From the NCBI GenBank assembly GCA_963921825.1, contig OY997590.1, forward strand, positions 56,782,012 to 56,846,011: a stretch of 64,000 nt of DNA, read 5' to 3'. The position numbers were made by a program, and so were the translations under genes. Below are positions 1 through 64,000 of the stretch, piece after piece. Numbering within the stretch: position 1 is the stretch's first letter; each line of letters begins with the position of its first letter. Under the pieces are notes generated by a model that worked only from the letters and a program-made list of their open reading frames with translations, did no database searches and was not told where the DNA came from. This DNA comes from Erodium maritimum (taxonomy: Eukaryota; Streptophyta; Magnoliopsida; Geraniales; Geraniaceae).

Positions 1-1035
1 CCCAAAAGTCTTCACATTTAAAAATGGAGTTTGGATTTTGACGGTTCTTTATTCTGATACACGACCTGAAAGTTGAGTCACTTCATCTATTTCGTTTTTG
101 GTCTTGTGTATCTAATCTTTGGTAGTTTTTCCTTGCATGGTCTCGGGTTTTATTTGCTTCCACTGCGAGTATGTGTTCATACCCTTCACCAAGACCCATC
201 ATCCACATGTGCTTCGGGAAGAGGCGAGAAGATATGGCTTAAGAAAGATGAAATTTTTTTGTCTTCCAAATTGTCTGGTAAGTTTATTGAGGTGGTTTTC
301 AAGCTATAACACACCGGTGAGATGAGACATGTGGAAACTAAGTCACAAGCGGGATTGAGAGGATAAAAATATTGGTTCTTCCCGATAATAGAAAAACATC
401 CTAGCTTACTGGATTGCTCATAAAAAAAATAGTTGAACTTCAACATTACGTTAAGAGTAAAAAAATAGTATTTGATTTCTTATCTAACAAGTTGCTCCTC
501 TAACGATTTAATTTGTTGGTTCTAAAAGGGTATTAGATGGTGTGATCATGTTTTTGGTCCATAATATACTGAATCAGGATTTTCGAATTCATTGACTGAT
601 CCATAATCCAAGGGTCAAGGCCCATGGTCTCTATTTAGGTCGGTTTTGATGAACAGTCCAACCCATGAACAAAATATACGTACCTCTAATTACAATAATC
701 ATTTTTCAATATAAAAAAATGTTTCTGAAGACTAAGTGGGTTACAATTAGTTCGATTTTTGATATTGTTTTTTAGCGGGTAACGAGAGTAATAAAAGGCA
801 CTCTCCAGAGGTACAGTCCTAAAACGGGTCACCAGGAGAGACAACTAATAATTGAAATAACTGCAAGGAAACAAAATAACAGATCCACATATTTTTGGAC
901 AGCTACTAAATTGAAAATTACTCTTTCATCGAAGTGTTTCATGGGTGTCGACAGGAGAATGCTACGATAGCGGTCGAGGCAACCGGTACGACGACTGAAG
1001 ACTATGGGGTAGGGCCGAGTAAACCCTACTCTTCT
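1..1035. other. AT-rich intergenic sequence, no gene seen
   Basis: Short open frames occur on both strands but none shows a recognisable domain, a plausible splice structure or biased composition. I see no convincing repeat structure. It is best read as intergenic or decayed transposon sequence. Confidence 0.5.
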
Positions 1036-2630
1036 CTATTTTGTTGTAAAACTCGGTTTTTTTGGTATGCTTGAGTATGATTTGGATTTCAATCTTTGGT
1101 CATGGGTGTTGAGTAAATGTTGATTTCCTTTCAATTGATGCATGGTTTTATGGTTAATTTGAGTTTGATGGTGTTTATGGTATGATTTGGGGCATTTGAG
1201 CTTAATTAGCATCCAATTGCTTGTATGGGTATTCATCTATATTTAAGCTACTCAATGTTTATGCATGATTTTCGTGCTTTGTGTTCGATTTGGCATATTT
1301 TGAACCCGATTTCATGTGCTAGTTATTTCGTCTTCCGGATGTATATCAAGTTCTATCCTAGAGTTCGTAAAAATGAAAACTTTAGCCATTTAGTAAACTT
1401 GTCTAGGATTTCCGATATGTTTATGTCTTGATTTCCTATTGACGAGATAGGAATATGCTAGGTTGTGTTTTCTCGATGTTCTTGTGCGTTCCAAGTCGAC
1501 CGAACAATTTGGGGATTTTATCTGATTGTTGTGTGCATTATGTAGATCGATCCATGATTCGAACTAGTGTGAGACGAGATATCACGTTTATATAATTTTC
1601 TTATACTTGTGTATTACCATAGTATTGTTGATTCGATTTGCAAGGTAGTTCGACTTGATTATCGAATCCATCTCGATCGGTGGTGTTTGTTTTTTGAGAA
1701 GTGAACTATGCGTAGCTAAGTAGATTCGTTTATTGATTTAGAGTTTACATATGCTTGTGTATTACCAGAGCTTCGTGATTCGTTGCTCTATTTAGTTCTC
1801 CTTAATGATCGGTTTAACTGGTCGTTAGGTTGATCGAACTATGCGTAGCTAAGTAGATTTGGCAATTTATTTAGAGTCCTCTCATGCTTGTGTAGTACCA
1901 GAGTAGCGTGATTCGATACTCTATTTAGTTCTACTTGATTTTCAGTGTTCGTTTTGTTGATGGCATTCGAGAATTAGGAAGTGAACTAGGCGTAGCTGAG
2001 TCGATTTGCCAAGTGGTGTAGCTATCTCTACTTGTGGTGGTCAGTAGAGAGAGTGACATGAATTCGTTGTCGTTACCTCTCGTTCGATGATTGATCGAGC
2101 TTCGCGCAAGATCATAGAACTACATCCTATTTTATTGCTTTCTAATGATTGGTAGTTCACATATCGGTCCAAGCAATGGTCTTGTTCCCTCTCCTCGTGA
2201 CTAGTACGCGGTTGATTTCATGATACTGCATACATAGGAACTTAAGTGTTCTAAGACCATAAGGAAAACATTATTCGATTTCACCCTCGTTAACCAAACC
2301 ATGCGTTAATTGGAAGTCGTGTTTACTTGTACCCATGACCGAATCCTTGTGTGAGTCAAATGTTATGTGTCTTAGGTGGTAGCGTGTATATATTTTACAT
2401 TTCACCTAGACTTAAACAACCATTTTAATTTCAACCCTTTATTTTTCATTTATTTTCCCTTTCGGGGGATGTGGAAGCGAAAGCCCACATCCACAGGTGT
2501 TAGCAAAATACTAATTATTCCTCTTCTCCCTATGGGTTCGACAGTACTTAACCGTTTTATCTATTGTTTGATGATTGTTTACTGATGCATGTAAAAAGAG
2601 GGTTTTGACGCATTAGTCATCCCCACTCAT
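1036..2630 (+). mobile_element. Decayed LTR of an Athila/Tat-like (Ty3/gypsy) element, probable
   Basis: The stretch has no coding potential. Its texture matches plant Athila/Tat long terminal repeats: a long T-rich low-complexity run, internal degenerate tandem repeats, and near 2520-2560 a phrase of the type CCCTATGGGTTCGAC. It is followed at about 2600 by GGTTTTGACGCATTAG, of a kind commonly found just before the tRNA-Asp primer site in such elements. No primer site and no partner LTR are seen here, and the outer boundaries are guesses. The identification rests on remembered family texture, so confidence is low. Confidence 0.35.
1606..2010 (+). repeat. Degenerate tandem repeat, about 3-4 units of roughly 120-130 bp
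   Basis: The phrases TGCTTGTGTATTACCAGAG, then a variant of GTGATTCG, CTCTATTTAGTTCT and ACTATGCGTAGCTAAGTAGA recur in the same order. Copies of the last phrase begin near 1707, 1836 and 1984. Units have diverged by substitutions and small indels. The array lies inside the probable LTR remnant. Confidence 0.6.
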
Positions 2631-4500
2631 CACCTCCCTACCCAACGCTCATACTAGATGGATGGATCGTCGAGCACGCCTTCATATCTGAAGCTCCTAT
2701 CCATCGAGTACGTAATCTGGTACTGAGTACTTCTTGCTCCATTTTAGGTCATTTTCGTTCCAAATTCCTACAAAAGCTTAGCAAGAGGCAAAAATACTAA
2801 AAACGAAGGAAAAATAAATTAAATCTTATTATAATATGGTTCCAAAGAGTACTAAATGGGAGGTAAAACACTCCAAAAAAAAGTGTAAAATGTCTACACG
2901 TCAACGATCAATTGTCGGTCTTGTAGGGTCTAATTTTCCATGAATGACGAAATATTACACGTTCCCTAGACCGTCGGTAAAGTTTGTTCATTATTATAGG
3001 TATCATAAAGGTCGGTAAAATTTATCATTACCGTTGTTACCAAATGTTGATATTGTTTTTCATCACCGATGTCTCCAAATCATCGGTAATGTTTTTCATT
3101 ACCAACCTTTCTAGACCGTCAATGTACATTACCTATACCAATTGCATCGACGATTTTGGAACCGTCGATGATGAAAAACTTTATCGACGGTCTGTCAATT
3201 CTTTCGGTCAAGTTGAGTACCAAAGTCAAAAAATATATATTTATAAATCATGCACTCGAACGTGCATTACCTGAAAAAATATCTTTCACCACAACACATC
3301 GTAAAATTAGCATTTTAGTTAATCATCCAAACTACAAATCATAAATTTAACAAAAAATTTCAACAAAGATAAGCATTTGAAAATAGTTTTAACAATCCTT
3401 GTCAACGTCAAACAAATAATAAAACCCTAAGAGGAACTAGAAGAACCACCGTTTTGCAGGAAATACTGCAAGAAGTGTGTTAGTACAAACATCTGGGCCG
3501 TCAAGTCCTCCCGTTAACACCTCTCATATATGAGTAAGGCCACCATCATCACCCTTCATCCTTATTCTCTAAGACGATTCGACTGACGTGCTAGAGGAAG
3601 TAACAACCCTGACCATCAGAACCCTAGCCTTTCGCCCGACTCTCGTTTGGGTTCGTCCTTTACTACCGTCAACGTTGCGTCGATTGCTCGAATCCACTAT
3701 CAAGATCCATTACCACGGATGGAGAGGACGAGTCCAAACACCCAACATCTTATGTGGCAACTCGGATCATCGTGCACTCGTCCCGCCCCATTTGAAAGAA
3801 AGATTGAGATAGACGATAATCGAAAAAGAAACGATTATTCCACATTCAAATAAACGTTAAGGAAAAAAGAGAAATGAAACTTATATATTAACAAGTTGAA
3901 TGCACTAAAAGAAGTAAACGGTGGAAACCATACCTCTCGTTCCCTGTTCGACAAGTGTGGATGGTCTAGTGGGAACGCCTTTAGTGTATCTATGAATCAC
4001 AGAGTGAGGGATTCACCGTCTTACGGGATTTTATATCGTTACTAGTGGCATGAACGACCTACTTCTCGCACGATGTATCATATTTTTGTGTGACTAAGAC
4101 CCCACATAGTTTAATGCCTTGGACAACCATTCGCAAACGTATTTGAAAGCATTATTAACACAAAATTGGGAACACTTACCTTCAACTAAAATTCCTAAGC
4201 CGTAGAATAAAATTCCGAACAATGAACATAAAGGAAATTAACAGATTAGCCCTAAAAATGATGAAATCTACCATTCCTAACCTAGACAAATGAGGAGTAG
4301 TTTCTGGTTGCTCGGGTTAGTGGTGGTTGACATAGGTGTGGCGGCCGGTAGGGCTATCTCGAGTATGTGACGAAAAGCACAAGACCATAGTGGGCGCGAC
4401 GGATGGACGAGACCACAGACAGACGAAGACAGACGAATAAATAGGCGCTTGGACATAATCAAAGTTCGTCGACCACATGATTTAGATATATAACGACGTT
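2631..4500. other. Intergenic sequence with a cluster of short CCGTCGGTAA-like repeats
   Basis: No gene is recognised. Between about 2910 and 3215 variants of CCGTCGGTAA and ATCGGTAATG occur many times in both orientations. Such subterminal motif clusters are typical of CACTA-type DNA transposons, but no CACTA terminus was located and no transposase is present. The remainder (3300-4500) shows only short meaningless frames. Confidence 0.4.
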
Positions 4501-4920
4501 CCTTTTGGTACCATTATGTTTTTTATTACATTTGGGTACCCTAATGTTTGGTCCACGGACGGAATTGACATATTCCGTTAGAAAACTAACGGAATATTCC
4601 TCTAAGTTTGTCATGCGACCCCATGTGCAGTTAAGTGAAGTGTGAAATGACGATTTTACCTTTTCTCAATTTAACCTTATCAATTTGATATATAAAACTA
4701 CCATTATACCCTCAGTAATAATACAATAAATAATTAAAAGAATAAAATAATTAAAAAACAAAACAAAAACGAGTACATCAATTTAATTCATTTGTGTTTC
4801 TCATCGTGTACATTAAAACAAGTTCATCTGAAAGAGGGTTTGACGGCGAGGGTTCAAAACATCAGTGGACCGAACATTAGGGTACCCAAATGTATTAAAA
4901 AAAATAAGGGTACCAAAAGG
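4501..4920. mobile_element. MITE-like element with about 56-bp terminal inverted repeats
   Basis: The left arm (4501-4556) and the reverse complement of the right arm (4865-4920) both begin CCTTTTGGTACC and both contain ATTACATTTGGGTACC or ATACATTTGGGTACC followed by CTAATGTTTGGTCCAC or a one-base variant. The 300-bp centre is AT-rich and non-coding. The flanks share only TT on each side, so the target duplication is uncertain. This is a small non-autonomous DNA transposon whose superfamily I cannot assign. Confidence 0.7.
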
Positions 4921-4922
4921 TT

Positions 4923-4958
4923 GGTGGACCGAACATAAGGGTATCATAATGTATTTTA
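4923..4958 (-). repeat. Extra partial copy of the MITE right arm
   Basis: Immediately beyond the right arm a second diverged copy of GGACCGAACATTAGGGTA occurs in the same orientation, 59 bp downstream of the first. This suggests a tandem duplication of the terminus or a second truncated insertion. Confidence 0.55.
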
Positions 4959-7245
4959 ACTCTTAAAAAAATTGACCAATAACCTAGTAATCCTTCAGTT
5001 ACTGATGAAATATGGGATTCGTCGATCTCGTTAGGCCCCAAACTCGGAGTCCTCAGACAAAATTTACCGATATTACGTGGTTTATTTTGAGTAGCCAATC
5101 ATAAAACTAGAATAGTTATTATATAGGTCTAAAATATCTATCGACATACGATAAATTGACGAAAACATCAAATCAATCTTCACCGATTTGTTTTCTGAAG
5201 TTTTTTATATATAATTTGTGAATTATTCGTTTAAAAATTTGACATGATCTTTTTGTAAGTGAAGATCGGATGCATATATTTGTGTATTATTATTTGAGAC
5301 AAAATCACACATGTGAACAAACAAGAAGCATCATTACGTGTGTGGTACAATTATAATGTGATGCTTTTCTTACAATATTTATTCGAGCCCATGATTGATG
5401 CAAAAATTGATGGGAAAAGAAGTTTGGAGTATCCCATCAACACCTAATTATTTTTTTTAATTGAAATGGGTAGTGGTGTATGGTTGCAAAGCCTAAGCTT
5501 TTGGGTCTCAGTATATGGAGGCTTTAGGTCACATATAGGTAAGTGATTGATCATGTCGATGTCAAATTTGTAAGGTGAGCCCCGAAAACAACTTTTCAAA
5601 AGAGCATATATAATATATTTATTCCAAAATATATAATTTACCGTTATATACAATCTTTATGAGAATGTTAGGCCAATTTCAACCCACACACCACTATGCC
5701 CACAAGCAAATCACTCTTTTAAAAGTTGGTATGTTTCCCAAAATGAATTCCTTTGACTGATGGAGTAGATAAAAGAAATAGATGTGTTAGAATTTATATA
5801 TTATGTATACCAAATACTAAACGATCCACAATATAAGAATTTTATTATTATAACATTAATCATATATCTGTTTTCTTTATTGTTTGATCTGGGTATAGGA
5901 TGTTTGTTAGGCCCGTGAAGTTTGTATCTGATTAGTGGTGTTTGTAGCCCCTTGAGGCTCTGGTTAGTAGTGTTACTACTTGTTTAGTTCTGGTTTGAGA
6001 TATCCAGAAGACATACTCTTGGTTGTAAGAGGGTTCGCCGTAGAACTTGTTTTCGGTTTGAAAACCTGTTTCCCTAATAAAACATTTGCGGATAAAAAAA
6101 ACATTAATCATGTATGGATCAATTTGACTAAAAAGAAAAGTTCATTGTTTTGGGTGTGCAATGCATTTTTGTGATTCTGCTTTTAAAGTAAAATTGGGTA
6201 AATGGGATTGTACCTTTGATTACATTGTTTTCTTGTTGGAGGGTCCGTAGTCTAGAATGATGTGCATAATTAAAAGTGTGTTTTGGGGATTAGTTTAGAA
6301 GTGATTTCCTAGAAGTTAATAGGGGCATTGTTAAAGTTGATAGATGGATAGAGAGAGTGATACTCACCTTACATTTTGTAGTCAATGATGATTAGCATCT
6401 TCCAATCCATGTATGATAATCCACTCACAAGCTCACTCTTCCATGAATTCCATTACAACCTTCTCTTTCACTTGACATAGTGTCAAATCATTTTAAGCAT
6501 ATAGTTACGGATAGAAAATAGATATATGAATATCATTGTTTCTTGATTATTTTGTATTTGATTTTATTCACCTTTACTGAAATTAGTATAACAAATACTT
6601 ATTTGCATGTCTTCAAGGGGACATCTTAGTTGGGACAAATAACTATGTTTATTATATGTTTACATGTAGTTGTTAAAATGATTCACTTTAAAAAAAAACA
6701 CACATATAGAGTGGATAATGTAAACATCTTGGGGGAATATTAGGAGGGAAAATTGGATTTTACGTATCCAAGTGCCTAAAAACTACAAGGGCCCTAGCTT
6801 ATATATATATATATATATATATATCTTTTTTTAGTGGGCCCATATTTATTGTAGTGGATTCTGGAACAGCCCATTGTTTTCGCCCTACAGATATTTTTCT
6901 GGCATTTTGTTAAAATCTCAATGGATTATTTTATGTCACAATTGAAGATATTTCTCTAGCATTTTGCCATAAATAGACTAAGGGTCATGAGTTCAAGTTT
7001 CGTGAATCTTGATGTCATTGGAATTCCTCGTGAAACTTGGGACTCAGATAAATATGTATTTCTTTGAAGATTTTAGGATTTGAACTTATGATGATTGATG
7101 GGTGTTTCCTAAAAAAATTACAATGACCGGACCCGAATAATGAGTTCAGACCCCAAAGTCCTCAAAATCCATAACACTCTAACTTGACCCATCACATGAT
7201 TTTATCTTAACACTAGATCTTATTAGTACCAAATGCTACATCTGA
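4959..7245. other. AT-rich intergenic region downstream of the phosphorylase gene
   Basis: No coding region or RNA gene is supported. The region is AT-rich with scattered short frames. It contains an (AT)12 microsatellite and, near 5880-6080, a T/G-rich stretch that resembles the 3' part of a retroposon but cannot be assigned. Confidence 0.5.
6801..6824. repeat. (AT)12 microsatellite
   Basis: Twelve uninterrupted AT dinucleotides are read directly. Length polymorphism between individuals is likely. Confidence 0.95.
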
Positions 7246-7251
7246 TTTATT
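7246..7251 (-). terminator. Possible poly(A) signal of the phosphorylase gene
   Basis: On the minus strand this reads AATAAA and lies about 60 bases downstream of the stop codon at 7310-7312. The spacing suits a near-upstream element, but plant poly(A) signals are loose, so this is suggestive only. Confidence 0.4.
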
Positions 7252-7309
7252 CAACATACAGGTCTCAATTTCCATCTCCCATGTCTACAAGCATTCTACA
7301 GATGTAATT

Positions 7310-10300
7310 TTACGGTAGCTCCACCGGTTCAATCCCCCAAATGTCTCTTGCGTATTCATGGATTGTCCTGTCGCTGCTGAAGTTGTATGAGCCAGCTGTG
7401 TTCATTATGGACATCTCTGTCCATCTCTGCACCAAAAAGAGTCAAGTAAAACTCACATGCATATCAGTGACAGTATCTAAGTGTAGGAAACATGAACTCA
7501 CTTTCTGGTCGCGGTATGTTTCATCAACCTTCTCTTGGCATTCTATGTAGCTCGGGAAATCCTTGCCAACGAGGAAATAATCAGCACGACCATAACCTTC
7601 ATTTCCTTCCAAGGATCCTATCAGTTCATCGTAGTTGGAATGTCCAAAGACACCGCTTCTCACAAATGCCTTTACTTCTTCAAACCTTGGGTCAGGGACA
7701 AACTGCACATGACATCAACCTCCTTATAAACCTCTACTCAATGTGTAGTCTTGGTTTATGGTTTTTTGGTTGGCTTACCTTTCCCTCAGATCTTTCTTTC
7801 CTCAGCCCGGCAATTTCTTCTGCCTGCGCACCAAAGAGGAAGAAGTTGTCTTCTCCAACCTCTTCCCTTATTTCAACATTAGCCCCGTCTAGAGTCCCAA
7901 TTTGGATGCACCCATTCATAGCAAACTTCATGTTGCTGGTTCCACTAGCTTCCATACCAGCCGTACTGGACCACAACCACTAACTATCAGTAACATAAGC
8001 ATTTTCTAATTAGAGATCTAAGATATTGTTTTAGGTATAAGATTAAAGCACCTGATATGCTGGGACAACTCACTGCCTGGAATCAGCACTTCCGCTACAC
8101 TGACATTGTAATCAGGAACAAAGACAACCTATAGAACCAACAAAGAACTGAATGTTTATTTGTATCCAGAGTAGGATTGCAAACCAACATCACTACAAAC
8201 CAGCTAGAATAACCAAATCGTGTGGGTAACAATGCTGCACTTATGATGCTTCACCAATTCTTGACAGATATACAAGAACAAGAACAAAGAGCAAGATATC
8301 CAATAGTCGCTAGTATCAAATATACCTTCAAAAGATCACCAATCTCTGGGTCATGATTTACTGTAGAACCCACGTCTGTGATGAACTTCACAATCCTCTT
8401 TGCTTGAACATATGTAGCAAATGCTTTTCCTCCAAATATACATACCCGAGGTACGTACTTAGCTTTTCTCTCCTCGGGACTAAGCTCTTTCATCTTTTTG
8501 TAACGATAAACAATTCCCAGGATATTCAGTAATTGCCTTTTGTACTCATGGATGCGCTTAACCTGAAATGGTGGCGATCAATGATAGACTCGGGAATAGC
8601 TATTAGTTTGAGTGTGGTATTTGAATAAAATTAAGCATTTTTTCACAATTTCATGTTCATTTTAATATAACAAAAAAGAACTTCTGAAGGAAATAATAGG
8701 AGTCCAATGTTCGGGAAAAACCTGCACATCAAACATTGCATCTGGATTGACAATATATCCAGTTTTTTCTTTGAGGAAGGATGCAACCTTCATCTTGCTT
8801 CTCCTCTTTGCTTCCCTCCATTCAGACTGGAGGTCGGCATTATCAGCAAACTGTACATAACTCATAGTAGTTTCATTAGAATCGATAACATAAGAGCCAA
8901 CATTAGAAAATGAGCCATGAAAAGGATAGAGTTTCAAGATGGATCTGATGTACCTTTCGAAGTTTTGCCAACTCTTCAGTGTTGGTCACCCAGTCTTCTG
9001 TACCAGTCCACTTGGTTATGATGCTACTGAGTTCTGGATTGCAAAAGAGGATCCATCTTCTTGGTGTCACGCCATTTGTTTTGTTTTGGAACTTCTCAGG
9101 CCACAACTGTCAAAACACAAAACATTGTGACCATGAAAGGGAACAGAACTTTACAGTCAGTGAAAGATCATCTGCTGTAAGACAGTCACCTTGTAGAATT
9201 CGTTAAAAACTTCATCTTTTACAATTTCACTGTGTATTCTGGCAACCCCATTTACTGCGTGCCCACCAGCAACACAGAGATTAGCCATGCGGACCAACTT
9301 TGGTAGAATCGGCTCTGGTTCAGGAACCACATCTATTTTCAATTCAGAGTCCTGCTCTTCTGACTGTTTTTCTTCATGATCAGGATTTTCTTCTTCTTCA
9401 ACAGTATCATCTTTTTCAACAGAAGAACTTGCTTTTGATTGATTAAACAATTCTACAACTGATGCAGGTAATTCTATATTATCTAGAATCCTCATTTCCT
9501 TCAGTCTCTGTTGCAACAAATCAAGGTCCTCGGTGCCATACTCATCGACGATGGTATTAACCAGCTGGTTAACAGATTGAGTACATGGCATGAGAATAAA
9601 AAGAAAATTAAGTTCAAGAAAGACATCATCTCTATCAGAATTCAAGTACAGGCTTACCTCCTTATCAATCATCTCGATGATCTCAACATGTCGAGGAAGC
9701 AATTTTTTCATAAGCTCGAAACTCCATTTCTCTAGTGCCTCTGGCAGAACGGTGTGGTTTGTGTATGCAACAGTTCTAGGGAAATGGGCAGAGAATCAGA
9801 AGGAATTTCAGATATCGTGACTTGAAGCTAAAGCGTTGTTTCTAAGGAAAGCACTCATGCTGAGAATATTACAGAGAGAGTAATGCATGAAGATATTGTT
9901 TGGTGTTATTATGCACATTAGATTTGTAGTGCCAAATGTGTAAGTTCAAGCATACCCATGCATAGTCTAAGGGATTTTTTTTTTGAGAAACTAGCAAAAC
10001 TAGAAAACTACATGATCTATCACCTAAAAATTACAACTATGTACTGAAGTACCTTCGAGTAATATTCCAAGCCTCATTCCAGCTCAAACCCTTAACATCC
10101 ATCAGTATTCTAATCAGTTCAGGAATGCAAAGGGTCGGGTGAGTATCGTTCATTTGAACAGCAACTTTATCAGAAAAACTTTCCCAGTTCACAATCTTCC
10201 CTGATCTCCTCTCAAACCGTGCAATAATATCTTGAAGAGAAGCCGAGCAGAGTGTATATTGTTGCTTCAACCGCAGAGTCTTTCCCTCAAGAGATTCATC

Positions 10301-13300
10301 CCCAGGATATAATATATAGCAAATCTGATCACAATAACATATGACAACATCAAGAAACATATAAGTGCATCCAAAGAACTGAAAGGATAGAGAAATTTAA
10401 ACTCCTCACAGTTATAACCTGTGTACCTTTTCAGCATTCTTGATAGCTACAGACGCTTTGTCATGATCTCCGGTGTTAAAAGAAAATAAATCAAATTCTT
10501 TGGATGCAACTTTTGTGGACCATAGACGAAGGTTTATAGTAGTTTTAGTTTTATATCCTGGTATTGGGACATCATAGGCAAGAGCTGTCACATCTTCTCC
10601 TCCAACCCATTGTCTTCTCCCATCTGGCCCTACCATGACTTGGCCATAGAATTTCACAGGGTACGAGACATCGTTTCTCACAATTTCCCAGGGATTGCCC
10701 ATCTGCAAAAATATAAATAAACAATTGATGTATAAAGATATATAGAAACTATGACACTTGAAATTTCTAGCTGCTAACAACACAGAAAAAGAAAATTTCA
10801 CCTCAAGCCAATTTTCTGCAACTTCCTCCTGACCATCTTTTGTAATGATTTGCTTGAACAAACCATACTTGTACCTAAGTCCATACCCCCACGCAGGGTA
10901 ATTTAATGTTGCTAGGGAGTCCAGGAAGCAGGAAGCAAGCCGCCCTAGTCCACCATTCCCAAGTGCAGCATCTGGTTCCTGTAACTCAACCAAATGCGAA
11001 ATGCTTAGGAATAAATGCACTTCGAGCAAAGTGAAAGTTTCAAAATGGTTGAATGTTTCATAGTTCCAATACCAAACCAATCATATAGTTCAGAACCTGG
11101 ACATTGTACTGTTTGATATGCTTATTTCTAGCATAAGCAAACCCTTCGCAGCAACATATGTTGCTGAACAGGTTGAGACTGAAAATCTAGGCAGAAAGCA
11201 ATTATGACTACTAGAAAACAATAGCACAAAACCCTGATTGCTTATTCAAACAGGTTATGTCTTTATCCAGGTTTTCCTTCAATTAAATGAAACCAGTGTT
11301 GGAAACTCATTTTGCAAATCGGTTGAAAGAGAAGGTGAAACTGTAGAGAATAACTTGAGAATTTGTCTGACCTGAGAAGCTACATCCTCTAGACTGTATC
11401 CGAGCTTTTTAAGTGCATCTGCATAAGCCCCCGATAGCTGTAGATTACCGATAGCATTTAGGAGTGCTCGGCCCTGCATAAATCACCGTATGGTCACAAC
11501 TGCCTACTCCAGATTCAAGTTACAAACACTAATATGCACTGATAAGAGCCTACAAAACAACCCACATACCTGAAGGAACTCCATTGACAAATAATATGCC
11601 TGCTTCACGTTAATCTTCTCATAGTATTCATATGTAGCATTCCAATTAATGATAAGCGTGTCACGAACACTTTCTGCAGTTGCAACATATGCCTTGGGGA
11701 GGTCGAATTTTTCTGGAGAGAAGGACGGCGTGAACTCAGCATGGTATTTGATACTTCCTGCTATGGATTCTGAATTTGGAATAAAGTCATCCAGACTACC
11801 TGCAATATGAAAGCATAGTTGGACTGTATTGAATAACAAATTGGACAATGTGCTTGACCAAACGCTAGCGACATGGGCATGTGATAACAGTCATTTCATG
11901 TGAAACAAGCATGAACCCTCATATATGAAAATCTAGTTTGGTCAGTCAAGATGTGATTAAAATCAGGTTCTTATCCTAAAAATCTATCAGATACCATAGA
12001 AGTAACTTCAGTAAGCAGAATACATGCATTAAAAGATGTCACAACTTGGTGTGGAAATGAAGGGTTAAAAGGGAATTGCAGAGAATTGGAATTAGAAATG
12101 GGGGAATTGAATTGGGAAGAAGAAGAAGTTGAGTTCGTATTACTGAACTCCAAGGTCTCTACAGAAGCTTACAATGGCAGACTCGCCTCTCCATTGCTAA
12201 GTTTCTCTCCACACTCTACACAGAACACACACAAGGTAATCGATACCCACATACAGACCCTCTCTACCATTTATATAGCTCTAACAACTCTGCAATGGAT
12301 CTAACAACCCTTTAACAAGAATCTAACAGACTCTCCACGTTGCTAACAGCTCCAACAAACTGGCCACGTGGCTTAACATCTCCTAAACCAGTCCTCATCT
12401 CTATTGTACTCATGACAATACCCCTCCCTCACATGAAGCTTGCCCTCAAGCTTCAGGTTAGCTCGGCGACCGGAAATTGGGGATCACAGTTGGCTGACGG
12501 CCTCCCGCTTGACGTCCTCCGGCGAAAGGTCCGGCAGCCGCCCCACTCCATTCCATCTCGTCCCCTTCCCCATTCTCGCTCTACCACGGTGCTCCCTCCA
12601 GCTCCTCCGGCCTCTCTACCGACGGCTCCACCTCCCTGGTCAGCGTGAAGAGCTGATGCCGGTTGGGGCAGACATGATTCCGGGAGTATCGTGCCGGGCA
12701 CGTGTAGCACAGGCCCTGCCGGCGACGATCTGCGCCGTACTCCTCGCTGAATGCTCGTACAGGCAAGGCGTCAGGATTTGGGCCTCCCCGAGCTACAGTG
12801 GACTGGGCCCCGGCCTGTGATCCTTCTCTTGGTGGCCCGTTTGGTGCCTGTGGCCTGTTAGCTCTAGTTGGTCCATTTGGCCACGGCCCGTTGTAATGGC
12901 CCATGCCCGCTAGCTGTGACGGCCCGGTTCCGTGTCCAGAGCTTTACGGCGCCGTCTCAGGTGGACGAGACGAGCTTGCTCCCCCACGCGCCTCTGTCCT
13001 TTGCTCTTCCATCCTCGCGAGAAACATGGCGCGTCCCAGAGAATCTGGCTCGAGCATCATCACACCGACTCGCAGGTGCGGTCGCAATCCCCCCACGAAA
13101 TTGGCGATGAAGAATTCCTCGGTCAACAGTAGGTTCTTCCCCATCAGCATCCCTTTCAGCGCGTCGAATTGGTCCTCGTAGTCTTGGACGGAACCGTCTT
13201 GCCGGAGCTGCTTGAACCTCGCGATGATGTCGTCGTGGTGGCTCTCTTCGAATTTCCAGAGGAGATCTTGAATCAGCTGTGGCCAAGTGAGGTGCCTCCT

Positions 13301-15037
13301 CCCTCGTTGATAATCCTGGAACCAGATCTCGGCGCGTCCCGTGAAATGCATCGCAGCGAGTCAGACTCGAAGGTCCTCCGGCACGGCACAAAGGTAGAAG
13401 TAGTTATCGCATTTGCGATTCCACGCTTGCACCACGATGCCGTCGAAGGTCGGAAATTGAAGTTGCGGTGTCCGAAATTGCAGAGGAGCCGTGGTGCGTG
13501 GTGGCTCGCCGTAGTGGTCACCGTCCTCTCTGTACCAGCCGCGGTTGCGGATGTCGTCTTGCTCCCGACGCCTTGGCCGAGGGCCTCCTTCCGCCTCCGG
13601 ACCTCTCTGTTGTGTGGTTGTCGGTCGACGCGGCGGTTCCTCGCTGCAACGCGACTCACCGTGCACCGCGGACTGGTCTGGTGCCTCCCTCGGTGACGGC
13701 GTCTGCAGTAGTGGCGGTCCTTCTGTGGCCGTAGCTCGGCGCTCAATGTTGTCGACCCTTCTGACGAGGTTCTGCGGCATGGTGGACATGTTTTGGAGCG
13801 TGGCGGCGATGTCGTTGAGCTGACCCTCAGTTCGGTCGGTCATTTCTTGTACCGGCGCGGTGGCTTGTTGCAGGCTTGCTTCTACAGCTCGACGTGCAAC
13901 TTCATCAAGATCTGTGGCTCTGGTCATGTTGACAGGTCGGTGGAGACGAAGCTCTGATACCAATTGTCACAACTTGGTGTGGAAATGAAGGGTTAAAAGG
14001 GAATTGCAGAGAATTGGAATTAGAAATGGGGGAATTGAATTGGGAAGAAGAAGAAGTTGAGTTCTTATTACTGAACTCCAAGGTCTCTACAGAAGCTTAC
14101 AATGGCAGACTCAGCTCTCCATTGCTAAGTTTCTCTCTACACTCTACACAGAACACACACAAGGTAATCGATACCCACATACAGACCCTCTCTACCATTT
14201 ATATAGCTCTAACAACTCTGCAATGGATCTAACAACCCTTTAACAAGAATCTAACAGACTCTCCACGTGGCTAACAGCTCCAACAAACTGGCCACGTGGC
14301 TTAACATCTCCTAAACCAGTCCTCATCTCTATTGTACTCATGACAAAAGAAAGCAGAACTTTCACTGAACCACATTTCACCAGAGAGAAAGGCACAATAA
14401 TTAGATGATGGCATCAAAAATGGGGGAATTTCTTGTTTAAGTGACTAGGTAGTGATGACATTGACCTGTGAAGAACAAGAAATAGAGCACAAGAAATGAG
14501 TTCATTGGGCTCTGATCACCATGCTCTCTTTCTTTCTTTTGATGATTAAGACCACTATATTTCCACACACACACCAAAAAAAAATCTATTAACCTATTAA
14601 TCTCCATGGCTTGTGTCACTGACACAAAGACACCAGAATGGAAGAATCTACGACAAAAACTAACTCCATCTCCATAGCTTAACAGCACAAAAAACACAAC
14701 CCATAAAACACCATAAATCAAAATTGAATGGTCACAAAAACCAACTCCAAACACAATGCCGAGAACTTACCTCCAATTCCTGAACAACACAACCCAGAAA
14801 AGACCATAAATCAAAATCGAAACTTCAAACAAGCAAATCACCTTCCTCAGTAATGGGTTTCTTCACTTCCTGCCTCTGGCTGCCAGCAACATTGCTGACC
14901 AACAATCTCCTCCTCCTCGAACGACTCGAAATCGGTGGTCTGATCAGCAACAGCTCCGACTGCTTTCCCAGACATCTGAAATCAAGCAATCTGGAGCCCG
15001 GCTGAACGGATGTTGCCGAGAATGGTAAGGAGCCCAT
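7310..15037 (-). CDS. PHO1: Plastidial alpha-1,4-glucan phosphorylase, L isozyme (15 exons, 948 aa)
   Basis: EC 2.4.1.1, family GT35: reversible phosphorolysis of alpha-1,4-glucans to glucose-1-phosphate in the plastid stroma, in starch and maltodextrin metabolism. Coding exons, minus strand: 15037-14842, 11799-11570, 11473-11372, 10978-10802, 10702-10427, 10324-10053, 9775-9658, 9564-9190, 9106-8954, 8850-8722, 8562-8326, 8128-8052, 7965-7779, 7702-7502, 7426-7310. All introns are GT-AG and exon phases agree, giving 948 residues against about 966 in potato (family knowledge). Residues 1 to about 55 are Ser/Arg-rich with RRRR, a transit peptide. Landmarks: [12 protein letters not shown] from 183, MNDTHP from 385, GGHAVNG from 557, [10 protein letters not shown] from 591, KRIHEYKRQ from 678, and the pyridoxal-phosphate Lys794 in [14 protein letters not shown]. 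An acidic insertion at about 498-547 marks the L type and is absent from cytosolic PHO2. No stop or frameshift is seen, so the gene appears functional. Confidence 0.97.
9565..9657 (-). other. PHO1: Intron 7 of PHO1: 93 nt, phase 0, no stop codon
   Basis: The donor is GTAAGC after ATTGATAAGGAG and the acceptor is TTAACCAG. The length is a multiple of three and the frame stays open across it. Retention would therefore add 31 residues between the GT35 core and the acidic L-type insertion. Known L-type proteins lack these residues, so splicing is the default reading. Confidence 0.85.
12037..12417 (-). repeat. 3' LTR of the intronic gag-only element
   Basis: 381 bp, nearly identical to 13965-14345. 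On the minus strand it starts TGTCATGAGTAC and ends CAAGTTGTGACA. A purine tract (minus-strand GTGAGGGAGGGGTAT, 12418-12432) lies just upstream in element orientation and is the expected second-strand primer. Confidence 0.93.
12581..13927 (-). pseudogene. gag of the intronic retrotransposon, two in-frame stops
   Basis: One reading frame runs from the ATG at 13927 ([10 protein letters not shown]) to a TAG at 12581, about 449 codons, with internal stops TGA at 13361-13363 and TAA at about 12946. It has an Arg/Pro-rich N-terminal half, then a Ty3/gypsy capsid-type core containing [27 protein letters not shown] and a [18 protein letters not shown] stretch. A CX2C...HX2C-type knuckle ([14 protein letters not shown]) sits near the C-terminus. 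In such elements the product packages RNA. The stops mean this copy cannot make full-length Gag, and there is no frameshift. Confidence 0.88.
13951..13962 (-). other. Primer binding site, tRNA-iMet type
   Basis: The minus strand reads TGGTATCAGAGC two bases after the 5' LTR (13965-14345). This is the classic plant initiator-methionine tRNA complement, and it fixes the element orientation. Confidence 0.92.
13965..14345 (-). repeat. 5' LTR of the intronic gag-only element
   Basis: 381 bp, direct copy of 12037-12417 with 5 substitutions seen. It is followed by target duplication AAAGA at 14346-14350. Confidence 0.93.
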
Positions 15038-16080
15038 TGCAGATCTCGGCAGCAGTTGCAGAAAATGAGTGAAAGAGAAGGTTTTGGATCTGGCTTCTTA
15101 TCTTGTAATGAGGTTCGAGAACACTCCCATTTTCGTTCTGTGGAACATGATCACTACATTTATGATTGGCTTCTTTTTAATCTATGCTTCAACGGTACCA
15201 GAGTCCTTGCCCCAAGCTACCATACAAAATAGCCATAGATATTTGTTTTGGAGAAGAAGGGCATATACGGATAGTTACAATTTTGCCCCTACTGATCACT
15301 CTAAATAACACTCACTGTCTTCCAAAAGGCATCCTTTACTTGCCAAAGTGCATGTAGACACTTCGCTATGAAAAAGCCATTTTTTGAGGGCCAATGTGAC
15401 CCTTGAAATGATAATTAAAAATCTCTGCCAGTTGCAATCCCATGTTCTCTTCTCACCCTAAAAAAAGGGACTTTATTTTTCGGGAAAATAACTTGTGAAT
15501 TATCTACTCTGATTCAAAGAATTTTCGTTCAATTTTTAAAATTAGTTTAGTTAGCTTTATGATCAAGTGATTAATGGCGATAAGATTGTACTTTCCCAAC
15601 TCCCTTGCATTGGTTTTGTTAGGAGATTTATAGATCGGATAATTTTAGATTCTATTCTATATCTTGATCATGGTTACATGTAAACTTATATCGGATCAAA
15701 ACTACTTTATGCTATTTTCCAAGATATTGCAGATTGATACGAGATTAGTTTTGTTGTTAGACTAGTTATTTGAATGTGGTAGAGATTATACTCAATGGCG
15801 AAGCTAGGTGAGGGGCATTAATATTTTCTTTGTAATAATTTTAATATAAAAATAATAAAAATAAAATTTAAAATATTAATATTGTATAAAAACAATCTCT
15901 ACTTATAACAAGGCGTGGTTTCAAAGATTTTATATTTTAAAAGTTTTGTAAAAATTATCAATGGTAGTACTTTAATTTTTTTGTAAAATATTATCAATGG
16001 TAGTACGATAAAAAATATTTCTTTCGATGTATAATGTTATACTATCGTTTATCCATTATATATTTGGAACAAAATCTCAA
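15038..16080. other. Upstream region of PHO1, presumed 5' UTR and promoter
   Basis: The first bases above the PHO1 start codon must hold its 5' UTR and promoter, but I find no clear TATA box or other defined element. From about 15400 the sequence is very AT-rich. Near 15799 a phrase GGCGAAGCTAGG resembles hAT (Tip100-like) ends but has no partner. Confidence 0.45.
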
Positions 16081-16694
16081 TTATTCATCTACATTGTTTT
16101 GAAAAGAATTCCTTACATAATTTAACATATTGCAACATTGCATCATGCGCAGCCCCACCACTAGGGTTTTGCGACAGACGACAGCGGTGGAAGTTTTCAC
16201 CACCTCCGGATATGTGAGAGATGGAGAGAGCGGCAAGCAGAGAGCGGCGTTCGGCCGTGTGGTTCCCCGCATCCCACCGTCTCGATTTTCTCCACGTTCC
16301 ACATCGCCGATGTCAGACGTGGAGGTTCTCGTCGGATCTCTCAGAGGAGGAGTCGCGGGTCTCGTCTCAGAGGTCCTGACAACACAGAGGATCGGGGGGG
16401 AAGGCCCACCGTCGATGCTGGCGACGCGTGTGGTGGTTGCGGAGTCGGAGTCCGTGGGGTCTGAGCCCGACAGACGACGGGAGAAGGTGGTGGCGTTGCA
16501 GGGGAAAGAGGAACGGGAGGCTAGGGTTCCAAGCATATTTTCTTGGGTCGTGACGAATTTCGGCGGCCGGCATGAGAAGATGGCGGCGCTAGTGAAGACG
16601 GCGGTGTGTTGGCTAGGGCTCCGAGAGAAGGGTTGACGGCGCTGCAGACAAGGGAATATGAGGCTCGGTGGTCTTGGGCCGAGATAGGCTCTGG
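16081..16694. other. GC-richer segment with long open frames on both strands, unassigned
   Basis: Overlapping open frames run on the plus strand (16130-16636, 168 codons) and the minus strand (from the solo LTR down to 16081). The minus frame crosses into the LTR, so it is not a gene as it stands. Neither translation shows a known domain. Base composition is richer in G+C than its AT-rich left neighbour. It reads continuously with 19856 onward once the solo LTR is removed and is probably part of an older unclassified element. Confidence 0.4.
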
Positions 16695-16699
16695 TTACG

Positions 16700-19600
16700 T
16701 GTAAGAACCGCCCCCAGTCAATACCGGTCAAACCGGTGAATCTCGGGAACAGTTGACTTTCCGTCGGAAAAGTTAACCGATGACTCCGGGAGTCATTCGG
16801 GACCTTCCCGGGACCCAAAAATCTTAGTCGTCATTACGGTTAGCTTAGTTGGGTCGTTTCCTTTCAAATGACTACTTTTGCAAAAAAAAAGTCAAATTCG
16901 GGTCAAACGGGGTCGAATTAGAGGTCTTATCGAATTAATTTAATTTAAGCTGAGATATTTTGGGGTAAAGGTGGACCCCACATGGACACATGTCCATGTG
17001 TCTTGGAGGAGAAGAAAAGAGGGGAAAAAGACTCTTTGGTCCCCACTTGTGGACAAAAGAGAGAGAGAGGGACCAAAGGACGAAATGGACATTTCTACCT
17101 TTAGGATAAGGACCACTTTTGGGCAATTTTCAGCTCATTTCTACACCCTTGGCCGAACAACATAGAGAGAGAGAGAAAGAGAGCTTGAAGCCTCCATTGC
17201 TTGAAGAAGAAGAAGAAGGTGAAGAAAAGGAGCTCCTTTGGTGGATTTTCAACACCAATCTTCTCCAAATTTACTCCATTCTCATCCCCTCTTCATTCCT
17301 AAGGTGAGTGACCACTAAAAACACTCTTTTAATGAACTTTGGGGTTGTGCGTTTGGTAGAAATTGCATGAACTAGGCTTGGGTTTTAGGGAATTGAGGTT
17401 TTTCATGTTTAAATAGATGAGTTGTGGAGAAAAGTGGAGATTGATGATGAAATTTCATTGGGTTTTCGTGGTTTTGATGAAACCCACCATGGGTCTTGAA
17501 ATTTTGGAGTTATTGAGGTTGATTTTGAGGTTTTGGAACTTGACAATGGAGTTTTGGAGAATCTAGAGCTTGTTAGGAACTTATTGGGAGAAATGAGGTA
17601 TTTTTCCGTCGACCGGAGGTTTGCCGGAGCTCCGTCCGGCCACCGGAGTTCCAGTCACCGGGTAAAGTGACCGGTCATGGTTGGAGAAAAGGGTCACGGG
17701 ACCGTGATCGGCCACACGGTGGCGGTCCGGTCCGGCCACCCACTGTCCACTCAGCCCGGGATGCGGGTTGTCGTGTTCGGGGGGTCTTGGGTGAACCCCG
17801 GATCGATAATTCACTCCCGGAACGAATTATGGAAGTGATTCGTGGATTTTCGTAAATTGTAGTTAGAAACTTTAACTGCGGAATTAGAACGCTCGGACAT
17901 TGGAAATTGATTCAGTCAAGTGCATTGGAGCACGTGAATTTAATTAGGAATGATAGAAACAAAAATGGTAGTTTTCGGGACACCGAGGAACGTTTTCCCG
18001 ATCCCGGGCATATTCGCCAAACCGGGCGAAATGGGCCATTCCGGGTACATTTTGACAAGTGGAGTATTTGTTTGGGTGTTTTCTCTTTAAGCATCCTTGA
18101 ACTACTATTGATTCTCGTATTACTTTGTGATCTTAGACGTTATTCCCGATCACGACGGATGAGGCTACTAGGCGATTCGTGGTTCTTCGCGTTTGGATAG
18201 CGGTTGAGGTAGGGAAAAGTAAATTGCATATAGGATTTAAGTAACCGGAATGTTGTAGAATCAAATGTAGGATGTGAATAACTAGGGTAGTCATTGATAA
18301 CATGGAACCACCTGCGGGCCAGGTCGTGCCCGTAGGTGTGGGAATTGATGTGCTGTAGAATTGCATGTGGGTCCCTGGTTGGGCCCGTAGGATTGTGTGA
18401 TGATTGCTCTTGGTTTTGATTAGTAGATTGGGTATGATTAATCAGTGGTATGTTCCGTTGTCAATTAATGATCATGGTATGATATGTTGGTATGATATGT
18501 TCGGTATGACGTGAACTACTGCCTTGTGATATGATCGGGTGAATGATAGACCGATGTGGTGTGTTCACTAAGATATGTTGTGGGGAATATTGGTGTGCAT
18601 TATTTCTTGTGATGTGTTTGAGACCCTGTATGTGTGTACCCCGTTGGGATGTCTATGCCGAGGATGGTGTGTCGGTCCGATATCGTGGCTGATGTTGTGT
18701 GTTCCGGCACGATATGTTTCGAGGCGGTGTGTTCCGGTACGATACCTATATCGAAGGAGGATTACGATATAGGATATCTAGACCGAGGCTTCCGGTATGA
18801 TATCTATATCGAAGGAGGATTCCGGTATAGGATATCTAGACCGAGGCTAGGTGTTCCGGTATGATATCTATACCGAATGAGGATTCCGGTATAGGATATC
18901 TAGGCCGAGGGTGGTGTGGCGGGACGATATCTAGGCCGATGATGTGTGTCGGGTAGATATGTTCCGAGGTTAGGTGTTCCGGCATGATATCCCGACAAAT
19001 ACTGTGTGTTCAGATATACGTATATCATGACCGATACTGTGTGTTCCGGTACGATACCTATATCGAAGGAGGATTCCGATATAGGATATCTAGACCGATG
19101 CTAGGTGTTCTGGTATGATACCTATATAGAAGGAGGATTCCGGTATAGGATAACCTGACCGAGGCTATGTGTTCTGATAAACGTATATCAATATTGTGTG
19201 TTCCGGTATGATACCTATGCTGAAGGAGGATTCCGGTATGATACCTATGTTGTGTATTACGGTGTATATTGGTAATGATTTACTGTGTGTATTTAATCGA
19301 TGACTCCTTGAGATATGGTTTGGGTATGAACTTTGAGAAATTATTAATTGTTGAGCCGGGTTGATTTCACACGCTAAGTGTGGTGTTTGGGTAAGTGATG
19401 TGATCACACGAGGTATGGTCAAGTGAGGTTGATTACGATTGTGGTTGTGATTATTGTTCGATTCGTTAGTTATCGTGCTCTACTAATATGCCCTATTTGG
19501 ACGGTTACCCGTGGTGGTGAGCGGATAGCTCATCCCCTTAACTACTTTTTCCTACTGAGCGAAAACTCACCCCCTCCATTACTGGTTTTACAGGTTTCGA

Positions 19601-19850
19601 CCGTGAGTTGGTTTATAGGACGTCTCAGAGCTGGGGAGCTTAGCGAGAGTCCTAGTGTTGGATGGTCTAGAGACGTACTTTCTTTTTCGTACTAAACTTC
19701 TTTTAATTGAATTCTGAGTTTTTGACTCGTGGTATCGGAATTATTGATTTTAACCTATTATTGGAGGATTATTTCGCTTAAACTTGCATTTATTGTATTC
19801 ATTTTAGTTCACGTCTCGAGTCCGGTCAAAATCGGATTTGGGGCGTGACA
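16700..19850 (+). mobile_element. Solo LTR, 3151 bp, chromovirus-like Ty3/gypsy, TSD TTACG
   Basis: The segment begins TGTAAGAACCGCCCCC and ends GGATTTGGGGCGTGACA. It is bounded on both sides by TTACG (16695-16699 and 19851-19855). The end sequence and the phrase CCTACTGAGCGAAAACTCACCCC at about 19550 are shared in pattern with the LTR at 23188-25729, so both belong to related lineages. No primer site or coding region follows, and the perfect 5-bp duplication marks it as a solo LTR left by recombination between the two LTRs of a full element. Strand is assigned from the similarity to the LTR that precedes a primer site at 25733. Confidence 0.88.
18690..19260 (+). repeat. Tandem array inside the solo LTR, units about 60-70 bp
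   Basis: Variants of GATACCTATATCGAAGGAGG, ATTCCGGTATAGGATATCTA and GACCGAGGCTAGGTGTTCCG repeat in order at least six times with drift. Many units contain GATATC and GGTATAGGATATC palindromic cores. It does not encode protein. Unit number probably varies between copies of the family. Confidence 0.75.
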
Positions 19851-19855
19851 TTACG

Positions 19856-20825
19856 GGTCGGTCCGGGCTGGCCGGGCCGGGTCGGACCTAGTCTAGGCTG
19901 AGGAGAAAACCGGTTGGGGTGGCCTGGGTCAGGTCGGGTTGGACCGGGTCGGGTCTGGAGGTTCGGGTGGTCTGGGTTCGGGCTGGGGTAGATCTCCGTG
20001 GGTCGGCCTGTCTGCGGCTTTTAAATAGGTCAGGGCAGATCCTGGGTCTGTTTTGGCACGGATCTCGAGGAGTTCTCAGAATTATGATGGAGCATCAAAC
20101 ATAGCAGCGGCGGGGGGCTTCAGGCACCCTCGCCTCGCGGAATGATTCCAATAGGGTCTAGGGAGGGGTCGGTCGACTGCACGGCCTCCCTAGACGTAAG
20201 GTGGCAACGGTTCCACCCAACAGTCGACAAGGTTCTCCCCTACCAGTTCGGGGTCAGCACTCTCGCGTTCAGGAGCCCTACAAGTATCAGTCAAGGGAGG
20301 ACGATGCACGCTGACTTCCCTGGGGAGTTATCGGTCCACCACTACAAAATCTACACTTGGTCTGCTCGATCAGTGTCTATTGGTTGGAGCATGTTGTATT
20401 AGTGTCTTCGGATGCTACCGCAGTACCCCCCCCCCCCCCCCCAATGCCTAGAGCAACATTTACTTTTACGTTCTTGTTTTCCAATATTATTCTAGTTTCT
20501 TGGTTGTACGACGAGAGCAATTTTTGGGATCACCTGAATGCTTTAATTAATAATATTTCCATTCCTTAAAAAAAACATAATTGAACTAAATTTAGTATAT
20601 TAATAATATATTAATATTTTATTTCCCTTTAAAAAATTAATTGTTATAATAAATATGACTATCGTTAAATTAAATAGTACTAACACAAATAAAAATTTAA
20701 ACATTTGAAAACAAATCATTTTGGAAATTAAAGAAATAGAAACTGAAATAGATAAAACTCAATAAAATCAGTTTTGTTTAACTAAAAAAAAATAGGAAAA
20801 CAATTTTATTACTTAAAATAAAAAG
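19856..20825 (+). other. GC-rich low-complexity tract, poly-C run and AT-rich tail, unassigned
   Basis: Positions 19856-20010 are a degenerate mixture of GGGTCGG, GGGCCGGG and GGTTCGGG words. Positions 20100-20400 are GC-rich but without a recognised domain. A run of 17 C lies at 20426-20442, and from 20570 the sequence becomes AT-rich. This is the right half of the segment split by the solo LTR. Confidence 0.45.
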
Positions 20826-20830
20826 GGTTA

Positions 20831-20948
20831 TTTTCACCTCAATACCCTAACTTTCATTTGTGGCGACTCAATACCCTAGAATGTTATTTTGTGTCACTTT
20901 AGTACCTACCGTTAGTTTCAGTCTATTTTCCATCCATTTTTCCATCCA
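20831..20948 (+). repeat. Left arm of a distant inverted repeat (partner 35351-35464)
   Basis: The arm contains TTTTCACCTCAATACCCTAA, then a second CTCAATACCCTAGAATGT, then TTAGTACCTACCG and TTCCATCC. The reverse complement of 35351-35464 has the same words in the same order, with about three-quarters of bases matching by eye. Either the arms are termini of one old element now split by nested insertions, or they are two copies of one MITE family in opposite orientation. Confidence 0.6.
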
Positions 20949-21264
20949 AACACCTAAAACGTTCATAATACCCCTCACTAACAGTCAAAATTTCAAACTC
21001 ATGCCAAAAATTATTTTCATTTATTTATTTTATGAAAATTTGTTTTTAATTTTTAAAAAATAGATTTTATATTAAAAAATTCAATTTTTTTAGTTAAAAA
21101 ATCAATATTTAATTTAAAAAATCAAATTTATTTTTTTAAACTGTTTTTATTTAAAAAAAATCAGTTTTTATTGTTGAAAAATCAGTTTTTATTACAAAAA
21201 ATTATTTTTTAATTTCATATATATTTAATCCTTTTTTGTTTTTCAATATTCAATTATTATATTA

Positions 21265-22041
21265 CAGTAAAACCTCTATAAATTAATACTCGATAAATTA
21301 ATAACTCGATAAAATTAATAATTTGTCTAGTCCCAACTTGGGACCAGTATAAAATTGGACCCCAATCGATAAAATAATAATTTTTGAAATTCCAATGTAT
21401 ATATATATTGGTCCCAACGAAACTATAAATTAATAATTACTAAAAGATTTCATATATGTATGTGTGTGATATACTTCAAAAATCGAAGATTGTCTAGTAA
21501 AACATGAATCTATAAGTCACTTGTTTTTTGTTGAACTTCAAATCTATATTCATTTCATCTTTAAATTTCCTCGTTGCACTTAAGACTTGGGGCATTGCCT
21601 TCTCGTATTGCAAAAAAAAGTTCTGAAGAGTTGTTGCCGCTTGTAATGCTTCTCTCCGAGTAACCGGTTCCAAAGCTATAGAATCATCCTCAACTTCGTC
21701 ATCGACCGAATTTTGAATGGTACCCGCCACAATTTCTTCAATGCTTTGAACCTCGTAACATTCATTATTTTCACCATGGTAATCTAACAAGTGATTCACA
21801 TCCATTTTGTGCCGATAATGCATACCTGTAATCAAGTTCTCAAGCTCAAGAATGTCTTCTCCAGAATTTGCATCATTTAAACCACTTGAGCCGGTTGCAG
21901 TCGTCGAACGAATTTTGCAGTGTTGAAAGCAATTTGCTATGGTCTCTTGTTTTACATTTTACCAATATTTAAAATAAGAATAAGTTTAAAAAAAACAAAA
22001 AAATAATTCCAAATCGTCTTCTTTGTTGCGCCCGGCCAGAT
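21265..22041 (-). mobile_element. 3' part of a pogo-like (Lemi1/Emigrant type) DNA transposon
   Basis: The terminus CAGTAAAACCTCTATAAATT at 21265, directly after a TA, matches the Emigrant/Lemi1 terminal inverted repeat of plants (established family knowledge). The adjoining sequence encodes the C-terminus of a pogo-type transposase on the minus strand, so this is the 3' end of the element. The 5' end and the catalytic domain are missing. Confidence 0.75.
21494..21954 (-). pseudogene. C-terminal fragment of pogo/tigger-type DDE transposase
   Basis: The open minus-strand frame, without its own start, contains ETIANCFQHCKI early and later RREALQAATTLQNFF, a pattern of plant pogo-like transposase C-termini in which a helical stretch follows the DDE domain. 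The region is acidic in the middle (DDEVEDDS). The DDE catalytic core and the N-terminal CENP-B-type DNA-binding domain are absent, so the fragment is inactive. A second copy of its upstream half lies at 34483-34797. Confidence 0.75.
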
Positions 22042-23187
22042 TCCGACGATACCCATTCATACATTCAACACATTCTCTCGTTACTCGTGTTGTGTCTCTC
22101 ATTATGTTTTGTAGGTGATTTGATCGAAAAAAGGGCTAAAATAGAGGAGAATCCAGTTTTAGGAGTTTTGGAAATTGGCTGATCTTACGAAGGGCATAAC
22201 TCCTTCATACATACTCCGATTGCCTTGAATTTTATGTCAAATCGAATGGAATTCAGAGATCTATAACTTTCGTCAAGGGCCCAAGACCATCAAAAACTCT
22301 CTGTTTCACCACGGAGCCGTGACATGGTCCGTGACGGGTCCCACTATGGAGCCGTGACGGAGATCGAAAACGGCCAAAAACTCTCTGATCTATCAAGGAG
22401 CCGTGACATGTTCCATGACGGGTCCCATCACGGAGCCGTGACATGGTCCGTGACGGGTCCCACTATGGAGCCGTGACGAAGATCTAAAACGGCCAAAAAC
22501 TCTCTGATCCATCAAGGATCCGTGACATGGTCCGTGACGGGTCCCATCATGGAGCCATGACGCGCGCGCAGACTAACTTCCCTAATTCGTTTCAGATTCG
22601 ATTTTTACCCTATTTAACCCAAAATTCAGCATTCCAATAGAGGGAACTTGTATTTTTGAGAGCTAAGAAGAGAGGGGAGTGGAGAGCAAGCTAGGGAGAG
22701 GATTTCTACTTGGAAGAACATCATTGTAATCAATATTGGGTATTGTATTTCTCTACTTTATTCAATTATGAAGCTTTGTTTATGTTCATCAATGTCATCT
22801 TCTTTTTCCTTGTTCATGAGTAACTAAAACCTCATAATCTAGGGTTATGGGGGAGTAGAGATTTAAGTTCCAATGTGTTGAATGTATGAATGTGTATTGT
22901 GTTGAATGATTCGATTTAGGGTTTGTGTTTAAGTTAAGCTTAATGCTTTATCTCCCGGGTAGGCCTGATAGAAGGTGGGAATTGCAATCTGACACTCGTG
23001 AGAGGTGGGTTGCAATTATGTCAGAAATCTTATACAAATTGGGTTTAAATCTAGACTAGTGATAGTTAGGTTAACACGATTGCAATAACCATAGGGTTCA
23101 TACCGAAAGTTAGAAATTATCAGAGAACGTAATGCTTTGGGTCTCCCTACATCCTGATTCGTGAGAGCTTGGTGGTTAGATTCCATT
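22042..23187 (+). mobile_element. 5' LTR portion of an Athila/Tat-like (Ty3/gypsy) element
   Basis: This is non-coding sequence with the texture of Athila/Tat LTRs, including the phrases GGGCATAACTCC, GTGGGAATTGCAATCTGAC and CATAGGGTTCATACC. It is interrupted at 23188 by the chromovirus-like LTR. A tRNA-Asp primer site and Athila-like coding sequence resume beyond that insert at about 27735. The left boundary is the end of the pogo copy. The right part of the LTR is missing. Confidence 0.55.
22292..22560 (+). repeat. Tandem repeat built on GGAGCCGTGACATGGTCCGT
   Basis: Units of about 120 bp contain GGCCAAAAACTCTCTGATC, then alternating GGAGCCGTGAC and CCGTGACGGGTCCCA words, two to three times with small changes. 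The words are themselves partly palindromic. It lies within the Athila/Tat-like LTR. Confidence 0.75.
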
Positions 23188-25729
23188 TGTAAAACCCCAC
23201 GTTTTTAAAAAGGGTAAATTTTTGTGGAATCAGAAACTTGGAGGTAGGAAAGTGCAACAAGTGTTTTGTTTAAAAGAATTCAAAAAAAAAATGAGAGAAG
23301 AGCAGGCCGGACCAAGCCTGGGCCAGCAGAAGGACTGGGTCTGAGCCCAGTGCGTGCCAGGCCCAACCAGTTTCGGGCCCAAGGAGGTGTGCCCAAACCC
23401 TAGCAGCAGCTGCCTTATCCTCAGCTTCACGCACGATTTTCGAGGAACGCCTCTCTCTCTCGAAACACACCTCTCCTCCTCGCACTAGCAGCTCCTTTTC
23501 CCTCTCACCAGATCGACGCTGTTGACCTGACCAGCTCGCCCTCCCTCTACAGCCTCGCCGAGCCCTCACTTTTCCCCTCCGAGCTTCAATCGGACCTTCC
23601 GTGGTCGGAATAGAAGCGTCGCCGGAGTACGATGTCTCCGAGCTCGACCTCGCTCGGTACCCTCGTCCTTCTCTCCTCCGTGATCCACCGCCAGAAGACC
23701 AGCCTAACGAGCTGGGTAGGGAAGAGCATCGCCGTCGGAAACCTGAGCTCCGTCGAGCTCCACTCGCCGTAGAGCACGGGCCCTCGTCGGATCTGAACGA
23801 GAGGCGAGCGTGGGTCCTCGCCTGAGCCACCGCCGCCACGACCTCGGGTTCGTCGTGGACCTGCCACCTTCCTCCGCCTCTTTCCCTCGTCGTCGCACCT
23901 CACCTGCCACCATGGAAGACCGCCGGAGCAACCCTTGCTCACCGGCGTCATGTCCAGCTCAGGCCGATCTCACCAGGCCAGATTGGGCAGGGAAAACCGG
24001 GCCTTGGGCCAGAAGAGAACTGGGCCGAGAAGGCCTTGGGCCTGGGGGAAAGATCGGGCCAGACAGGCCAGAAGACGGGCCTTGGCCCATTGTGGACTTG
24101 GGCCCAGTTGGACTTCAGGACCGGGTCTGGACCGGGTTCGGGTTCGGATCCGGGTCAACCGGACTGTAAAGGAAACTGTTTTAAAATCAGATTTAATTAA
24201 CCGGTTTAACGAATTCAAGGTGAGTTTTTGAACGGATAATTTGTGGTTAAACCAGAGGACCTTTGGACTTTTATCATTTGTTTGATTGGACTTTTCTTTG
24301 TCAAATCTAGACGGGACTTCGCCCGAGATCAAGGGCTTGGACCCGAGCTAGAAGAGCAAAGATCATACCGGGACCCGTGTGAAGAACAGAGTGGTGACCA
24401 CCGGGCTTATAATCATAGTGTTGAGAGGAAGACCTCGAGGTAGGGAAAGCCTTAACTCCTCTTTTAGGATGCTTAGTATGCATGTTAGGCTAATAAAATC
24501 GGAAAGGTCCTAGAAATGCCTATAGGATGCGAATAACTAGAATAATTGTCTTTCAATTACTAATAACCGGAAGTGTCTAGTGGTGAATGATTAGGATGCC
24601 AATCACTAGTGTAACTCGCTTTCAATACTTGGGAATTGTTTGACTGGTAGAGTGGCCTTGGCAAAGCCCTCGGATTAGTTGCGTGTTAGGATCACATGCT
24701 TGGTTGTTTGGTTGCTTAGTGGATAGGCTAAAGAGTCTAATGGAACTAGTTGAATTGCATATGTGAATGCTCGATTGAAGGTTTTTATGATTGGTTGATT
24801 AAACTCCCGATTGACTGTTGAATGTATTTGAATGATTGTTTGTCTTCCCTAAGTGGTTGCTTGGAGCATCGAGTATGACTGGTTGTACCGAGCGGTGCAA
24901 TCAGGTGATCGATGCCCCGTTGGGTCGAGACTGGTAAGTGAACGGTAAGTTGTGATTGTGTGATTTGTGTATTGTGACTATGTGATTCGTGTGCTGTGTG
25001 TTGTGGTGAATTGGTGATGTGTGAGCTATGTGTGACGGTGAATTGCTGGTTGTTGGGACTGGATTGTTTCGTGTTCCGGTGTGAGTGTGTTACTCAATTA
25101 TTAACTGATTATTATTGAATTGCCCAAGTGTATGCTTCCTATGGGAGCAATACCTTGGTTCCCGAGGACATGAAATCCTTTGGAGACGTTTCTGAGAATC
25201 CCGATGATAAGTGCCCCGAAGGGTTGTTTCCGGTCGCCTCAATGATATGCGTCTCCTCTGGATTTGAGGGAAAATCTGAGAGGACACATCATATGTGGAT
25301 CGGAGGGTGGTGACTTCATGTGCCACGACATTGGCTGGATTACCTATTACCCGTGTTTGTTAAGAACTATCTTGTTGACTTTGCTGATGAACTTATTGAG
25401 TTTAAAGTCCACCTTGTTATGTATTTTCCCTACTGAGCGCAAGCTCACCCCTATGAGTTTATTGTTGTGTTTACAGGCTTGATTGAGGAGTAGAGGCTCG
25501 GGAGCTTCTTGGTGTGGGTGTCTGTAGAGACTTATTTCTGTGTGGAACAAACCTTGTGGAGGATTATTATTACACCCCTAGAGGGTTATCTATGTTTTAA
25601 AACGAATTTTGTGGATTTGAGTTTAAAATTGGAGTCTTTCAGGAGCTTATTGTTGAGTTATTGCCTTTTAAATCATTTATTACTAGTCATGCCTCGGGTC
25701 CGGACAAGAACCGGATTTGGGGCGTGACA
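23188..25729 (+). repeat. 5' LTR, 2542 bp, of the truncated chromovirus-like element
   Basis: It begins TGTAAAACCCCACG and ends GGATTTGGGGCGTGACA, the same ending as the solo LTR at 19850. It also contains CCCTACTGAGCGCAAGCTCA at about 25430, related to 19550. A GC-rich block (23400-24170) has long open frames on both strands but no domain. The LTR is followed directly by a primer site. Confidence 0.8.
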
Positions 25730-25732
25730 ATT

Positions 25733-25744
25733 TGGTATCAGAGC
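25733..25744 (+). other. Primer binding site, tRNA-iMet type
   Basis: TGGTATCAGAGC lies three bases after the LTR end at 25729. Confidence 0.92.
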
Positions 25745-26183
25745 CTGGTTTCATTTGAAACAGGTGTCTTATGAACTGATTTTCAAACCTCGGACCGAAG
25801 TCAATTAAGTGGGTAGAGTTAGGGAGTCTGAGTCGTGAGTCACTTTAATGGTTATCCTAAATGGAACCTTTACACTACAATGTTTACATTACTTGATTGG
25901 TATCCTCTCCCTAGTGATCGGTGAAGCCGAATGGTTGAGATCGGAATTGGATTAACGGTCAATGATCGACCCGCTATGCATTCATGGTAGAGTGAGCCAA
26001 CGGTTGGTGGTGTTGCCATTTTGGTGGATTACTTCGAAAATTTTCAAGTTGTAGTTTGGTCCTGTTCAAGTGTTGACGTGTGGTTGACTGCTTTTCTGGA
26101 GCATGAGTACTCCGTGTGTGCTTGTATTGAGTGTTTTGGGTGGGGCGCGAGAACCATGTATCCTGTTGTATGAGAACTTTGAG

Positions 26184-26360
26184 TGGGGCACGAGAACCCC
26201 GTATGCCCGTGTGTGGCGAGATTGGGGCACGAGAACCCCGTATGCCCGTGTGTGGTGAGAGTGGGGCACGAGAACCCCGTATGCCCGTGTGTGGTGAGTT
26301 TGGGGCACGAGAACCCCGTGTGCCCGTGTGTGGCGAGTTTGGGGCACGAGCACCCCGTAG
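26184..26360 (+). repeat. 39-bp minisatellite, about 4.5 units
   Basis: Units start at 26184, 26223, 26262, 26301 and 26340 (partial). Each reads TGGGGCACGAGAACCCCGTA, then TGCCCGTGTGTGGCGAG with few changes. The unit length is a multiple of three, so frames stay open on both strands. That explains several long but meaningless open frames here. Confidence 0.92.
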
Positions 26361-27120
26361 TATTTGGGAGCACGAGGACTCCGTTTATTGATTGCGTTGT
26401 GTACTTTAGGAGCACGAGAACTCCATTTTTTTGACTGTGTGGTATCTGTGGCCGAACCTGAGAACTCTGCGTGTTTGTGTCTTGCAAATTTGTGTTGGTA
26501 CTTGTCCCGCTCAAGCGGAGGGTTAAAGGAAAATACGAATGGGTCATGCCGAATTATCGGTAGAACTAAAATGTCTGCACCATTACTGGTTGACTCAGGG
26601 GCGCCACTGTAGTCGAGCGTGATGGTTCGATGTCAAGTTGTTACAATGAGGTTCGGGGACGCCTGAATCGGGTTGTAACAACATGAGATCGACATGAAAA
26701 GGTTTGGGTAGAAGTTAAGAAGTGGGAACCTATGGAAGGGAAGGAAAGGTTAAAGGTGATTGTGGAATTGAATTGTGTTAAGTGCTAAAACCTTCTTTGT
26801 GAAAGAATGCCCGAGCAAGGGGTATGCCTGTTGATTTGTGCTTTGTGTGGTGTGCTTGAGTTGGAACCCTCCTGTGGGAGTTGGTGGTTGATTGCTTAAA
26901 TCGTTGGTTGTTGTTGTGAGAGGCATAGAGATGCGAACTTGTGTGCTATTGTATATGAGTATATCTACTAAGTGTGAGAGGTGTAAACTTTGGGTGACTT
27001 GTGAGACGCGCGTGAACGTCCTTGTACTTGATCAAACCTTTGTTTTGGTGTGAGACGCACGAGGTGCGGGTCTCTTGTCTACGTAAGTGTTACTGATGAC
27101 TTTACGACTTACTTTTGATC

Positions 27121-27731
27121 CAAGTGGGATCCGGTGAAAATGCACGAGAACGTCATGCTTGGGTGAATCGAACCGATTGGGCTAAACTAATTTGTGAACC
27201 TATAGTTGCTAAAGGCAGTGAGCTGGCGAGATGTCCCGTGTTTATATCCTGGAGAGTACCAAGAGCCGTCCAGTTGTGGGGCAGAGCCCGATACCAGCTA
27301 TCGTTCTGGCAGGGGCAGTGAGCGCCCAGGGAGATACTTCCGCAGAGCACCAGAGTTTTGGGGATAGACCGGTAGGGTCATCACCTAGAGCTCCTCCAGT
27401 CGCAGAGCCGACTCAAGCGGCCCGATTGATGAGGTGGTTCGTGTAGTGTTAGATGCGCTCAACATGAGAGTACAACACCAGCACAAGAGTGTGTGTCTAC
27501 TGCCGATGCAGTCACTACCGAGATGCCAGGCCAGGGGGACGGTTACACGGCCCAGGCACTCAGGAGTTTTCATAAGTTGAGTACACCAGTTTAATCCGGG
27601 AATTTAGATCCCGAGGCAGCTGTATTATGGTTGGAGTGGATTACCCACAACCTTAATACGTTTAGAGTATTCGTATATTCGTTGGAGAATATGTTCCGCG
27701 ACCTCCTGACTGAGGGAGAAGCACGATTTTG
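27121..27731 (+). pseudogene. gag remnant of the chromovirus-like element
   Basis: Near the truncation point a plus-strand frame reads DPEAAVLWLEWI, a stretch with FRVF, and LTEGEARFW, which follows the conserved Ty3/gypsy capsid pattern in which a WLE motif is followed by an EARxWW motif. Upstream the frame is broken by stops. The frame ends at a TAG at 27732-27734, at the junction with Athila-like sequence, so only the first part of gag survives and it is not functional. Confidence 0.6.
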
Positions 27732-27745
27732 GTAGTTTGTGTTAA

Positions 27746-27763
27746 TGGCGCCGTTGCCGGGGA
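27746..27763 (+). other. Primer binding site, tRNA-Asp type
   Basis: TGGCGCCGTTGCCGGGGA is complementary to the 3' end of plant tRNA-Asp. It is the usual primer of Athila/Tat lineages, unlike the tRNA-iMet site at 25733. Only about 14 bp separate it from the broken chromovirus gag, so the 3' end of its own LTR is deleted. Confidence 0.88.
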
Positions 27764-27859
27764 GCAATTAAGGCAACCTTTTCTATATAGTTTGTGTTAT
27801 GACTGTTTCATTTTTCTTTTGTATATATCCTTTAGTTGATTCTTTGCAACATAGCTTTG

Positions 27860-28921
27860 ATGGAAAATTGGTTCTATAATAATGTGTATTGTGATATATG
27901 TGGAGCTAATGATCATTTGAATTATAATTGTGAGTTTAATGTTCGTTCAAGTGCCTATAGTCAAAATTGGGGGCACGCTTCCTCTTTTGAGAAAAATTAT
28001 CATGTTGAACCACAATTGCCTAATGACGAGTACTCGGTTAGTCTCCATTATTTGTGGAACCGACTTTTAGAGACAGAGAAACAACATGATGTGTGGTTAA
28101 AGGAACGAGATGAGCATTTTAAACAACAAGAGGAGAGTAACAGGTTGATATGGCAAATGTTTAGGGAACAAGAGGAGGAAACATCCGCGTTCCAAGAGCG
28201 TCAAAGTCAATTGGATAATCTCGTACAATTGATTAATAAGACAACCTTCAATGATCAAGCAGTACACATTGAGGATGATCATTCCGAACACTTATGTGAC
28301 ACAACAGAGCAAGAAACTCCTTATTCAACCATGAGTTTAGAGGTAAGTGCGGAATGTGAGGTATCAAGTTCTTATCCCTCTTGTATTATGCCAATTCCAT
28401 CTCCATATAGTTTTGATGCATTGAATTATGTGGATGTAAATAATGAGTGTACAATTCAAGAAAAGAGTTCACAAACTCTTGTTGAGCCAAATCTTCACAT
28501 AGTATCCATAGAGTTGGCTGACAAATCTTTTAGATATCCAAGGGGTACTATGGAAGATGCTCTCAAGAAAGGGGTTGTTCTTGAATCTCCCATCGATTTT
28601 ATTTTGCTTGACATCGAGCATGATGTCGAAATTCCTTTTAGTGTGAGAGATTCATATTTGGATTCTAGCAAATCAACTTTATATGTTCAACCTATACCAT
28701 TGGTCTTCAAATTTAATATTGAGCATAGAGTTGTTAATATTAATCATGAATTTCTAGACACATTTGCTAGTCCTCATACCCCGTTTGTGAACTATTATTC
28801 TATTTTGGTGGATGCCACTAACCCTGGTAGACAGGTGCATTTTCCAATTCATGAGATCATATCCCTATCAAGTTATGCCAAGATGAACTTGATCATAATT
28901 ATTCTATTAAGGCAAGCTTGA
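27860..28921 (+). CDS. Chimeric gag zinc-knuckle / protease-fragment ORF of the Athila-like derivative (353 aa)
   Basis: The frame is open from the ATG at 27860. Residues 11-24 are a perfect CX4-spaced CCHC knuckle (CDICGANDHLNYNC). A charged, probably coiled-coil segment follows (about residues 65-125). The C-terminal third contains DKSFRYPRGTMEDAL and PIDFILLDIEHDVEIPF, the flank of the Athila/Tat aspartic protease. The catalytic Asp-Ser/Thr-Gly is missing, and so is the capsid domain. An intact frame of this length in a pol-less element suggests either a young deletion derivative or selection on an RNA-binding product. No promoter or expression evidence is visible. Confidence 0.65.
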   Translation: MENWFYNNVYCDICGANDHLNYNCEFNVRSSAYSQNWGHASSFEKNYHVEPQLPNDEYSVSLHYLWNRLLETEKQHDVWLKERDEHFKQQEESNRLIWQMFREQEEETSAFQERQSQLDNLVQLINKTTFNDQAVHIEDDHSEHLCDTTEQETPYSTMSLEVSAECEVSSSYPSCIMPIPSPYSFDALNYVDVNNECTIQEKSSQTLVEPNLHIVSIELADKSFRYPRGTMEDALKKGVVLESPIDFILLDIEHDVEIPFSVRDSYLDSSKSTLYVQPIPLVFKFNIEHRVVNINHEFLDTFASPHTPFVNYYSILVDATNPGRQVHFPIHEIISLSSYAKMNLIIIILLRQA

Positions 28922-29854
28922 TGATGTTGGCCTTGAGTTTGGAGTTCTTACAAAATTCAAGGAAATATGCTACATTGTGTTTCGTCTCCCGACTTTTTAT
29001 CTACACTTGAGGAGGAGGATGCAAAGGAAGTATGAGACGTTCGGGAGGCCTCCTGATTGAGCCTCTTACCCGTCGAGCAAACGACGTTAAACAAATGCGC
29101 TTGTTGGGAGGCAACCATGTACCCCTACCCCTCTTTGTTTTGTATATGTTATTGCTTGCTCTTATATTCTGACTATCTGTGCAAGTTGGTGATATAGGAT
29201 GAAAGCATAGTTGTTGGCGCCGAGTTCTTGAAAACTCACTTGGGCGAAATGGCTCTCCATCCATCCATGCACGAGGATTCCCATAGTCAGTGCACTTCGC
29301 ATAACGGTTCTTCGAGGGACAGTATCTCTTCCCTTCCTATTTTTATTGTATACCGCTATTGTATTTCCTTTATGCTATCTGGTGGGCGTTGAACGCCCGA
29401 ATTGCCGTGCTGATAGAACATGCATATAGGATTTCGTGAATTGTGTATTTGTTGATTATAAGTGCGGGGTTGTTAGTTATGAGGCTAGGAGCATGTGTAG
29501 GATTGAGTCACATTGGAGACAATGCTTAGTTTTAAAGTGTGGGGTGGGGTATGCCTTGCATTGCATTGTGTTTTCTTTTGTGTGCTCATGCATCATTCTG
29601 TGATATAAACTTTTTGAAAAATCCAAAAAAATTTGAAGAAATTTGAAAAATCAAAAAAATATTTTCTGGTGATATGTAAGTTTAGTGTTTATGTTTTTAT
29701 TTTGATAAGCGAGGTGAATTTCCATTGATAATAGAAGAAGTACAATGGACACAGGAAAAATCAAGGTGATTTGTCCAGCCAAAACTAAACTGCATAAATA
29801 AGAAAAGCCAAATAAGATAACGAACGACTAAAATCGGGTATGACCGAACAAAGA

Positions 29855-31195
29855 TTAGAAGAAGCAACTCCTCGGGGTAGATTGCCATGTCACGAACGTA
29901 GTACCCTGAGAAAAAGCCCCACCCGCATGCATCAAGGAATAACAAAGTGATTGCAGCTTCAGAAAAGATTCCCCAACAGTCTCAGTAGTAGAGTTAAAGA
30001 CCAAAGAGTTCCTGCGGAGCCAAAGAATCCACATACCCACTGATACTACTTTCAACCAGTTTAGTCTCAAGGTTATCAGCCACAAACCGATCCACCCGTG
30101 CAGAACAGAGCCTACTGTACTGGAATGAACACAAAAAACTCCCCACCAGCTATAAACCTTAGACCAAAAAGTCCAAGCAAATGAACAATGCAGGAAAATA
30201 TGACCCGAGTCTACAAACACCAGCTTGCAGGATTTGCAAAGCATGGCGTTAAGAGGTACCCGACTCCCTCCACTTTCCAAGAACACCATAGACGGAATAG
30301 CATGGTTAAAGATCAACCACAACAGCATCGAGTATTTGGGAGGCCATCTTTTTATCCATAGAAAATCAGCCCAGAAAGGGGGGTCCGGTACCGGAGGTTC
30401 CAACAACTCATAAACGGAACTAGATCGAAACAGCGTCGCCTTAGTCCAAACAACTGTATCTGCTAACTCCGGACGAAAAAGTACCCCCTTTAGAGTATCA
30501 AGTAAAACCTCGACCTCCCTTTCCTCCCAAACAAAACAATCCCGACGGAAGGATAAGTTCCACATACCATTCTCAATGACAAAGGCTATTTTTTGGTGCC
30601 TGGCAGTAGATATAGAATATAGACGGGGAAAGCAATGTGATAAGGGTGTACCCCCTAGCCAGGTGTCCTCCCAAAATAGAATGCGAGTACCGTTACCAAG
30701 TTTCCAGTGCAAACTTTGGTTCCCAAATAGATTAGCAAACTGAGGAGTGGATGCTAGTTTGATGATACCGTTAAAAATGTATGATGAAGCCGGTTTGTCA
30801 ACAGCCGAGAGGTTCCATGAGTCCGAGTTCCAACCAAACCGTTCACATATAAACCGTTTCGGGGCGTAAACGTTTATTAGTACCAGCGGGGATGGGGAAC
30901 CAATCCAAAATCCAAACCATAAAATAGCATGCTTTAATGGGACAACGTCTGTACAAGAGAAAACCTCAGATCTCCAAATAGACAATATACCACCTGAAGC
31001 TCCGTTCGCAGGAGAAAAAGAATGAGTCCAATTACCTAGAAAACCGCAGCTCCTCAGGTAAGAGGGGGAAAAAGAGGCAACCTTAGTCTCCTGCAAAAAG
31101 ACAAAATCCGGACGAGCTTTCTTGATGGTACAACTGATACTCCGTCTCTTCTGGACGGAGTTCGTTCCTCTCACATTCCATGAGAAGAACTTCAT
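29855..31195 (-). CDS. LINE ORF2 deletion product: endonuclease N-terminus fused to zf-RVT C-terminus (446 aa)
   Basis: The ATG at 31195 lies a few bases after the ORF1 stop. Residues 1 to about 112 are the start of an APE-type endonuclease: WNVRG at 6-10 with the catalytic-type Asn7, QETK at 35-38 with Glu36, and INVYAP at 107-112. At about residue 112-120 the sequence jumps to the C-terminal part of a plant LINE ORF2: GNGTRILFWEDTWLG, then the zf-RVT zinc-binding domain with CKSC and HIFLHC. The second half of the endonuclease and all RT motifs are absent, yet the frame is open throughout. The product cannot reverse transcribe. This copy must have been mobilised in trans, or it was deleted after insertion. 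Confidence 0.85.
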   Translation of the reverse strand: MKFFSWNVRGTNSVQKRRSISCTIKKARPDFVFLQETKVASFSPSYLRSCGFLGNWTHSFSPANGASGGILSIWRSEVFSCTDVVPLKHAILWFGFWIGSPSPLVLINVYAPKRFICERFGWNSDSWNLSAVDKPASSYIFNGIIKLASTPQFANLFGNQSLHWKLGNGTRILFWEDTWLGGTPLSHCFPRLYSISTARHQKIAFVIENGMWNLSFRRDCFVWEEREVEVLLDTLKGVLFRPELADTVVWTKATLFRSSSVYELLEPPVPDPPFWADFLWIKRWPPKYSMLLWLIFNHAIPSMVFLESGGSRVPLNAMLCKSCKLVFVDSGHIFLHCSFAWTFWSKVYSWWGVFCVHSSTVGSVLHGWIGLWLITLRLNWLKVVSVGMWILWLRRNSLVFNSTTETVGESFLKLQSLCYSLMHAGGAFSQGTTFVTWQSTPRSCFF

Positions 31196-31199
31196 GCTA

Positions 31200-32897
31200 T
31201 CAATTACGAAGACGAAGAGGGGGAACCGAATTCAGGTCATCCAGTTCCTCTTCATCGCAGACATCATCATATAAATCATCATCGTCCCCTTCTAATTCAA
31301 GGCGTTCATTGAGCTCTAAGTCGAGATTATCAAATTGTTCTTGAACAGATTCAGAGACACGCAAGGCTTTGATACCGACCTGTTTCACGTAGTCCTACTT
31401 CCTCTGATTCGCAGACCGCACAGAATGTTGTTTCTGAATTAAAACAGGTGTCCGGTACACCATAAGGGATCGATGAGCAGCACCTTTCTTCGAAACCAGA
31501 GACGCAGGCTTGATCGGGAAAGGGGAGCCTTGAATGGCACGAGGCTGTTGATCCGAAACTATAGCAGCAAAGGATGGAGAGTTACTCGCTGGCTTTGGAG
31601 ATGTATCCTAACCAGATTTGTTATTTGATTTAGTGATAGAGTCCCCAACTTGTGAAACAACATTTAAATCAGTATTGAATTCACGTCCTTCTGCAACCTT
31701 ATCTGAAGACATAGGTAAACTAATCTCAGAAAGACAAGTTTCTGGGATCTCAGTAGCGTCAATCCCTGTCAACACTAATGGAAAGGTCAACTGGTTCAAT
31801 GTCAAGCTCACAGACTTGGAACCACATTTAGTGTTACTATGAATTAGCAAATAAACGATATCAAAAGAAGCAGAGGTCGGGTTAGAGTCGCAATAATGAT
31901 GCAAAAGGGTTCCCAAGGAGCTCCCTATTGCCTTGATCATCGTTTCAGACCTTCCTTGAAAAGGAATTACTTCGACCTTAACCCATTTGATAAAACCTCC
32001 CAACGTTACCAATGCACCTGAATTGCTAAGAACATCGAACCAAGGCTTCAGTCTGTTCCAATTGTCCCTCTCAAGTATATCACGAAGTAAAGGATCAAGC
32101 CCTGTAAGGAGGAAAACCCGATGTCCAAAAGATCGGAGGGCAACATCCTTTAGACCTTGAGAGTGAAGCACTGAAATTAATTGCAGTACTTTCCAGTTAT
32201 TATGTCCAAGAACCAGTATGCCTGACATTGCCAATTCCTTGGCCCCTTCAATGATTGTGCCATGAATTGACTGGACCGAATTACTCGAATAAACTGGTTT
32301 TGGGGATTAGGAGCTCTGCTTCCGACGGGATGATTTGGCTTTAGGCTTGGCATAGGCCACCAATAACTTGAACCCATCCTGAAGCGTACCATTAAACGCC
32401 TCCACCATAGCTTCTGCATGATCCGAGTGTATCCTCACAAAACCAAAAAAATTCCCGTTGTGATTCGATTGCTTGCAGACAAAGCAATGTTCAACCAATT
32501 CCGAGCCAAACAGATTTTTGAGCCAGGAATCGTCTTTACAAGGAGGGATATTGCAAACAAAAAGTTTGCGTCCCCCCTTTACCTTCTGATCCAATGAAAC
32601 AGAGGCAACGTGAATGGACTGAAGCACAGGGACTGAAGATTGTTGCTGCACAAAATTCTGTACGATGGACGAGACCCGACCCATACGTTGCCCTTGCGTC
32701 GGACTAGAGGGAGCTCCGGAGAGAGACAAATTGTTACCATCCGGAGCCACGACGATCGATCGAAGCCGACTCGATCCAACTGCACGAACTGAAGAGGAGG
32801 GAACCTGGGGAGCTTTTCCTTTCCGTGCGTCTCTCTTCATTCTAGGGTTCCTGAGTGCTGATCTGGGGATCCACAATAGGTTCTCCTTGAGAATCAT
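31200..32897 (-). pseudogene. LINE ORF1 (RRM plus DUF4283-like region), three in-frame stops
   Basis: One frame runs from an ATG at 32897 to a TGA at 31200-31202, with stops near 32307, 31608 and 31392 and no frameshift. The N-terminal part is basic (MKRDARKGKAP). An RRM follows, with KLFVCNIPP and GFVRIHSDHAEAM, as known in plant L1-type ORF1 proteins. The middle part resembles the DUF4283-type region. The C-terminus is very acidic (ELEGDDDDLYDDVCDEEELD). The protein would bind LINE RNA. The stops make it a pseudogene. Confidence 0.8.
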
Positions 32898-34482
32898 AGG
32901 AGGACGAGAGTTTCCGATCAGTACTGGCAGGAGAGGCCTGCCGGAACAAAGCAAACGAGCGATCGACGGAAACAAACCCTAGCCTTCAGAGCCCGGAATA
33001 TAGAGAATTAAAAGCAATGGGTGACTGCGATAGTTTAGTGTTTATGTTCCTAAGGATTCGATGATTGAATTGTCGCAAATGCTTATTTCTTGCATAAATC
33101 AAGGTTGTATATGGGCATGAATGAATCAAATAAGTAGTGAAAGCACATGCATTAGGATTAACTCTTCCACTTGCGTTTGAGTGTTTGCTAGAGCTCGTGG
33201 TGCTTTCCTTTGATTCATATGCATGGTAACTTGATTCTAGAACTACATGTACGACCCGTTCGAGGCGAAATAAGAATAAGGAACATGGTTGTTTAGGAAA
33301 ATGATATTAGGCCATCTATGGATCGTTTGAGCTAAAAATTGCCTACCCTTGCATGATTGAATCTCTTAGTCACCCATTTGAGCCTAAGGCTTTCGTTTCT
33401 AAACCCGACATTACAATCCTATGTGCCTTTCGTTTCATGTCTATATCCCCATTATTGTTTGAACCCATATCTCTAGGCCTAGTTGCTTCATTGAGAGTGG
33501 TTATTTTTGGGATAATAAGTGAGCAAAAGAGAGAGAAAATGATGAAAGGATAATATGGAATTGGTTTGTATTGAGAACAAGTTTATCATCGCCTTACCCC
33601 AAAGTAAAAGAAAAGAAAAGAAAAAAGGATAGAGAAAAATAAATAATTAATATCCCTAGTAAAAAATAAGTGTGGGTAAGGCGTGATAGTGGTTTAGAAA
33701 GGTGGTGGATTTATGGATAGCTATTGCATATTAGTGTTACCATTAGCTATTTAATAAAAAAAATGGTATTAGAGATTGCAAGGGTTGGATGGTAAACAAA
33801 TGGGGTTTGGGATGCGTGACATACTTTGTGGGTGTGAGAATAAAGCAACTTTGTCTTGAGATATTTATTTGAGCTTCTTTTGTTTATCCTTTCCCTACCA
33901 TTTACCTAGCCTTACATTACAAGCCGAATTAAAGACCTTTCTGATTCTTGAATAACCATGGTTCCTTATAATTAGTGGAGATGGGTCTAGCCTGATAGCA
34001 TATGAATCTCTAAACTCCATGTAAGGGGAATTGAGGATACACGCGGTTATGGTGAATGAGTGAATGCAAGTTTAAAAGGAAATACTTCACTCTTTAATGT
34101 GAGTAGCGTCCTATATTAATGAATTCATTGGTTCATATGCTTCTTTGATGAGTGTAAGATTTTGGTGTGTGGCGACTCTGAGAAAACCCATGTGATCCTC
34201 AATGCACGGCTTTGAACATCACCTGTTTTTTGTGACCTTTTTGCATGCATCATATAATATGTTTTAGGAATGCATTAGATTAAGGATTCATGCATTGCAC
34301 GTGCATCTTTAGTTTTTGTTGTTTTGAATAAAATAGGTTCGGACTCCTCCTATCGAGGTGAACCTCGGGGTTTAACCGGGACATATCTTTCAAATGCTTT
34401 CTTAGTTTAGTTTTCTCGGGAAGAGAAAATTTAAGTATGGATATATAATCGATGCAATTTATGTCCACATCAGTATCCGCCA

Positions 34483-34797
34483 CAATTTCTTCAATGCTTT
34501 GAACCTCGTAACATTCATTATTTTCACCAGGGTAATCTAAGAAGTGATTCACATCCATTTTGTGCCGATAATGCATACTTGTAATCAAGTACTCAAGCTC
34601 ACGAATGTCTTCTCCAGAATATGCATCGTTTAAACCACTTGAGCCGGTTTCAGTCGTCGAATGAATTTTGCAGTGTTGAAAGCAATTTGCTATGGCCTCT
34701 TGTTTTACATTTTACCAAAATTAAAATAAGAATAAGTTTAAAAAAAACAAAAAATTCCAAATCGTCTTCTTCGTTGAGCCCGAACAGATTCCGACGA
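34483..34797 (-). repeat. Second copy of the pogo transposase fragment (direct repeat of 21720-22041)
   Basis: It matches 21720-22041 nearly base for base in the same orientation, from the CGCCACAATTTCTTCAATGC phrase to CAGATTCCGACGA. It encodes the ETIANCFQHCKI-like region (here with A replacing the first T) and the acidic stretch YGENNECYEVQSIEEIVA-like in minus frame. The two copies bracket about 12.4 kb of nested retroelements. Confidence 0.85.
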
Positions 34798-35350
34798 CCT
34801 CAACGGACGGATGGACGGCTTCGTCTCTGGATCTCCAAGCACTGTCCACCTTCCCTCCATCTCCATACCCAAAATCTCATCTCTGGGAATGCCCAAATCC
34901 AAATTGAAAAAAAATAAATAAACCCCCAAATCTCAACTCTAGATCTGCTGCGCGATGACGGAGATTTGGGCCTAGAAGCTCGGAGCACCACCGACCGCAA
35001 CAAGCTCACCTTCGCTAGATCTGGAGCCCGCGTCACCGGAGCTCGCATCGCCGAAGCTCACATCACCAGTCTCATCGTTGTGCCATGGGTAGCTCTGTTT
35101 CGTGAACTGGGAAAATTCATCTCGGGGAAAGGGTTGAGATGAATGATAAGGGTTGATATGAATGGATAAGGGTTGAGATGAATGTGTATCTGATTTGTAG
35201 ACTTTAGTTTAATACCATGTAGTGTATAAGTTTGATTTGGTTTAATTAATACTTGAAAAAGAAATAAGAAATGAATTTTTAGGGTTTTAAAGTACCTAAG
35301 GGTAATTTGGGTATTTTTTAAAAAGACAAGGTCATGTGCCACACACATGA
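34798..35350. other. Unassigned sequence between the pogo copy and the inverted repeat arm
   Basis: GC-rich at first (34800-35090), with short frames on both strands and no domain, then AT-rich with repeated GGGTTGAGATGAATG words at 35130-35180. This is probably the continuation of the element that was split by the Athila-like insert. Confidence 0.4.
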
Positions 35351-35464
35351 CCATTTTCCATCCAAAAGTGGATGGAAATTGACTATAGGTACTAACGTGA
35401 AAAAAATACATTATAGGGTATTGAGGTGACAAAAAACATGTAGTTAGGGTATTGAGGTGAAAGA
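35351..35464 (-). repeat. Right arm of the distant inverted repeat (partner 20831-20948)
   Basis: It contains GGATGGAAATTGACTATAGG, GGTACTAACG, TATAGGGTATTGAGGTGAC and TTAGGGTATTGAGGTGAAA, the reverse complement of the left-arm words in order. Confidence 0.6.
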
Positions 35465-35490
35465 TGGGTATCTAGTAAAAACGGGTTTTA

Positions 35491-35970
35491 TTGTGCAAAC
35501 TACAAACAAATCTAGGCCATAGGTAGCGGTCAAAGTGACGTCAGCAAAGCGCACCAGATGCTGACACATGGCCACTTCGCGCGCGCCTTTTCCTGCACAG
35601 TAGCGCGTGTTGACCACGCGCGTAGCGCGAAAGGCACTAACATCCTGTGATTTTAAGGTATCAACGCTCGTATATATAACCTATCAGCACCTGTGTATGT
35701 AAATTATTAGTACAATTACATGTAAAGTATCAGCATTGTTTTGCATATAAGGTATTAGCAATGTGCTATGTAAACTATCAGTACCATGCTATGTAAACTA
35801 TCAGTTGGTGCGTACGCGTGCCCACGTGTCAGCATCTGGTGCGTCTGTGGTTTGCACAATAAGGTGGGTTTTTTTATTTAATTTCCCACGTGTCAGTCAA
35901 CATCTGGTGCGCTCTGCTGACATCACTTTGTGAGGATCTTATGGCCCAGATTTGTTTATATTTTGCACAA
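35491..35970. mobile_element. Foldback/MITE-like element, 480 bp, about 80-bp terminal inverted repeats
   Basis: The left end TTGTGCAAACTACAAACAAA, then TCTAGGCCATAGG and GCGCACCAGATGCTGACACA, is matched by the reverse complement of the right end from 35970. An inner copy of CCACGTGTCAGCATCTGGTG and GGTTTGCACAATAAGG at 35829-35865 shows partial internal duplication. The centre has repeated TATCAGCA/TATCAGTA words and GCGCGC clusters. There is no coding capacity. Confidence 0.75.
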
Positions 35971-36099
35971 TAAGGGGCTGTTTGTACTTGATACCAGTCC
36001 TTGAAGTGAAAATAACCCAAATAAAAAATTACATCATGTGAAATAAGTTATTATGTACATAAATGTTTTGTATTATAAAGTTAGTTAGGCTCTCTAATT
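35971..36099. other. AT-rich spacer
   Basis: It contains AAGTGAAAATAACCC, which echoes the reverse complement of the left boundary at 20826-20840. It ends with a T9 run at about 36100 that marks the A-tail of the next insert. Confidence 0.4.
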
Positions 36100-36552
36100 T
36101 TTTTTTAGAAAGACGAGGTAATATTGTATATTAAACGTGTTTACAAATGATAAACAGTGAAACTGAAATAAATAATAGAACATAAAGTAAAGCCGCTCTA
36201 TAGGAATCAGGAGTTGTCTAGAGGATGATACTACAGTAGCGTCTCCAAACTGGTTTGCACGGGCCGAGCAGACCTAGTGTAGAAGTGGACTAAGTATTCC
36301 CCCGGGATGTCAGCGTGCATCGTCCTACCTTAAGTGATATTGGTAGGGCTCCAAAATGCGGGAATGCTGACCTCTAAGCTGGTAGGGAAATATTGTGTCG
36401 GTTGTTGGTGGTACCGCTTCCACCTTACGTCCAGAGGGGCGGTATACCCGACTGACCCCTCCTGGACCAACAAGCACTCACTCCTTGATGCGAGGGTGCT
36501 TATTTCCCCCCACTGCTGTATATGATACCCATCCGACCGAGTCCCCTACGAG
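36100..36552 (-). mobile_element. 3' fragment of a LINE or other poly(A) retroposon
   Basis: On the minus strand the sequence ends ATTACCTCGTCTTTCT followed by an A run, the 3' end phrase of plant LINEs. The rest is non-coding and moderately GC-rich. It is interrupted on the right by the copia element at 36558. Confidence 0.5.
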
Positions 36553-36557
36553 TCCTC

Positions 36558-38245
36558 TGTTGGGTCTCGAGGTAGGGTTGGAGATGAACCAACTCGCAGC
36601 GGAAAATCAATGAAAACCAAGATTTAATTAAAACCATGAAACAACTAACAAAGAATGGATTAACAAGAGAAAAATTCAGCACTAGTTCTTACCAAAACAA
36701 GAACACCGGTTAACGAATGATTGACTTGAGTCTCCAAGACGCCTACGTATCCACATGGGAATCAAAGCCACGTAGTTCTTCTCTTTGAGGACTCAAGAAC
36801 ACAAACATGGAGGTGGAAACTAGCCAAACCCGAAATGGCCATGGAAGAGGGAGAGAAAATGTGTTTCCTATTCTTGTCTTGTGTTTGTTATGTTGAAAAA
36901 AGATGACTTAAACATAACAAAATCCATACTTGTCCAACTAAAGGCATGAGACAAGTATGGTGTCAAGTAAGGTGTAAATAGGACAAAGTATGGCAAGACA
37001 AGATTGGGTTAGGTGGTGAATCACCAACACCTTAATCCTTTTCTTGCTTACTTAGTACTAATTAATCAAGACTTGATTAATTAGTTCCATGGGCCTTGGT
37101 TGCATGGGCCTTTCATGGGCCTCTTGGAACATGGCCCGTGGCCATTTCCAACGAGGTCCCGTTTTTCGCTCATCGGCTCCATGCCTTCCATACCGGAAAT
37201 GTCCAACATTATCCGACGCGATCAATCCCAAGACTCCAAGCCTTGTCTCGATCTGTGAAGTCCTATTCACTTACGGGCACATGACCCAAAACCCAGTTTT
37301 GGTCATGTCCCGAGACAACTCCCTTTTGGCCATTCTCCATAAATGTGTCAATGAGTTTCATCCTCCGGTGTGAGCCTTAGGTTTATGCATGTCAATAGAT
37401 CAACGTAAAATCCCATTTTACTTGATCCTATTTAAGTGGCAACTAACGAGACTTTAGTATTGCCTGACACTACATAACGAATCGACCCTGTCGATTCTAA
37501 CCTTTCCGTCGTCCCTGTCATTATCCTTTTATCTCCGATATCCTGATTGAGATAAGGCATAGAGCCGTCATCCTTATTATTCTCAATCACCGTTCCTTGA
37601 TATGTGAGATGACTGAAGATATGATACCCAGTATCATGTGCATGGCCATGCTATTCTTCCAGTCACTCTCGATCAAGTGGCCGAGAACTGATATCTTTCC
37701 CATACCTTAGTATGAGGGATAAATCCCTTAGCCGTCTTTCGTGTCACTCATGTAGCCCGTCCCCAAGCCAATCCTGGCTGTTATGGAAGCCCTGTTACGG
37801 AAAACGTTAGGCGCAGGTCAAACTCAGTTGTTGACTACATAGCGATCACAAAGACTCCTTGGTCTAAGCATACATGACAAGCTACAACACTGAATATATT
37901 CATGACTTAATCTATGGCACATATTCAGGGCGGGTCTTCCAATATCATGTCCCACATGATATCTATGATCAGACTCCGGAATCCCATTCCAATGACTAAC
38001 AGAACGTAAGCCATAAAGAGCCATCTTTCATACTAGTCGCTTCTAGTGAAGCTTTGTTGACTAGGGACCCATCGAGTGTGATCTATCTCGATCTATGGTT
38101 CTATTCGCATGGTGGGCATAGATCAGAGCACACATCGATATATTACTCCAACACATAAGTAATATAAAGCCGCTTTAATTCTATTGCTAACGATGATATA
38201 TACATTTGGACATTTATGATTGAGCTACGGGCACTAAGACTAACA
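36558..38245 (-). repeat. 3' LTR of copia copy 1
   Basis: 1688 bp. On the minus strand it starts TGTTAGTCTTAGTGCCC and ends CTCGAGACCCAACA. It contains a near-perfect palindrome, TAATTAATCAAG/CTTGATTAATTA, at about 37060-37085. Small open frames inside it recur in every LTR copy and are not genes. Confidence 0.93.
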
Positions 38246-38258
38246 ATCTCTCACTTGC
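38246..38258 (-). other. Polypurine tract of copia copy 1
   Basis: The minus strand reads GCAAGTGAGAGAT directly before the 3' LTR, close to the usual copia tract AAGTGGGAGAT seen in copy 2 (53453-53465). Confidence 0.8.
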
Positions 38259-38396
38259 CCTAGTTCTAATCTAAACTCCAATATGTCCCCATCGACTTTA
38301 CATGTCTAACATGTTCAGGCAGTGACACTGCCTTAGTCAAAGGGTTGGCTATGTTATCATCTGTTGCAATATCGGTTATCTTCACTTCACCTCAGT

Positions 38397-38900
38397 TCAG
38401 TATTTATCTGATGAGGTGGATATGCCGCAGTACATGTTTGGATTTGTTATACGATCTAGGCTTTTAGCTTGCGCAATGGCCCTTGTGTTGTCGCAAGATG
38501 GATTCACCGGGCTGGATGGGTTTTTAATTACACCCAGCCCTGCCATGAATTTCCAAATCCACATAGCCTCCTTAGCTGCCTCTGCAGCATCCATGTACTT
38601 GGCCTTTATCGTAGATTCGGCAATGATATCTTGCTTTACGCTCTCCCAGCTAAAGCTCTGCCATTCAGCGTAAACACATATCCTGATTGACTTCTAAAGT
38701 CATCTGGATTTGTCTTGGAAAACTAGCGTCTACTCATCCTTCGACGACTAGTTCAGCATCATCTTTCCCCCGGGTTAGAATGATGTCTACTGGTACAACA
38801 TAAGGCTTACGAGACGTCTGGTCTCATACATGTCATGGCATATATGATCGATCCTGCCCCCAGGCGCATAGGATTCTCATCATCCTTGTCAGCTCATCAG
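38397..38900 (-). pseudogene. RNase H region of copia copy 1
   Basis: The minus-strand frame 38594-38397 reads AAKEAMWIWKFMAGLG and CDNTRAIAQAK, the C-terminal RNase H pattern of copia pol. Further upstream, in broken frames, the stretch corresponding to the end of RT is present. Stops and a deletion junction near 38930 break it from the rest of pol. Confidence 0.8.
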
Positions 38901-39035
38901 GTGTCTTAGGACACTGAGTCTTGGAGGTGGAAGATTGATCCTTTCAAATCGCCTTGGACCTTCCGGAATTGTAACAGGAATTGGTTCTTACTCTACGACA
39001 ATCTCTGTCTCCTTTCTACTAGGTTGCCAATTGGT

Positions 39036-40272
39036 TTAGACAGATCTGTACCATCCTGAATTTCTTCGAGATGCACAGTCCTCCCAATGACGTCTTTGGA
39101 AACAAAACTTCTTTTCCATAAAGACCCCACCCCAAGCGACGAACACCATGTTCTCACTGGGATTGTAGAAATAGTATCCCCTTGTTGCTTTGGGATACCA
39201 CACGAAGGTGCATATCTCAGATCTTGGTTCGAGCTTAGTCGAAACCAAATGTTTCACATAAGCCTCGCAACCACAAATCTTTAGGAAGGACAAAGCGGGC
39301 ATCATCCCGTACCATTTTTAAAATGGTGTCCCTTCCACACCATTCGTCGAAGCCCGATTCACTATGAATGCGGTCGCCTCTAGAGCAAAACCCCTAAAAG
39401 AGATTGGGAGATCAGTCCAACTAATCATGGAACAGACCATTGTCTAACAATGTCCGATTTCTCCGTTTGGCTACACCTTTCAACTACAGTGACCTAGGAG
39501 GAGTCCATTCCAAAAGGATCCCATTCTCTTTTAGATGATCTAATAACTCTGTGGTCAAGTATTTTCCACCTCGATCCAATTGAAGTGCCTTAATACCTTT
39601 GTCGAGCTGGTTTTCTACTATAGTCTTAAACTCTTTGAATTTATCAAAAGCTTCAGACTTATGTCTCACCGAATAGACATAACCATATTTACTGTAATCA
39701 TCAGTAAATGTGATAAAGTAGCTAAAACCCCTCCTGGCAAGTGAACTTATTGGTCTACACACATTCGAGTGTATCAGCCCCAATAATTCACCCGCCCTTT
39801 CATTGCGATCGATAAAGGGCACTTTAGTCATTTTGCCCATCAAACAAACCTTGCACCTATCGATCGAATGGAATTCGAATGAACCTGAAAGCCCGCACTT
39901 CTGAAGTGTTGATAGGCGCTTCTTGTTTATGCGACCCAAATGACAGTACCATAACACAGTTAGGTTTAAATCGTTGGATTTAGACCTCTTGGTATTAACG
40001 GAATATATAGAACTTGAGGCATTGTTACCCATATCTAATATGTACAATCCTCCAACCATGTCAGTACTGGTATAAAACATATCATTGCATAGAACATTGA
40101 AAACTCCATTTCCAATATTAACATTATATCCTTCCTTGTCAAACACGGATACAGATATAATATTCCTACTAAAAGTAGGTATGCAATATACATTATACAA
40201 TACTAAGACAAGGCCTCTTGGCAAAGCAAGACTCATGGATCCTACAGTAGTTGCCACAACTCTGAGGTCCAT
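39036..40272 (-). pseudogene. Pre-integrase and integrase region of copia copy 1, catalytic residues changed
   Basis: The frame 40272-39484 contains the GAG-pre-integrase zinc motif (LWYCHLG with CKVCLMGK), then the integrase core: HSNVCRPI where copia normally has HTDV (Asp to Asn, codon 39763-39765), a FITFTDDYSKYGY stretch, and LDRGGKYL with the second Asp kept. A TAG follows at 39484-39486. Just beyond it the third catalytic Glu is Lys (AAA, 39466-39468, in VAKRRNRTLL). The downstream frame 39305-39036 has FLKICGCEAYVKHL and GYYFYNPSENMVFVA. Integrase is therefore inactive by three independent lesions. Confidence 0.85.
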
Positions 40273-40901
40273 TTCGTGCTTTCCAAATCTCTCCTACTTT
40301 CAGCTACCATATATTAGTGCATGTGTGAGATTCAGTCATGGTATCTAATACCCATGAATCTTTGGAAGTAGAGAGATGTATCTCTATAGAGTTAATACCG
40401 AATGAAGGCACGATCCCACCGCCCTTCCTTAGATCATCCAGGTTTCCTTATGAAGGCGCAGTCCTACTGCCCTTCTTCAGATCATCCAGGCTATTTGATG
40501 AAGGCGCAGTCCCACTGCCCTTCTTCAGATCAGCCGTGAACTTCCTGTAATCCCGGTTCCAATGACCAGGCTGTTGGCAGTAGAAGCAGACATTCTCAGG
40601 TGTCTCATCTTTCCTGCCAAGTGCGCATGGGCCCAGCCCTTGCCACTTCCAATTCCCTTGTTGACCATCAGAATATCCTTGGATCCCAGATCCCTGAGAT
40701 ATTCTTCTCAGCAGCTGATGACACTTCATGTAACTCTGATATGGTCTTAGAGACAGCCTTGTCAAGGACATATTCTTTGCGTTCAGACTTGAGGACTATC
40801 CTCAAAATTCTGTACCAGTCCAAATAGTTTGTCCCATTTAGCTTGACCCTGTCAAGAATGGTTTTTAATGACAAACTATTAATGTTCGCTGAATTTTCCA
40901 T
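40273..40901 (-). pseudogene. gag and protease start of copia copy 1
   Basis: The ATG at 40901 opens a 77-codon frame (LNGTNYLDWYRILRIVLK), the copia Gag N-terminus, ended by a stop. The next frame has a zinc knuckle CFYCQQPGHWNRDY whose last Cys is Tyr (TAC, 40547-40549), then repeated DLKKGSGTAPSS-like units. It continues with WVLDTM, where the protease active site should be DTG (ATG codon 40337-40339). A frameshift separates this from the pre-integrase frame. Confidence 0.85.
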
Positions 40902-42443
40902 TTGATCTATAACAGATAAAATTCAATCAGTAAACTGAATAAATTTTATGAAGATCAAGCTTAAACACCAACAATCAATTCTAAACCTTTAGAATCTGAA
41001 ACCAAGATCCTTGATTCACTCGATTAAGCTGAACTAATGCTCACCACTTAATCGAGCTATGTAGGTAGGACTCCATCCAATCACATCCAATGTGACTCTT
41101 GGCTAGGGTATGTACTTATGTACACGACTTACCCTATCTGTTACCCTAGCTCAACCTCAGGCCGAGAATCGTAGTCGGGTCCACCAATTTTCAACTATGG
41201 CTCGTCACTATGTAGGTGCTCCGCTAATGCGCACGACACCCACATATGTCGTCCAAACCTACTACCCCGCTTCCCCATGGATGCTCCGCTAATGCGCACG
41301 ACAACCATAGGACGGGGAGGTAGTAAGGTGTTGATGATTGGGAGGTATCGGACATGACCCGCTTTTACTTGTCCAGTTGTGTTCAAAACTTTGGCACATC
41401 CTAGATGCGATGAGCACATCAACTACATTCCAAATGCAATGATGCCTCAAATTACATCCAATGTAATTCTTCCTTTGAACCCGTCAACTACATCCAATGC
41501 AATGACGGTTCTAAGGGGTCACACACAAGGATTAAAAGTCCAATTTTATCTTTGCATGTGAGGTGATATGCTCGGTAAATAAAGTTAAGCATGCAATTCT
41601 AAAACACATAGAATTAATCATGCATAAACTAAACCAAGCATAAAGCGATAAATGTGCACATAATAGCCCCCTAAACTAACTCCCACTAGCTTCTTGAGCT
41701 CCACCGACTCCAAGCCGATGCCAACACCCGAAAAGCCACCAAATGACCTTTTCGCCCTTTCTTCGTCTTGAGTAAAATATTACAATTTAATACACGACTC
41801 GCAGGTCGGGAATAAATAAATATTACAAACAAGTGGTTCGACGACCACACCTTGAAAGAATAATTACACGTTAACTCTAACGGCTCGCAGGCCGTGAAAA
41901 GCGATAAATAATTAAATTGAGCTCGGGGCTATTATGTACACCATGCCAACATCACATCACACATCGTGTTATCAAACAAGCATGTTATCAAACATCATGT
42001 GATTTTCCGGTTTTAATTAATAGCCAAGTTTCGAAATTTTTTGATGCTCGGTTTATCGAAACCGTTCAAAAATGAAACTTTTGAACATTTGATCTTCGAG
42101 TTCATCATGACGGTTCCAAACTCGTCATAACTAACAAAACGGTTTAGCCTTGGCATATCAACCATCCAATGGTCATGCTTGGCCTAGCTCCGTCCAACGG
42201 AGCCCCGTTCGGTCCCGGTTTCGGCTCCCCGAGAGTCCCGCTCCCGAGACCCGAAAAATCAAATTTTTTTCAAAATTTCCAGATTTGAAATAATTTTCAA
42301 AAATTCATTTTACATGCATTAAATCCATAAACAATAATTTAAAACATGTTATCAAACAATTTAGCAAAACAACATGCCAAAAACGAAACTTTCAAGCAAA
42401 CCGAAACTTTGAACACCGTCTTGTGAATCCCGAAGGTAGCACG
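40902..42443 (-). other. Long untranslated leader of copia copy 1
   Basis: About 1.54 kb between the primer site and the gag ATG without a coding frame. It has direct repeats such as GCTCCGCTAATGCGCACGAC at about 41218 and 41282, and several ACATCCAATG words. The same leader is present in copy 2, so it is a family trait. Confidence 0.7.
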
Positions 42444-42455
42444 GCTCTGATACCA
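42444..42455 (-). other. Primer binding site of copia copy 1, tRNA-iMet type
   Basis: The minus strand reads TGGTATCAGAGC one base after the 5' LTR. Confidence 0.93.
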
Positions 42456-42456
42456 C

Positions 42457-44144
42457 TGTTGGGTCTCGAGGTAGGGTTGGAGATGAACCAACTCGCAGCG
42501 GAAAATCAATGAAAACCAAGAGACAATTAAAACCATGAAACAACTAAAAAAGAATGGATTAACAAGAGAAAAATTCAGCACTAGTTCTTACCAAAACAAG
42601 AACACCGGTTAACGAATGATTGGCTTGAGTCTCCAAGACGCATACGTATCCACATGGGAATCAAAGCCACGTAGTTCTTCTCTTTGAGGACTCAAGAACA
42701 CAAACATGGAGGTGGAAACTAGCCAAACCCGAAATGGCCATGGAAAAGGGAGAGAAAATGTGTTTCCTATTCTTGTCTTGTGTTTGTTATGTTGAAAAAA
42801 GATGACTTAAACATAACAAAACCCATACTTGTCCAACTAAAGGCATGAGACAAGTATGGTGTCAAGTAAGGTGTAAATAGGACAAAGTATGGCAAGACAA
42901 GATTGGGTTAGGTGGTGAATCACCAACACCTTAATCCTTGTCTTGCTTACTTAGTACTAATTAATCAAGACTTGATTAATTAGTTCCATGGGCCTTGGTT
43001 GCATGGGCCTTTCATGGGCCTCTTGGAACATGGCCCGTGGCCATTTCCAACGAGGTCCCGTTTTTCGCTCATCGGCTCCATGCCTTCCATACCGGAAATG
43101 TCCAACATTATCCGACGCGATCAATCCCAAGACTCCAAGCCTTGTCTCGATCTGTGAAGTCCTATTCACTTACGGGCACATGACCCAAAACCCAGTTTTG
43201 GTCATGTCCCGAGACAACTCCCTTTTGGCCATTCTCCATAAATGTGTCAATGAGTTTCATCCTCCGGTGTGAGCCTTAGGTTTATGCATGTCAATAGATC
43301 AACGTAAAATCCCATTTTACTTGATCCTATTTAAGTGGCAACTAACGAGACTTTAGTATTGCCTGACACTACATAACGAATCGACCCTGTCGATTCTAAC
43401 CTTTCCGTCGTCCCTGTCATTATCCTTTTATCTCCGATATCCTGATTGAGATAAGGCATAGAGCCGTCATCCTTATTATTCTCAATCACCGTTCCTTGAT
43501 ATGTGAGATGACTGAAGATATGATACCCAGTATCATGTGCATGGCCATGCTATTCTTCCAGTCACTCTCGATCAAGTGGCCGAGAACCGATATCTTTCTC
43601 ATACCTTAGTATGAGGGATAAATCCCTTAGCCGTCTTTCGTGTCACTCATGTAGCCCGTCCCCAAGCCAATCCTGGCCGTTATGGAAGCCCTGTTACGGA
43701 CAACGTTAGGCTCAGGTCAAACTCAGTTGTTGACTATATAGCGATCACAAAGACTCCTTGGTCTAAGGATACATGACAAGCTACAACACTGAATATATTC
43801 ATGACTTAATCTATGGCACATATTCAGGGCGGGTCGTCCAATATCATGTCCCACATGATATCTATGATCAGACTCCGGAATCCCATTCCAATGACTAACA
43901 GAACGTAAGCCATAAAGAGGCATCTTTCATACTAGTCGCTTCTAGTGAAGCTTTGTTGACTAGGGACCCATCGAGTGTGATCTATCTCGATCTATGGTTC
44001 TATTCGCATGGTGGGCATAGATCAGAGCACACATCGATATATTACTCCAACACATAAGTAATATAAAGCCGCTTTAATTTTATTGCTAACGATGATATAT
44101 ACATTTGAACATTTAGGATTGAACTACGGGCACTAAGACTAACA
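42457..44144 (-). repeat. 5' LTR of copia copy 1
   Basis: 1688 bp, direct copy of 36558-38245, followed by TSD TCCTC at 44145-44149. Confidence 0.93.
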
Positions 44145-44169
44145 TCCTCATTCTCCTCATCCTCCCGTA

Positions 44170-45102
44170 TCAGCCTCTTGACACTTGTCGAGACCGATAG
44201 CGGCTCAACCTGCTAATCTGGAAGGTCGTCCCCGGATGTCCCTGTCGATTCAAGAAATATCTGACCACCCGTGGACGAGCGACGCTCTCCCTAACCTTCT
44301 CTCCTTGTCGAGGAGCCACATGAGCAAACAATCGAGATAGTACCCCCGAAGCTCCCCCTTGACATGCCCAGTTCGTCCCCGGGGTTGTCTTCCCATGTTT
44401 AGCCTTCACCAATGCCGACTGTGGGTCATTCCGGGATCTCAGCGATGTCCTCTTCTTTCGCCCACTCACTGGACAAGCCGGGAACAAATGACCGTCACAA
44501 CTACATCCAAAATAATGATCGGGCAGGTGTACATAAAAGATATGCAACATCCTATGTACCTGAGATTCCGAGAGTCGGAACCAGAGCTCACTCTGAAGGG
44601 GGACTCGGATGTCGACCCGGATGCAGATCCGCATAAAGTCACCCCAACACATTCCATCAGCATCTGTATCTACCTCCTGAAAACTAACCAGAGTATTTCC
44701 TACCCAGAACGCCACCTTCCTATTATATGCCCCTACTGGAAAATTAGATACCCTCGCCCAGACTGAAAAGTGGGTGAATATCATATCCCCCATACGCTTG
44801 TGGGCCCTTAGGTATTTGAATATGACCAGCGAGTCCCAGAACGCCCATGGTTCTCCAGAAAGAATCCTCATCCTTTCCTTGGCCATCATAAAGAAGAAAG
44901 TCACGACCCCATATACCAAGGGCTGAGCCTCCACATGTCTCAATCCACATAGTTCCTCCATTCGGTTCACCATCGTTCTCCAATAAAAAGTACGCGGGGT
45001 GAGAACCTTCGCTGCTAAAACGAAAGCAAAATTTTCTCCCCCCCCCCCCCCACCTGCCTCCTCTAACGAGACCACAATCTCCTTAATCTGCATGGACCTC
45101 AT
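44170..45102 (-). CDS. DUF4283 / CCHC_4-type protein fragment (310 aa), retroposon ORF1-like
   Basis: The ATG at 45102 opens an uninterrupted frame to 44170. A run of seven Gly near residues 18-24 comes from a 14-C homopolymer (45038-45051). Residues about 30-200 follow the plant DUF4283 pattern: W and GVVTFFF, PWAFWDSLVIFKYL, FSVWARVSNFPVGAYN, then RVDIRVPLQSELWF. The zinc knuckle region HLPDHYFGCSCDGHLFPAC lacks the usual first Cys. The C-terminus is basic. Plant proteins of this type are mostly ORF1 of L1-type LINEs or their host-domesticated relatives. The downstream end lies 26 bp from the copia insertion. Function is not inferable. Confidence 0.65.
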   Translation of the reverse strand: MRSMQIKEIVVSLEEAGGGGGGENFAFVLAAKVLTPRTFYWRTMVNRMEELCGLRHVEAQPLVYGVVTFFFMMAKERMRILSGEPWAFWDSLVIFKYLRAHKRMGDMIFTHFSVWARVSNFPVGAYNRKVAFWVGNTLVSFQEVDTDADGMCWGDFMRICIRVDIRVPLQSELWFRLSESQVHRMLHIFYVHLPDHYFGCSCDGHLFPACPVSGRKKRTSLRSRNDPQSALVKAKHGKTTPGTNWACQGGASGVLSRLFAHVAPRQGEKVRESVARPRVVRYFLNRQGHPGTTFQISRLSRYRSRQVSRG

Positions 45103-45983
45103 CTGACTTCCGAGAGCCCCATGTCCATACTATTATTTGGATTCAGAACCTCCTTACTCCAAAAGTCTCGAGCCGGGTCTAGATATGAACCTGACTAGGT
45201 CCGGATCCGACCCGGGTCTGAAATAGCAACCGGGCGAGCCTTGGTAGTGTCTACGTGTATAATGTAGTTTTTTTTCATATATATATATTGAAGCATAGGC
45301 CTAGATCAAGTCTTATATCCAGTCTAGAATTTTTAGAGTAGGAACCTAATAAACATCCATAACAAAAAGCCTTTGAACATAAATTTCAGGGGGGGCACAT
45401 GCCCCCCCGGGCCCTATATAGCTTCGCCCCTGATTATACTTAATAATTTGGATACTGAGAAGACTAAATCGAATCAAAACAAATCTTAAAAAAATTGAGC
45501 ATAGAATTAGAAATTTATTGGTACAAAAGATAACATGGAACAAGAAAACAATGAAAATGATAAGAAATAAAAGGGTGAGACATAGTCCGGAATAACAAGT
45601 TCGAGATGCAAGCTCTATAACTAATATGCCCGGATATTCAAAGTAATAACTGAGGAGGAAGATCGTCTTGGCGATGGGAGCATGGTTTTCGTTCACTTTA
45701 CTCTTTTCCTGATTCGACTTGAAAATGCTCATGGTGTTTGAGAAACACATTGGTCTCTCGATGGAGATATTTCGAGGGAACTTGGGGAATACTGGGCATC
45801 TAGGGAGAACGCTGGGAAAAAGGGGGAGACTTGGGGTCAAGATGACTTTGACCTTAGCAGGGCGAGGTATGCGTCCCCAAACACACCTCGTTGCTTGGTC
45901 GCACACTCATTGGCCCTGGAGAGGTTGCGTCACAGACCTCACCTAGGTGTCAGTTCCCCGATCTAACTGATGGATCTAGGGCA
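45103..45983. other. Unassigned spacer with a possible hAT end
   Basis: AT-rich with no convincing gene. A minus-strand frame at 45906-45346 is hydrophobic but has no recognised domain and low-complexity composition. At 45388-45432 GGGGGGGCACATGCCCCCCC and GCTTCGCCCCTG occur. The latter is the reverse complement of a Tip100-type hAT terminus (CAGGGGCG). No matching second terminus or transposase was found. Confidence 0.4.
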
Positions 45984-47670
45984 TGTTAGGTCTCGAGGTA
46001 GGGTTGGAGATGAACCAACTCGCAGCGGAAAATCAAGGAAAACCAAGAGACGATTAAAACCATGAAACAACTAACAAAGAATGGATTCACAAGAGAAAAA
46101 TTCAGCACTAGTTCTTACCAAAACAAGAACACCGGGTAACGAATGATTGGCTTGAGTCTCCAAGACGCCTACGTATCCACATGGGAATCAAAGCCACGTA
46201 GTTCTTCTCTTTGAGGACTCAAGAACACAAACATGGAGGTGGAAACTAGCCAAACCCGAAATGGCCATGGAAGAGGGAGAGAAAATGTGTTTCCTATTCT
46301 TGTCTTGTGTTTGTTATGTTGAAAAAAGATGACTTAAACATAACAAAACCCATACTTGTCCAACTAAAGGCATGGGACAAGTATGGTGTCAAGTAAGGTG
46401 TAAATAGGACAAAGTATGGCAAGACAAGATTGGGTTAGGTGGTGAATCACCAACACCTTAATCCTTGTCTTGCATACTTAGTACTAATTAATCAAGACTT
46501 GATTAATTAGTTCCATGGGCCTTGGTTGCATGGGCCTTTCGTGGGCCTCTTGGAACATGGCACGTGGCCATTTCCAACAGGTCCCGTGATTCGCTCATCG
46601 CCTCCATGCCTTCCATACCGGAAATGTCCAACATTATCCGACGCGATCAATCCCAAGACTCCAAGCCTTGTCTCGATCCGTAAAGTCCTATTCACTTACG
46701 GGCACATGATCCAAAACCCAGTTTTGGTCATGTCCCGAGACAACTCCCTTTTGGCCATTCTCCATAAATGTGTCAATGAGTTTCATCCTCCGGTGTGAGC
46801 CTTAGGTTTATGCATGTCAATAGATCAACGTAAAATCCCATTTTACTTGATCCTATTTAAGTGGCAACTAACGAGACTTTAGTATTGCCTGACACTACAT
46901 AACGAATCGACCCTGTCGATTCTAACCTTTCCGTCGTCCCTGTCATTATCCTTTTATCTCCGATATCCTGATTGAGATAAGGCATAGAGCCGTCATCCTT
47001 ATTATTCTCAATCACCGTTCCTTGATATGTGAGATGACTGAAGATATGATACCCAGTATCATGTGCATGGCCATGCTATTCTTTCAATCACTCTCGATCA
47101 AGCGGCCGAGAACCGATATCTTTCCCATACCTCAGTATGAGGGATAAATCCCTTAGCCGCCTTTCGTGTCACTCATGTAGCCCGTCCCCAAGCCAATCCT
47201 GGCCGTTATGGAAGCCCTGTTACGGACAACGTTAGGCTCAGGTCAAACTCAGTTGTTGACTACATAGCGATCACAAAGACTCCTTGGTCTAAGGATACAT
47301 GACAAGCTACAACACTGAATATGTTCATGACTTAATCTATGGCACATATTCAGGGCGGGTCGTCCAATATCATGTTCCACATGATATCTATGATCAGACT
47401 CCGGAATCCCATTCCAATGACTAACAGAACGTAAGCCATAAAGAGCCATCTTTCATACTAGTCGCTTCTAGTGAAGCTTTGTTGACTAGGGACCCATCGA
47501 GTGTGATCTATCTCGATCTATGGTTCTATTCGCATGGTGGGCATAGATCAGAGCACACATCGATATATTACTCCAACACATAAGTAATATAAAGCAGCTT
47601 TAATTCTATTGCTAACGATGATATATACATTTGGACATTTATGATTGAGCTACGGGCACTAAGACTAACA
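45984..47670 (-). mobile_element. Solo LTR of the 1688-bp copia family, TSD GGGCA
   Basis: 1687 bp with ends TGTTAGG and CTAAGACTAACA (plus strand), same orientation as copies 1 and 2. It is flanked by GGGCA at 45979-45983 and 47671-47675. It is a product of intra-element LTR recombination. Confidence 0.93.
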
Positions 47671-47703
47671 GGGCATCCCTACACAGAGGCCATAAGTGAC
47701 CAC
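47671..47703. other. 33-bp spacer between two inverted LTRs
   Basis: Unique sequence that includes the right GGGCA duplication. It is the loop of a very large inverted repeat. Confidence 0.85.
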
Positions 47704-49390
47704 TGTTAGTCTTAGTGCCCGTAGTTCAATCCTAAATGTCCAAATGTATATATCATCGTTAGCAATAAAATTAAAGCGGCTTTATATTACTTATGTGTTG
47801 GAGTAATATATCGATGTGTGCTCTGATCTATGACCACCATGCGAATAGAACCATAGATCGAGATAGATCACACTCGATGGGTCCCTAGTCAACAAAGCTT
47901 CACTAGAAGCGACTAGTATGAAAGATGGCTCTTTAAGGCTTACGTTCTGTTAGTCATTGGAATGGGATTCCGGAGTCTGATCATAGATATCATGTGAGAT
48001 ATGATATTGGACGACCCGCCCTGAATATGTGCCATAGATTAAGTCATGAACATATTCAGTGTCGTAGCTTGTCATGTATCCTTAGACCAAGGAGTCTTTG
48101 TGATCGCTATGTAGTCAACAACTTAGTTTGACCTGAGCCTAACGTTGTCCGTAACAGGGTTTCCATAACGGCCAGGATTGGCTTGGGGACGGGCTACATG
48201 AGTGACACGAAAGACGGCTAAGGGATTTATCCCTCATACTGAGGTATGGGAAAGATATCGGTTCTCGGCCGCTTGATCGAGAGTGATTGAAATAATAACA
48301 TGGTCATGCACATGATACCGCGTATCATATCTTCAGTCATCTCACATATCAAGGAACAGTGATTGAGAATAATAAGGATGACGACTCTATGCCTTATCTC
48401 AATCAGGATATCGGAGATAAAAGGATAATTATAGGGACGACGGAAAGGTTAGAATCGACAAGGTCGATTCGCTATGCAGTGTCAGGCAATACTAAAGTCT
48501 CGTTAGTTGCCACTTAAATAGGATCAATTAAAATGGGATTTTACATTGATCTATTGACATGCATAAACCTAAGGGTCACACCGGAGGATGAAACTCATTG
48601 ACACATTTATGGAGAACGGCCAAAAGGGAGTTTTCTCGGGACATGACCAAAACTAGGTTTTGGGTCATGTGCCCGTAAGTGAATAGGACTTTACGGATCG
48701 AGACAAGGCTTGGAGTCTTGGGATTGATCGCGTCGGATAATGTTGGACATTTTCGGTATGGAAGGCTTGGAGGCGATGAGCGAATCACGGGACCTCGTTG
48801 GAAATGGCCACGGGCCATGTTCCAAGAGGCCCATGAAAGGCCCATGCAACCAAGGCCCATGAGACTAATTAATCAAGTCTTGATTAATTAGTACTAAGTA
48901 AGCAAGACAAGGATTAAGGTGTTGGTGATTCACCACCTAACCCAATCTTGTCTTGCCATACTTTGTCCTATTTACACCTTACTTGTCACCATGCTTGTCC
49001 TATTCCTTTAGTTGGACAAGTGTGGGGTTTGTTATGTTTAAGTCATCTTTTTTCAACATAACAAACACAAGACAAGAATAGGAAACACATTTTCTCTCCC
49101 TCTTCCATGACCATTTCGGGTTTGGCTAGTTTTCACCTCCATTTTTGTGTTCTTGAGTTCTCAAAGAGAAGAACTATGTGGCTTTGATTCCCATGTGGAT
49201 ACGTAGGCGTCTTGGAGACTCAAGCCAATCATTTGTTAACCGGTGTTCTTTTTTTGGTAAGAAATAATGCTAAATTTTTATCTTGTGAATCCATTCTTTG
49301 TTAGTTGTTTCATGGTTTAATCGTCTCTTGGTTTTCATTGATTTTCCGCTGCGAGTTGGTTCATCTCCAACCATACCTCGAGACCCAGCA
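47704..49390 (+). mobile_element. LTR of the same copia family in opposite orientation, no TSD
   Basis: It starts TGTTAGTCTTAGTGCCCGTA and ends CTCGAGACCCAGCA. It is full length (1687 bp) but more diverged than the other copies (for example near 48970-49010 and 49245-49280). The flanks ACCAC and GACAT do not match, so it is either an old solo LTR with an altered flank or a product of recombination between elements. No primer site or coding sequence is attached. Confidence 0.85.
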
Positions 49391-49844
49391 GACATGCACC
49401 ATAACCTCGATGTCGGAACTTGGATCAAGCGGAGAGCGACGACGCTGGTGGCAGTGAAGAAAGTGGCAACGTCGAAGGAGCCGGTGGCGACACAGGAGGT
49501 GGAGGCAGAAGCGGCGAATGAGGCAGAAGCGGCGGCGCTAGTGGTACACCTTGGGCCCTCAACAGATCCAAAAACTTATGGCGAAAGCGGTGACGCTGGT
49601 GGCGGCTGGTTAATCGTTGGAGGAGAAGGCGGAGGAGGTGGTCTAGATCGCTAGCGGTAGTGGGAGAACGAAAAGCCTTTGATCTTTTCCATCAGTCGTT
49701 CCAAGAGGGGATCTGGAGTAGAGACGGTGCCCGTGAAGGAGGTGGAGAAAGTGATGGTAGTAGTGGTGATGGAGTAGCGGTAGATGGTCGGGATGGTACC
49801 CATGATCGGTGATATCTCCATGAAGAGCTAGGGCCAACTAAAAG
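49391..49844. other. Short GC-rich segment, unassigned
   Basis: It is rich in GGCGACG/GGTGGC words, with open frames on both strands and an Ala/Glu-rich plus-strand translation but no domain. It may belong to the host sequence into which the LTRs inserted. Confidence 0.35.
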
Positions 49845-50859
49845 TGTTATATTCTAGGGTGCAAAAACGCAACGGAAATTAAAAAATTTCTCTAGAAAAA
49901 CCTCTGGATCGATGTAATTCTAAGTAAACTAAAAAACGAAATGTTCAAGGAGATTACCTCTTGATATTGAGCCTGGTTCGAGACAGGGACCAAGAATGTT
50001 TCTACTAATTAACTATGTTGAGACGTCTCCAAAAGAATTTGTCCTCTACTGGTATCCACACCAAGCGTTCCTAAAATTAGTTATGTGGAAGAACTCTTCT
50101 TCTTTCTCTCTCGTTTTATTCTTCTCAACCTTGAGAGCAAATATTACTTCTCTCTAGTTTTGCATGCTCATAATTCCCAAAACTGACCACGCCATCTTGC
50201 ATTTTGAAAAACCAACACATGGGCTTCCAAAATTGACAAATGGAGACATTTTAGGAATAGTGGACATGCAAAAATAACCTCTTTGAATTTATGAAATTCA
50301 AGAGTCATTTTTTAATATAAATTGCCTAACATAATCTCATTATATTAGCAATTAAAAACGAGTAATGAATAAATAAATATTATTTTATTTTATTCACTTA
50401 ATGGAGTTCCAAGGTACGATTTGATCTTGGGTTTGTTGTTGTGTGTGACCTTGTAGGCTCATACAACGTTTGGCCGATGCTCCTTAAATTTAAATAATTT
50501 CACTTATTTATTTATCTCCATTAGATCTAAAATCTTTGTTTTGTTCACATGTCATAGTTTTCTTATAGCAAGGTATTATGACTACCCAAACGTGTATGAT
50601 GATCGTCAATCCGAAATAACCTTTTACTGTCAATATCTTAATCCCTTTGTCATCGATATCTGGATCGAATTGAAGGCATAAGATCGTCATCCTTACTTTA
50701 TTTGATCGCCGTCTCTTGATCTTAAGTAGATTGCTAGTGTTAACTCATTATCGATTTGCATGGTCATGTATTTTCGCAATCTCACTTATCAAGGGGCCCA
50801 AACGATATCTGCTCATATTTACATGAGGGACAAATCCCTTGTCAGGCACAAAACTAACA
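49845..50859 (-). repeat. 3' LTR of the third copia element
   Basis: 1015 bp with TG...CA ends, followed by ACCTCCCACTTG, the reverse complement of a copia polypurine tract. It is unrelated in sequence to the 1688-bp LTR. Confidence 0.8.
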
Positions 50860-50871
50860 ACCTCCCACTTG

Positions 50872-51764
50872 CACAAGGTCCAATCTACTTTACAAGTAAT
50901 GTCCATAGATCTAACATGACCCTCATGTATAGGCTGTGAAAGCGCCTTGGTTAAAGGATCAAAAAAATTATCACCTATGGTTACTTTCCATATCTTCACG
51001 TCTCCTCTCTCAACGATTTCTTGAATAAGATGGTAACGCCTTAGGATGTGTTTAGATCTCTAGTGCGATCTTGGCTCCTTGTCCTGTGCTATCGCCCTAT
51101 TGTTATCACAGTACAAGTTCATTGGATCTGATATACTAGGAATGACTTTAAGACGGTTATGAGTTTCTTTATCCTAACAACTTCTTTAGCTACACCAGAT
51201 GTAGCTATATACTCAGCTTTTGTTGTAGAATCAGCAACAATCTCTTTCTTTGAGCTTCTCCAGCTAAACGCACCTCCATTAAAAAAAACACATAACCAAA
51301 CTATGATCTAAAATCATCTATGTTTGTTTGGAAGCTAGCATATGTGTAACCATTTACAACTAGTTCATCTCCCTAACTAACATACAGTAAAAAGGCATCC
51401 TTAGTCCTCTCAAGTATTTAAGGATGGTTTTAACTACCGTCTAATGACCTTCACTTGATCCGCCTCGTACCTTCTTATTGCACTTAATGCATACGAGACA
51501 TCAGGTCTAGTACACAACATCGCGTACATGATAGATCCAATGGCAGATGCATATGAGGTCTTACTCATACGGTCTCGCTCATCTTGTGTCATAGGACACT
51601 CAATCTTGCTGAGACTTATGCCATGAGACATTGAAAAAAAATCCTCTTTTAGAATCATGCATACTAATCCTTGATAACACCTTATCAATGTAAGTGCTCT
51701 AACTTAGGCGTATAAGCTTTCTAGATCTAACCTTATAGATTTTGTTACCAAATATATATGCAAC
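50872..51764 (-). pseudogene. RT C-terminus and RNase H of the third copia element
   Basis: The minus-strand frame 51688-51434 reads MSHGISLSKIECPMT and SAIGSIMYAMLCTRPDVSYAL, the conserved copia RT/RNase H junction. The frame 50999-50748 reads DNFFDPLTKALSQPIHEGH, the pol C-terminus. Several stops and frameshifts separate them. Inactive. Confidence 0.8.
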
Positions 51765-53452
51765 TGTTGGGTCTCGAGGTAGGGTTGGAGATGAACCAAC
51801 TCGCAGCGGAAAATCGATGAAAACCAAGAGACGATTAAAACCATGAAACAACTAACAAAGAATGGATTCACAAGAGAAAAATTCAGCACTAGTTCTTACC
51901 AAAACAAGAACACCGGTTAACGAATGATTGGCTTGAGTCTCCAAGACGCCTACGTATCCACATGGGAATCAAAGCCACGTAGTTCTTCTCTTTGAGGACT
52001 CAAGAACACAAACATGGAGGTGGAAACTAGCCAAACCCGAAATGGCCATGGAAGAGGGAGAGAAAATGTGTTTCCTATTCTTGTCTTGTGTTTGTTATGT
52101 TGAAAAAAGATGACTTAAACATAACAAAACCCATACTTGTCCAACTAAAGGCATGGGACAAGTATGGTGTCAAGTAAGGTGTAAATAGGACAAAGTATGG
52201 CAAGACAAGATTGGGTTAGGTGGTGAATCACCAACACCTTAATCCTTGTCTTGCTTACTTAGTACTAATTAATCAAGACTTGATTAATTAGTTCCATGGG
52301 CCTTGGTTGCATGGGCCTTTCATGGGCCTCTTGGAACATGGCCCGTGGCCATTTCCAACGAGGTCCCGTGATTCGCTCATCGCCTCCAAGCCTTCCATAC
52401 CGGAAATGTCCAACATTATCCGACGCGATCAATCCCAAGACTCCAAGCCTTGTCTCGATCCGTAAAGTCCTATTCACTTACGGGCACATGACCCAAAACC
52501 CAATTTTGGTCATGTCCCGAGACAACTCCCTTTTGGCCATTCTCCATAAATGTGTCAATGAGTTTCATCCTCCGGTGTGACCCTTAGGTTTATGCATGTC
52601 AATAGATCAACATAAAATCCCATTTTACTTGATCCTATTTAAGTGGCAACTAACGAGACTTTAGTATTGCCCGACATTACATAACGAATCGACCCTGTCG
52701 ATTCTAACCTTTCCGTCGTCCCTGTCATTATCCTTTTATCTCCGATATCCTGATTGAGATAAGGCATAGAGCCGTCATCCTTATTATTCTCAATCACCGT
52801 TCCTTGATATGTGAGATGACTGAAGATATGATACCCAGTATCATGTGCATGGCCATGCTATTCTTCCAGTCACTCTCGATCAAGTGGCCGAGAACCGATA
52901 TCTTTCCCATACCTTAGTATGAGGGATAAATCCCTTAGCCGTCTTTCGTGTCACTCATGTAGCCCGTCCCCAAGCCAATCCTGGCCGTTATAGAAGCCCT
53001 GTTACGGACAACGTTAGGCTCAGGTCAAACTCAGTTGTTGACTACATAGCGATCACAAAGACTCCTTGGTCTAAGGATACATGACAAGCTACAACACTGA
53101 ATATGTTCATGACTTAATCTATGGCACATATTCAGGGCGGGTCGTCCAATATCATGTCCCACATGATATCTATGATCAGACTCCGGAATCCCATTCCAAT
53201 GACTAACAGAACGTAAGCCATAAAGAGCCATCTTTCATACTAGTCGCTTCTAGTGAAGCTTTGTTGACTAGGGACCCATCGAGTGTGATCTATCTCGATC
53301 TATGGTTCTATTCGCATGGTGGGCATAGATCAGAGCACACATCGATATATTACTCCAACACATAAGTAATATAAAGCCGCTTTAATTTTATTGCTAACGA
53401 TGATATATACATTTGGACATTTAGGATTGAACTACGGGCACTAAGACTAACA
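51765..53452 (-). repeat. 3' LTR of copia copy 2
   Basis: 1688 bp, one difference from 58539-60226. Confidence 0.95.
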
Positions 53453-53603
53453 ATCTCCCACTTGCCCTAGTTCCAATCTAAACTCCAATATGTCCCCATC
53501 GACTTTACATGTCTAACATGTTCAGGCAGTGACACTGCCTTAGTCAAAGGGTTGGCTATGTTATCATCTATTGCAATATCGGTTATCTTCACTTCACCTC
53601 AGT

Positions 53604-54120
53604 TCAGTATTTATCTGATGAGGTGGATACGCCGCAGTACATGTTTGGATTTGTTATGCGATCTAGGCTTTTAGCTTGCGCAATGGCCCTTGTGTTGTCG
53701 CAAAATGGATTCACCGGACTGGATGGGTTTTTAATTACACCCAGCCCTGCCATGAATTTCCAAATCCACATAGCCTCCTTAGCTGCCTCTGCAGCATCCA
53801 TGTACTTGGCCTCTATCGTAGATTCGGCAATGGTATCTTGTTTTACGCTTTCCCAGCTAAAGCTCTGCCATTCAGCGTAAACACATATCCTGATTGACTT
53901 CTAAAGTCATCTGGATTTGTCTTGGAAAACTAGCGTCTACTCATCCTTCGACGACTAGTTCAGCATCATCTTTCCCCCAGGTTAGAATGATGTCTACTGG
54001 TACAACATAAGGCTTACGAGACGTCTGGTCTCATACATGTCATGGCATATATGATCGATCCTGCCCCCAGGCGCATAGGATTCTCATCATCCTTTTCATC
54101 TCATCAGGTGTCTTAGGACA
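53604..54120 (-). pseudogene. RNase H region of copia copy 2
   Basis: The frame 53801-53604 encodes AAKEAMWIWKFMAGLG and CDNTRAIAQAK, as in copy 1. Upstream the RT-to-RNase H junction is present in broken frames. Premature stops are shared with copy 1. Confidence 0.8.
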
Positions 54121-55026
54121 CTAAGTCTTGCTGAGATGAATGCCATGACTAGTGGGTAAGAGTCCTTTCTTTGAATCGAGCATTAAGAACCTACTCAATG
54201 CCTTGTTCACATAGGTTCCCTGACTTAAATCCAAGACCCTCTTGGTGCGATCTCTACATATCTTAATCCTTAAGATATGAGAAGCATCGCCTAAGTCCTT
54301 TATTGAAAAACACTTCCTCAACCAAGCTTTAGTCTCGTGCAAGGTTGGGATGTCGTTTTCAATGAGAACCAGAAAGGTAATATTGCTCCCACTAGCCTTC
54401 TTATAAACGCAAGATTCATCCTCGTTCTTGATTAAGCCAAATCCAATTACAGCTTCATCAAAACAAAGGATCCAACTCCGAGAAGTTCGTTTCAATCCAT
54501 AAATGGATTTCAACAACTTATAAATCTTTCCCTTATTCTTCGGATCGTCAAAACCTTTGGGCCGAGACATACAAACGTACTCAGTCAAATTTCCATTTAG
54601 GAAAGCGGTTTTGACATCCACTTGCCATATCTCGTAATTATGATACGCAGTTATGTCAAGAAGAATTTGGATCGATTTTGACCATAGCCACTAAGGAGAA
54701 GGTTTCCTCATAGTCAATCCATTGGATCTGCCTATAACCTTTCGCCACAATTGAGCTTTGTAGGTCAGAGGGTTGCCGTCCATGTCCATCTTCACCTTGA
54801 AGATCCATTTGCATCCTATGGTCCTCACACCATTGATGGGATCAACCGGTTCCCAGACTCGGTTGTCCGACATGGATTGCATTTCCTCCCTCATGGCTCC
54901 CAGCCATAACTCGGAGTTGGGCCCATCCACGACTTCCTGAAAGGTGGCTGGATCATCGTGATCCACCATGACTTCATTGTCACCTCCGGATACCATATCT
55001 TGGAGGTGGAAGATTGATCCTTTCAA
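54121..55026 (-). pseudogene. Reverse transcriptase of copia copy 2, YVDD motif missing
   Basis: The frame 55026-54691 carries the N-terminal RT region (GCKWIFKVKMDMDGN). After a stop, frame 54621-54121 carries DVKTAFLNGNL and KSIYGLKRTSRSW. It then reads FLVLIENDIPTL where copia RT has FLVL, YVDD and the following residues before the ND stretch: an in-frame loss of about 21 bases at about 54360 removes the catalytic YVDD box. The rest (CFSIKDLGDASHIL) is intact. Polymerase activity is impossible. Copy 1 lacks this whole region. Confidence 0.88.
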
Positions 55027-55114
55027 ATCGCCTTGGACCTTCCGGAATTGTAACAGGAATTGGTTCTTACTCTACGACAATCTCTGGCTCCTTTCTACTG
55101 GGTTGCCAATTGGT

Positions 55115-56352
55115 TTAGACAGATCTGTCCCATCCTGAATTTCTTCGAGATGCACAGTCCTCCCAATGACGTCTTTGGAAACAAAACTTCTTTTCCATAA
55201 AGACCCCACCCCAAGCGACGAACACCATGTTCTCACTGGGATTGTAGAAATAGTATCCCCTTGTTGCTTTGGGATACCACACGAAGGTGCATATCTCAGA
55301 TCTTGGTTCGAGCTTAGTCGAAACCAAATGTTTCACATAAGCCTCGCAACCACAAATCTTTAGGAAGGACAAAGCGGGCATCATCCCGTACCATTTTTTA
55401 AAATGGTGTCCCTTCCACACCATTCGTCGAAGCCCGATTCACTATGAATGCGGTCGTCTATAGAGCAAAACCCCTAAAAGAGATTGGGAGATCAGTCCAA
55501 CTAATCATGGAACAGACCATTGTCTAACAATGTCCGATTTCTCCGTTTGGCTACACCTTTCAACTACAGTGACCTAGGAGGAGTCCATTCCAAAAGGATC
55601 CCATTCTCTTTTAGATGATCTAATAACTCTGTGGTCAAGTATTTTCCACCTCGATCCAATCGAAGTGCCTTAATACCTTTGTCGAGCTGGTTTTCTACTA
55701 TAGTCTTAAACTCTTTGAATTTATCAAAAGCTTCAGACTTATGTCTCACCGAATAGACATAACCATATTTACTGTAATAATCAGTAAATGTGATAAAGTA
55801 GCTAAAACCCCTCCTGGCAAGTGAACTTATTGGTCTACACACATTCGAGTGTATCAGCCCCAATAATTCACCCGCCCTTTCATCGCGATCGATAAAGGGC
55901 ACTTTAGTCATTTTTCCCATCAAACAAACCTTGCACCTATCGATCGAATGGAATTCGAATGAACCTGAAAGCCCGCACTTCTGAAGTGCTGATAGGCGCT
56001 TCTTGTTTATGCGACCCAAATGACAGTACCATAACAGAGTTAGGTTTAAATCGTTGGATTTAGACCTCTTGGTATTAACGGAATATATAGAACTTGAGGC
56101 ATTGTTACCCATATCTAATATGTACAATCCTCCAACCATGTCAGTACTGGTATAAAACATATCATTGCATAGAACATTGAAAACTCCATTTCCAATATTA
56201 ACATTATATCCTTCCTTGTCAAACACGGATACAGATATAATATTCCTACTAAGAGTAGGTATGCAATATACATTATACAATACTAAGACAAGGCCTCTTG
56301 GCAAAGCAAGACTCATGGATCCTACAGCAGTTGCCACAACTCTGAGGTCCAT
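55115..56352 (-). pseudogene. Pre-integrase and integrase region of copia copy 2
   Basis: Same layout and lesions as copy 1: HSNVCRPI (Asn at 55843-55845), LDRGGKYL kept, TAG at 55564-55566, VAKRRNRT with Lys at 55546-55548. Frame 55423-55115 carries the downstream FLKICGCEAYVKHL and GYYFYNPSENMVFVA. A TDYYS variant (second Asp of TDDYS lost) is private to this copy. Confidence 0.85.
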
Positions 56353-56981
56353 TTCGTGCTTTCCAAATCTCTCCTACTTTCAGCCACCATATATTAGTGC
56401 ATGTGTGAGATTCAGTCATGGTATCTAATACCCATGAATCTTTGGAAGTAGAGAGATGTAGCTCTATAGAGTTAATACCGAATGAAGGCACGGTCCCACC
56501 GCCCTTCCTTAGATCATCCAGGTTTCCTGATGAAGGCGCAGTCCTACTGCCCTTCTTCAGATCATCCAGGCTATTTGATGAAGGCGCAGTCCCACTGCCC
56601 TTCTTCAGATCAGCCGTGAACTTCCTGTAATCCCGGTTCCAATGACCAGGCTGTTGGCAGTAGAAGCAGACATTCTCAGGTGTCTCATCTTTCCTGCCAA
56701 GTGCGCATGGGCCCAGCCCTTGCCACTTCCAATTCCCTTGTTGACCATCAGAATATCCTTGGATCCCAGATCCCTGAGATATTCTTCTCAGCACTTAATG
56801 ACAGTTCATGTAACTCTGATATGGTCTTAGAGACAGCCTTGTCAAGGACATATTCTTTGCGTTCAGACTTGAGGACTATCCTCAAAATTCTGTACCAGTC
56901 CAAATAGTTTGTCCCATTTAGCTTGACCCTGTCAAGAATGGTTTTTAATGACAAACTATTAATGTTCGCTGAATTTGCCAT
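56353..56981 (-). pseudogene. gag and protease start of copia copy 2
   Basis: The ATG at 56981 opens a 77-codon Gag start as in copy 1. The second frame (56794-56273) has CFYCQQPGHWNRDY with the terminal Cys replaced by Tyr (56627-56629). Three 16-residue repeats of the type DLKKGSGTAPSSNSLD follow, then WVLDTM (Met at 56417-56419) in place of the protease DTG. A frameshift leads into the integrase frame. Confidence 0.85.
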
Positions 56982-58525
56982 TTGATCTACAACAGATAAA
57001 ATTCAATCAGTAAACTGAATAAATTTTATGAAGATCAAGCTTAAACACCAACAATCAATTCTAAACCTTTAGAATCTGAAACCAAGATCCTTGATTCACT
57101 CGATTAAGCTGAACTAATGCTCACCACTTAATCGAGCTATGTAGGTAGGACTCCATCCAATCACATCCAATGTGACTCCTGGCTAGGGTATGTACTTATG
57201 TACACGACTTACCCTATCTGTTACCCTAGCTCAACCTCAGGCTGAGAATCGTAGTCGGGTCCACCAATTTTCAACTATGGCTCGTCACTATGTAGGTGCT
57301 CCGCTAATGCGCACGACACCCACATATGTCGTCCAAACCTACTACCCCGCTTTCCCATGGATGCTCCGCTAATGCGCACGACACCCATAGGACGGGGAGG
57401 TAGTAAGGTGTTGATGATTGGGAGGTATCGGACATGACCCGCTTTTACTTGTCCAGTTGTGTTCAAAACTTTGGCACATCCTAGATGCGATGAGCACATC
57501 AACTACATTCCAAATGCAATGATGCCTCAAATTACATCCAATGTAATTCTTCCTTTGAACCCGTCAACTACATCCAATGCAATGACGGTTCTAAGGGTTC
57601 ACACACAAGGATTAAAATTCCAATTTTATCTTTGCATGTGAGGTGATATGCTCGGTAAATAAAGTTAAGCATGCAATTCTAAAGCACATAGAATTAATCA
57701 TGCATAAACTAAACCAAGCATAAAGCGATAAATGTGCACATAATAGCCCCCTAAACTAACTCCCACAAGCTTCTTGAGCTCCACCGACTCCAAGCCGATG
57801 CCAACACCCGAAAAGCCACCAAATGACCTTTTCGCCCTTTCTTCGTCTTGAGTAAAATATTACAATTTAATACACGACTCGCAGGTCGGGAATAAATAAA
57901 TATTACAAACAAGTGGTTCGACGACCACACCTTGAAATAATAATTACACGCTAACTCTAACGGCTCGCAGACCGTGAAAAGCGATAAATAATTAAATCGA
58001 GCTCGGGGCTATTATGTACACCATGCCAACATCACATCACACATCGTGTTATCAAACAAGCATGTTATCAAACATCATGTGATTTTCCGGTTTTAATTAA
58101 TAGCCAAGTTTCGAAATTTTTTGATGCTCGGTTTATCGAAACCGTTCAAAAATGAAACTTTTGAACATTTGATCTTCGAGTTCGTCATGACGGTTCCAAA
58201 CTCGTCATAACTAACAAAACGGTTTAGCCTTGGCATATCAACCATCCAATGGTCATGCTTGGCCTAGCTCCGTCCAACGGAGCCCCGTTCGGTCCCGGTT
58301 TCGGCTCCCCGAGAGTCCCGCTCCCGAGACCCGAAAAATCAAAAAAAAATTCAAAATTTCCAGATTTGAAATAATTTTCAAAAATTCATTTTACATGCAT
58401 TAAATCCATAAACAATAATTTAAAACATGTTATCAAACAATTTAGCAAAACAACATGCCAAAACCGAAACTTTCAAGCAAAACCGAAACTTTGAACACCG
58501 TCTTGTGAATCCCGAAGGTAGCACG
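56982..58525 (-). other. Long untranslated leader of copia copy 2
   Basis: Non-coding, collinear with 40902-42443 of copy 1 and nearly identical to it, including the repeated GCTCCGCTAATGCGCACGAC. Confidence 0.7.
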
Positions 58526-58537
58526 GCTCTGATACCA
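58526..58537 (-). other. Primer binding site of copia copy 2, tRNA-iMet type
   Basis: The minus strand reads TGGTATCAGAGC one base after the 5' LTR at 58539. Confidence 0.93.
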
Positions 58538-58538
58538 C

Positions 58539-60226
58539 TGTTGGGTCTCGAGGTAGGGTTGGAGATGAACCAACTCGCAGCGGAAAATCGATGAAAACCA
58601 AGAGACGATTAAAACCATGAAACAACTAACAAAGAATGGATTCACAAGAGAAAAATTCAGCACTAGTTCTTACCAAAACAAGAACACCGGTTAACGAATG
58701 ATTGGCTTGAGTCTCCAAGACGCCTACGTATCCACATGGGAATCAAAGCCACGTAGTTCTTCTCTTTGAGGACTCAAGAACACAAACATGGAGGTGGAAA
58801 CTAGCCAAACCCGAAATGGCCATGGAAGAGGGAGAGAAAATGTGTTTCCTATTCTTGTCTTGTGTTTGTTATGTTGAAAAAAGATGACTTAAACATAACA
58901 AAACCCATACTTGTCCAACTAAAGGCATGGGACAAGTATGGTGTCAAGTAAGGTGTAAATAGGACAAAGTATGGCAAGACAAGATTGGGTTAGGTGGTGA
59001 ATCACCAACACCTTAATCCTTGTCTTGCTTACTTAGTACTAATTAATCAAGACTTGATTAATTAGTTCCATGGGCCTTGGTTGCATGGGCCTTTCATGGG
59101 CCTCTTGGAACATGGCCCGTGGCCATTTCCAACGAGGTCCCGTGATTCGCTCATCGCCTCCAAGCCTTCCATACCGGAAATGTCCAACATTATCCGACGC
59201 GATCAATCCCAAGACTCCAAGCCTTGTCTCGATCCGTAAAGTCCTATTCACTTACGGGCACATGACCCAAAACCCAATTTTGGTCATGTCCCGAGACAAC
59301 TCCCTTTTGGCCATTCTCCATAAATGTGTCAATGAGTTTCATCCTCCGGTGTGACCCTTAGGTTTATGCATGTCAATAGATCAACATAAAATCCCATTTT
59401 ACTTGATCCTATTTAAGTGGCAACTAACGAGACTTTAGTATTGCCCGACATTACATAACGAATCGACCCTGTCGATTCTAACCTTTCCGTCGTCCCTGTC
59501 ATTATCCTTTTATCTCCGATATCCTGATTGAGATAAGGCATAGAGCCGTCATCCTTATTATTCTCAATCACCGTTCCTTGATATGTGAGATGACTGAAGA
59601 TATGATACCCAGTATCATGTGCATGGCCATGCTATTCTTCCAGTCACTCTCGATCAAGTGGCCGAGAACCGATATCTTTCCCATACCTTAGTATGAGGGA
59701 TAAATCCCTTAGCCGTCTTTCGTGTCACTCATGTAGCCCGTCCCCAAGCCAATCCTGGCCGTTATAGAAGCCCTGTTACGGACAACGTTAGGCTCAGGTC
59801 AAACTCAGTTGTTGACTACATAGCGATCACAAAGACTCCTTGGTCTAAGGATACATGACAAGCTACAACACTGAATATGTTCATGACTTAATCTATGGCA
59901 CATATTCAGGGCGGGTCGTCCAATATCATGTCCCACATGATATCTATGATCAGACTCCGGAATCCCATTCCAATGACTAACAGAACGTAAGCCATAAAGA
60001 GCCATCTTTCATACTAGTCGCTTCTAGTGAAGCTTTGTTGACTAGGGACCCATCGAGTGTGATCTATCTCGATCTATGGTTCTATTCGCATGGTGGGCAT
60101 AGATCAGAGCACACATCGATATATTACTCCAACACATAAGTAATATAAAGCCGCTTTGATTTTATTGCTAACGATGATATATACATTTGGACATTTAGGA
60201 TTGAACTACGGGCACTAAGACTAACA
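58539..60226 (-). repeat. 5' LTR of copia copy 2
   Basis: 1688 bp, followed by TSD GCAAC (60227-60231). Confidence 0.95.
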
Positions 60227-60231
60227 GCAAC

Positions 60232-60587
60232 TTCACCCAAAAATTCATTGAAAAACATTTCCCTAACCATGCCTTAACTTCTTGCAAGATAGGGATGTCA
60301 TTTCCAATTAACAGTATTTCATCTACATACAACACTAAGAATACGATCACGCTCCCACTAACCTTCTTGTACGCACAAGGCTCGTCTTCGTTCTTGATGA
60401 ATCCAAACTCTTTGACTGACTCATTAAAATGAAGATTCCAACTCCGAGAAACCTGCTTCAATCCATAAATGGATTTTTGCAGCTTGCATACCTTTCTAGG
60501 GTTCTCAAGATCGACAAAACCTTCAGGTTGTGTCAAGTACACATCCTCAAGTAAGTTCCCATTAAGGAACGTTGTTTTGACATCCAT
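60232..60587 (-). pseudogene. RT core of the third copia element, YVDE instead of YVDD
   Basis: The minus-strand frame reads [34 protein letters not shown] and [15 protein letters not shown]. The second catalytic Asp of the YVDD box is Glu (codon 60318-60320). The frame is cut at KCFSMN by insertion of copia copy 2 and resumes in 51764-50872. It is inactive. Confidence 0.85.
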
Positions 60588-61380
60588 TTGTCATATCTCA
60601 TAGTCATAATATGCAATTATGGAAAGGAGAATCCGAAAGGATTTGATCATCACTACTGGTGAGAAAGTTTCATCATAGTCTACACCATGAGTTTATCTCA
60701 AACCATTCGCAACCAGCCTAGATTTGTAGGTATGTACATTACCATCCATGCTTGTCTTCTTCTTGAAGACCCACTTGCATCCAATGGTTTTAAACCGTCT
60801 ATCGATTCGATCAAGTTCCAAACTTGATTATCATGTATGGATTGTGTCTCAGATTTCATGGCCTTATGTCATTTCTCAGAGTTGGGATTGTTAATATCCT
60901 CTTGGTAGGATATGGGTTCATCTTCATCCACAACTATCACGTCATTATTCTTCAAAACGAGAAACTCATATCTCATAGGGGCTTGACGTGTCCTATCTGA
61001 CCTCCTTGGCACATATGGCACAACTTCAGGTACTACACTCACTTGTTCATGTACTTGAGTAACCATTTAAGGCACAATGCTACTTTTTGGGTTTCTAACT
61101 TCTCAAAGTTCAATAGATCTTCCACTATCTCCTTTGGAAATAAACTCGCTTTCCAAAAAGACGTCATTCCGAGCAACAAACACTTTGTTCTCCGTAGCAT
61201 TGTATAAGTAATATCCTTTAGTTTCCTTAGGAAATCCCTTATTCGATTTGGGTGCTAACTTATCTGATATTAGACGCTTCACATAAGTTACACATCCCCA
61301 TATCTTTAGAAAAGATAAAATAGGAACCTTCCATATCCACATCTCATATGATGTCTTATTTATTGCCTTTGATGGTACTC
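60588..61380 (-). pseudogene. Integrase C-terminal to RT N-terminal region of the third copia element
   Basis: Frame 61342-61103 reads ILSFLKIWGCVTYVKRL and GYYLYNATENKVFVARN. Frame 61066-60869 reads VPRRSDRTRQAPMRYEFL and SYQEDINNPNSEK, the linker before RT. Multiple stops lie between these frames. Confidence 0.8.
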
Positions 61381-63368
61381 TGTTGATCTCAATTAGTACA
61401 TATAACGCTTTCTCTCTCTAAGCCAAAACACTCCCTTTTGTAACCTTAGCCTTCGTACCCTTTTGTACTCGTCGTCACCTGAGACGGCCACGACTTTGGC
61501 CGTGGTTGTTGTTGGTGGCGACTCCCTCTACCGTTCTTACTTTACCCCTCCTCTTAGATTCCCCCCTCCCTTGATTTCCCCGTCCTATCCTATCTTGCCT
61601 GAAGCGTTTGGTAAGGTCCTCGTTCTATTCCAATTGGCCAATCTTGATTGTCTCTCTTCGGCTACCGACTCTACGGGTTCTTCTCGACGCCAGATCGAGA
61701 CTTATTGGGCTTGATTTTTCTCAAGAAGGAGGAAGGGACTTGGTATCGTCCTTTGCTCGTGGCTCGTGAAGTTGTAGACAGGTGCTCCGTCCGGCGAGTC
61801 CTTCGTGCTCGTCTTTGGCTGGAGGTTTTGTCTCTGGGAAATTTTTCCCTTCAATCCAGCACGTGTCTCCGGTTTCTTTGTGCCTCATCTTCGGCATGGC
61901 TCTGCTCTGCCTCCCAGGTCTGCCTCCAGGTCCCCCTCCCTGTTTGGTTTTCATATGGTTTCTTGTTTAGGTTTCTGGTTTAGTTTGGTGTTTGTCTGGT
62001 CCCGTCCGATGAACTATGGTGAGATGTGGGGGTCAGGCTTTTAGGCGCACATGGCCTATGTTGGGTTCGGTGGCGGTTCCCGTATTTTTAACGGTGATGC
62101 GCCCGTGCTTCACTGTTTGTCCGACTGGAACTATTGTTTGGACGGTTAGATTTGGTGTTGTGGAATTTTGGTCCAGTTCTCGCTTCAGGCAACTACCCCG
62201 ACCTTGCTGCCCCGGTGCGGGTGGTTCGGTTTGCCCGGTTTTCCGTCTGATTTCCGTTGTCTCTTTAGCCCCAACGTCGTTGTTGCTTCCTCTCGCACCT
62301 ACAACTCCGATTTCTTTGATTTGTAGCTTCTTTATCCTCTGTTTATCTGATGAAGCTGAGTGTTTCCGATCGATGATGGTCGGATATTTGGTTGATAGAA
62401 GATCAATCGGTGGAGAAGAAGCCGTGAATTTTGGAACTTGGATCTCAATGCTAATTTGGTGTGTGACTAGTCGTTTCGTTGGGATTTCTGTAGTCTCATC
62501 CTCTCCAGGTTCTTTTTCCCTTCACCTTTCTTACTTAGAACTTGTCTTATCTTTTTCTTATTCGAAGAAGAGAAAGATTTGGATCAGTAATAATCCCCCT
62601 TGTGGGTCGTCCAGAGTATTGGCTCTTGGCGGGTTATCGGTTATCCGAGTTATCCGAGCAGTGCTTGGTAGGTTAGGTTCGAGGTTCTCGTTGAGTTATT
62701 TGTCACTCGTCTACCAATATCATTATCTGGTTGGTTCGACTGAGCTCATTTTTGAATCCCTTTTATTCGTTCCTCCTCCGACGGTTTTAGGGCCACTCAC
62801 TTCTGGCTCCTCGTTTGGGTCGACCAGTGGTGTTGGATTTGGTCGGGCTCTCCTAGTGAGAGTTGAGTAGTTCTCGGTGCGGCCTTCCGAGAATTGGTGC
62901 GGTGGTGAGTGCCCTCGCGTCTTCCCGCGGAGGTTAGAGATTTCATTTACTATTGTAACTTTGGACAGTTTGGTGGAAGCTCGGTGTTGGCAAGCGTTTG
63001 GTCTTTTGAGCTTAACGGTGGTTAAATCTATGTTATTTAGACCTTTGTTGTTTTTTCAGGGTTAATTGGTTGGTATTTGGGGGGGGGGGGGGGGGGGGGT
63101 TAGACTTGTTATCTTCTTCTTGTTTGTTCCCCTTGTAGGGATTGGTTGAGGCTGAGCGTTGACGTTAGTGCTCTTGTCTGTACTTGGTTTGCTGTTTTCT
63201 TCTCGGAAGAAAAATCTAGATTGTTAGGCCTTGTTTACCCTTTTTCGGGCCTGTTTGAGGGGCCCTTGCTGCCTTGCTCATGTTCTGTTCCGCGGTTTTC
63301 TCCCATGTGTCCCTTTTTTTCATCCCGTAAGCATTGGATTATTATTAATATATTTGCTTCTCAAAAAA
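61381..63368 (+). mobile_element. Retroposon-like insertion (LINE-derived?) with A6 tail and G21 run
   Basis: The segment interrupts the integrase of the third copia element. It is T-rich on the plus strand and has long plus-strand frames (for example 62016-62870) whose translations are Ser/Leu/Val-rich without a known domain. Its 3' end, ATTATTAATATATTTGCTTC followed by TCAAAAAA, is the 3' phrase of plant LINEs. Both flanks show TGGTACT(C/T)TGTT, but this also encodes the same integrase residues, so it may not be a target duplication. The start is uncertain. Confidence 0.5.
63079..63099 (+). repeat. Poly-G run, 21 bases
   Basis: Uninterrupted G from 63079 to 63099. It can form a G-quadruplex and is prone to sequencing or assembly length error. 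Confidence 0.9.
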
Positions 63369-63560
63369 TGGTACTTTGTTCAATATGAATGCACCAGTTT
63401 CTAGAGCATGTCCTCAAAATGAGATTGGTAGATCAATATTACTCATCATAGACCGAACCATATCCAATATAGTTCGATTCCTACGTTTAGAATCCTCATT
63501 CCATTGTGGTGTTATTGGAGGAGTTAGTTGAAAAATGATCCCACAATCTTTCAGATGATC
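63369..63560 (-). pseudogene. Integrase core fragment of the third copia element
   Basis: The minus-strand frame reads HLKDCGIIFQLTPPITPQWN, then RRNRTILDMVRSMMSNIDL, the end of the copia integrase core. The position before RRNRT that should be Glu is Lys. The ISF is followed by a stop. Upstream (above 63560) the sequence changes to an unrelated Ser/Lys-rich frame. Confidence 0.75.
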
Positions 63561-64000
63561 TGTAGGAACTTCCTGAGCCATTACTTGAATGGAAATAGAG
63601 TCCCCGCCAACGTCTACTTGTACACCGACCTTCCCGTCACCAACAGACAACCCAACCGGAGCAACGCTTGCAGTAGCTTCCGAAGATCGTTTATGGTTCC
63701 TTGATTGCGTCAGAGGGTGCCTTCCTACAATCTTCGACAAGCCCTTAACTATAACCTATCGAGCAGGCTTCGTACCTTTGGATGTGTCAACCTAACGAGC
63801 AGGCTTCTTGCCTTTTCCTGTAATAACTCGTCGTTTACTTGTGGCTAGCTCTGAGACCTTCTTAGTCGAGGAAACATCAACTCTACCTCTTGATTTTCCT
63901 CGTGAGTTAACAACTCTTCCCTTTGATTCTCTGTGTGATGAAACTGCAACTACTTTACAATAGTCATCATACAAGGAGATCGATGTAGTACAAAAGGACG
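63561..64000 (-). other. Unassigned Ser/Lys/Arg-rich frames at the window edge
   Basis: Minus-strand translation is rich in Ser, Lys, Arg and Val (for example GKSRGRVDVSSTKKVSELAT), with stops. It may be an ORF1-type C-terminus of a retroposon joined to the copia integrase. The window ends before this can be resolved. Confidence 0.35.

What the first reader, a model, noticed from the sequence alone, without database searches (positions are those of the whole stretch)
36558..60226. Two independently inserted copia copies share the same inactivating changes: a trans-mobilised non-autonomous family
Seen: copies 1 and 2 have different target duplications (TCCTC, GCAAC), so they are separate insertions. 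Both carry protease DTM for DTG, integrase Asn for the first Asp and Lys for Glu, Tyr for the last zinc-knuckle Cys, the same TAG after WTPPRSL, and the same early gag stop. Known: these residues are catalytic or structural in copia proteins. Inference: the lesions were present in the source copy, so the family has been amplified by proteins of another element while keeping intact LTRs, primer site and polypurine tract. The long leader may hold the packaging signal.
Basis: partly seen in the sequence, partly recalled or inferred. Interest (0 to 1): 0.8.

Follow-up and report, generated by a model that had tools for sequence, protein, structure and literature searches.

The report
Crippled copia family spread in trans
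This is a family of plant jumping elements whose own genes are broken in the same ways from copy to copy, yet which has copied itself around the genome very recently, so it must be borrowing the machinery of another element; this kind of parasitism is known, and this is a clear new example.

Summary
Copies 1 and 2 (minus strand) have different target duplications and share every lesion named. More were found: about 405 bp of Gag core missing, and no RT active site. Copy 2's LTRs differ at 1 of 1688 bases, so its lesions predate its insertion.

One answered search of the whole genome (763 Mb) shows the same elsewhere. Eight more full-length copies with LTR pairs differing by 0-4 bases all carry the integrase, RT and RNase H lesions and lack RT active site and Gag core. 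Of ten further 1.3-kb pieces, seven carry the covered lesion set, one is an older relative, two could not be judged. That older relative already has three of the stops and the RT loss.

A sister element (L038) has Gag core, DTG, integrase triad and YVDD, and shares primer site, polypurine tract, LTR start and leader; its pol is interrupted once. It marks a plausible helper lineage.

Verdict: a trans-mobilised, non-autonomous copia lineage, a new member of a known kind (Dasheng/RIRE2, BARE2, Athila). The helper's action is inferred.

The parts
36558..44144 (-). Copy 1, full element, TSD TCCTC on both sides; LTRs 36558-38245 and 42457-44144 differ at 22 of 1688
51765..60226 (-). Copy 2, full element, TSD GCAAC on both sides; LTRs 51765-53452 and 58539-60226 differ at 1 of 1688
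58526..58537 (-). Primer binding site TGGTATCAGAGC of copy 2 (copy 1: 42444-42455); complementarity to initiator Met tRNA is recalled
53453..53467 (-). Polypurine tract GGGCAAGTGGGAGAT of copy 2, next to the 3' LTR (copy 1: 38246-38260, one base different)
57003..58538 (-). Long leader of copy 2, 1536 bp (copy 1: 40923-42456, 1534 bp); longest stretch between stops 85 codons, no Rfam match
56751..57002 (-). Gag remnant of copy 2 (copy 1: 40671-40922): N-terminal part joined in frame to the end of the core; about 405 bp of core missing; shared stop after DPRIF
56627..56629 (-). Zinc-knuckle last Cys replaced by Tyr (copy 1: 40547-40549)
56417..56419 (-). Protease DTM in place of DTG (copy 1: 40337-40339)
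55567..56373 (-). Pre-integrase and integrase piece, open 269 codons (copy 1: 39487-40293); varies as unselected sequence across copies
55843..55845 (-). First integrase Asp replaced by Asn (copy 1: 39763-39765)
55564..55566 (-). TAG after WTPPRSL (copy 1: 39484-39486)
55546..55548 (-). Integrase Glu before RRNRT replaced by Lys (copy 1: 39466-39468); that it is the catalytic Glu is recalled
54124..54690 (-). RT piece of copy 2, active-site motif missing (FLVLIENDI near 54361); stop at 54691-54693
54126..54997 (-). 872 bp of RT present in copy 2, absent from copy 1 (junction at 38918), TCTTG microhomology at the ends
54014..54016 (-). Stop in the RT-RNase H region after MRPDVS, shared with copy 1
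45984..47670 (-). Solo LTR A of the same family, TSD GGGCA
47704..49391 (+). Solo-like LTR B of the same family, opposite orientation, older (3.3-4.5% from the others), no clear TSD
50845..51763 (-). 3' part of an older, degraded copia element X interrupted by copy 2 (RT end, RNase H, PPT and LTR start)
60227..61417 (-). 5' side of X's RT (YVDE at the active site) on the other flank of copy 2

Best explanation
A Ty1/copia-type LTR-retrotransposon lineage that lost its Gag core, protease active site, integrase triad and RT active site, but kept LTRs, primer site, polypurine tract and leader. Its RNA is transcribed from its own LTR, packaged into particles made by a related coding element, and copied and integrated by that element's RT and integrase. 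Shown: the lesions predate the recent insertions; the insertions are integrase-type (5-bp TSD, paired LTRs); an older member has part of the lesions; a sister lineage with the motifs present is in the genome. Inferred: that this sister lineage (or close kin) is the helper, that decay was stepwise while the lineage kept spreading, and packaging through the leader.
For: Copy 2: LTRs 1/1688 different, yet all coding domains damaged. Eight more full-length copies: LTR differences 0,0,2,1,2,4,3,1; TSD matching in 7 of 8; knuckle Tyr 8/8, integrase Asn 8/8, TAG 8/8, integrase Lys 8/8, RT stop 8/8, RNase H stop 8/8, protease M 7/8 and R 1/8; RT motif missing 8/8; interiors align to copy 2 end to end without the Gag core. 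Ten further 1.3-kb pieces: 7 with the covered lesion set, L042 an older relative, L046 covering only the knuckle (Tyr), L047 without a match. Copies with 0 LTR differences (L001, L002) differ by 0.49-0.91% inside, so more than one lesioned source was active; L001 and L003 share an extra stop near the RT site. The older member L049 (the locus of L042; 91.0% to copy 2) already has the TAG, the RT stop, the RNase H stop and the RT loss, but not the integrase Lys. Integrase piece across 17 copies: 53 nonsynonymous and 16 synonymous variant codons, 2 of them nonsense, as expected without selection (p 0.42; 2.1 nonsense expected). The sister element in L038 has the gag core (PF14223), DTG, triad, YVDD, the same 12-base primer site and 15-base polypurine tract, LTR start 86% over about 880 bp and leader 77%.
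Against: No RNA, particle or new-insertion data. No uninterrupted coding copy was seen: the one sister copy has a stop in pol and its LTR pair is 98.3% alike over 776 bp, older than the eight defective full-length copies sampled and copy 2. The sister lineage's copy number and age are unknown because the genome search answered only once. The copies sampled come from the 40 scored of 4558 first-look candidates, ranked by likeness to copy 1's LTR; the candidates are not confirmed copies. L049 is a chimera, so recombination could have moved its lesions.
Confidence: 0.88

Rival explanations
1. Local duplication or gene conversion: copies 1 and 2 share lesions because one copied its sequence onto the other.
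For: They lie 7.6 kb apart in a cluster of same-family LTRs. Tandem duplication does occur in this family elsewhere: L004 and its neighbour L037 have 100% identical inserts.
Against: Different TSDs and unlike flanks; differences spread evenly; the same lesions in copies on other contigs, 7 of 8 with their own TSDs.
Confidence: 0.03
2. The copies were intact when they inserted and decayed afterwards; LTR-LTR conversion makes them look young.
For: LTR conversion can erase age. One LTR of copy 1 shares three bases near its end with solo LTR A, against copy 1's other LTR.
Against: The same lesions in 8 of 8 independent full-length copies cannot plausibly arise independently, and all 8 LTR pairs look young. 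The older member shares three stops and the RT loss.
Confidence: 0.03
3. Mobilised by an unrelated copia element rather than by the sister lineage of L038.
For: The primer site and 5-bp TSD are generic to many copia elements (recalled); another related lineage, X, is present.
Against: The sister shares leader (77%), the LTR start (86%) and an identical polypurine tract with the defective lineage, the regions that packaging and integration should read. X is only 65-74% identical to L038 and is itself degraded.
Confidence: 0.15
4. Sources were repeatedly remade by recombination with other elements (template switching), so the family is a moving mosaic rather than one defective lineage.
For: L006 differs by 2.5-3.0% in the zinc knuckle-integrase piece but by 0.6-1.5% in leader and RT-RNase H; L039 is 97.4% to copy 2 in that piece and shares an inserted base with L006; L049 is chimeric.
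Against: The integrase lesions and TAG are kept in all 15 members whose sequence covers them, L006 and L039 included; the other 7 full copies show no such diverged piece.
Confidence: 0.1

Closest known systems
Dasheng and its putative partner RIRE2 (rice)
   Same: A non-autonomous LTR family with a coding partner in the same genome; PMC5473765 (passages) says the two have similar distribution and target sites, that chimeras were observed, and that Dasheng outgrew RIRE2 over the last 0.5 My
   Different: Dasheng is listed among the LARDs in PMC1940013 (passages), which notes high LTR identity within each LARD/partner couple; here the decayed gag-pol is still in place and the candidate partner's LTR matches at about 86% over roughly half its length
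BARE2 on BARE1 (barley, copia)
   Same: A copia parasite of a related copia; PMC3735527 (passages) reports BARE2 RNA in BARE1 particles
   Different: BARE2 is described there as unable to make Gag; here gag, PR, IN, RT and the RNase H region are all damaged
Pol-less Athila families (Arabidopsis)
   Same: Whole families non-autonomous and multiplying for up to 2 My, with recombination between lineages (PMC2410132, passages)
   Different: Some Athila members keep gag/env frames under purifying selection; here the integrase piece shows none
LARD / TRIM non-autonomous LTR elements
   Same: LTRs, primer site and polypurine tract kept without working proteins (recalled)
   Different: LARD interiors are not a decayed gag-pol and TRIMs are very short (recalled); copy 2 is 8.46 kb with recognisable gag-pol pieces

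Membership tests
Ty1/copia LTR retrotransposon | Integrase encoded upstream of RT (order gag-PR-IN-RT-RH) | tested here: met
   Order of pieces in copy 2; Pfam gag_pre-integrs, rve (just below cut-off in copy 2, above it in copy 1) and RVT_2
Ty1/copia LTR retrotransposon | LTRs with TG...CA ends, 5-bp target duplication, primer site and polypurine tract | tested here: met
Trans-mobilised non-autonomous LTR element | Coding defects present in the source before recent insertion | tested here: met
   Copy 2 and 8 of 8 full-length copies with LTR pairs differing by 0-4 bases
Trans-mobilised non-autonomous LTR element | A coding relative sharing cis signals in the same genome | tested here: inconclusive
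   L038 has the motifs, same primer site and polypurine tract, leader 77%, LTR start 86%, but its pol is interrupted; no uninterrupted copy was seen
Trans-mobilised non-autonomous LTR element | Defective RNA carried and copied by the helper's proteins | not testable with these tools
   Needs RNA from particles or new insertions
LARD | Long interior without gag-pol (definition recalled) | tested here: not met
   Recognisable IN and RT pieces
TRIM | Very short element (definition recalled) | tested here: not met
   Copy 2 is 8462 bp
BARE2-type (Gag-only defect) | pol intact | tested here: not met
   PR, IN and RT lesions

The most novel reading that the evidence does not exclude
A copia lineage has gone on amplifying for perhaps two to three and a half million years after losing RT, collecting further knock-outs stepwise while keeping a full-length dead gag-pol. 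Parasitic LTR lineages can then persist without shrinking to LARD or TRIM form, and the dead interior may be kept for a non-coding reason such as packaging length, RNA structure or recombination with the helper.
Probability: 0.3. Interest if true: 0.55.

Novelty: new member of a known kind. Interest (0 to 1): 0.4.

Why it matters
It gives a clean, datable case of retrotransposon parasitism: same lesions, several young insertions, an older member with part of the lesions, and a sister element with the catalytic motifs and the same cis signals in one genome. That makes questions about helper choice, order of decay and competition between parasite and helper countable in one assembly. The principle itself is established.

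Tried and rejected
Purifying selection on the surviving 269-codon integrase piece: not seen (53 N, 16 S; 2 nonsense against 2.1 expected; 4 of 15 fetched copies have indels in it).

Stronger conservation of the leader as a packaging signal: not shown between copies 1 and 2 (19 of 1534 differ, against 21 of 1901 in gag-IN and 15 of 673 in the 3' RNase H part). Known RNA families in 36500-64000: none at gathering score. Tandem arrays: inside the two interiors only a 48-bp repeat between zinc knuckle and protease.

Using X as the helper: rejected, it is degraded and 65-74% from L038. Deamination as the main cause of the lesions: from L038 to copy 2, G>A and C>T exceed the reverse in the coding part (128 to 79 and 72 to 55); in the leader C>T exceeds (29 to 17) but G>A does not (32 to 35). 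The direction is not polarised, so this is left open.

Gag core in the copies: eight relatives were compared by tblastn; there was no convincing match to the core, only one weak stretch over its end in copy 1.

Copy number and age of the sister lineage: not obtained, because the genome search answered once. Protein searches: in the rows listed (120 of 340, 120 of 526, 3 of 3) the best identities were 63% (IN), 71% (RT) and 78% (gag piece, 48% covered), too far to name a helper. Paper searches; five papers were looked at, by passages only.
Full report
What is there. Two LTR retrotransposons lie on the minus strand at 36558-44144 and 51765-60226, each with 1688-bp LTRs, the primer site TGGTATCAGAGC next to the 5' LTR and a polypurine tract next to the 3' LTR. 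Their 5-bp target duplications are TCCTC and GCAAC. Similarity between them ends at the LTR edges. Copy 2 sits inside the RT gene of an older copia element, X, whose halves flank it. Two more LTRs of the family, A and B, lie between them.

Lesions. Against the 120 listed relatives (of 340) the first integrase Asp is kept by 115; the residue before RRNRT is E in 51 and K in 5 of 56 with that motif; the last knuckle Cys is kept in 16 of 16. At 68 integrase columns conserved in relatives, copy 1 departs at 10 and copy 2 at 11, ten of them the same change; 3 and 2 of 120 relatives depart as much or more. At 86 RT columns copy 2 departs at 14, and none of 120 relatives does. Comparison with the sister element shows an in-frame loss of about 405 bp of Gag core, which largely overlaps the stretch of the sister's gag that matches PF14223. 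Copy 2 lacks the RT active-site motif. Copy 1 lacks 872 bp of RT, with TCTTG at both ends.

Timing in the window. Copy 2's LTRs differ at 1 of 1688 sites, about 0.02 My at 1.3e-8 per site per year (rate recalled; 1.5e-8, the rate used in PMC2410132, gives the same order). Copy 1's differ at 22, about 0.5 My. A coding region this damaged between nearly identical LTRs was already dead when it inserted. Differences between the copies are evenly spread, so conversion is not suggested.

The family in the genome. One search of the window's own assembly (763,042,520 bases, 40 contigs) answered: 40 LTR matches were scored of 4558 first-look candidates, all 40 full length at 99-100%. The candidates are not confirmed copies. 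The 40 are copy 1's own two LTRs, 8 pairs and 22 single LTRs. I fetched the 8 pairs and the 22 singles with flanks. Of the 22 singles, 11 are solo and 11 have interior sequence on one side, one of these (L033) judged by a primer site with one base different. Ten of the 11 solos have an exact 5-bp TSD; L011 matches at only 4 bases.

Eight full-length copies with a copy-2-like interior (7 pairs and L020) have LTR differences 0, 0, 2, 1, 2, 4, 3, 1, and 7 of 8 have a matching TSD. All eight have the knuckle Tyr, integrase Asn, TAG, integrase Lys, RT stop and RNase H stop; protease is M in 7 and R in 1. All eight lack the RT motif and the Gag core. The eighth pair, L004, has most of its interior replaced and belongs to a tandem array. 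From the ten other singles with an interior side I took 1.3-kb pieces. Seven show the covered lesion set, L042 is an older relative, L046 covers only the knuckle (Tyr), and L047 gave no match. This sample leans towards copies like copy 1, because that LTR was the query.

Several sources and an older member. L001 and L002 have identical LTR pairs, yet differ by 0.49-0.91% inside, so more than one lesioned source was active; L001 and L003 share an extra stop near the RT site. L006 has a diverged knuckle-integrase piece (2.5-3.0%) in an otherwise ordinary copy, and L039 shares an inserted base with it there: a mosaic, still with the integrase lesions. The older member in L049 (the locus of L042) is 91.0% identical to copy 2 over 2.65 kb, with an LTR 94.0% alike. 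It already has the TAG, the RT stop, the RNase H stop and the RT loss, but keeps the integrase Glu and has a different change at the first Asp. At 1.3e-8 that is roughly 2.3-3.5 My by my own arithmetic, a rough figure, and L049 is a chimera, so recombination could have moved these lesions. Across 17 copies the integrase piece varies as unselected sequence.

A candidate helper lineage. Near L004 lies a related element (L038) with Gag core (PF14223), DTG, the integrase triad and YVDD. It has the same 12-base primer site, the same 15-base polypurine tract, a leader 77.4% identical and an LTR start 86% identical. Its pol is interrupted once, gag and pol lie in different frames, and its LTR pair is 98.3% alike over 776 bp. 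So it shows that a coding sister lineage existed recently, not that this copy works. Codon positions of copy 2 against L038 differ by 0.128-0.173, 0.096-0.129 and about 0.23 at positions 1, 2 and 3 in pol. X against L038 shows 0.145-0.233 at positions 1 and 2 but 0.41-0.58 at position 3. The flatter pattern fits a history partly without constraint.

Mechanism. Most likely the defective RNA is made from its own LTR, packaged by the sister lineage's Gag and copied and integrated by its enzymes. Shown: pre-insertion lesions, integrase-type insertion, presence of a sister element with the motifs and the same signals. Inferred: which helper, stepwise decay during spread, and packaging by the leader, for which there is no sign of special conservation between copies 1 and 2.

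Known background. Dasheng/RIRE2 (PMC5473765 and PMC1940013, passages), BARE2/BARE1 (PMC3735527, passages) and Athila (PMC2410132, passages) are established cases. Oil palm elements with broken frames are also reported (PMC4608283, passages). This is a new member of that kind, with the dead gag-pol kept in place and the order of decay partly visible.

Noticed in passing
window 12037-14346 (minus strand): 382-bp LTR-like repeats (98.7% alike) flank a Ty3-type gag (PF03732) reading frame; primer-site-like sequence and AAAGA on both sides: looks like a gag-only non-autonomous LTR element.
   Followed up: partly
L004 and L037 (G000:C2, about 22.149-22.164 Mb): Tandem LTR-interior-LTR-interior-LTR array; both interiors have lost most of leader to integrase and carry a 100% identical 2.97-kb foreign insert with a short (6-10 bp) duplication at its ends.
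   Followed up: partly
L006 and L039: L006's zinc knuckle-integrase piece is 2.5-3.0% from the other copies while leader and RT-RNase H are 0.6-1.5%; its protease residue differs; L039 (97.4% to copy 2) shares an inserted base with it.
   Followed up: partly
L049: Chimera of a young leader with an older copy of the family, beside a fragment with YVDD of another copia element.
   Followed up: partly
window 57003-58538 against 53453-57002: CpG observed/expected is 1.05 in the leader but 0.59 in the decayed coding part.
   Followed up: no
window 29855-31195 (minus strand): Reading frame with endonuclease (PF03372) and zf-RVT (PF13966) matches, probably a LINE-type remnant.
   Followed up: no
window 10412-11080 (minus strand): Exons of an alpha-glucan phosphorylase; best match in solved structures is 5lr8.
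   Followed up: no
P0243 (108 aa): A gag relative of unnamed source that also jumps from the N-terminal part to AEKNI without a core; may be a deletion or a spliced gene model.
   Followed up: no
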